NCBI GenBank assembly: GCA_017455845.1
Contig: JAFSYY010000037.1
Coordinates: 1 to 32,722, forward strand
Length of the DNA: 32,722 bases
Source of the DNA: Prevotella sp.
Lineage (GTDB): Bacteria; Bacteroidota; Bacteroidia; Bacteroidales; Bacteroidaceae
Direction: 5' to 3'
Under the pieces are notes generated by a model that saw nothing but the letters and a program-made list of their open reading frames with translations, made no database searches and was not told the DNA's origin. A program made the translations under genes and the position numbers. Shown one piece after another: positions 1 through 32,722 of this stretch (the first letter of the stretch is position 1; each line of letters starts with the position of its first letter).

Positions 1-179
1 CGGGCAATGGCGGTTTCCAGCGTATAAGGCTCCGGTTCAGGATATTGCCTGATGACATCGAGCCTGTCGCGCAGAAACGCCTTCAATGGCGACAGGTCTG
101 CATGGGTGTATATGTTCGAACTGAAGTTAATCAGACCATCCCCATACTTGTAGGTATCATCACCATGTCCTTGCAACAT
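1..179 (-). CDS. CobD/HisC-like PLP-dependent enzyme, N-terminal fragment
   Basis: This is a partial gene. Its first 59 codons read from the ATG at 179-177 and run off the left edge. The peptide starts MLQGHGDD and continues with INFSSNIY and YPEPEPY, the opening pattern of class I/II aminotransferases of the threonine-phosphate decarboxylase (CobD) and histidinol-phosphate aminotransferase group, where the N-terminal arm contacts the cofactor-substrate site. CobD makes aminopropanol phosphate for cobalamin. With only 59 residues visible, including neither the PLP lysine nor the arginine clamp, CobD and a general aminotransferase cannot be separated. It follows hutU after 38 bases that are mostly heptamer repeats, and may be co-transcribed with it. 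Confidence 0.6.
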   Translation of the reverse strand, partial: MLQGHGDDTYKYGDGLINFSSNIYTHADLSPLKAFLRDRLDVIRQYPEPEPYTLETAIA

Positions 180-181
180 TC

Positions 182-230
182 CTCAACACTCAACTCTTAA
201 CTCTCAACTCTCAACTATCAACACTCAACT
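182..230. repeat. Heptamer tandem repeat (CTCAACT)x7
   Basis: Seven consecutive 7-bp units read CTCAACA, CTCAACT, CTTAACT, CTCAACT, CTCAACT, ATCAACA, CTCAACT. The array fills most of the gap between hutU and the CobD-like gene. It also encodes the hutU stop codon (TGA on the minus strand at 220-218) and most of its last four residues, RVEC. Confidence 0.9.
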
Positions 231-2281
231 CTGTTTATTATTTCGTCGTCCACGAGGTTAGGTAAGGTGACACAGAGGCCTGGTGTGCGCTCCATCTCGC
301 GACGGATGGCATCCATAGAGCCTTGGTTGCGGGCCCATGAGCGACGGGCAATGCCGTTGTTCACATCCCAGAACAGCATCTGGCGGATGCGGCGGTCGCA
401 GGCCTCGCTGCCGTCGATGACCATGCCGAAACCGCCGTTGATGACCTCGCCCCAGCCCACGCCGCCACCGTTATGGATGCTCACCCACGTAGCACCACGG
501 AAGGCGTCACCGATAACGTTCTGCACGGCCATGTCGGCACAGAACTGCGAGCCGTCGTAGATATTCGAGGTCTCGCGGAAGGGTGAGTCGGTGCCGCTGA
601 CATCATGGTGGTCACGCCCCAGCACCACCGGTCTGGAGATCTCCCCCCGGCGTATAGCCTCGTTGAAGGCCAGTGCTATCTTCGTGCGACCCTCGGCATC
701 GGCGTAGAGGATGCGTGCCTGTGAGCCCACGACAAGGTTGTTCTTGCCTGCCTCGCGAATCCAGTGCAGGTTGTCCAGCAACTGACCCCGTATGTCGTCG
801 GTCACGTGGTGGCTCATCTCTTCCAGCACCTCGGCGGCCAGACGGTCGGTCACCTCCAGGTCCTTCGGGTCGCCACTGGAGCATACCCAGCGGAAGGGGC
901 CGAAACCGTAGTCGAAGAACAGCGGTCCCATGATGTCCTGCACGTAGGAGGGATAACGTCCAAACACGTCGGCACCGGCACGGCTGGCCTCGAGGAGGAA
1001 GGCATTGCCATAGTCGAAGAAATACATGCCCCGGTCGGCCAGACGGTTGATAGCAGCCACCTGACGGCGCAGCGAGGCCTGCACGGCCTCCTTGAAGCGT
1101 TCGGGCTCTTCGGCCATCATGCGCTGCGACTCTTCCAGCGAGTAGCCCACGGGATAGTAGCCGCCCGCCCACGGATTATGCAGCGAGGTCTGGTCGCTGC
1201 CCAGGTCAACATGGATGTCCTCTTCGGCCAGCCGCTCCCACAGGTCCACCACGTTGCCCACGTAGGCCATGGAGAACGGGGTGAGAGGGGCTTCCCGACG
1301 GGGAACCGTCGGAAGTGATGGCTGGGTGAGAGGTGAGTCTTGTACCTGTTGTGTCCTCATTCTTATCTCTGCTATAACCTCGTCAAGGCTGTAGTAGAGC
1401 CGGTCCACCCATCCCTGGTCGTAGCGTTTCTGTGCGGCTTTCGGGTTGATTTCTGCGGTCACGCTCAACACGCCGGCAATATTCGCGGCTTTCGGCTGAG
1501 CACCGCTCATGCCACCGAGACCTGCCGTGACGAAGAGTGGCATCCTCTCATCGTTCTCCTCTCGCCTCTCACCTCTAATCTTCCGGGCGGCGTTAAGCAC
1601 CGTGATCGTGGTGCCGTGGACGATGCCCTGCGGACCGATATACATATAGGAGCCGGCAGTCATCTGACCATACTGGCTCACGCCCAGTGCGTTGTCGCGT
1701 TCCCAGTCGTCGGGCTTCGAGTAGTTGGGTATCACCATGCCGTTGGTGACCACTACGCGGGGAGCCTCCTTATGCGAGGGAAAGAGACCTAAGGGATGGC
1801 CGCTATACATCACCAGCGTCTGCTCGTCGGTCATCTCACTGAGGTATTTCATCACCAATCGATACTGTGCCCAGTTCTGGAACACGGCCCCATTGCCGCC
1901 GTAGGTGATGAGTTCATGGGGATGCTGTGCCACACGCGGGTCCAGGTTGTTCTGGATCATCATCATGATGGCAGCCGCCTGCGTGCTGCGGTGCGGATAA
2001 TCGTCGATGGCGCGGGCATACATAGGATAGGTAGGGCGGTAGCGATACATATAGATGCGGCCGTAGCGTTGCAGTTCCTCCGCAAACTCCGGTGCCAGTT
2101 GGGCATGCAGGTACTTGGGAAAATAACGCAGGGCGTTGCGCAGGGCCAGCCGTTTCTGTTCCGGCGTGAGGATGTCCTTGCGCTTGGGCGCGTGGTTGAT
2201 GGTGGTGTCGTAGGCAGGCATCTCCGGCAGTTCCACGGGAATGCCGGCCTGTATCTCTTTTTGGAAATCGTTTGTGGTCAT
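218..2281 (-). CDS. hutU: Urocanate hydratase
   Basis: Urocanase catalyses the second step of histidine degradation, adding water to urocanate to give imidazolonepropionate with a tightly bound NAD+ used as an electrophile. Visible family signatures are the NAD-binding GLGGMSGAQ near residue 255, QTSLHNPWAGGYYPVGY near 365, WVCSSGDPKDL, GRDHHDVSGTDSPFRET and the C-terminal IHNGGGVGWGEVINGGFG. At 687 residues it is longer than the roughly 550-residue proteobacterial enzymes; the longer form is usual in Bacteroidetes as far as I recall. Two stretches look like extra insertions: about residues 235-241, encoded by heptamer repeats, and about 314-334, rich in Ser, Pro, Thr and Leu. It lies downstream of ftcD, whose product acts two steps later in the pathway. 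hutI and hutH are not in the window. Confidence 0.96.
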   Translation of the reverse strand: MTTNDFQKEIQAGIPVELPEMPAYDTTINHAPKRKDILTPEQKRLALRNALRYFPKYLHAQLAPEFAEELQRYGRIYMYRYRPTYPMYARAIDDYPHRSTQAAAIMMMIQNNLDPRVAQHPHELITYGGNGAVFQNWAQYRLVMKYLSEMTDEQTLVMYSGHPLGLFPSHKEAPRVVVTNGMVIPNYSKPDDWERDNALGVSQYGQMTAGSYMYIGPQGIVHGTTITVLNAARKIRGERREENDERMPLFVTAGLGGMSGAQPKAANIAGVLSVTAEINPKAAQKRYDQGWVDRLYYSLDEVIAEIRMRTQQVQDSPLTQPSLPTVPRREAPLTPFSMAYVGNVVDLWERLAEEDIHVDLGSDQTSLHNPWAGGYYPVGYSLEESQRMMAEEPERFKEAVQASLRRQVAAINRLADRGMYFFDYGNAFLLEASRAGADVFGRYPSYVQDIMGPLFFDYGFGPFRWVCSSGDPKDLEVTDRLAAEVLEEMSHHVTDDIRGQLLDNLHWIREAGKNNLVVGSQARILYADAEGRTKIALAFNEAIRRGEISRPVVLGRDHHDVSGTDSPFRETSNIYDGSQFCADMAVQNVIGDAFRGATWVSIHNGGGVGWGEVINGGFGMVIDGSEACDRRIRQMLFWDVNNGIARRSWARNQGSMDAIRREMERTPGLCVTLPNLVDDEIINRVEC
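1281..1341. repeat. Low-complexity insertion with hairpin inside hutU
   Basis: GTGAGAG-type words flank a perfect 7-bp inverted repeat, CCGACGG (1295-1301) and CCGTCGG (1306-1312), with loop GGAA. The segment encodes a Pro/Ser/Thr/Leu-rich stretch (about residues 314-334) that matches no part of the urocanase fold I recognise, so it looks like an in-frame insertion. The flanking words resemble the heptamer repeats found elsewhere in the window. Confidence 0.5.
1559..1579. repeat. Short heptamer run inside hutU (CTCTCRC-type, x3)
   Basis: Three 7-bp units, CTCTCGC, CTCTCAC and CTCTAAT, lie in the hutU reading frame just before the NAD-binding motif. They encode a charged patch (within RGERREEN on the minus strand). 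Because 3 x 7 = 21 bases, the insertion keeps frame. Confidence 0.55.
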
Positions 2282-2295
2282 AGTATTATGCTTGC

Positions 2296-2391
2296 AGGAG
2301 GCGGGAATACCGCCTTTATACGGAATATGATGCAGGAGGCGGGGAAACCGCCTTTATACGGAATATGATGCAGGAGGCGGGGAAACCGCCT
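2296..2391. repeat. 38-bp tandem repeat with internal dyad, 2.5 copies, between ftcD and hutU
   Basis: Units start at 2296, 2334 and 2372 with an exact 38-bp step. The first two units differ at two positions and the third is cut after 20 bases. Each unit carries an inverted repeat (GGCGG then CCGCC, extended to GGAGGCGG/CCGCCTCC in the last copy). It occupies nearly the whole 121-base gap between the ftcD stop and the hutU start, so on the minus strand it would form a row of hairpins in the hutU leader. Confidence 0.9.
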
Positions 2392-2402
2392 CCCACGGAC
2401 AA

Positions 2403-4133
2403 TTATAGTTTTGATTCGACAATGGCAATGATCTCACGCTCGTTGGCTTCGGCCCGCTTAATCATGTCGCTGGCTTCGGCCACCAAGCGGTCGGCGGCGG
2501 CCTTGTCCTTCAACTGGGCAGCATTGATTTTCACGTTAAGCCCGGCACCCAGCACGGCGGCACGGGCAGCCAGTGCGCCAACGCCGGCATCGCTCACGCT
2601 GTTAGGATTGCCTTCCTTGGCCATGGTTCTGCAGAGCACGAAGATCTGCATGGCAGCATGCATCGTACGCAACGGCACTTGTGTGGCATAGAGCGTAGCC
2701 TCTTGTATAGCCACCTCGCGGACAGCCTTCTCCTCGTTGGTAGTTTTAGGCAGGGCGAAGGCTTCCATGATGCGGTTGAAGGCACGGGTGTCCTCATCGA
2801 CCAGCATCATGAGTTGGCGTATCATGTCCTGACCCATGTCAGCATACTGCGAGAACTCCTCCCAGCGTTCGTCCCAACCCACCTTATGTGCGGAGAGATT
2901 GGCCACCATCGTACCCAGTGCGGCACCGAGGGCACCCATGTAGGCGGCAACGGAGCCGCCGCCCGGAGCGGGACTCTCTCGCGATGTCTCGTTGGCAAAG
3001 TCGTTGACAGAGAGTTCGACCAATGGTGAAGCGTGGCGCGTGGCACATTCAGCGTCCTCGATAAGGTATTCAATCACTTTCTCGCGTGGGTTGAACGGCT
3101 TCAGGTCGTCGAGTCCCATCGACTTGATAGCAATCTTGATGATGTCCTCTTCGGGAATGCCCACTGAGCGTTGCTGCTTCTCCAGGAAATACTTACCCGC
3201 ATCGACAAGCGCCTTCTTTGGTAAGAGGCCCACGATCTCCGTACCCGTGACACGGATGCCACGATTTTGGGCACAGCGGCACACCTCGTCGAAAGCCACA
3301 TGGAGGGGTGTCACATTGAGGTTGGTCATGTTCATCGACACCTGTGCGATACCGTATTCGTCGATATACCAGCCTATGGCCTTGGTGCATTTCAGAGTGC
3401 CGGGCTTCATCACGGGGTTGCCCTTCTCGTCGCGGATGATAGCCCCCGTCAGCACATCGCCCTCACGCATGGGTCGTCCTTTCTCCCTTACATCGAAAGC
3501 GATGGCGTTGGCACGGCGCGTGCTGGTGGTGTTCAGGTTCCAGTTGACGGCAATGAGGAAGTCGCGGGCACCAACGGCTGTACAGCCAGTCCTGAGGACA
3601 GAGGAGTTCAAGGTCAAGATGGCCGAGTTAGGCGACATATAGTCGGGTTTGCGGCTGGGGTCTGTGAGTTTCTCCTGCAAGGCCTCATATTCTCCCGCAC
3701 GGCATACGGCCAGGTTCTTACGCTCCGGCTTCAGGGCAGCGGCCTCGTAACAATAGCAGGGTATGCCGGCCTCGTTGGCCAGCCGCTGGGCCAACTGCCT
3801 TGCCAGCACAGCACATTCCTCCAGCGTGATTCCTGATACGGGGATGAGAGGCAGCACATCAGTAGCACCCATACGGGGATGTGCTCCGTGGTGCTGACGC
3901 ATGTCAATCACCTCGCCTGCTTTCTTCGCGGCGCGGAAGGCGGCCTCAACCACTGGCTCCGGCTCTCCCACGAAGGTCACCACCGTTCGGTTGGTGGCTT
4001 CGCCCGGGTCAACGTTGAGCAGCAGCACGCCGTCAACCGATTCAATCTCGTCTGTAATTTCCTTGATGATGCTCATGTTGCGGCCCTCGCTGAAATTGGG
4101 CACACATTCAATGAGACGCTTAGTTGTTTCCAT
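2403..4133 (-). CDS. ftcD: Bifunctional glutamate formimidoyltransferase / formimidoyltetrahydrofolate cyclodeaminase
   Basis: This enzyme moves the formimino group of formiminoglutamate, the end product of histidine breakdown, to tetrahydrofolate and then deaminates it to methenyl-THF. Residues 1 to about 330 are the formiminotransferase part, with IECVPNFSEGR at the start, RQHHGAHPRMGATDVLPLIP near 80, and AIGWYIDEYGIAQVSMNMTN. From about 370 (VELSVNDFANETSRESPAPGGGSVAAYMGALG, split around the glycine-rich PAPGGGS) the cyclodeaminase part follows. At 576 residues it has the length of the fused vertebrate-type enzyme. It is the first gene of the minus-strand run, with a -7 box about 65 bases upstream, and hutU follows after 121 bases. 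Confidence 0.96.
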   Translation of the reverse strand: METTKRLIECVPNFSEGRNMSIIKEITDEIESVDGVLLLNVDPGEATNRTVVTFVGEPEPVVEAAFRAAKKAGEVIDMRQHHGAHPRMGATDVLPLIPVSGITLEECAVLARQLAQRLANEAGIPCYCYEAAALKPERKNLAVCRAGEYEALQEKLTDPSRKPDYMSPNSAILTLNSSVLRTGCTAVGARDFLIAVNWNLNTTSTRRANAIAFDVREKGRPMREGDVLTGAIIRDEKGNPVMKPGTLKCTKAIGWYIDEYGIAQVSMNMTNLNVTPLHVAFDEVCRCAQNRGIRVTGTEIVGLLPKKALVDAGKYFLEKQQRSVGIPEEDIIKIAIKSMGLDDLKPFNPREKVIEYLIEDAECATRHASPLVELSVNDFANETSRESPAPGGGSVAAYMGALGAALGTMVANLSAHKVGWDERWEEFSQYADMGQDMIRQLMMLVDEDTRAFNRIMEAFALPKTTNEEKAVREVAIQEATLYATQVPLRTMHAAMQIFVLCRTMAKEGNPNSVSDAGVGALAARAAVLGAGLNVKINAAQLKDKAAADRLVAEASDMIKRAEANEREIIAIVESKL

Positions 4134-4197
4134 ATAATTATTTAGGTTTTTAATTGCAAAAGATTGGTTCTTGAGTCACTTTGTTTATAATTTCCTA

Positions 4198-4205
4198 CAA
4201 AGGTA
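4198..4205 (-). promoter_or_regulatory. Bacteroidetes -7 box upstream of ftcD
   Basis: On the minus strand the sequence is TACCTTTG, matching the TAnnTTTG -7 consensus of the Bacteroidetes primary sigma factor. It lies 65 bases before the ftcD start. No convincing TTTG -33 box stands at the expected distance. Confidence 0.55.
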
Positions 4206-4280
4206 ATACAAAATTTATAGGATAAGGCGGCTTTTAAGATTTTTTACAAAAAAAATTCATTCCATATTCACGGTTCATAC

Positions 4281-4322
4281 AAAAAAATCCGGTCGACAGG
4301 CTCTGACGCCTGGCAACCGGAT
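4281..4322 (-). terminator. Rho-independent terminator after the lytic transglycosylase gene
   Basis: Outer arms ATCCGGT (4287-4293) and ACCGGAT (4316-4322) enclose inner arms AGGC/GCCT. On the minus strand the hairpin is followed by seven T residues (complement of 4281-4287). It lies about 30 bases past the stop of the gene ending at 4354. Confidence 0.85.
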
Positions 4323-4353
4323 TTGTATGGATTCATTGTTTGGCATAAAATGC

Positions 4354-4788
4354 TCATTTCAAATGTCTCAGTACCTTACGGTAGTAACCATTGGTGGCTC
4401 GCACGCTGTAGTTGGGTCCACCGTTCCAGGAACGTATAGCCTTCTCGACGTTGTTCGCTGTGTTGTACTTCGACTGAATCAGAAGGAACATCTCTTTCGA
4501 CTTGGCCACGCTATAGCGGTCGGCCATGGTGTAGCGCAAACTCTTTCCCCGTGCTTTCAGAATGTCGTTACATTCGCGCACCATAATGGGAGTAATCTGC
4601 ATGGCGCCTACCGAGTTCCCACTCACGGCGTTTGGATTTCCTTCGCTCTCTACCTGAATGATGGCTTCCATCACGGAAGTCCAGTCATACGGCTCTGAGT
4701 TCGTCGTTTTTTTGGCTGCCCCAGCACTCAGGGACATCAGGGTTAGAATTGACAAGCTCAGACATAATTGCTTCACTAATCTTTTCAT
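4354..4788 (-). CDS. Small secreted lytic transglycosylase (SLT domain)
   Basis: Soluble lytic transglycosylases cut the MurNAc-GlcNAc bond of peptidoglycan and form 1,6-anhydroMurNAc. The start at 4788 gives MKRLVKQLCLS and a hydrophobic stretch ending SLSAGA, a good signal peptide; the longer open frame from 4815 only adds nine residues ahead of it. The SLT signature follows: IIQVESEGNPNAVS with probable catalytic Glu47, then VGAMQITP and AIRSWNGGPNY. At 144 residues it is a minimal catalytic domain. Transcription probably starts at the promoter at 4886-4917 and ends at the hairpin at 4281-4322, so it looks monocistronic. Confidence 0.85.
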   Translation of the reverse strand: MKRLVKQLCLSLSILTLMSLSAGAAKKTTNSEPYDWTSVMEAIIQVESEGNPNAVSGNSVGAMQITPIMVRECNDILKARGKSLRYTMADRYSVAKSKEMFLLIQSKYNTANNVEKAIRSWNGGPNYSVRATNGYYRKVLRHLK

Positions 4789-4885
4789 ATACTCTATTTT
4801 TAGGGGCTTTGCCAAGGCCCTCGTTTCTATGCTTTCCTGCCCTGTCTCATCGCGAGACGTTGCGGGCTTATCCTGAAATCGGGTG

Positions 4886-4917
4886 CAAAGTTAATGCAAT
4901 TTTTCTGAATGGCCAAA
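4886..4917 (-). promoter_or_regulatory. Promoter of the lytic transglycosylase gene
   Basis: On the minus strand TTTG (4917-4914) stands exactly 20 bases before TAACTTTG (4893-4886), the full Bacteroidetes arrangement. The bases after the -7 box read CACCCG, as at the rpsO and DUF177 promoters. Confidence 0.8.
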
Positions 4918-4997
4918 TATTTAACCTTCTTTTTGTGTTCGAGCACAGTTGTTTCTTGACTTTACTCAATTATGGTTTCCGCCTCTACACACACCAA

Positions 4998-5031
4998 AAG
5001 AGGGTATGCCATTGTTATGGCATACCCTCTT
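4998..5031 (-). terminator. Hairpin terminator downstream of rpsO
   Basis: A perfect 14-bp stem (4998-5011 with 5018-5031, AAGAGGGTATGCCA and its complement) closes a 6-base loop. On the minus strand a short T-run follows. It lies 31 bases past the rpsO stop. Confidence 0.85.
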
Positions 5032-5061
5032 GATGCTCTGATACTTAAAGCCTTTCCAATA

Positions 5062-5331
5062 TCACTTACGCAGACCGAGTGCCTTGATGATAGCACGGTA
5101 GCGATTGATATCGTTGACGTAGAGATACTTCAGGAGTTTGCGGCGACGACCTACCATCTTGGTGAGCGAACGGGCCGTGGCATAGTCCTTGTGGTTCTGC
5201 TTCAGGTGCTCCGTGAGGTGCTTGATACGATAGGTAAACAATGCAATCTGGCTCTCTGCGCTGCCGGTATCGGTAGCACCCTTGCCATACTCGTTGAAAA
5301 TCTCCTGCTTTTTGGTTTGATCAAGATACAT
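5062..5331 (-). CDS. rpsO: 30S ribosomal protein S15
   Basis: S15 binds the central domain of 16S rRNA early in 30S assembly. The 89-residue protein is the standard length and carries the family pattern: TGSAESQIALFTYRIKHLTEHLK, split around the LTEHLKQNHKD helix, then GRRRKLLKYLYVNDINRYRAI and the ending IKALGLRK. It stands alone with its own -7 box upstream and a strong terminator downstream. In many bacteria S15 regulates its own translation by binding its leader; no such structure was identified here. Confidence 0.98.
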   Translation of the reverse strand: MYLDQTKKQEIFNEYGKGATDTGSAESQIALFTYRIKHLTEHLKQNHKDYATARSLTKMVGRRRKLLKYLYVNDINRYRAIIKALGLRK

Positions 5332-5442
5332 AATTGTTGTAATGATTAATAATTTGTTGCCTAAACATTCTTCCCACGTCTGCCGCCTTAATCACAACGG
5401 TTCAACGTCGTCGAATGCATCGGATTTTCCGAAAAGCGGGTG

Positions 5443-5450
5443 CAAAGGTA
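5443..5450 (-). promoter_or_regulatory. -7 box of the rpsO promoter
   Basis: TACCTTTG on the minus strand is followed by CACCCGC, a string shared with the DUF177-rpmF-fabH promoter. It lies 112 bases upstream of the rpsO start. No clear -33 box is present; that side is occupied by a heptamer repeat. Confidence 0.6.
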
Positions 5451-5459
5451 CTGCAAAAG

Positions 5460-5484
5460 AATGAGAAATGAGAAATGAGAAATG
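5460..5484. repeat. Heptamer tandem repeat (AATGAGA)x3.6
   Basis: Three exact AATGAGA units and a partial fourth lie in the divergent rpsO/radical SAM interval, just upstream of the rpsO -7 box. Confidence 0.85.
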
Positions 5485-5560
5485 GCTCACAATTAACATA
5501 TTTTATGCAATATGCCTCAAAAAACTCCATATTCAAACCCCAAATCTCAATATAAAAACG

Positions 5561-5568
5561 TACCTTTG
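5561..5568 (+). promoter_or_regulatory. -7 box upstream of the radical SAM gene
   Basis: TACCTTTG on the plus strand, 33 bases before the ATG at 5602. No TTTG was found at the -33 distance. Confidence 0.5.
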
Positions 5569-5581
5569 CAACTAACAACTG

Positions 5582-5609
5582 TAAATTGTGAATTATGAAT
5601 TATGAATTG
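5582..5609. repeat. Heptamer tandem repeat (TGAATTA)x4 over a start codon
   Basis: Four 7-bp units read TAAATTG, TGAATTA, TGAATTA, TGAATTG. The last two span the ATG of the radical SAM gene at 5602-5604, so the repeat forms the whole ribosome-landing region. Confidence 0.85.
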
Positions 5610-6474
5610 TATCTACCCTTCCCCCATCTTCGGCCCGGTGCATAGTCGGCGACTGGGCATTTCACTGGGCATCAACCTGCTGCCAGCCGACGGCAAGGTG
5701 TGCTCGTTTGACTGTATCTATTGTGAGTGTGGCTTTAACAGCGACCACCGCCCTACCCTGCCTATGCCCACCCGTAAAGAGGTGGCACTGCGGCTGGAAG
5801 AGAAACTGCAGCAGATGACGGCCGAGGGCATGCTACCCGACGTGCTGACGTTTGCCGGCAACGGCGAGCCAACGTGTCATCCGCACTTTGCCGAGATTAT
5901 CGACGACACCATCCGTCTGCGTGACCGCTATTGTCCCAAGGCCAAGGTTTCCGTGCTGAGCAACTCGACGATGATCCACCGGCCGGAGGTGCACGACGCA
6001 CTGATGCGCGTAGACAACAACATCCTGAAACTCGACACCATCGACCCTATATATATAAATAAGGTGGACAGGCCCAACGGTGCCTACGATGTCAATGCCA
6101 TCATAGAGGGGATGAAGGCGTTTAACGGTCACGTCATCATCCAGACGATGTTTATGAGGGGCAGGATATGTCGAGGTACGGGGTGCGAGGTACGAGGTAC
6201 AGGGTGCGAGGTACGAGGTACGGGGTGCGAGGTGTGAGGTACGGGGTGTGAGGTACGAGGTGCGAGGTGCGAGGATAGTGTCGATAATACGGGTGATGAA
6301 TATATTGAGCCGTGGTTAGAGGCGGTGAAGGCTATCAGGCCACAGCAGGTGATGGTCTATACCATCGACCGCGAGACACCGATGCAGGGACTGGAAAAAG
6401 CCAGTCGCGAACGGCTTGATGCCATCCGCGACCGTGTTATCGCCGCAGGTATTCCCTGCACTGCCAGTTACTAG
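5602..6474 (+). pseudogene. Radical SAM protein (COG0731-like) interrupted by an in-frame stop in a repeat tract
   Basis: The N-terminal 190 residues are a clean radical SAM domain. The cluster-binding cysteines are Cys34, Cys38 and Cys41 (CSFDCIYC), preceded by FGPVHSRRLGISLGINLLP, the mark of the COG0731 Fe-S oxidoreductases found as single copies in Bacteroidetes; the substrate is unknown to me. At 6173-6270 fourteen heptamers enter the frame and encode RGTGCEV repeats. A TGA at 6235-6237 ends translation at residue 211. The family C-terminus (YIEPWLEAVKAIRPQQVMVY and on to CTASY, stop 6472-6474) resumes in the same frame. So one stop codon, not a frameshift, separates the two halves. The gene may be dead, read through, split, or strain-variable. 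Confidence 0.8.
6173..6270. repeat. Heptamer tandem repeat (GAGGTAC)x14 inside the radical SAM gene
   Basis: Fourteen consecutive 7-bp units fit GRGGTRY (with one AGGGTGC), mostly GAGGTAC or GGGGTGC. Because three heptamers make seven codons, the tract is read as a 7-residue peptide repeat. One unit ending GTGT creates the in-frame TGA. Confidence 0.95.
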
Positions 6475-6502
6475 TTCAAGTTTCGCACTCGCTCAACTTT
6501 TT

Positions 6503-6529
6503 AGTAGTTAAAGTAGTTAAGGGAGTTAA
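6503..6529. repeat. 9-bp tandem repeat (AGTAGTTAA)x3 between convergent genes
   Basis: Units AGTAGTTAA, AGTAGTTAA and GGGAGTTAA precede a small palindrome (TAAGTTA-C-TAACTTA, 6527-6541) that contains the LpxA-family gene's stop codon. The period is 9 here, unlike the heptamer loci. Confidence 0.7.
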
Positions 6530-6538
6530 GTTACTAAC

Positions 6539-7318
6539 TTACATCTTAGTGATGATGCCCAACTGAGTGGAGCGTAGGAACGCGATGATGTGGCGTATCT
6601 CGTCACCGTCAGGCACCTGCTGCTCTATCTGGTTGATAGCATCGAAGAGTGATGTCTGCCCGTGGAACACCAGGCGGTAGGCGTTGGCGATATGCTTCAG
6701 CACCTTCTCGTTGACGCCGTAGGAACGTCCCATGGTGTAGTTCACGCCGCCATACTCGCTGCGTTTGGTGCAGATGATATAGGGGGGCACATCCTTGGAG
6801 AAGGTGGTGCCGGCCTGTATCATGGCACCCTGTCCCACACGTGTCTTCGCATTCTCGATGACGCTGGACGAGAAGATGACTCCGTCCTCGATGATGCAGT
6901 CGCCAGCAATCTTCGTGCCATAGCCGAAGACGCATCGGTTGGCCACCTTCGTGTCGTGCGAGATATGGGCGCCCTCCATCAGCACGTTGTCGTTGCCGAT
7001 GACGGTCTGTCCGCCGGTGTGTGTGGCACGGTTGATGACCACGTTCTCCCGGATGATGTTGTTGTTGCCGATGATGCATTCGGACTTTTCGCCACGGAAG
7101 TCAAAGTCCTGCGGCAGTGCGCCGATGACGCTGCCCTGGTGAATCTTGTTATGACTGCCCATGCGTGTGCCGCTGAGTATGCTGACGAAGGAGAAGATGA
7201 TGCAGTTGTCGCCAATCTCCACGTCGTCCTCGATATACACGAACGGGAATATCTTACAGTTGTTGCCGATACGCGCCTTTGGGCTGATCTCGGCTCTTGG
7301 ACTTATTTCGCTTGCCAT
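6539..7318 (-). CDS. lpxA: LpxA-family acyl-ACP--UDP-N-acetylglucosamine O-acyltransferase
   Basis: LpxA starts lipid A synthesis by placing a 3-hydroxyacyl chain on UDP-GlcNAc in the cytosol. The 259-residue protein is close to the usual length and is made of left-handed beta-helix hexapeptides (IGNNCKI, IGDNCII, IGNNNII, IGNDNVL). GAHISHD matches the E. coli AHIAHD site, making His121 the likely catalytic base. The helical C-terminus (VNEKVLKHIANAYRLVF to FLRSTQLGI) fits LpxA too. Some residues differ from the LpxA usually found after lpxC-fabZ in Bacteroidetes, so it may be a second paralogue; that would need the rest of the genome. It is last in the minus-strand run after the RND efflux genes. 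Confidence 0.75.
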   Translation of the reverse strand: MASEISPRAEISPKARIGNNCKIFPFVYIEDDVEIGDNCIIFSFVSILSGTRMGSHNKIHQGSVIGALPQDFDFRGEKSECIIGNNNIIRENVVINRATHTGGQTVIGNDNVLMEGAHISHDTKVANRCVFGYGTKIAGDCIIEDGVIFSSSVIENAKTRVGQGAMIQAGTTFSKDVPPYIICTKRSEYGGVNYTMGRSYGVNEKVLKHIANAYRLVFHGQTSLFDAINQIEQQVPDGDEIRHIIAFLRSTQLGIITKM

Positions 7319-7329
7319 ATTTCTTTCTT

Positions 7330-7485
7330 TTAATTAGTAATTGGAAATTAGTAATGAGTAATTATGATTAGACTCGCAAATGAGAAGTTTTCCAATATCA
7401 CGAAACCAATCATTTCACCTTTTATTTTTTATTTCTGCAAAAGTAATCATAATTACTCATTACTCATTCCTCATTTCTCATTTAC
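7330..7485. repeat. Heptamer-armed inverted element, copy 1 (OMF gene / lpxA junction)
   Basis: The left arm is a run of GTAATTA-type heptamers (7330-7371). The right arm is the reverse-complement series TAATTAC/TCATTAC (about 7444-7485). The inner borders are TGATTAGAC on the left and GCAAAAGTAATCAT on the right, around a core unlike those of the other two copies. CAAAAGTA (7438-7445) reads TACTTTTG on the minus strand, matching TAnnTTTG. The stop codon of the outer-membrane factor gene lies in the right arm. Confidence 0.85.
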
Positions 7486-8879
7486 TTTGCTCCTCCTCCC
7501 AGTGCCTGGTACAGGTTCACTACGGCCTGCATCTTGTTGAAGTCGTCGGTGACCTTCGAGATGCGGGCGTTGAGCAGGCCGTTCTGTGCCTGGATGACCT
7601 CCAGATAGGTAGAGCCCTTAGAGGTATAGAGTTGCTTGGTGTCCTCCACGTTCTGCCTGTAGAGTGCCACCTGCTTCTCGTCCAGACGGCCCTTCTCGTC
7701 GCAGGTGTTATAGGCCACGAGGGCGTTGCTCACCTCGTTGCCGGCCTTCAGGATGGTGTTCTGGAAGGTATTCAATGCCTGTTCCTGCTGTGCCTTGGCC
7801 ACCTTCAGTCCGGCTACGATCTGTCCGTGCTGGAAGATGGGCTGGGTGAGCGAGCCTACGGCCGAGAGGATCCATTTGCCCGGGTTGACTATGGTGCTGC
7901 CCAGCGAGTTGGTGAACACGGCGTTGCCCGTGACGGTGATGTTGGGATAGAAACGCGAGCGGGCCGTCTCGGTGTCGTAGAAGCACTCTGCCAGTGCCAT
8001 CTCGGCGGCATGGACGTCGGCACGGTTTGAAAGCAGTTGTATGCCTACGCCTGCCGAGAACTTCGTGGGCAGGCTCTGGTCGTAGAACTTGCCGCGTGCA
8101 ATCTGATGTCCCGGTTCGTTGAGCAGCAGCGACATGGCATTCTCCATCTCGCGAATCTGCTGTTTCAGGTCCAGTGCCTTGGCCTGCACACTATAGTAGT
8201 TGGCCTCGGCTGTCTGCACGCTGGTGCTGCGTGCGCGTCCCAGTTGCATCTGCAGTTGCATCATGTCCCAAGTGTCCTTGGTCAACTGCTCCATGTCGGT
8301 GACGATGGCCAGTTGCTCGTCGAGCATCATAAGTGTGTAGTAGAGGTTGGCCACGCCGCAGATGATGTTGGTCTGCACCACCACCTGATAGTCTTTGGTA
8401 GCCAGCAGTTTCACCTGAGCGGAGCGTTTCTGCGAGAGCAGGTTGCCGAAGAGGTCAACGCTCCACGATGCGCTGACGGGCAACTGATAGGTGCGTGACA
8501 CGGAGGCTCCGTCCATCTGCACCTGACTGATGGTACCCTGCGGTGCGATGGCTATCGACGGCAGGAAGGCCAGTTTGGCACATGTCAGTGCCGTCTCCAT
8601 CATCTTCACGTTGAGTGCGGCATTGCGCAGGTCGGTGTTGTTTTCCAGTGCCTGCTCAATGAGTACCTGCAACTGCGGGTCGGTGAACACCTCGCGCCAG
8701 GGCAGGTTGCCGAAGTTCTCATCGGTGTTGACCTGCAGTGTATCGCCGTCGCTGACGATGTCGCGCACCAGCCCCTGCGTGTTCACGTCGGGTCTTTCAT
8801 ACTTGTAGTATAGGCCACAACTGCTTAGCAGCAAAGCGGCCGTTGGTATCAATAGTATCTTTTTCATATTCTTCTTCAT
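7482..8879 (-). CDS. RND efflux outer-membrane factor (OprM/NodT family lipoprotein)
   Basis: This is the outer-membrane channel of a tripartite drug efflux system. The N-terminus ends in LLLSSC, a lipobox with Cys21 (Cys17 if translation starts at the second Met, 8867), so it should be a lipoprotein. The family opening YYKYERPDV and the WREVFTDPQLQVLIEQALENN region, split after FTDP, match OprM-like proteins, as do the two repeated coiled-coil halves with TRAQA-like helices (LGRARSTSVQTAEANY and ISKVTDDFNKMQAVVNLYQALGGG). Length 465 is typical. It follows the RND pump gene after 125 bases filled by a heptamer-armed element. Confidence 0.93.
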   Translation of the reverse strand: MKKNMKKILLIPTAALLLSSCGLYYKYERPDVNTQGLVRDIVSDGDTLQVNTDENFGNLPWREVFTDPQLQVLIEQALENNTDLRNAALNVKMMETALTCAKLAFLPSIAIAPQGTISQVQMDGASVSRTYQLPVSASWSVDLFGNLLSQKRSAQVKLLATKDYQVVVQTNIICGVANLYYTLMMLDEQLAIVTDMEQLTKDTWDMMQLQMQLGRARSTSVQTAEANYYSVQAKALDLKQQIREMENAMSLLLNEPGHQIARGKFYDQSLPTKFSAGVGIQLLSNRADVHAAEMALAECFYDTETARSRFYPNITVTGNAVFTNSLGSTIVNPGKWILSAVGSLTQPIFQHGQIVAGLKVAKAQQEQALNTFQNTILKAGNEVSNALVAYNTCDEKGRLDEKQVALYRQNVEDTKQLYTSKGSTYLEVIQAQNGLLNARISKVTDDFNKMQAVVNLYQALGGGAK

Positions 8880-8881
8880 TG

Positions 8882-9011
8882 TTAATTAGTAATGCGTAAT
8901 TAGTAATTAGTAATTATGATTAGACCTCTCACTCCAGAAAACTATCATTCTGCACCTTTATCAGCAAAAGTATTCATAATTACTAATTACTCATTACTAA
9001 TTACTCATTTC
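8882..9011. repeat. Heptamer-armed inverted element, copy 2 (RND pump / OMF junction)
   Basis: The left arm (8882-8923) reads TTAATTA, GTAATGC, then GTAATTA three times, then TGATTAG. The right arm (8977-9011) reads TAATTAC, TAATTAC, TCATTAC, TAATTAC, TCATTTC. The borders are again ATTAGAC and GCAAAAGTA. The minus-strand box TACTTTTG is at 8972-8965. The RND pump stop codon (9005-9007) lies in the right arm. Confidence 0.85.
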
Positions 9012-12000
9012 TCTAAACTGTATTCCACAGGCCTCTTTGCATACTGCTGCAGTTCCGTTGTCACGTCGGGATTCTCATCGTCGCCTTCGAACTTCATAGG
9101 ACTGAACTTCTCTTGCAGGCTCTGGAACATGACGAACAGGGCGGGAACCACGAAGATCTGGCACAGCGTGCCGACGAGCATACCGCCCACGGCAGCGGCA
9201 CCCAGTGTCTGGTTACCGTTCTTGCCCACGCCCGATGCGAACATCATAGGCAGCAAGCCGATGATCATGGCCAGCGAGGTCATGAGAATAGGACGCAGAC
9301 GAGCGGCGGCACCGAGCACGGCCGACCATGAGATGGCCATACCCGTTTGTCGGCGCTCCAAGGCGAACTGCACAATCAGGATGGCGTTCTTAGCCAGCAG
9401 ACCGATGAGCATGATGAGCGAGATCTGCATGTAGATGTCGTTGGCATGGCCAAAGAGGGCGGTGAAGCCAAAGCAGCCGGCCAGTCCGAAAGGCACGGAG
9501 AGGAGCACAGCCCACGGGAGGATGTAGGATTCGTACTGTGCCGACAGGATCAGATAGATAAACAGGAAGCACAGCAGGAAAATCATCCACGTGGAATTGG
9601 TGGCCTTGGCCTCCTCACGCGACAGTCCTGAATACTCGTAGGTATAGCCTGCCGGCAGTAATGTGGATGCCACCTCCTGGCAAGCCTTCAGTGCCTCGCC
9701 TGACGAATAGCCGTCGGCCAACTGCACCTGCACGTTGATGCTGGTGAAGAGGTTGAAGCGGTTGATGTTCGACGGGCCATAGACACGCTCCAGCGAGCAG
9801 AATTCCTTGACGGGTGCCATGCCAGCAGGAGTGCGCACATAGATGCTGTTGAGCGACTCCGGTGTCATGCGTGTCTCGGGCGAGCCTTGTATCATGACAC
9901 GGTAGAGTTTGCCGTAGGCGTTGAAGTTTGAGGCATACAGTCCGCCGTAGTAACCCTGCAGCGTGCCGAGCACCACAGATGGCGACACGCCCGCCTGCTT
10001 ACACTTGGCCACGTCGACATGCACCATGTATTGCGGGTAGTTCGGGTTGTAGGATGTCTGTGCCATCTGTATCTCCGGTCGCTTGTTGAGTTCTGCGATA
10101 TAGTCTTTCACGATGCCGAAGAACTTGTCCAGGCTGCCGCCCGTGCGGTCCTGCATCACCAGCGACACGCCACCGCTGGCCGAGAATCCGGGAATCATGG
10201 GCGGCGAGAAAGCCAGGATCGAGGCATCCTTGATGTGGGCGGTCTTGATAAATATCTGTGCCACCACCATATTGGCTTCGAGCGGGTTCATGAAGAAACG
10301 GTAGATGCCGTCGCCTTCCCACAGTCCTGAGATCTTCCACCACAGTCCTTTCTGTCGCTCAGCGAAGGGTTTCAACTTGATGATGAAGGTAGCCTGGTCG
10401 GAGCCGGCACCGGCAATGAAGTTATAGCCCTGTATCTGCTCGCGGCTCTGTATGGCGGGGTCGGCAGCGAGGATGCTGTCCACCTCGTTGATAACCTGCG
10501 TGGTGCGTGCCACGGAAGTGGCCGGCGGCATGGAGATGGTACAGAAGATGGTACCCGTATCTTCGTTTGGCACCAGACCGGAACTCGTGAGCGAGGCCGT
10601 GCCGATAAGGAGGGCGATGCCAAGGACTACAGCCACCATAACGATGATAGGACGGCGCACCGTCTTCTCAATGCTTTTCTTGTATTTACCAAGGATCTTG
10701 TCGTAGGCCACGTTGAACGAGGCATGGAAGCGGTCGACCACCGACATCTTCTTCTCATGGCCGTCCTTGTCGTGCGGCTTCAGAAAGATGGCACACAGGG
10801 CAGGCGACAGCGTCAGGGCGTTCAAGGCCGATATAAAGATAGAGACGGCCATCGTCACGCCGAACTCACGGTAGAACGTACCCGTGGTGCCGCCCAGGAA
10901 CGACACGGGGATAAACACCGACGCCATCACCAGCGTGATGGAGATAATGGCACCCGAGATCTCGTTCATGGCATCGATAGAGGCCGTGAGCGCACTCTTA
11001 TAGCCCTGGTCCAACTTGGCATGGACGGCCTCCACGACCACGATGGCATCGTCGACGACGATGGCGATGGCCAGCAGCAGGGCCGACAGCGTGAGCAGGT
11101 TGATGGAGAATCCGAACACTGAGAGGAAGAAGAACGTACCGATAAGCGACACCGGCACGGCAATGAGCGGGATGAGCGTAGAACGCCAGTCCTGCAGGAA
11201 CACGTAGATGACGATGAACACCAGGATCAGCGTAAAGAAGAGGGTGAAGATCACCTCTTCGATACTGGCATAGAGGAATTCCGTCACGTCGTAGTTGATC
11301 TTGTAGGTCATGCCCGGCGGGAACAACTTGGCCTGCTCTTCCAGTTCGGTCTTCACCTGCTTGGCAATCTCGTTGGCGTTGGAGCCCGCAATCTGCTGCA
11401 CCATGCCCATCACCGACGGGATATTGTTGTTTTTCATCGACACGGTGTACTGCTGTCCGCCGAGTTCTATTTCTGCCACGTCTTTCAGTTTCAGCGTCTG
11501 TCCGTTGGCATCGCTGCTGACAATGATATTGCCGAACTCCTCGGCTGTCTTGAAGCGACCGGTGTAGCGCATGGCATATTCGTAGGCCACGTCGCTCTGC
11601 TCACCGAAGTTACCAGGTGCCGCCTCCACATTCTGCTCCGCCAGGAGGTTGCTGATGTCGCTTGGCATCAGGCCGTACTGCTTCATCACATCGGGCTTCA
11701 GCCAGATACGCATGGAGTAGGTCTTCAGACCCGGGCTCTGCACGTCGCCCACACCCTGAATACGCTTGATGGCCGGGATGATATTAATATTGTTGTAGTT
11801 GGTCAGGAACTCGTCGTCGTAACGGCCGTCAGAGGTGAGGGTGAACATCATCACCTGCGAGGTCTGGCGCTTCATCACGGTCACGCCGATACGTGTCACC
11901 TCGGCCGGCAGCAAGGCCTGTGCCTGCTGCACGCGGTTCTGCACGTTGACGGCACACATGTCGGCATTCATGCCCTGACGGAAGAGCACACTGATCTGTG

Positions 12001-12262
12001 CCGAGCCCGATGAGGCAGTCGACGAGATATAGTCCATGCCTTCCACACCGTTGATACTCTCTTCGAGCGGTGTGATGACCGAGTTCTTCACTGTCTCGGC
12101 ATCAGCACCTGGGTAACTGGTCCACACCACGACCGTTGGCGGTGCAATGTCGGGATACTGCTCAATAGGCAGCGTGGCCAGTCCGATAATGCCCAGCAGC
12201 ACGATGGCGATGGAAATCACCGTCGACAATACTGGTCTCTTAATGAAATTTGTAAAAGTCAT
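9005..12262 (-). CDS. RND multidrug efflux pump, AcrB/MexB (HAE1) family
   Basis: This inner-membrane pump is driven by proton exchange and exports hydrophobic compounds. It opens MTFTNFIKRPVLSTVISIAI, the standard first transmembrane helix of HAE1 pumps. The proton-relay pair is Asp404-Asp405 in AIAIVVDDAIVVVEAVHA, and the second half repeats the topology with LIGLLAKNAILIVQFA. Large periplasmic loops and 12 predicted helices fit the 1085-residue length, slightly above AcrB. The adaptor gene lies upstream and the outer-membrane factor downstream, the usual adaptor-pump-channel order. No regulator gene of the set is visible. Confidence 0.97.
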   Translation of the reverse strand: MTFTNFIKRPVLSTVISIAIVLLGIIGLATLPIEQYPDIAPPTVVVWTSYPGADAETVKNSVITPLEESINGVEGMDYISSTASSGSAQISVLFRQGMNADMCAVNVQNRVQQAQALLPAEVTRIGVTVMKRQTSQVMMFTLTSDGRYDDEFLTNYNNINIIPAIKRIQGVGDVQSPGLKTYSMRIWLKPDVMKQYGLMPSDISNLLAEQNVEAAPGNFGEQSDVAYEYAMRYTGRFKTAEEFGNIIVSSDANGQTLKLKDVAEIELGGQQYTVSMKNNNIPSVMGMVQQIAGSNANEIAKQVKTELEEQAKLFPPGMTYKINYDVTEFLYASIEEVIFTLFFTLILVFIVIYVFLQDWRSTLIPLIAVPVSLIGTFFFLSVFGFSINLLTLSALLLAIAIVVDDAIVVVEAVHAKLDQGYKSALTASIDAMNEISGAIISITLVMASVFIPVSFLGGTTGTFYREFGVTMAVSIFISALNALTLSPALCAIFLKPHDKDGHEKKMSVVDRFHASFNVAYDKILGKYKKSIEKTVRRPIIVMVAVVLGIALLIGTASLTSSGLVPNEDTGTIFCTISMPPATSVARTTQVINEVDSILAADPAIQSREQIQGYNFIAGAGSDQATFIIKLKPFAERQKGLWWKISGLWEGDGIYRFFMNPLEANMVVAQIFIKTAHIKDASILAFSPPMIPGFSASGGVSLVMQDRTGGSLDKFFGIVKDYIAELNKRPEIQMAQTSYNPNYPQYMVHVDVAKCKQAGVSPSVVLGTLQGYYGGLYASNFNAYGKLYRVMIQGSPETRMTPESLNSIYVRTPAGMAPVKEFCSLERVYGPSNINRFNLFTSINVQVQLADGYSSGEALKACQEVASTLLPAGYTYEYSGLSREEAKATNSTWMIFLLCFLFIYLILSAQYESYILPWAVLLSVPFGLAGCFGFTALFGHANDIYMQISLIMLIGLLAKNAILIVQFALERRQTGMAISWSAVLGAAARLRPILMTSLAMIIGLLPMMFASGVGKNGNQTLGAAAVGGMLVGTLCQIFVVPALFVMFQSLQEKFSPMKFEGDDENPDVTTELQQYAKRPVEYSLEK

Positions 12263-12273
12263 AATTTCCTGCT

Positions 12274-12407
12274 TTAATTAGTAATTAGTAATGAGGAATT
12301 AGTAATTATGATTAGACTTGACAATGGAAACATCTAATCTCGCGATGGTTTCCCGCATAGCAAAAGTAATCATAATTACTCATTACTAATTACTCATTAC
12401 TAATTAT
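12274..12407. repeat. Heptamer-armed inverted element, copy 3 (adaptor / RND pump junction)
   Basis: The left arm (12274-12315) reads TTAATTA, GTAATTA, GTAATGA, GGAATTA, GTAATTA, TGATTAG. The right arm (12373-12407) reads TAATTAC, TCATTAC, TAATTAC, TCATTAC, TAATTAT. The borders ATTAGAC and GCAAAAGTAATC are the same as in copy 1. The minus-strand TACTTTTG box is at 12368-12361. The adaptor stop codon (12404-12406) lies in the right arm. Confidence 0.85.
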
Positions 12408-13582
12408 TTTTTCATCGCCCCTACGATATCCCCGGCGGTCATGGCCTTGGCCTGCTCACGGATTTTCTCCTGGTAGCGCTGGGGCGTGATGGGCACAATC
12501 TCCATCTGGTCAGAGAGTTTGGTGATGCCGTTGGTCACATACTTGTCGCCCACCTGCAGACCGCCGGTCACGATATAGTTGTTGCCATCGTTCTGCGGGT
12601 CTACGGTAATCTCGGTGTAGGCCACCTTGTTGCTGTCCTTCAGCAGATAGACGAACTTCTTGTCCTGCACCTCCATGACCACGCTCTGGGGAATGACGAT
12701 GGCGGCATCGGCCGAACGGGGCACGATGATGGTGCCCGAGCCGCCACTCTTCAGCAGTTTGTCGGGATTGGGGAAGTGGGCCTTCATCTGGACGGAGCCT
12801 GTGGACTTGTCGATGACGCCGCTGATGGCCACCACATGGCCGTCGTAGCCATAGACGCTGCCGTCGGCCAGTTGCAACTTCACGGGCGGGAAGGCATCAA
12901 CGGCACCACGCAGGCCGCCCTCGCCCTGCGAGAGCGTCAGCATGTCTTTCTCGGTCAGCGAGAAGTAAACCTCCATCTTACTGATGTCCGACACGTGGGT
13001 CAGGATATTGGAGGCGCTTACCAACGCACCCTTCTTGAAGGGCAGTGTGCCCACCACGCCGGCGGCGGGGCTCTTCACGTAGCAGAAACTCAGGGCTTCC
13101 TTGGCCGAGGCCAGGGCAGCCTGGGCCTGTGCGAGGCCTGCCTGTGCGCTGAGGAACGAGTTCTCTGCCGTCTGCAACTCATAGTCGCCCACCACGCGGT
13201 TGGCATGCAGTTGCTTGGTGTTCTCAAAGGTCAGTTTGGCGGTGTTCACACTGCTCTGCGCAGTGTTAACGGCAGCCTGGGCCTGGCGCACCTGGGCCTG
13301 ATAGGTCTCGTTGTCGATGACAAAGAGCACCTGTCCGGCACTCACGGTCTGACCCTCAGAGACATTAATCTGAGTAAGGAATCCTGAAACTTTCGGACGA
13401 ATCTCCACATCCTGAATACCGTTGATGGTGGCAGGATAGGTGGTCTGCATGGCAGCACTCTGGGTGCTCACCGTTTCCACGGGATACTCGTTGTCGCCGA
13501 ATGTGGGACGGCCGCCGCCTCCTCCACACGACACCAACACGGTTGCAGCGGCTGCAACCATTAGCATTTTGTTCATTTTCAT
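12404..13582 (-). CDS. RND efflux periplasmic adaptor (AcrA/MexA family lipoprotein)
   Basis: This membrane fusion protein bridges the pump and the outer-membrane channel. It starts MKMNKMLMVAAAATVLVSC with lipobox Cys19, followed by a glycine run. The biotinyl-lipoyl-like half motifs are visible (EIRPKVSGFLTQINVSEGQ near 60 and SFCYVKSPAAGVVGTLPFKKG near 165) around an alpha-helical hairpin rich in Ala and Gln. Beta-barrel and membrane-proximal domains follow, ending GITKLSDQMEIVPI. At 392 residues it has the normal length. It is the first gene of the efflux run, with a -7 box 94 bases upstream. Confidence 0.95.
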   Translation of the reverse strand: MKMNKMLMVAAAATVLVSCGGGGGRPTFGDNEYPVETVSTQSAAMQTTYPATINGIQDVEIRPKVSGFLTQINVSEGQTVSAGQVLFVIDNETYQAQVRQAQAAVNTAQSSVNTAKLTFENTKQLHANRVVGDYELQTAENSFLSAQAGLAQAQAALASAKEALSFCYVKSPAAGVVGTLPFKKGALVSASNILTHVSDISKMEVYFSLTEKDMLTLSQGEGGLRGAVDAFPPVKLQLADGSVYGYDGHVVAISGVIDKSTGSVQMKAHFPNPDKLLKSGGSGTIIVPRSADAAIVIPQSVVMEVQDKKFVYLLKDSNKVAYTEITVDPQNDGNNYIVTGGLQVGDKYVTNGITKLSDQMEIVPITPQRYQEKIREQAKAMTAGDIVGAMKK

Positions 13583-13675
13583 ACTGTTAAAAACTATAAT
13601 TTATATATAAATTCTATCGTCTCTGTTAGCAATTGTTATTGCGCACCAAGACGGGCGCAACACAAAATCAGCATG

Positions 13676-13683
13676 CAAAATTA
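13676..13683 (-). promoter_or_regulatory. -7 box of the RND efflux operon
   Basis: TAATTTTG on the minus strand fits TAnnTTTG. It sits 94 bases before the adaptor start and just past the terminator of the upstream gene. There is no clear -33 box. Confidence 0.45.
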
Positions 13684-13692
13684 CGAAAAAGA

Positions 13693-13716
13693 GGTGTAAG
13701 CAGGAAAACTTACACC
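13693..13716 (-). terminator. Terminator after the LRR protein gene
   Basis: Arms GGTGTAAG (13693-13700) and CTTACACC (13709-13716) with an 8-base loop. On the minus strand TCTTTTTC follows. On the plus strand CCTTTTTT follows, so it may work both ways. Confidence 0.7.
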
Positions 13717-13740
13717 CCTTTTTTATATATAATTAGCAAA

Positions 13741-14700
13741 TTATGGTAACTCTTTATAATCCTTGAACATTTTCCACACCTTATCCCTGAAATAGGCGTT
13801 CTGCTGGTCTTTGGGCACATAGACGGTGGCCGTATATGACTCGAAGGCTTGCTCGATGACAGGTGGGAAACGCTTGGGCGTGATAATCTTTTTCAGGCTT
13901 GCACACCCCTTGAAGGCATCCTGCTGCAGACGTTCCACACTCTTCGACAGCGTCACCGACTCCAGGGCCGTGCAGCCCATAAAGGTGCCTGGCTCTACGA
14001 AGCGCACGCCCTGCGGTATCTCCACCTCCTTCAGCGACGTGCAGTCGGCAAAGGCTTGCTCGCCGATGGCCTCCATACGTTCGGGGAAGTCTATATGGGT
14101 GAGTCCTGTGCAGCCGGCAAAAGCCTGTGGTGCCAGAAAATACACGCGCTCCGGCAACGTGGTGTTCTTGCAGCCAGCCACCAGCATCAGTTTGCCCTTC
14201 CACGTGCAGATGATGCCGTTGCAGTTCTCGCGTGAGTCATAGTGGGTGTTGGCCGTGTCCACGCTGATGGTCTCCAGCGAAGGGCAGTAGGCAAAGGCGC
14301 CATCCTCGATGCTTGTCACGCTGGCCGGAATCACGATGTCCTTCAGTTTCTCGGCATGGGCAAAGGCGCCGGCCTTGATGTCCTGCAGGCACACGAAATA
14401 GCGCAACTCACTGAACGACTGCAGGTTGCTGCCTGCAAACACAGTGCCTATGCTGTCTACCTCCAAGGCATCCTCAGTGGTCATCTCCGTGGCGTCGGGC
14501 TCTATCCAGCCCTGCTGACGGGCCAGGGTGATGAGCGGCTCGTTAGTCTGCATGGTTGCGATGACGGCCATCTCCACGTCGGGCTTCTTCGGGCCGTCGG
14601 GACGGCTCACATAGTCGATGGCATAGAAGCACAGGGCAAAAATCACAAGGGCGGCGAGTCCGCCCAGGAACCAGATTTGTTTGTAAAACGGTGTATTCAT
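13741..14700 (-). CDS. Membrane-anchored BspA-type leucine-rich repeat protein
   Basis: One hydrophobic helix (about residues 9-29, WFLGGLAALVIFALCFYAI) anchors the protein. After a linker of about 80 residues come LRR_5 repeats of the Treponema/BspA kind, recognisable as AF..C.sL..I.iP..v..I: AFAYCPSLETI, AFAGCTGLTHIDFPERMEAIG, AFADCTSLKEVEIPQGV, TFMGCTALESVTLSKSVERL, AFKGCASLKKIITP. The end, YVPKDQQNAYFRDKVWKMF, is the usual capping segment. Such proteins bind surfaces or partner proteins. The gene starts 13 bases after the stop of the histidine kinase gene, so the two are probably one transcript. A role in sensing with the kinase is inference. Confidence 0.85.
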   Translation of the reverse strand: MNTPFYKQIWFLGGLAALVIFALCFYAIDYVSRPDGPKKPDVEMAVIATMQTNEPLITLARQQGWIEPDATEMTTEDALEVDSIGTVFAGSNLQSFSELRYFVCLQDIKAGAFAHAEKLKDIVIPASVTSIEDGAFAYCPSLETISVDTANTHYDSRENCNGIICTWKGKLMLVAGCKNTTLPERVYFLAPQAFAGCTGLTHIDFPERMEAIGEQAFADCTSLKEVEIPQGVRFVEPGTFMGCTALESVTLSKSVERLQQDAFKGCASLKKIITPKRFPPVIEQAFESYTATVYVPKDQQNAYFRDKVWKMFKDYKELP

Positions 14701-14713
14701 ATTTCTATGTTAT

Positions 14714-16888
14714 TTAATTCAGGGGTAGTGTCATGATGAAGCGGGCACCGGGAGAATAGGAGGTGTCGAGGGTGATGTCGCCCCCCATACGGCGCACTAT
14801 GCTGCGAGCCACGGTGAGGCCTATGCCGGTGCCGTCGTAGTAGTCGTCCAGTTGCACAAACTCCTCAAAGATACGCTCGGCCTCCTCGACGGGCACGCCG
14901 ATGCCGTTGTCCTCGACGATGAAGAGCAGTTGGCGGCGGGGCTCCTCAGCCTGCTCCACGCGCAGCACCACCCTACCCTGCCGGGCCTGTGCGCCGGCAC
15001 CCATGGCAGCCTCGGCCGGGCGGGTGAACTTGATGGCATTGTCGAGCAGGAGCACGAGGGCACGTGTGGCCTGCGACTCGTTGGTGTGGAGGGAGGTCAT
15101 CTCGGCCTCGGGTGCTATCTGCAGGTCGAAGGTAAGATGGGCGGCCTCGTTGACGTGTGAGTCCTCGGCGGCCTGCGCCGCTATCTGTATGGCCAGCACA
15201 TCGTCCTTGCGCTCTATGACGCTCTGGCTGCTGGCATCCGACAGTTCGAGCATCTTGTTCACCAGATTGGTGATACGCCCGGTGTTCTCGTTGATCTGGC
15301 GGTTGATGTCGGCACGCGTCTCATCATCGAGTTCCATGCCCGGGGTGGTGATAATCTGTGTAAAGCCACTGAGTATATTGAGCGGCGTGCGTATCTCGTG
15401 AGAGATCTGCTGGATGAAGTTGGTCTTCATCTGCGACGACTCCTCGGCGCGTGCATTGGCCGTCACCAACTGTGAGTTCAGCGTGGAGAGTTGGGTGTTA
15501 AGAGCCGACAGTTTGGCGTTGCCCTCTTCCAGTTTCCTGTTGCTTTCCTCCAGTTTCTCGTTGGTGACCTCCAGTTTGTCGTATGCAACAGAGAGTTTTT
15601 TCTGTGCCTTGCGGCGGTGCAGGGTATAGACAATGAAGAAGATGGTGAGCAGTGCCAGGGCTGCCAAGGTGCTCATCCACCGCATGTAGGTCATCTCGTT
15701 TCTCTGCTGCATAATCTGCGCATCCTTCTGGTTGGTGTCGTAGATGGTGGCGAGTTCTGCGGTAGAACTGTTTTTCTGGGCGGTGATGGCCGAGTCCAGG
15801 ATGTTCAGTATGTCCTCGGCCGCCACGCGTGCGGAGTCGCCCCGTGCTGCTTTCCTGTTGGCATTGAACTTCGGCAGCATATAGAGTTGTATGTTGTCGA
15901 GCGACCTCTCCATGCCCCATTCGTCGAGCGTCCTGTCCAGATAGCGGAAGTTGTCGGCGGCTTCCTTGTAGCGGTCGGCAGCCATGAGGTAGTCGGTGGC
16001 ATTGATATGGCCGGGGCCGGTCTTGGAATAGTCGGTCTGCAGGAAAGCCTGATAGGCCTTGGCTGCATCGTCGCTCTTGCCCAGGCCCTGGAGCGCCACG
16101 GCACGCATAATCTCTATGCGCCCCTGATACTCGTCGAAATATTCCGAGCGGGCATCGGGCTTCTGGCGGTATTTGCCCAGGAGCATCTCTGTGCGGTCTA
16201 TCCAGTAGATGGACTCGGCATAGCGCCGCGTGTTGATATAGGCCATGCTGGTATATACGGTGCCGACGACCGCCTCCTGAAAGCCTCGCCCGGTGCTGTC
16301 GGTGCGCCAGCGGTTGGCATAGTGTCCGCGGGCCGTGAGGAAACTCTCGTTGGCCTCATCGTCCTGACCGAGGTTCAGTTGGCAGCAGCCTATATTATTG
16401 AGCAGGATGGCATAGTCGATGTCGGAGCCCACACCGCTCTTCTCCATCTTCTCCACGGCAGGGATGGCAATCCGCAGCGACCCCTCGAAATCGCCCTTGA
16501 CAAGGAGCAGTTCTGAGAGCCGGCGTGCCGACTTGTTGTAACTCAACTGGTCCTGGTCGTTCTTCACCTCACATTCCAGGGCCTTGCGGTAGCATATCTC
16601 CGCCATGCGGTAATTGCCCTCGCGGTAATAGGACACGCCACGCCAGCGGTTGGCATTAAGGGCAGAGAGGTCGCCCGACATCTCGAAACTGTCGGCCAAC
16701 TCACGCATACGGTCGTAGTCCTTGGCACTACCTATGTCGAACAGGATGCTGTCGGCCTTGTTTGCAGCGAGTTCCCTGGCCCTGCTGTCCTGCCCGCATG
16801 AGACCATGCCCATACACCATACTGCCATCATGAGAAACACCCATGTGATGTGCAGTGTCCTTATACCGTATATTCTATTCTCTGACAT
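14714..16888 (-). CDS. TPR-containing membrane histidine kinase
   Basis: The N-terminus has a hydrophobic stretch ending GMVSC (lipobox-like, Cys31). Residues of about 35-370 are helical TPR-like repeats (YYREGNYRMAEICYRKALE). A transmembrane helix lies near 400-422, then a coiled coil (KLEVTNEKLEESNRKLEEG), then a HisKA domain with ISHEIRTPLN and His497. The HATPase part shows LLLDNAIKFT, VEDNGIGVP and DGTGIGLTVARSIVRRMGG. No receiver or DNA-binding domain is attached, so a separate response regulator is needed and none is adjacent. TPR kinases of this layout are common in Bacteroidetes. The next gene encodes a membrane LRR protein. Confidence 0.93.
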   Translation of the reverse strand: MSENRIYGIRTLHITWVFLMMAVWCMGMVSCGQDSRARELAANKADSILFDIGSAKDYDRMRELADSFEMSGDLSALNANRWRGVSYYREGNYRMAEICYRKALECEVKNDQDQLSYNKSARRLSELLLVKGDFEGSLRIAIPAVEKMEKSGVGSDIDYAILLNNIGCCQLNLGQDDEANESFLTARGHYANRWRTDSTGRGFQEAVVGTVYTSMAYINTRRYAESIYWIDRTEMLLGKYRQKPDARSEYFDEYQGRIEIMRAVALQGLGKSDDAAKAYQAFLQTDYSKTGPGHINATDYLMAADRYKEAADNFRYLDRTLDEWGMERSLDNIQLYMLPKFNANRKAARGDSARVAAEDILNILDSAITAQKNSSTAELATIYDTNQKDAQIMQQRNEMTYMRWMSTLAALALLTIFFIVYTLHRRKAQKKLSVAYDKLEVTNEKLEESNRKLEEGNAKLSALNTQLSTLNSQLVTANARAEESSQMKTNFIQQISHEIRTPLNILSGFTQIITTPGMELDDETRADINRQINENTGRITNLVNKMLELSDASSQSVIERKDDVLAIQIAAQAAEDSHVNEAAHLTFDLQIAPEAEMTSLHTNESQATRALVLLLDNAIKFTRPAEAAMGAGAQARQGRVVLRVEQAEEPRRQLLFIVEDNGIGVPVEEAERIFEEFVQLDDYYDGTGIGLTVARSIVRRMGGDITLDTSYSPGARFIMTLPLN

Positions 16889-16910
16889 AACTGTTTTCGT
16901 TTTCTCGCTG

Positions 16911-16918
16911 CAAATTTA
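16911..16918 (-). promoter_or_regulatory. -7 box of the histidine kinase-LRR pair
   Basis: TAAATTTG on the minus strand, 22 bases before the ATG at 16888. The leader would be short. No -33 TTTG is evident at the right distance. Confidence 0.5.
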
Positions 16919-17068
16919 CGCATTTTCCACGAAACAGGAAAGAAAAAGCGGAAAAAGTTTTTTTCCTGATGCGCAGCAAAAGCCTCGCCAACGACAACGT
17001 GGCAGATAACTTCGAGCAGATATTCGGGATGCCATCACTTCATAACGTTGTGAAACAATGCTAAATAT

Positions 17069-17100
17069 TTTGGAGGAATGGAAAATAATGTGTACCTTTG
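17069..17100 (+). promoter_or_regulatory. Promoter of the four-gene lipid head-group run
   Basis: TTTG (17069-17072), a 20-base spacer and TACCTTTG (17093-17100) match the full Bacteroidetes promoter. The first gene starts 32 bases further on. The rest of the 16889-17132 interval holds nothing recognisable beyond this and the divergent kinase -7 box. Confidence 0.85.
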
Positions 17101-17132
17101 CAGGTTGATTTTCAACTATATGTAAATAGGTA

Positions 17133-17879
17133 ATGGAAAAAACTGACCAAAAAAAGATAACGCTGGGCGTCATCCTGGCTGCTGGCATGGCCAAAAGGCT
17201 GCGCCCGCTGACCGACGAGCGCCCCAAGTGTCTGCTCACCATAGGACAGCGCACACTGCTGCAACGCACGGTGGATGCGATGACGGCGGCGGGCATCAGC
17301 GAACTGGTGGTGGTGACCGGCTATCGCGCCCAGATGATACGCGACTTCCTGACGGAGCACTACCCCACGCTCACCATCCACTTCATTGACAATCCCGACT
17401 ACGCCCACAACAACAACATCTTCTCGTTGTGGCTCACACGACCCTATACCGACGGCCGCGATTTCCTGCTGTCGGACAGCGACATACTGTTCGACCCGCA
17501 GATTATTCCCGCCGTGCTCAGTGCCGAGGGCAGCGCACTGGCCGTGAACAGGCATGAGTTGGGCGAAGAGGAGATCAAGGTCATCGTGGACGCTGACAAC
17601 CGCGTGGTGGAGATCAGCAAGGTATGCTCCATAGAGCAGGCCGTGGGCGAAAGCGTGGGCTTCGAGAAGATGACGGCCGAATATAGCACGGCCCTCTTCC
17701 GGGAACTGGAGCAGATGATAGAGCGCGAAGGCCTTATCGACATCTTCTACGAGCGTGCTTTCGAGCGGCTGATACCCCAAGGGCATACGTTCCGAATGGT
17801 AGATACCACCCGATTCTTCTCCATGGAACTCGACACGGTAGAGGACTATGAGAACGCGAAAATAACGTATAATAATTAA
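17133..17879 (+). CDS. LicC/PntC-like nucleotidyltransferase (probable cytidylyltransferase)
   Basis: It probably activates a phosphorylated or phosphono amino alcohol with CTP. The nucleotide-binding start is GVILAAGMAKRLRPLTDERP followed by KCLL, the nucleotidyltransferase signature. NPDYAHNNNIFSLW corresponds to the asparagine-rich motif typical of phosphocholine (LicC) and 2-aminoethylphosphonate (PntC) cytidylyltransferases rather than sugar-phosphate enzymes. LLSDSDILFD carries the metal-binding aspartates. The 248-residue length fits a single-domain enzyme. It leads a same-strand run with a PLP enzyme 18 bases downstream and a CDP-alcohol phosphotransferase after that, which supports a CDP-linked product. 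The substrate is not determined by sequence; a sugar-phosphate substrate is less likely. Confidence 0.85.
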   Translation: MEKTDQKKITLGVILAAGMAKRLRPLTDERPKCLLTIGQRTLLQRTVDAMTAAGISELVVVTGYRAQMIRDFLTEHYPTLTIHFIDNPDYAHNNNIFSLWLTRPYTDGRDFLLSDSDILFDPQIIPAVLSAEGSALAVNRHELGEEEIKVIVDADNRVVEISKVCSIEQAVGESVGFEKMTAEYSTALFRELEQMIEREGLIDIFYERAFERLIPQGHTFRMVDTTRFFSMELDTVEDYENAKITYNN

Positions 17880-17894
17880 GCATTAAGCATTGGA
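17874..17894. repeat. Short heptamer run at a gene junction (CATTAAG-type)
   Basis: AATTAAG, CATTAAG and CATTGGA fill the 18-base gap between the cytidylyltransferase stop and the next start codon at 17898. Only two units match well. Confidence 0.5.
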
Positions 17895-17897
17895 TAT

Positions 17898-18947
17898 ATG
17901 AACTTTCTTGATAGAAACGAATTTAACTTTGAGCCCAGCCAGAAGGTGGTAGAGGCTATTAAGAATTTTGACCCGAAGACACTGTGCTTCTACACCCGTA
18001 TCTACGACCAGGGCAAGAAGAGTGTCATCAGCGTGCGCGTCAGCGAGATTTACGGCGTACCCGAGGAACAGGTGCTGCTGGCCTACGGCGGCGAGGACAT
18101 CCTGAAGAACGCCATCCACTACTTCCTGATGAAGGGCGACAACAAGACGATCCTCATACCTGAGTTCTCGTGGTGGTATTATAATAAGGTGGCACAGGAA
18201 TGTGGAGGCACCTTCGAGATGTACCCCCTCTATGAGCAGGAGGACACCTTCGCCTATAACGTTGACGAGGTGATTGAATACACCAACCGCATCCATCCCC
18301 GCATGCTGCTGCTGGCATCGCCCAACAACCCCACGGGCAACAGCCTCACCTCGGAGGAGATAGGCCGCATCATGGAGCACATTCCCAGCGACACGATGGT
18401 GCTGGTCGATGAGGCATACGCCAGTTTCATCACCAGCGACGTGGACTATATAGCCCCGCTGGTGAACAAGTACGACAACCTGATTATCTCGCGCACACTG
18501 TCGAAGTTCTACGGGCTGCCCGGCCTGCGCTGCGGCTTCGGCTTCATCGGCAAGGGCCACGACCAGTTTATCAGTTACATCAACAAATACCTGGGCTACA
18601 ACCGCTTCTCGGAGGCCGTGGCACTGGCTGCGCTGGAGAGCGACGAGCACTACCGTCAGGTAGCCAATGATATGGAATGGGGACGGCAGTTGTACAAGAA
18701 GGTGCTAGGCCCGCTGCCCGGCTTCAAGGTGTATAAGTCGGTGGCCAACTTCATCCTCATCAAGTATCCCGTGGAGATTAAGGATGCCCTGATGGAAGCC
18801 CTGAAGATTCAGGACTATAAGATCAAGTTCATGAGCGACAAGGGCTTGGAGTCGTGCCTGCGCATCACGCTGGGACGCAAGGAGCAGACACAGGTGGTTG
18901 TAGATACCATCAAGAAGGTCTACGACCAAGTGAGAAATGAGAAATGA
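17898..18947 (+). CDS. PLP-dependent class I/II aminotransferase or phospho-amino-acid decarboxylase (HisC/CobD-like)
   Basis: This is a fold-type I PLP enzyme of 349 residues. ASPNNPTGN and VLVDEAYASF contain the residues that hold the pyridine ring. Lys203 in ISRTLSKFYGLPGLRCGFG is the Schiff-base lysine, and CLRITLG near the end supplies the substrate-carboxylate arginine. The family includes histidinol-phosphate aminotransferase and the CobD decarboxylase. Between a cytidylyltransferase and a CDP-alcohol phosphotransferase, a role in histidine synthesis is unlikely. Making the amino-alcohol phosphate (for example phosphoserine to phosphoethanolamine) is an inference from context. The last residues (RNEK) and stop come from a heptamer repeat. 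Confidence 0.85.
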   Translation: MNFLDRNEFNFEPSQKVVEAIKNFDPKTLCFYTRIYDQGKKSVISVRVSEIYGVPEEQVLLAYGGEDILKNAIHYFLMKGDNKTILIPEFSWWYYNKVAQECGGTFEMYPLYEQEDTFAYNVDEVIEYTNRIHPRMLLLASPNNPTGNSLTSEEIGRIMEHIPSDTMVLVDEAYASFITSDVDYIAPLVNKYDNLIISRTLSKFYGLPGLRCGFGFIGKGHDQFISYINKYLGYNRFSEAVALAALESDEHYRQVANDMEWGRQLYKKVLGPLPGFKVYKSVANFILIKYPVEIKDALMEALKIQDYKIKFMSDKGLESCLRITLGRKEQTQVVVDTIKKVYDQVRNEK

Positions 18948-18957
18948 GAAGTGAGAA
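18930..18957. repeat. Heptamer tandem repeat (ATGAGAA)x4 spanning a stop and abutting a start
   Basis: Units GTGAGAA, ATGAGAA, ATGAGAA and GTGAGAA run from the last codons of the aminotransferase through its TGA (18945-18947) up to the base before the next ATG at 18958. The unit resembles the AATGAGA array at 5460. Confidence 0.9.
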
Positions 18958-19956
18958 ATGAACGAGAAATATAGGGCAACACTGAAATCGGCTGAGACAG
19001 AAGACTGGCTCGACCTGCACGTCATCCGGCCGTTCTGCTACTACTGCGCCGTGTTCTTTGCCAAGTTCGACGTGCACCCCAACACCATCACCATCTGGTC
19101 GATGATCATCGGCGCCGCCAGCGCATGGTTCTTCGCACAGGGCAGTTGGTACTACAGCACTGCAGAGTATGGCAGTATGTGGCCAGGACTGGTATATAAT
19201 ATAATAGGTATATTCCTGCTGATGTGGGGCGACATCTTCGACTGCACCGACGGACAACTGGCACGCATGACGGGCAAGAAGAGCCGACTGGGACGTATCC
19301 TCGACGGACTGGCCGGCTTTGCGTGGTTCTTCCCCATCTATCTGGCCTTGGTCTATCGGTTCTATGTGCACCACGACCTGGAGTTCCAGTTCCTGGGCAT
19401 CGAGAACACGGAGCAGAACACGCTCATAGCCACCGCCGTGGTCTTTATGCTCGCACTGATATCAGGGCTATGGGGCCTGCAGGGGCAGCAGCGACTGGCC
19501 GACTACTACATCCAGGTGCACCTGTTCTTCCTGAAAGGCGAGAAGGGCAGCGAACTGGACAACTCCGTACGCCAGAAGGAGATCTACGAGCAGATGCCCA
19601 AGGATGCACCCTTCTACGAGCGCTGGTTCCAGAAGTCGTATATAGAATACACCAAGAAGCAAGAGAACGTAACGCCCGAATTCCAGAACCTGCTGGCCAA
19701 GATGCGACAGAAATACGGCAGCCTGGACAACATTCCGCAGGAACTGCGCGAGGAGGTGCACCGAAACTCACTGCCGCTGATGAAATGGAACGGCCTGATG
19801 ACCTTCAACTTCCGGGAGTTCTGGATGTTCCTGTTCTGCCTTCTCGATGTGCCGGTGTGCCATTTCCTGTGGGAGACAATAGCCATGGGGCTCATCTTCT
19901 GGTATGTCAACCATCGTCACGAATCGTTCTGCAAGCGCATTGCACAAGGACTGTAA
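18958..19956 (+). CDS. CDP-alcohol phosphatidyltransferase family membrane protein
   Basis: Members transfer a phospho-alcohol from a CDP-alcohol to an acceptor alcohol in the membrane. The signature D-x2-D-G-x2-A-R-x8-G-x3-D-x3-D is present as Asp95, Asp98, Gly99, Ala102, Arg103, Gly112 and Asp116. The final aspartate position (120) is glycine. Several hydrophobic helices flank the motif, and HVIRPFCYYCAVFFAKFDVHPNTIT is the typical start, split at the first helix. At 332 residues it is longer than PgsA or PssA, with a charged loop of about 90 residues late in the protein. With LicC-like and PLP genes upstream it most likely attaches an amino-alcohol phosphate head group to a lipid. Confidence 0.88.
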   Translation: MNEKYRATLKSAETEDWLDLHVIRPFCYYCAVFFAKFDVHPNTITIWSMIIGAASAWFFAQGSWYYSTAEYGSMWPGLVYNIIGIFLLMWGDIFDCTDGQLARMTGKKSRLGRILDGLAGFAWFFPIYLALVYRFYVHHDLEFQFLGIENTEQNTLIATAVVFMLALISGLWGLQGQQRLADYYIQVHLFFLKGEKGSELDNSVRQKEIYEQMPKDAPFYERWFQKSYIEYTKKQENVTPEFQNLLAKMRQKYGSLDNIPQELREEVHRNSLPLMKWNGLMTFNFREFWMFLFCLLDVPVCHFLWETIAMGLIFWYVNHRHESFCKRIAQGL

Positions 19957-19959
19957 GGA

Positions 19960-22335
19960 ATGAAGTGGACTAAGCAGCGGTTGAACAACCTGTTTTTCGT
20001 CATCGGCATCGTCGCCGTGGTGGTGATGATACTCACCTTTGATGTGAGTTTTGCAGAGTTATGGCAGCATCTCACACACGCCGGCTACTGGCTCATACCT
20101 ATCATCGGCATCTGGCTGGTGGTCTACGGGCTGAACGCACTGGCATGGCAGAGCATCATACGCTGCAACAGCGACGGCGAGCGGGTCAGCCCATGGCGCA
20201 TCTACCGACTGACGATTACGGGCTATGCCCTGAACTATGCCACACCCGTAGGCGGACTGGGCGGCGAGCCCTACCGCATCGTGGAACTGTCGAAAAACAT
20301 CGGCAACCAACGGGCCACCTCGTCGGTCATACTCTATGCCATGATGCATTTCTTCGCACACTTCTGGCTGTGGTTCACGTCTATCTTCCTCTATCTCGCA
20401 CTAGCAGCCATCGACTACGTGCCCATGACACCCGCCATAGGCACGCTCATGGGGGCCGCCATCGTGTTTTGCCTGGCGGCCTTCTATGTCTTCTCGAAAG
20501 GCTACAAGCACGGACTGGTGGTGAAACTGATCAGATGGGCTGGCAAGATTCCAGGGCTGAAAGGCTGGAGCACACGCTTCCAGCAACGCCATGCGGAGGC
20601 CCTGCAAAACATTGACAGGCAGATAGCCTCACTACACAAGCAAGACAAGCGCTCGTTCTACTACAGCCTGTTCATGGAGTATGCATCGCGCATCGTACAG
20701 AGCCTGGAGATACTGTTCATGCTCCTGCTCTTCGGCATAGACTGCGGCGGCGGAATGCAGGGACTGTTCCTCACGTTCCTCTACTCCATACTGATACTGT
20801 CGTTCACCACACTGCTGGCCAACCTCATCGGCTTCCTGCCCATGCAACTCGGCGTGCAGGAGGGGGGCTTCATGATCTCCATCGCACTCATAGGCATGTC
20901 GACAAAACTGGGCAGCCATGTCGACTCGGCGGCACTGGGCATCTTTGTAAGCATCATCTGCCGCTTCCGCGAAATAATTTGGATCCTAATAGGTATTTTA
21001 CTCATGAAACTTGATAACATTCACTTCGGAAAAAGCAGGATGGCCACCGTCGTGCTGCTTACGCTCACGCTCCTGACCGCCTCGTGCCGCAAAGACAACG
21101 ACATTGAGAAGGACCTGACACCCTGGACAAAAGGGCAGGCCGAGCGCACGGTGATGATATACATGGCCGGCGAAAACAACCTTACAAACGCACAGGGCTA
21201 CCGGTTCCTGCAGAGCGACTTCAAGGAACTCATAGAAGGCTCGCGGCAGTTGACCGACAAGCAGCGGCTGCTGGTGTTTGTCGACAGCCTGAACAACGTA
21301 TCATCAACGGGCACACCCTTCATCGTGGAGTTGCACGGAGGCGAGATCTATCCTCTAAAACAGTACCCCGAGGAGTTCTATTCATGCGACCCCGCCAGGT
21401 TTCATGAGGTCTTGAAGACCATGACCGACACGGCACCGGCCGACAGTTACGGGCTGGTGCTATGGGGGCATGCCAGCGGATGGACCGTCAGCAACGACAC
21501 CATAGCCGAGACGACGGCAGCGGCCAGAGGCCAGAGGCGCGTCTACGGACAGGACGACGGCAAGGACGGCAGCCTGGGAGCGGCCAGGTTTATGAACATC
21601 ACACAGATGGGGCGTGCCCTGCAGGGGCTGCCACCGCTTGAGTTCATCTTCTGCGACTGCTGTAACATGATGTGCGTGGAGGTGGGCTACGAACTGCGCC
21701 ACGCCACCAAGTACCTCCTTGGCTCGCCAGCCGAGATACCGGGCAACGGGGCGCCCTACAATGAGGTGCTGCCCTTCTTCTACAAAAACACCGGCAGCGA
21801 GATGTACAAAGGCATCATAGACACCTATTTTGAGCATTACAAGACCGAATACACGGCCTATTCCGACCTCAAGGGCTACAGCGTGCCCCTTTCGGTCATA
21901 GAGACGCAGTATATGGACAGCCTGGCCAAGGCCACCTATAAGGTCCTGCCGACATTCGTGCCACAGCATCCCGACAATGCCGAGGTGACAGACAAGGGCA
22001 ACGTCTTCTATTGGTATTACGACGTACCCATGATGTACGACATGCGCGGCATGATGAGGATGATGCTCACAGACGAGGAGTTCAGAAACTGGGACAAGGT
22101 CTACAGCCTGGCAGTACCCTACTACCGCACCTCGCTGCGATGGGAAACCAACTACGGCATGCTATACCGCTCGTTCGACACTTTCCTGCAGGACGAGTCG
22201 CCCCTTGGCTGCGTCAGCATGTTTGTGCCCATCAACAGTTACTACTACAACCGCAGCGCCTACCGCTACAACGAGACCTTCATGAACTACGAGTGGCACA
22301 GGCAGATGGAATGGGCACGCTTCGGATGGAACTAA
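19960..22335 (+). CDS. Fusion of flippase-like LPG-synthase transmembrane domain with C11 clostripain-type lipoprotein peptidase
   Basis: Residues 1 to about 348 form a multi-helix membrane domain of the lysylphosphatidylglycerol synthase TM / UPF0104 group, with TPVGGLGGEPYR as hallmark; some relatives are thought to move lipids across the membrane. Residues from about 375 to 791 are a clostripain-like (C11) peptidase: VLWGHASGW with His504 and FIFCDCCNMMCVE with Cys567/Cys568, one of which (Cys568 by alignment) should be the nucleophile. Between them lies a lipoprotein signal, TLTLLTASC (Cys376), preceded by in-frame ATGs at 21004 and 21040. It could be one fused polypeptide or two products with internal initiation. 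The gene starts 4 bases after the previous stop. Confidence 0.85.
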   Translation: MKWTKQRLNNLFFVIGIVAVVVMILTFDVSFAELWQHLTHAGYWLIPIIGIWLVVYGLNALAWQSIIRCNSDGERVSPWRIYRLTITGYALNYATPVGGLGGEPYRIVELSKNIGNQRATSSVILYAMMHFFAHFWLWFTSIFLYLALAAIDYVPMTPAIGTLMGAAIVFCLAAFYVFSKGYKHGLVVKLIRWAGKIPGLKGWSTRFQQRHAEALQNIDRQIASLHKQDKRSFYYSLFMEYASRIVQSLEILFMLLLFGIDCGGGMQGLFLTFLYSILILSFTTLLANLIGFLPMQLGVQEGGFMISIALIGMSTKLGSHVDSAALGIFVSIICRFREIIWILIGILLMKLDNIHFGKSRMATVVLLTLTLLTASCRKDNDIEKDLTPWTKGQAERTVMIYMAGENNLTNAQGYRFLQSDFKELIEGSRQLTDKQRLLVFVDSLNNVSSTGTPFIVELHGGEIYPLKQYPEEFYSCDPARFHEVLKTMTDTAPADSYGLVLWGHASGWTVSNDTIAETTAAARGQRRVYGQDDGKDGSLGAARFMNITQMGRALQGLPPLEFIFCDCCNMMCVEVGYELRHATKYLLGSPAEIPGNGAPYNEVLPFFYKNTGSEMYKGIIDTYFEHYKTEYTAYSDLKGYSVPLSVIETQYMDSLAKATYKVLPTFVPQHPDNAEVTDKGNVFYWYYDVPMMYDMRGMMRMMLTDEEFRNWDKVYSLAVPYYRTSLRWETNYGMLYRSFDTFLQDESPLGCVSMFVPINSYYYNRSAYRYNETFMNYEWHRQMEWARFGWN

Positions 22336-22363
22336 TGGGGGGATGAAAAGTCAGACCGCCGGA

Positions 22364-22495
22364 GTATCGAAACTGTATACACTTCGTGTTCCGGCCGTAT
22401 ACAACTTGTATTCAGCCTGAATACAGTTTGTATTCGGCCGGAATACATTTTGTATACAGCCTGAATACAACTTGTATTCGGCCTGAATACAAAGT
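22364..22495. repeat. Array of six 22-bp palindromic units between convergent genes
   Basis: Units start at 22364, 22386, 22408, 22430, 22452 and 22474 with no slip. Units 3 to 6 fit GTATWCRGCCKGAATAC followed by a 5-base spacer; each core is a dyad (GTATTC ... GAATAC). Units 1 and 2 are diverged but keep the length and GTATAC/GTATTC-like ends. The array fills the space between the clostripain fusion and the minus-strand histidine kinase stop at 22505. Confidence 0.92.
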
Positions 22496-22504
22496 CACAC
22501 ATCT

Positions 22505-23635
22505 TCAATTCTTCAGTTCGATGCGGAACGTGGTGCCACGGCCTGGCTCAGAGTCCTTCACGTAGATACGGCCTTTGTGGTATTCCTCCACGATGCGCTT
22601 GGCCAGCGACAGACCCAAGCCCCAGCCGCGCTTCTTCGTGGTGAAGCCGGGACGGAACACATTCTTGATGTTCTTCTTCTTGATTCCTTTGCCGGTATCT
22701 ACCACCTCCACCGCCACGACATCGTCTTCCTCCAGCAGCCAGAGGTCTATCCTGCCCGAGCCGCCCTCCATGGCATCGACGGCGTTCTTGCACAGGTTCT
22801 CGATGACCCACTCAAACAGCGAGGCGTTGATCTTCACCGTCACCACATGGTCGGGATAATGGCCCTTGATGCTCACCTTTTGCGACGTGCGCTTGTCCAT
22901 ATACTCTATCACGCGGTCAAGCACCTCGTTCATCGGCGTGGCGACAGGCTCGGGAAGCGAGCCGATCTTCGAGAAGCGCTCGGCGATACGCTCCAGGCGC
23001 TTCACGTCGTTAGACATCTCGGGTATCAGCGTGTCGTCGGGATAGGTCTCTTTCAGCACCTCCACCCATGCCATCAGGCTCGAGATGGGCGTGCCCAGTT
23101 GGTGGGCGGTCTCCTTCGACAAGCCCACCCACACCTTGTTCTGCTCGGCACGCTTGGCCGTGAGGATGGCAAAGACGGCCACCACCGCAAAGATCAGCAC
23201 CACCAACAGTGCCCAGTAGGGATAGTAGGTCAGCCGCTTGAGCATGATAGACTCGTCGTAGCACACCAACTGATAGTCGTCGCCCAGTTCTATCTTGATG
23301 GTGTTGCCCGCCTTCTTCATCTTCTGAGCATAGTCGCTCACACTGGTCGAGTCGTCGATGTTGCGGTAGTCCATCACACGGTCCTTAGAGTCGAGCACAA
23401 TGACGGGAATGGTGTTGTTGCCCTCCATCACCGAGGTAACCAGCAGCAGATACGACATCTCGTCCTCCTGGTTAAGCGCTTCCATGGCTTTCGCCCACAC
23501 CTCCATCTTGTTGCGCTCCTCACGCTGCAGGTCGCTGACCAGATAGTGAGAGGCCAGCAGGGCACCTGCCGCTATCACTATAGCGGCCACCACCAGCCAT
23601 ATCTTCACCTGTCGGATTCGGTCAGTCCACTGCAT
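22505..23635 (-). CDS. Sensor histidine kinase with divergent H-box
   Basis: Two transmembrane helices (about residues 10-32 and 140-160) enclose a periplasmic sensor of about 105 residues. The phosphoacceptor is His178 in LSKETAHQLGTPISSLMAW, a variant H-box common in Bacteroidetes kinases. The HATPase part shows VIENLCKNAVDAM, VEVVDTGKGI, FTTKKRGWGLGLSLAKRIV and GRGTTFRIEL. The 376-residue protein has no HAMP, PAS or receiver domain that I can see. No response regulator gene is next to it, so it is an orphan in this window. Confidence 0.94.
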   Translation of the reverse strand: MQWTDRIRQVKIWLVVAAIVIAAGALLASHYLVSDLQREERNKMEVWAKAMEALNQEDEMSYLLLVTSVMEGNNTIPVIVLDSKDRVMDYRNIDDSTSVSDYAQKMKKAGNTIKIELGDDYQLVCYDESIMLKRLTYYPYWALLVVLIFAVVAVFAILTAKRAEQNKVWVGLSKETAHQLGTPISSLMAWVEVLKETYPDDTLIPEMSNDVKRLERIAERFSKIGSLPEPVATPMNEVLDRVIEYMDKRTSQKVSIKGHYPDHVVTVKINASLFEWVIENLCKNAVDAMEGGSGRIDLWLLEEDDVVAVEVVDTGKGIKKKNIKNVFRPGFTTKKRGWGLGLSLAKRIVEEYHKGRIYVKDSEPGRGTTFRIELKN

Positions 23636-23651
23636 GACTCAAATTTTTCGG

Positions 23652-23659
23652 CAAAAATA
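23652..23659 (-). promoter_or_regulatory. Possible -7 box of the second histidine kinase gene
   Basis: TATTTTTG on the minus strand fits TAnnTTTG and lies 16 bases before the start codon at 23635, giving a very short leader. Confidence 0.4.
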
Positions 23660-23723
23660 CGTAATTTTACTGAAAAAAAGAAAGAAAGTGATGAAAAGTT
23701 GAGAGAAATAGAAAAAAAAGTTG

Positions 23724-23731
23724 TACCTTTG
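23724..23731 (+). promoter_or_regulatory. -7 box of the DUF177-rpmF-fabH operon
   Basis: TACCTTTG followed by CACCCGC, the same extension as at rpsO. A TTG lies 22 bases upstream, a little far for a -33 box. The downstream ATG at 23752 is 20 bases away. Confidence 0.65.
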
Positions 23732-23751
23732 CACCCGCTAAAAAAGTGTAT

Positions 23752-24270
23752 ATGTGTTATCTGGAGCAATTCGACATTGACTTGAAGGCACTGACAGAGG
23801 CTACGACAGCCTTGGAGTGGCAACTGGACAATCAGTTCTTCAACGCGCTCGAGGAGGCACAGGTGCAGGGAGGCTCGCTGCATGTGTCGGGGTCTATACG
23901 CAAGACCGTCGGCTTTTTTGAACTCTCGCTGCACACTGGCGGCACTGTTCGCGTACCATGCGACCGCTGTCTGGAAATGATGGATCAGCCCGTAGAGGCC
24001 GACCTGCACCTGATAGTGAGGCTGGGAAACGAATACCAGGAGGGCGATGACACCGTCACCGTCAGCGAGGATGAAGGCATCCTCCATACGGCGTGGTTCA
24101 TCTACGAGTCAATAGCATTGGCGGTACCCATCCAGCACGTTCATCAACCTGGCGATTGTAACGATGCTATGATGCGAGTGCTCAACGAACACTCGGCTGC
24201 CCGAAGCAGTGATGCGGACGCCAACGAGACCGACCCAAGATGGGATGCACTGAAGAAACTAAAAAATTAG
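23752..24270 (+). CDS. DUF177 / YceD-family protein
   Basis: YceD proteins are small, almost always sit just before rpmF, and in E. coli and plants affect 23S rRNA accumulation. The start at the ATG 23752 gives MCYLEQFDIDLKAL and 172 residues; a GTG six bases earlier is also in frame but sits too near the expected transcript start to be preferred. The central VPCDRCLEMMDQPVEADL holds the CxxC pair of the family, and ESIALAVPIQHVH is the second conserved block. rpmF follows after 47 bases of AT-rich, roughly 8-bp periodic sequence, and fabH after that, the classic operon order. Confidence 0.9.
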   Translation: MCYLEQFDIDLKALTEATTALEWQLDNQFFNALEEAQVQGGSLHVSGSIRKTVGFFELSLHTGGTVRVPCDRCLEMMDQPVEADLHLIVRLGNEYQEGDDTVTVSEDEGILHTAWFIYESIALAVPIQHVHQPGDCNDAMMRVLNEHSAARSSDADANETDPRWDALKKLKN

Positions 24271-24317
24271 AGAATTAAAAAAATCAAGAAATTAAGGAAC
24301 TAAATAATTAAAAGATT

Positions 24318-24509
24318 ATGGCACATCCTAAAAGAAGACAATCAAACACTCGTACGGCCAAACGTCGTACTCACGACAAGGCCGTAGCACCTACGCTCGC
24401 TGTATGCCCTAACTGTGGCGCCTACTATGTGTATCACACCGTATGCCCCACATGTGGTTACTATCGCGGCAAGGTTGCCATCAAGATGGACGAAGAGGTT
24501 GCTGAATAA
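24318..24509 (+). CDS. rpmF: 50S ribosomal protein L32
   Basis: The 63-residue protein starts [21 protein letters not shown], as L32 does after Met removal, and carries two CxxC pairs (CPNCG and CPTCG) that bind zinc in the C+ form. Its stop codon overlaps the fabH start by one base (TAATG), pointing to translational coupling. Confidence 0.98.
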
Positions 24510-25510
24510 TGGGAAAGATTAACGCGATCATCACCGGCGTCGGAGGCTACGTGCCAGACTATGTCCTCACCAATGAGGAACTGTCGCGCATGGTCGACAC
24601 CAACGATGAATGGATAATGACGCGTGTCGGAATCAAGGAGCGCCGAATCCTCACAGAGGAGGGTCTCGGCACTTCCTATATGGCGCGAAAGGCCGCCAAG
24701 CAGTTGATCAAGAAAACGGGCGTTGACCCGGACACCATCGACGCGCTTTTCGTAGCAACTTCGACGGCCGACTACCATTATCCATCAACGGCAAGCATCG
24801 TTATTGGCAAACTGGGACTGAAAAACGCATTCGCATTCGACCTATGGGCTGCATGCTGCGGATTCCTCTATTGCCTGGACACGGCATCTGCGATGATTCA
24901 GAGCGGACGATACAAGAAAATCATCATCATCGGCGCAGACAAGATGTCGTCGGTTACCGACTACAAAGACCGGAACACATGCCCACTATTTGGCGACGGC
25001 GCTGCAGCAGTACTACTGGAGGCCACAGAAGAGCAGAACATCGGACTGATGGACTCGTATCTGCGCACCGACGGGCAGGGACTGCCTTTCCTCCACATGA
25101 AGGCTGGCGGCTCAGTGAGCCCGGCAAGCCATTTCACGGTGGACCACCGCATGCACTTCACCTATCAGGAGGGGAGAACGGTGTTCCGCTATGCCGTCAC
25201 CAACATGAGCGACGACTGCGCACTCATTGCCGAGCGCAACGGACTGAACAAGGAAAACATCAACTGGATTGTTCCCCATCAGGCCAACATGCGTATCATA
25301 GAGGCCGTGGCCAAGAGGCTGGAGGTGCCCATGGAGCAGGTGATGGTGAACATTGAGCACTTCGGAAACACCTCGGCCGCAACCATACCGCTCGCACTGT
25401 GGGAGTATGAACACAGGCTGAGGAAAGGCGACAACATCATCATGACCGCATTCGGAGCAGGCTTCGTACATGGAGCCAACTACATGCGATGGGCCTACGA
25501 CGGCCAATAA
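24509..25510 (+). CDS. fabH: 3-oxoacyl-[acyl-carrier-protein] synthase III
   Basis: FabH starts fatty acid synthesis by condensing acetyl-CoA with malonyl-ACP; branched primers are used in organisms with iso/anteiso lipids. The catalytic triad is visible: Cys116 in [10 protein letters not shown], His257 in [10 protein letters not shown], and Asn287 in [11 protein letters not shown]. The second cysteine, 117, sits where Ser or Ala is usual. The 333 residues match the family, as does the opening [18 protein letters not shown]. It overlaps rpmF by one base and ends before a long bidirectional terminator. Confidence 0.97.
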
Positions 25511-25520
25511 AAAAAAACAC

Positions 25521-25570
25521 TACCAACAAAAAAAGAGGGCGTTTTCTTACGCCCTCTTTTTTTGTTGGTA
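25521..25570. terminator. Bidirectional terminator between fabH and a convergent gene
   Basis: A perfect 21-bp stem (25521-25541 with 25550-25570) closes an 8-base loop. The stem holds GAGGGCG/CGCCCTC flanked by A7 and T7 runs, so it can terminate both fabH and the minus-strand gene ending at 25580. Confidence 0.92.
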
Positions 25571-25579
25571 ATAGGAGTG

Positions 25580-27811
25580 TTAGCGAACCACCTTCTTGCC
25601 ATTGATGATGTAAAGACCCTTCTGGGCGCTCATCACGCGCTGGCCGGCGAGGTTGTAGATCTCAGACTTCTTAGCAGACTCGGTAGCCACGCTCTGGATG
25701 CCCACAGTAGGATCATTCTTACCAAAATACTTGAGTTGGAAGTTGTCCCAGATAACCCACTGGGTCTTCGTGGAAGCAGTGATACCAACATACATCATGC
25801 CGTCGTCCTTAACCTCGAAGGTGATAGGATCGATGGTGTACAGGCCGTTGGTGAACGAAACAGAAGCATCGTTCATGCCACCCTCCTCACCTGTCTTTGC
25901 AGGAACGTCCTGGTTGACTTCGTTAGCGAAGAACATAGGAGCGGCAGGGGCCTCACCCTCGTATTCATCCTGGCGATAGAAGCCCTGTGCGGTCATCTGG
26001 TAGAAGCCGGCGGGAGCACCGCTGACGGTCTGCATAATGGTGAAGGTGGAGTGGAAACTCTCGGCGCAGTTGTTCACCTGGTTGCCACCATTCAGGTTGC
26101 TGTTCGTGCAGTCCTCGCTAACGGTCCATGCGCTGACGCGCTGGTCGTTGCGGTTGAAGTTCGGGTTCTGCAGCAGGAAGGTCGCATCTACCGGATTATC
26201 GGCTGTTGCATCTGCAAGTTCTCCTAAGCGCTCTTCCATCACGCCGTCCTTCGTCACGATGATGAACTCACGCGGCGTGTCGCTCAGCACGAGGTTGTTG
26301 TTGCTGTCGATGTTGATGTACTTTTCGCTGTTGGGGTCAAGGATATAGAAACCGAAGCCCTGGTACTCCAGTGCCCAGCCCCACTCGCTGCTGTCCATGT
26401 AGAGGTTGACGCCGAGGAAGTGACTGTCGCCACCATTGCTGACGCGGCTGTCGATGGAAACGGTGCGGCTCTCAGCATGCGGGGTGAGCATCAGGTCGAG
26501 ACCCATCTCGTTGACGATACCGCGTGTGCCGTAGTCGTGGCCGGCAGCCATCTTCAGATCGTCCTCAACGTCGATGATATAGTACTCGCCAGCGGGGAAG
26601 TCGATGTACCAGTTGGCCTTCTTGAAGTTGGCGATAGCGGCCTTCAGGCTCTTGAGAATATCTTCAACTTCCTCAATGGTGTAAAATTTGGTGTCAACGG
26701 CTGCATTTGCCATATCAATATAGTCTTTGAGCGCATCCTTTCCTTCAGTCTTGCTGTCATCATTATACAAAGCATTGGCCTCTTCTAACGCTGCCTTCAG
26801 ATCTTTCTGCAGTTCTGCAAACACCTCCTTGGCGGTAGCAAACCATGTGAGTTGATAAATCTGCATGGTATGCCAGTTGGTGCCGGCCTTCTCCTTGCCC
26901 AGACCCAACTTGATATTACCGTCGGTTACCTCTACGTCGAACTGAAGCAAACTATACTCAGTGAAAGAGACTCCAATGTGTGAGGTGATGAAAGTCTTCT
27001 CGTCGTTGGCAAACACGTAGGCCACATCCTCCGCACCTTCCGCCATAGAACTATCGAAGCCACGATCTGGGGTGAAGTAGGCCGTACCATAGAAACCAAC
27101 CTTGTACTTACCGTTGGTCAGGCCAGTGATGTCCTGATAGAGGATGGTGCCAGTGCGGTTTACGTCAGACTCATAGTGCTCGGCAGGCTGTGTGCTGCGT
27201 CCGTCATAGGTAGTGACAGCCGCTGCTGACCATGTTGGAGCAAGGTCGGCTTTATTGCCGTCGAACTTCTTCCAGCCGTCGGTGGCAACCTTGCCGGTCT
27301 GGTCGTTCTCCTGGTCGGCATTAGACTTTACGACGGCATCGATTTCTGCCTGCAGTTCTTCTGTACTAGCCTCGCCCTTGGCAGCAGAGTCGACAACCTC
27401 AATTAATTGATCAATGGCGATAGCATCCTTGTCACAATACAGGTCGTAAGGAACAGTATTGTATCCCGACCAGTCAGACATGACAAACAAGGTCTGGTCT
27501 GCAATGTTGGCCATGACGATGTCAGCAGTCTGGTTCCACTTATTGTCCCAGTTGTTCTCGGTTGTTTCGCCGTTAAGACGAACAAGAATCATGTTGCCCC
27601 ACTTATCGTCAATGCCGGCTTTGTAAAGATCACCAACTTTTTCGAAGGCGACCCATGCATTGTCTGTTTCGCTGTTAAACACATAGACAGCATAACGCTC
27701 GGTAGCATCATCAGCATCCCATACACCAGGATTCAGATAAACAACCTTACTTGCACTAGCACTCACGACGCAGAGCATCATAACGGCAATTAAAGATAAA
27801 ATCTTTTTCAT
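25580..27811 (-). CDS. Large secreted multidomain protein, carbohydrate-binding-like, function unknown
   Basis: A signal peptide (MKKILSLIAVMMLCVVSASA) is followed at about 22-120 by a beta-rich module (KVVYLNPGVWDADDATERYA to TLFVMSDWSGYNTVPYD) that resembles starch-binding or SusE-type modules. A second beta domain lies at about 195-330. A helical pair like FIVAR modules follows (residues about 335-400, AKEVFAELQKDLKAALEEA). A further lectin-like beta region runs on to about 690. The C-terminus (IYNLAGQRV then KGLYIINGKKVVR) is the tail widely found on secreted Bacteroidales proteins. No catalytic motif was recognised, so a sugar-binding or surface role is a guess. It lies 42 bases after the PIN toxin gene; no promoter was found in that gap. 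Confidence 0.8.
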   Translation of the reverse strand: MKKILSLIAVMMLCVVSASASKVVYLNPGVWDADDATERYAVYVFNSETDNAWVAFEKVGDLYKAGIDDKWGNMILVRLNGETTENNWDNKWNQTADIVMANIADQTLFVMSDWSGYNTVPYDLYCDKDAIAIDQLIEVVDSAAKGEASTEELQAEIDAVVKSNADQENDQTGKVATDGWKKFDGNKADLAPTWSAAAVTTYDGRSTQPAEHYESDVNRTGTILYQDITGLTNGKYKVGFYGTAYFTPDRGFDSSMAEGAEDVAYVFANDEKTFITSHIGVSFTEYSLLQFDVEVTDGNIKLGLGKEKAGTNWHTMQIYQLTWFATAKEVFAELQKDLKAALEEANALYNDDSKTEGKDALKDYIDMANAAVDTKFYTIEEVEDILKSLKAAIANFKKANWYIDFPAGEYYIIDVEDDLKMAAGHDYGTRGIVNEMGLDLMLTPHAESRTVSIDSRVSNGGDSHFLGVNLYMDSSEWGWALEYQGFGFYILDPNSEKYINIDSNNNLVLSDTPREFIIVTKDGVMEERLGELADATADNPVDATFLLQNPNFNRNDQRVSAWTVSEDCTNSNLNGGNQVNNCAESFHSTFTIMQTVSGAPAGFYQMTAQGFYRQDEYEGEAPAAPMFFANEVNQDVPAKTGEEGGMNDASVSFTNGLYTIDPITFEVKDDGMMYVGITASTKTQWVIWDNFQLKYFGKNDPTVGIQSVATESAKKSEIYNLAGQRVMSAQKGLYIINGKKVVR

Positions 27812-27853
27812 ACGCTTTAAGTTTTAGTTAATTTAAGGGTTAATAAAAAAAGT

Positions 27854-28276
27854 TTATTCGTCAGGGAAATACTTATTCAAGAAATCCCTTGGTTCGATAA
27901 TTTCAACTGAAGATGCAAAATAAAAGTCTTGTGTATTTCGTGTTACTATGCAGTCGGCTGCTGCCTGTTCTGCCGAGAAATATTGCAATGCGTCTTCAAA
28001 ATCCTGGGCTCTAAGAGTCAGTGAGTTGTCAACAGCAGTTTCTCCTACTGGAACAATAACAAATAGTTCTCGTATAGCATTTATTGTTTCATAAAAAACA
28101 TCCGTAGGTATTTCCTTTCTTGTGGAATACTTCGTGTTAGCAATAGACAAATCAGAAATCAGGAGTGTGATGGCATTTTCTGCAGACAATTTAAATATTG
28201 CCCTTGCCTCCTTGACTCCAATGGATCGCATTTGTATATAATCAAGGAAAATATTGGTATCAATGAATACTCTCAT
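27854..28276 (-). CDS. PIN-domain toxin (PIN_3 type)
   Basis: PIN toxins are metal-dependent ribonucleases held inactive by a partner. The 140-residue protein starts MRVFIDTNIFLDYI with Asp6 and ends with DFEDALQYFSAEQAAADCIV and TRNTQDF, the acidic and TRN blocks of the PIN fold. The second-strand block reads SDLSIANTKYSTRK, with Asn where VapC has Glu; PIN_3 proteins usually look like this. It begins 3 bases after the stop of a small gene that should encode the antitoxin. Base composition is visibly more AT-rich than the neighbouring housekeeping genes, which suggests transfer. Confidence 0.88.
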   Translation of the reverse strand: MRVFIDTNIFLDYIQMRSIGVKEARAIFKLSAENAITLLISDLSIANTKYSTRKEIPTDVFYETINAIRELFVIVPVGETAVDNSLTLRAQDFEDALQYFSAEQAAADCIVTRNTQDFYFASSVEIIEPRDFLNKYFPDE

Positions 28277-28279
28277 AGA

Positions 28280-28534
28280 CTACTGACCATATTTTTCCAG
28301 AAGGTACTCTTCTTTTTCCTTCTTCCAATCCTCAGTCTGGCAGGCAGAGAAGGCACCGCAATATTTATCTACCAATGCTACCCTACGTTGCTGCTCTGGA
28401 GTGAGTTCACGTTTCGGCTCCTGAGGTATGACATTAGTAAGAAAGAGAAATACCCTTTCCATAAGTGCCGTATCTCTAACGTCTATTTGGCTGACGAGCC
28501 TCATTGACATCTGTTTCATCTTCAGTGTAGTCAT
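28280..28534 (-). CDS. Probable antitoxin of the PIN toxin pair
   Basis: An 84-residue hydrophilic protein lies immediately upstream of the PIN gene. It opens with a short strand that could bind DNA as a ribbon (LKMKQMSMRLVSQI), continues with a helical middle, and ends with an acidic tail (CGAFSACQTEDWKKEKEEYL) of the kind that blocks PIN active sites. I recognise the tail pattern (DKYCGAF...W..EKEEYL) from Bacteroidetes PIN partners but cannot name the family with certainty. A full promoter precedes it at 28621-28652, so the pair has its own transcript. Confidence 0.78.
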   Translation of the reverse strand: MTTLKMKQMSMRLVSQIDVRDTALMERVFLFLTNVIPQEPKRELTPEQQRRVALVDKYCGAFSACQTEDWKKEKEEYLLEKYGQ

Positions 28535-28620
28535 ACAATAGTCATTCAGGCTGGCATCGACGGATTATTATCAAGCCCTTTGTTGTGATAGTTAATAATT
28601 AGAGTTAATCAAATACGCTG

Positions 28621-28652
28621 CAAATTTAGAAAAAATATCTTAACAATCCAAA
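28621..28652 (-). promoter_or_regulatory. Promoter of the toxin-antitoxin pair
   Basis: On the minus strand TTTG (28652-28649) precedes TAAATTTG (28628-28621) by 20 bases. The start codon is at 28534, leaving a leader of about 80 bases. Two ATTAACT words, 14 bases apart in that leader, could be operator half-sites, but the evidence is thin. Confidence 0.75.
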
Positions 28653-28670
28653 TATTTTCGAAAGTTTTTG

Positions 28671-28678
28671 TACCTTTG
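28671..28678 (+). promoter_or_regulatory. -7 box of tsaE
   Basis: TACCTTTG on the plus strand, 28 bases before the ATG at 28706. It sits back to back with the toxin-antitoxin promoter. Confidence 0.6.
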
Positions 28679-28705
28679 CCACGAAAAATAGAAACAGAAG
28701 ATAAT

Positions 28706-29149
28706 ATGGAAATAAAAATCAATGGTCTTGAAATGATTCGCGAGGCTGCCCGCGAGTTTATCAGCGAGATAGGCGACCACAAAGTGTTTGCATTCTATGG
28801 CAAGATGGGAGCAGGCAAGACAACCTTCATCAAGGCCGTCTGCGAGCAACTGGGCGTCAACGACGTCATCACCTCGCCCACCTTCGCCATCGTGAATGAA
28901 TATGAGGTAAGAGGGGCGGTAGCAAATTCTTCACTCTTCACACTTCACTCTTCACTTATTTATCACTTCGACTTCTACCGCATCAAACGCATAGAGGAGG
29001 TCTATGACATGGGCTATGAGGACTACTTCTACAGTGGCGCACTATGTTTCATAGAGTGGCCAGAACTCATTGAGAGCCTGCTGCCCGACGATGCCGTCAA
29101 GGTGAGCATCGAGGAAAACGAAGACGGCACACGAGTCGTGAGATACTGA
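28706..29149 (+). CDS. tsaE: tRNA threonylcarbamoyladenosine biosynthesis ATPase TsaE
   Basis: TsaE is the ATPase that works with TsaB and TsaD to make t6A37 in ANN-decoding tRNAs. The Walker A motif is GKMGAGKTT near residue 33; TSPTFAIVNEYE and YHFDFYRI are the next conserved blocks, and FIEWPELIESLLP the last. The start is set at 28706, because the longer frame from 28676 would begin inside the promoter. Between VNEYE and YHFDFYRI, where relatives have only a few residues, this protein has about 17 extra (VRGAVANSSLFTLHSSL), partly encoded by four heptamers. The final length of 147 is slightly above usual. Confidence 0.94.
   Translation: MEIKINGLEMIREAAREFISEIGDHKVFAFYGKMGAGKTTFIKAVCEQLGVNDVITSPTFAIVNEYEVRGAVANSSLFTLHSSLIYHFDFYRIKRIEEVYDMGYEDYFYSGALCFIEWPELIESLLPDDAVKVSIEENEDGTRVVRY
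28930..28957. repeat. Heptamer tandem repeat (TTCACTC)x4 inside tsaE
   Basis: Units TTCACTC, TTCACAC, TTCACTC and TTCACTT lie in the tsaE reading frame between two conserved blocks and encode part of SSLFTLHSSL. Confidence 0.9.
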
Positions 29150-29170
29150 ACAACAAAGCAGATACCCGTC

Positions 29171-31894
29171 ATGATGAAAAGACTACTTGCCACCATCATC
29201 GCCCTGCTTTCCGTTGTCTGTACGATGACGGCCAAGGAAGGTTCCGTCCCCGAAGAGGATGGCTCGCGACCCGAAGATAACGTATATGATGTTTTCGTCG
29301 CTGAAAAAGAGATGAAGGCCGACCTGCTACAGATGCTGGCCTACTTCGCCACCTATATAGAGAACGACTTCCAGGAGTGCGTGGCCACCAACAGCATAGG
29401 CGAGGCCTGCGGATGCTTCAAGGGCGAGAACACCATGGCCAACGACGAGAGAGGGGTGCGGCCAAATGCCGACTTGTCGATGGTCTGCGCATTCTTGGCA
29501 AAATACGGAAAAGGAAAGGTGACACTGTCAGAAGGCGTGACATGGGACAAGATAGAGGACATGGCCATGAAGAGCCTGGTCTTCGCATACTCTACACATA
29601 AGGCCAACAAACTGAAGGTATGCGCAGGAAACAACTACTGGGGCTCGACCTCCACAAGCGATGCCGTATGGGAGAGTTCACTATGGGCTATGTCGGTGGC
29701 TTACTCGGCATTCTTCCAATGGCACAAACTGAATGACGCACAAAAGAACTATATATACCAGTTGCTGAAGGCAGAATGTAACTACGAACTCTACCGCGAC
29801 ATTCCCACCGGCTTTGACGGCGACACGAAGGCCGAAGAGAACGGATGGGAGGCCGACGTGCTGGCTGCCACACTGGGACTTTTCCCCAACGACCCGCTGG
29901 CTCAGAAATGGTTCCAGCGGCTGCGCGAGTTTGCCATCAACAGTTATTCGCAGAAGGATGATGCGACAGATGACACCGTCATTGACCCGGACTATGACTC
30001 AACGACGGTGAGAGACCTGTATCGCGGGCAAAACCTCTATGATGACTACACGTTGCAGAACCATAATTATTTCCACACCTCGTACCAGAACGTGGTGATT
30101 CAGGAACTGGGAGAGGCTGCTCTGGCCCTGAAACTCTTCCAGAAGGAACTGCACGGCACGGAGCGCTGGAAAACAAACGCACTGATGCACAACAACGACA
30201 AGGTGATGCAGGAGGTGCTCTACTGGCTGGCACTCAGCGACGGAGAACTGGCCATGCCCAACGGCAACGACTGGAGCCTATTCCTCTACGACCAGATAAC
30301 CTCCTACTCTACCAACGCCTGCTTCCTCAGAGACCCGCACGCGCTGATGCTGGAAAACCTGGCATACCGGATGATCAAGGCTCGCCAGCAGACCACCACA
30401 GAGAGGCTAAAGGCCGACGGCGACACATCGAAGGCCGGCTCATGGCTGCTGCGGGCCGACGTAGGAGCCAGACGCATGGGGGTACAGGCCCACCGCGTGA
30501 TGATGACATGGCTCATGCATGAGGTACTCTCCACCGCCAGCCTCTCCCCCACCCGCTGGGATGACTTCAACCGCGAATACGGGCCTGCGAAGGTTTTCCC
30601 TTCGCAGAACATCGTCCGCGCCTCCACCCACGACCGATTCACCTGCTTCTCATGGAGCACGGGCCTAAACAGTTACACCGGCTATATCGCCCCCCACATT
30701 AATCCCATCGTTTCTCCGTCGGGCACAGCCACCACTCCCGCCGGTTTTCCGTCGGGCACAGCCACCACTCCCGACGCATCTCCGTCGGGCACAGCCACCA
30801 TTCCCGCCGCTTTTCCGTCGGGCACCAACCTCATCGTCCCCTTCCGGGCCCACAACACCGGAAACTTCCTGGGTTGGTACGAGGTGGAGGGAAGGAAGAC
30901 CAACGCAGTGCCCGTGGTCAGCGGCATCTACGACCTGCACGAAGACAGTTACATGATGAATGGCGAACTGAACACCAACGACGGAACGCTGAACAACCGC
31001 TTCGCCATCTACTCCACGCCCGGCAATGCCGTCATCTACCTGGACCATGTGCGTGCCAATGCCGATGTGACCATCAAGAAGGAGAAAGGCGGACTGATGG
31101 CCATCAGCATGGACGAAATGACCAAGACCGAGCGCACATTCTGCTACGAGGAAGGTGACAGCACAGGTACAACGCTGCTCGACGGCAGCACCTTCACACA
31201 GATGACCACCAACTGGATAAACGTCAGCAACAGCCTCAGCATCGTTTCTGTGAGCGACAAGCAAATGGCTTTCGGCGAAAAAGCCAACAACAACTCTGTC
31301 ATGACTGCCAAGTTATATGCCTCATATTCCGACAAGAGCCGCTCGGTGAAGGCTGGCGACGTGGTTGACCGGCGCAACGTCACATACTATACCAACAGCG
31401 ACAATGCACAGGCCAAGGCCATGGCAGACGGAGCAACACTTCTGACTACGCCAGAGGGGTGGAACGGCATCATCATGCCCGACAACAACGGCCACGGAGC
31501 CGGCGGTGCCGTCCACTATATGCTACTCTCCAACTTTGCCGGAAGCAACAAATGCACACTAAGAGACGTGACCGTAGAAGGACTGGGCTGCCCTGTGTTC
31601 AACGTTCCGACAACCATCACTGCTGACGGTGCCTCTGCCACCTACAACGTAGAAGAGAACCATTCGGCCGTTGCCGTCATCCGCTATTTCATCCAAGGTG
31701 AAGGGGTGGATGCCTTCCAGGATAAAGACGACGATGGGGTCATCTATGTTCGTAACACAAAGAAAGGACGGAACACCATCCGTGTGACATACAATGCCGG
31801 CAATCATAGCGACAGTAAAGAATACACTCTGAAGAGCAAGACCGTGAAAATCCGTCTGGACAACAACAAAAAAATGCTCTCACCTTTGCGGTGA
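29171..31894 (+). CDS. Large secreted protein of unknown function, alpha/alpha-toroid-like then beta-rich
   Basis: A signal peptide (MMKRLLATIIALLSVVCTMTA) begins a 907-residue protein. Residues of about 40-500 are mostly helical, with aromatic and His-rich blocks such as NLYDDYTLQNHNYFHTSYQN, and SSLWAMSVAYSAFFQW. The second part is beta-rich, with FRAHNTGNFLGWYEVEGR, NNRFAIYSTPGNAVIYLDH and a terminal Ig-like segment. This plan resembles polysaccharide lyases and related toroid enzymes, but no catalytic motif was recognised. Near the middle, 3.3 copies of an 11-residue repeat (PSGTATTPAGF-like) form a linker. It starts 21 bases after tsaE. Its stop codon lies inside the 3' arm of a terminator. 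Confidence 0.72.
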   Translation: MMKRLLATIIALLSVVCTMTAKEGSVPEEDGSRPEDNVYDVFVAEKEMKADLLQMLAYFATYIENDFQECVATNSIGEACGCFKGENTMANDERGVRPNADLSMVCAFLAKYGKGKVTLSEGVTWDKIEDMAMKSLVFAYSTHKANKLKVCAGNNYWGSTSTSDAVWESSLWAMSVAYSAFFQWHKLNDAQKNYIYQLLKAECNYELYRDIPTGFDGDTKAEENGWEADVLAATLGLFPNDPLAQKWFQRLREFAINSYSQKDDATDDTVIDPDYDSTTVRDLYRGQNLYDDYTLQNHNYFHTSYQNVVIQELGEAALALKLFQKELHGTERWKTNALMHNNDKVMQEVLYWLALSDGELAMPNGNDWSLFLYDQITSYSTNACFLRDPHALMLENLAYRMIKARQQTTTERLKADGDTSKAGSWLLRADVGARRMGVQAHRVMMTWLMHEVLSTASLSPTRWDDFNREYGPAKVFPSQNIVRASTHDRFTCFSWSTGLNSYTGYIAPHINPIVSPSGTATTPAGFPSGTATTPDASPSGTATIPAAFPSGTNLIVPFRAHNTGNFLGWYEVEGRKTNAVPVVSGIYDLHEDSYMMNGELNTNDGTLNNRFAIYSTPGNAVIYLDHVRANADVTIKKEKGGLMAISMDEMTKTERTFCYEEGDSTGTTLLDGSTFTQMTTNWINVSNSLSIVSVSDKQMAFGEKANNNSVMTAKLYASYSDKSRSVKAGDVVDRRNVTYYTNSDNAQAKAMADGATLLTTPEGWNGIIMPDNNGHGAGGAVHYMLLSNFAGSNKCTLRDVTVEGLGCPVFNVPTTITADGASATYNVEENHSAVAVIRYFIQGEGVDAFQDKDDDGVIYVRNTKKGRNTIRVTYNAGNHSDSKEYTLKSKTVKIRLDNNKKMLSPLR
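30716..30825. repeat. 33-bp in-frame tandem repeat, 3.3 copies
   Basis: Units start at 30716, 30749, 30782 and 30815 (CCGTCGGGCACAGCCACCA each time, last one partial). They encode PSGTATTPAGF, PSGTATTPDAS, PSGTATIPAAF and PSGT. The step of 33 preserves frame. Confidence 0.92.
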
Positions 31895-31906
31895 GAGCAT
31901 TTTTTT
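31868..31906. terminator. Bidirectional terminator overlapping the 3' end of the secreted-protein gene
   Basis: A 17-bp stem, A7 plus TGCTCTCACC (31868-31884) with GGTGAGAGCA plus T7 (31890-31906), closes a 5-base loop. The TGA stop of the upstream gene (31892-31894) is in the 3' arm. On the minus strand the same hairpin serves rplQ, which ends at 31937. Confidence 0.92.
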
Positions 31907-31936
31907 ATGCAATGATAAATATTTACTTGGAATAAC

Positions 31937-32446
31937 CTATTCAGCCTTTGCCTCCTCAGCAGGGGCCTCTTCGGTTGCAGGTGCCTCCTCAGCCTTGGGA
32001 GCCTCCTGAGCAGGAGCCTCAGCCTTGGGAGCAGACTTGCGCGAACGACGGGTAGCCTTCTTCTTCGTCTCGGTCTTTGCCATGTCGGGATCAAAGTCAA
32101 CGAGTTCGATGAAGCAAATCTGAGCAGCATCGCCCTGACGGGTACCCAGTTTGATGATACGGGTGTAGCCACCGGGACGGTCGCCAACCTTCTCACTCAC
32201 CGTGGAGAAGAGTTCCTTGATAGCCTCTTTGTTCTGCAGATAACTGAAAACCACACGGCGTGAATTGGTCGAGTCCTCCTTGGCCTTGGTAATCAGGGGC
32301 TCAACATACTTTTTAAGGGCCTTTGCCTTGGCCACGGTCGTAGTGATTCTTTTGTGCATGATCAGCGAAACGGCCATGTTGGCAAGCATGGAAGCGCGAT
32401 GCGATGCAGTACGACCCAGATGATTGAATTTCTTATTATGTCTCAT
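31937..32446 (-). CDS. rplQ: 50S ribosomal protein L17 with acidic Ala/Pro/Glu tail
   Basis: L17 sits near the peptide exit tunnel. The core of about 120 residues is standard: [59 protein letters not shown]. After a basic linker ([14 protein letters not shown]) a 35-residue tail built from Ala, Pro and Glu follows, ending [11 protein letters not shown]; such tails are frequent on Bacteroidetes L17. It lies directly downstream of rpoA, as usual. The hairpin at 31868-31906 ends the operon. Confidence 0.97.
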
Positions 32447-32474
32447 TGTTCTTTTTACTTTTTATTGGGCAAAT

Positions 32475-32537
32475 TATAAATTATGCATTATGAATTATGC
32501 ATTATGAATTATGCATTATGCATTATAAATTATGCAT
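32475..32537. repeat. Heptamer tandem repeat (TATGMAT)x9 between rpoA and rplQ
   Basis: Nine exact 7-bp units alternate TATGCAT and TATGAAT, with TATAAAT twice. The array runs up to the first base of the rpoA stop codon and occupies two thirds of the 90-base gap to rplQ. Confidence 0.95.
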
Positions 32538-32722
32538 TATTCTTTGTCCAGTTTATACTTTGTAATGTCAGTTCCAAACGACAGATTCAGACTCTCGAGC
32601 AAATCATCAAGCTCAGTGAGCGATTTCTTACCGAAGTTACGGAACTTCAGAAGGTCGGTCTTATTGAACTGCACCAAGTCGCCAAGCGTCTCCACGTCGG
32701 CAGCCTTCAGACAGTTAAGGGC
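32537..32722 (-). CDS. rpoA: RNA polymerase subunit alpha, C-terminal fragment
   Basis: The last 61 codons of rpoA enter from the right edge. The peptide [20 protein letters not shown] followed by [20 protein letters not shown] is the helix-hairpin-helix alpha-CTD that binds UP elements and activators. The end, [11 protein letters not shown], fits Bacteroidetes RpoA. rplQ follows. Confidence 0.95.

Follow-up and report, generated by a model that had tools for sequence, protein, structure and literature searches.

What could make a bacterial lineage keep the length of its short tandem repeats while changing their letters? The question is raised by a 32,722-nucleotide stretch of DNA from a gut-type bacterium, Prevotella sp. 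(assembly GCA_017455845.1, contig JAFSYY010000037.1, positions 1 to 32,722 of the forward strand), here called the window. The first-pass annotation had pointed to at least eleven loci with 7-bp units of differing sequence, had read them as the result of copying by length rather than spread of one sequence, and knew of no account for this group. The observation itself is confirmed, and that first reading is supported in part.

Heptamer arrays in the window and in the genus

TRF assigned period 7 to each of the eleven loci, and in our own self-shift scoring 7 was the best shift among 2 to 12 at all of them. At the array threshold (score of at least 12) the window holds 11 period-7 arrays and no arrays of period 5, 6, 8, 9 or 10, and none of 100 Markov-3 shuffles produced a single period-7 array. 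Three arrays described earlier as complements of others (7452-7483, 8977-9009 and 12373-12406) are present, but as second arms of inverted pairs. The features are listed below; fractions are matches at self-shift 7, with the starting position where it differs.

182..232: CTCAACT array of 7.3 units at the 3' end of the urocanase gene (218-2281, minus strand; Pfam urocanase domains); TRF, self-shift 37/44
1558..1577: 7-bp array of 2.7 units within the urocanase gene; period 7 by TRF (score 31), weak taken alone; 10/12 from 1559
5460..5484: exact AATGAGA array of 3.6 units, intergenic; TRF, self-shift 18/18
5580..5610: 7-bp array of AATTATG type, extending into the start of the radical SAM gene; TRF, self-shift 19/22 from 5582
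6172..6274: CGAGGTR array of 14.7 units within the radical SAM gene; TRF, 72/95 from 6173
7331-7364 and 7452-7483: family B inverted pair, GTAATTA/ATGAGTA type, between OEP and LpxA-type genes in an operon; fold z -6.1; 21/28 from 7330
8883-8916 and 8977-9009: family B inverted pair, GTAATTA, between the RND pump gene and the OEP gene; fold z -6.7; 23/28 from 8882
12275-12308 and 12373-12406: family B inverted pair, GTAATTA/GTAATGA, between the HlyD-type adaptor and RND pump genes; fold z -6.3; 23/28 from 12274
17875..17891: short ATTAAGC array of 2.4 units, intergenic, absent from the first list; TRF, self-shift
18931..18961: TGAGAAA array of 4.4 units at a gene end, directly before the next ATG; TRF, self-shift 22/25 from 18930
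28916..28956: family A single arm on the minus strand, fixed end 28916-28928 plus a CTTCACT array, in frame within tsaE (28676-29149); 20/22 from 28928
32471..32540: AATTATG/CATTATG array of 9.9 units, intergenic; TRF, self-shift 52/62 from 32472

Our own-genome sample consisted of the window and 20 contigs or contig starts (315 kb, about 13% of an assembly of 2.43 Mb that is 68% complete). The other contigs (282 kb) held 60 exact arrays of period 7 but no more than one for any of periods 2-6 and 8, and such an excess over neighbouring periods is the mark of bacterial heptamer SSRs. Array density was 23.5 per 100 kb in the window genome and 5.4-7.5 in two samples of genus relatives, which were surveyed as stretches, some picked on contigs already known to carry a match. 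Outside the genus it was 0.25-0.75, in sets of ten genomes each drawn from other genera, other families and other classes, and no period-7 array occurred in 100 kb of E. coli. In the samples surveyed, the heptamer-array excess belongs to the genus. No arrays were seen in the stretches sampled from two genomes of the genus, 100 kb of G024 and 80 kb of G032, and nine isolate loci (140 kb) had just 3. A MAG artefact is an unlikely source, because arrays also occur in the one-contig genomes G016 and G177 and in those isolate loci.

Pooled genus data gave 199 arrays of period 7, 48 of period 9, 29 of period 8 and 5 of period 6; the near-absence of 6-bp beside many 7-bp units points to something measuring length. 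The preference is strong, not locked. The sharp peak at 7 with locus-specific units is as the earlier reading had foreseen, but its fixed period gives way to some 8 and 9, with three species using 8-base units at one site. At the fabH-era gap (80 named relative loci, all around fabH, of which 58 were readable by script), a score of 9 was reached among periods 4-12 by period 7 alone, in 14 of 58 species.

Heptameric SSRs are over-represented in many bacteria, and polymerase slippage has been proposed as the cause (Mrazek 2007, by way of passages in PMC4692102 and PMC4679880 that cite it), which counts against part of the first reading. The arrays studied here could then be this ordinary excess, arising from a universal property of the polymerase, and the over-representation and polymerase-footprint idea reported in the same passages of PMC4692102 are in keeping with it. 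Density drops about 10- to 90-fold outside the genus, however, and this restriction disfavours universal slippage as the entire answer; we consider that explanation very improbable. For Prevotella itself, a literature search of open-licence full texts found no account of heptamer arrays, as the first-pass annotation had supposed, but for the wider group TAACTGA direct repeats are reported from Beggiatoaceae, cyanobacteria and five Bacteroidetes (PMC4679880, in the part cited). Those repeats are likewise heptamer direct repeats, intergenic and near upstream of start codons. Unlike ours, they have in that account a single invariant unit, and neither the window genome (21 unit classes) nor the 80 named relatives (48 classes) have it among their units.

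Unit sequences, gene context and array growth

The units are not arbitrary. On our reading of their list, as opposed to a calculated consensus, a single purine-rich theme seems to underlie most of them. The 74 own-genome arrays fall into 21 unit classes, the two commonest with 14 and 12 members, and 20.3% of 2677 pairs of units are at distance 0-1, that is, units recur at distant loci. In the relatives, taken without the window genome, this distance was found in 10.1% of 129 within-genome pairs and 9.1% of 7593 between-genome pairs. Unit sequences are locus-private in these relatives, where the claim of a different unit per locus stands, but not in the window genome. Six arrays in 80 kb of G037 have six different units. 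The radical SAM loop has CGAGGTR in the window genome and CAATGTT in G037, the TsaE loop holds four different arrays (21 of 30 loci readable by script), and the fabH-era and HlyD-RND gaps also have different units by species. The window array in the radical SAM gene carries an in-frame stop at 6235-6237, and orthologues alignable on both sides (n = 19, the readable loci among 29) are 87-111 bp shorter there. Length copying accords with one site holding different heptamers by species. Sequence spread is partly involved as well, because the commonest own-genome kind rides on a dispersed fixed-end element, family A, with 43 copies in the window genome; with family B, described below, two such families stand against length copying as the whole answer.

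By a simple greedy ORF rule, 40 of the 74 arrays in the window genome are intergenic, 5 lie at gene ends and 29 inside genes (coding 89.8%); the 125 arrays of relatives are divided as 76, 24 and 25 (coding 87.6%). Arrays are mainly intergenic, enriched outside genes and not confined there, and they often adjoin start and stop codons. Such positions could suggest selected regulatory or translational signals, either as repeated binding sites close to start and stop codons or as stop cassettes: since 7 mod 3 = 1, three units with one stop codon block all three frames. Among 87 arrays in co-directional gaps, stop triplets occurred only on the mRNA-sense strand in 45 and only on the other strand in 7 (binomial p 7e-8), and all three frames were stopped on the sense strand in 72 and on the antisense strand in 36. 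However, an array seeded at the stop codon of the upstream gene would yield an equal strand bias, and periods 8, 10 and 11 would do as well, yet are rare. One binding protein is unlikely because units vary between loci and species, and the gene calls rest on the simple ORF rule. Selection for such signals appears to us an improbable origin of the arrays.

We favor, with moderate confidence, a combined explanation of local growth with a preferred 7-bp step, a minority of arrays that are paired and copied, and selected hairpins. The lineage would generate tandem repeats with a strong preference for 7-bp steps, and most arrays would arise and turn over in place, where the DNA is little constrained: in gaps by stop and start codons and in tolerant protein loops. 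Growth probably occurs by slipped-strand duplication, which would give a common step with local letters. The slippage step was not seen, since in 496 between-species alignments with a mean identity of 82% clean insertions had no excess at 7 bp: sizes of 4 to 9 bp were counted 17, 13, 15, 5, 9 and 29 times, and 2 of the 8 insertions of tandem-duplication type were of 7 bp. Either this spectrum speaks against a general bias toward 7-bp duplications, or the species have diverged too far for such a bias to be visible. Closer pairs (20 alignments, at least 87% and at least 1500 bp) had a few array differences. These include a clean single-arm insertion and, between L120 and L128, one locus with units differing at identical positions throughout. 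Arrays at the fabH-era gap, from 14 bp in L101 to 35 bp in L120 and L128, may form a growth series, which is suggestive only, because the three are not shown to be nearest kin.

Paired arrays and dispersed families

Most arrays are unpaired. Inverted pairing among arrays is a new observation here: 34 of 193 arrays (17.6%) have an inverted partner within 160 bp, compared with 0.9% in swapped-flank controls. Direct partners are enriched as well (27 of 193, compared with 1.8%), so the clustering goes beyond inverted pairing. Pairs less than 250 bp apart had units at distance 0-1 in 27 of 35 cases, 15 inverted and 12 direct. Two facing arrays with one unit would form a hairpin, possibly with copying between the arms, and some pairs, belonging to families A and B with different fixed inner ends, may have been copied widely, perhaps by transposition, like small foldback or MITE-type elements.

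The fixed end of family A adjoins heptamers in 12 of 13 sample occurrences, one having a 38-bp repeat in between. It was found in 57 of 150 genus genomes and 4 of 95 genomes of other genera, and the family B pattern in 22 of 150 genus genomes; reversed-pattern controls gave 0 in both cases. Inverted terminal repeats and multiple dispersed copies, as expected of MITE and foldback elements, are present, the former in paired copies only. Six elements fold with z -6.1 to -13.3, and 0 of 200 shuffles were equally good. Two copies in G154 have interiors that are alike by eye, and outer borders of elements are, also by eye, often TA or TAA.

Eukaryotic foldback elements carry terminal inverted repeats of variable short direct repeats around a small core, and the paired copies similarly have inverted arms of short direct repeats around a small core. 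Unlike those elements, ours are bacterial, about 100-170 bp long and mostly single-armed, and their mobility is something we infer. REP elements, associated with RAYT (Y1) transposases, are dispersed intergenic hairpin repeats, as are ours, and next to some family A ends lies a nested hairpin repeat of 38 bp. This nested repeat and a GTAG-like motif resemble Y1/RAYT-linked repeats, which suggested a link. Genomes with family A carry PF01797 more often (43 of 57, compared with 45 of the other 93; Fisher p 0.0012 by a hand count that ignores kinship). In contrast to REP/RAYT systems, no family A end was found in 20 regions around Y1 hits, so none of those Y1 hits is flanked by this end, and the four regions examined for repeats hold other inverted repeats; a Y1/RAYT source was rejected. 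A candidate autonomous element in G031 was also rejected, as its facing family A ends, 1.4 kb apart, enclose ordinary-looking genes.

A wider role for mobility is possible, in which the arrays mainly represent termini of mobile elements of foldback or MITE type, heptamer-spaced sites at these termini are bound by a transposase of the genus, solitary arrays are broken or decayed copies and units mark element families. It would fit two many-copy families, mainly within the genus, in which heptamer outer arms adjoin fixed inner ends. It would also fit paired copies with short variable interiors, the two G154 copies with interiors alike by eye, and a single arm of 43 bp inserted cleanly and in frame into tsaE of G134, where the relative G141 has the empty site. 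Most arrays, however, are without a recognised fixed end or partner, and the long-distance facing pair examined, L319, encloses ordinary-looking genes and no transposase, as judged without a family search. No target-site duplication was established at element borders, no transposase could be linked to the elements, and in relatives units are shared within a genome no more than between genomes. We find it doubtful that mobile elements are the chief source, and retain local growth with copying of some pairs. Within Bacteroidales, the MITE BrickBuilt of Porphyromonas gingivalis is comparable, being likewise a short repeat element whose tandem repeats vary in number. As described in the cited part of PMC4596501, its internal minisatellite has a 23-nt unit and sits inside IS5-like terminal repeats, whereas here a 7-bp unit builds the outer arms.

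The acpP-fabF hairpin and its significance

The gap between acpP and fabF, both fatty-acid genes, has a strong hairpin in 22 of 22 species examined (z -4.5 to -12.3, with 0 of 100 shuffles as good). These are 22 of 132 genomes with a hit, mostly the best-scoring, and include G022 and G141, already known for family A pairs, and G032, known for a listed family A end. The stem is built with 7- or 8-base repeats in 18 of the 22 species, three of them using 8-base units; in 7 of the 15 heptamer cases one arm alone passes the repeat score. A hairpin with repeat-built stems in this gap is new here. Selection may retain the structure of useful hairpins such as this one, which may function as RNA, while the stem unit varies by species. 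Arrays as hairpins in general are rejected, as array-bearing co-directional gaps of the own genome and relatives fold no better than others: 5 of 34 such gaps, and 48 of 218 that lack arrays, reach a z below -4.

Heptamer repeats are described for Xanthomonas (GGGAATC) and Nostoc (GGGGA(T/C)T) in the cited part of PMC4692102. Bacterial heptamer SSRs of that account share with ours the period of 7, a mostly intergenic position, variable copy number and units differing by organism, and inverted pairs are also reported for the Xanthomonas repeats. Here, unlike in Xanthomonas and Nostoc as described there, the unit varies by locus within a genome, arrays also occur in protein loops, and paired arrays are found in dispersed families and at a conserved hairpin site. 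To the heptamer excess already known from bacteria, our study adds locus-to-locus unit change, paired families and the hairpin site.

The heptamer excess of some bacteria has lacked both an explanation and a tractable system. Close relatives in this genus range from no arrays in sampled stretches to more than 20 per 100 kb, and this range among close species would allow genes and repair states to be compared with array density. The acpP-fabF gap would clearly exemplify hairpin conservation with replacement of the stem sequence from one species to another, and alignment-based RNA searches would overlook such hairpins. A more tentative suggestion, which we would rate as rather unlikely, is that dedicated or modified 7-nt copying, with a soft edge at 8-9 and a hard one below 7, supplies locus-private repeats that are used interchangeably as RNA-hairpin material. 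If true, structure would be inherited where sequence is not, with the acpP-fabF stem rebuilt from varying 7- and 8-base repeats.

Period-7 arrays in the window, the genome and the genus

The assembly holding the window comprises 2.43 Mb in 124 contigs and is 68% complete. The best named matches of its FabH, at 92% identity, come from Prevotella communis and uncultured Prevotellaceae; Xylanibacter brevis follows at 90%. The organism is therefore Prevotella-like, and many of the named relatives compared here are rumen isolates or assemblies, judging from their record titles. Gene names in the window are backed by Pfam (urocanase, radical SAM, RND pump, OEP, HlyD-type adaptor, LpxA-type acyltransferase, FabH and TsaE), as is the fatty-acid site, where an acyl carrier protein domain is followed by a ketoacyl synthase domain. 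The labels acpP, fabF, era and rpmF are our own assumed assignments.

The first-pass annotation had listed eleven loci with tandem repeats of 7 bp, and TRF and self-shift counts bore out this period at 11 of 11. The sharp peak at 7 that it proposed to look for was also found: 282 kb of other contigs of this genome hold 60 exact arrays at period 7 (at least 12 consecutive matches at a given shift) vs 0, 0, 0, 0, 1 and 1 at periods 2, 3, 4, 5, 6 and 8. Periods 14, 21 and 28 also peak, and the mean at period 7 in Markov-3 controls is 0.0. When mismatches are tolerated, 315 kb of the genome contain 74 period-7 arrays. Arrays per 100 kb number 23.5 in this genome, 5.4 in 11 genus genomes and 7.5 in 80 named Prevotella-type loci, and fall to 0.5 in other genera of the family, 0.75 in other families of the class and 0.25 in other classes of the phylum (10 genomes each). 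Nine isolate loci had 3 arrays in 140 kb; none was detected in 100 kb of E. coli K-12 or in the samples of genus genomes G024 (100 kb) and G032 (80 kb). Pooled genus data for periods 4-13 gave 1, 1, 5, 199, 29, 48, 10, 6, 17 and 1 arrays, a spectrum that rises abruptly at 7 and tails off through 8-9. Among short periods in the genus, 9 ranks second in frequency. A separate peak at period 22 is shared by the genus and the family's other genera. Repeats of other periods in the window are as follows.

2293-2391: 38-bp tandem repeat (2.6 copies) containing an inverted repeat, in the gap that separates the urocanase gene from the gene upstream of it
6503-6529: 9-bp repeat of the AGTAGTTAA type, seen again at several sites of the sampled genome
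22373-22492: 22-bp repeats on the near-palindrome ATACAACTTGTAT
30715-30825: 33-bp tandem repeat, in frame, with 3.4 copies, within a 907-aa ORF (29171-31894)

Dispersed families, paired arrays and different units at shared sites

Two dispersed families join heptamers to a fixed end. Family A consists of GTGAAGA-kind heptamers followed by AATTTGCTRCCGC; in the genome sample this core adjoins heptamers in 12 of 13 occurrences, a nested 38-bp repeat intervening in one of the 12. The family A pattern has 43 copies in the window's genome and is present in 57 of 150 genus genomes (up to 49 copies, in G101), among which a reversed control pattern had no match in any of the 150; outside the genus, 4 of 95 genomes have it. 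Single arms make up most of the listed copies. A 38-bp repeat containing two small hairpins is likewise dispersed (fetched loci L036, ~12560-12597; L050, ~3708-3746; L329; L337), and it often fits precisely into the junction of a heptamer array with the family A end. Family B has GTAATTA-kind heptamers with a TATGATTA end, and the RND operon of the window contains three such elements; since the search pattern misses variants, its counts (at least 22 of 150 genomes, at least 7 copies in the window's genome) are lower bounds.

An inverted partner lies within 160 bp of 34 of 193 arrays and a direct partner of 27 of 193, vs 0.9% and 1.8% in a control with flanks swapped between arrays. In 27 of 35 array pairs less than 250 bp apart, the two units are at distance 0-1; 15 of these pairs are inverted and 12 direct. 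Units vary from pair to pair (TGACGGA in L120, TAGACTG in L223, CATTGAC in L082) while arms within a pair match.

The earlier view that length is copied, rather than one sequence spread, is supported in part: units in the relatives are locus-private, but in the window's own genome similar units come back more often, and families A and B show that sequence has spread too. In relatives 10.1% of unit pairs within one genome are at distance 0-1 vs 9.1% between genomes, and such hardly closer units fit local birth of arrays; the corresponding value in the window's genome is 20.3%. Six arrays in 80 kb of G037 fall into six unit classes.

Shared sites carry different units in different species. In the radical SAM gene (19 of 29 fetched orthologues alignable on both sides), CGAGGTR units in the window stand where G037 has a CAATGTT array; G110 has a different insert and most orthologues a short loop. 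The window array (6172-6274) contains an in-frame stop at 6235-6237, past which the frame runs on; this may reflect a truncated gene or a matter of assembly consensus. The TsaE loop (21 of 30 loci readable) has heptamer-type runs in the window's species, G172, G034 and G179. In a separate comparison, G134 has a family A arm there and G141 an empty site. The fabH-era gap could be read for 58 of 80 species and spans just 11-14 bp in many of them; in others it is occupied by family B elements or by units of GTGAATA, GTGAAAA, GTAATGA or GCTAAAN, the repeat score being reached at period 7 in 14 of 58 and at no other period from 4 to 12. Between the HlyD and RND genes lie GTAATTA units in the window, ACATTGT in G022, GTTTACA in G018 and, on visual inspection, an inverted pair of 8-base repeats in G015. 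Upstream of an rpmF-type gene, L120 and L128 have ~91% identical neighbours; one has GTTAAAA/GTTTAAA units, the other GTGAAAA units and a family A-like end.

A conserved hairpin between acpP and fabF

The three family B elements of the window and three further elements fold at z (folding score vs shuffles) of -6.1 to -13.3, equalled by no shuffle. The acpP-fabF gap was chosen after family A pairs turned up there in G022 and G141; these two were added to 20 of the 132 genus genomes with an acpP match, mostly the best-scoring. A hairpin lies between stop and start in 22 of 22 species (z -4.5 to -12.3, below -6 in 20; in no species was it equalled by any of 100 shuffles). Its stem carries 7-base repeats in 15 species and 8-base repeats in three, both arms passing the repeat score in 11 of these 18 and one arm in 7; the other four hairpins are repeat-free, and two of these carry a T run and look like terminators. 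Four or more clearly distinct units occur at the site.

GTGAAGA/AATGAAG
GGTGATA/GGTGTTG
GACAATT/GAGAATT
GTAATTA/GGAATTA
octamer AATTGAAG

A general hairpin role for arrays is opposed by the co-directional gaps (between same-strand genes) of this genome and relatives, where z falls below -4 in 5 of 34 with arrays vs 48 of 218 without. Array-bearing gaps are thus not better folders, and the conserved hairpin belongs to the acpP-fabF site rather than to arrays at large.

Orientation, origin and relation to known repeats

Of 87 arrays between co-directional genes, 63 have their purine-rich strand in mRNA-sense orientation (binomial p 3.5e-5); stop triplets occur on the sense strand only in 45 of the 87 and on the other strand only in 7. 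Inside genes, the sense-strand unit lacks stop triplets in 49 of 54 arrays. Selection could account for this bias, as could mere seeding of arrays at stop codons.

Arrays would grow locally by slipped-strand copying with a preferred 7-nt step, which fits their genus-wide, locus-private pattern. The slippage step itself was not observed, since clean insertions between species show no 7-bp excess (5 at 7 bp vs 15 at 6 and 9 at 8). Copy number shows that arms, paired or single, have dispersed; no target duplication or transposase could be tied to this spread. A Y1 transposase as source of the elements was dropped after inspection. In two of four regions examined (L347 and L351), Y1 transposase-like genes lie between inverted repeats with GGGGACAGG, which are probably these genes' own repeats.

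PMC4692102 cites 2007 work reporting heptameric repeats as over-represented in many bacterial genomes, cites a polymerase-footprint idea for them, and reports inverted pairs of heptamer repeats in Xanthomonas. Two further papers describe TAACTGA repeats close to starts, with five Bacteroidetes among the carriers (PMC4679880), and a P. gingivalis MITE carrying a 23-nt minisatellite (PMC4596501). The first-pass annotation knew of no account for this group, and searches of open-licence papers on the repeats and on the acpP-fabF gap yielded none for Prevotella. We have also met no description of heptamer arrays as arms of dispersed hairpin elements, or of a conserved hairpin with a stem made of repeats that differ between species. 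The heptamer arrays are a real, genus-level variant of known bacterial heptamer repeats, sharing their period of 7 but with dispersed hairpin arms and a conserved hairpin site.
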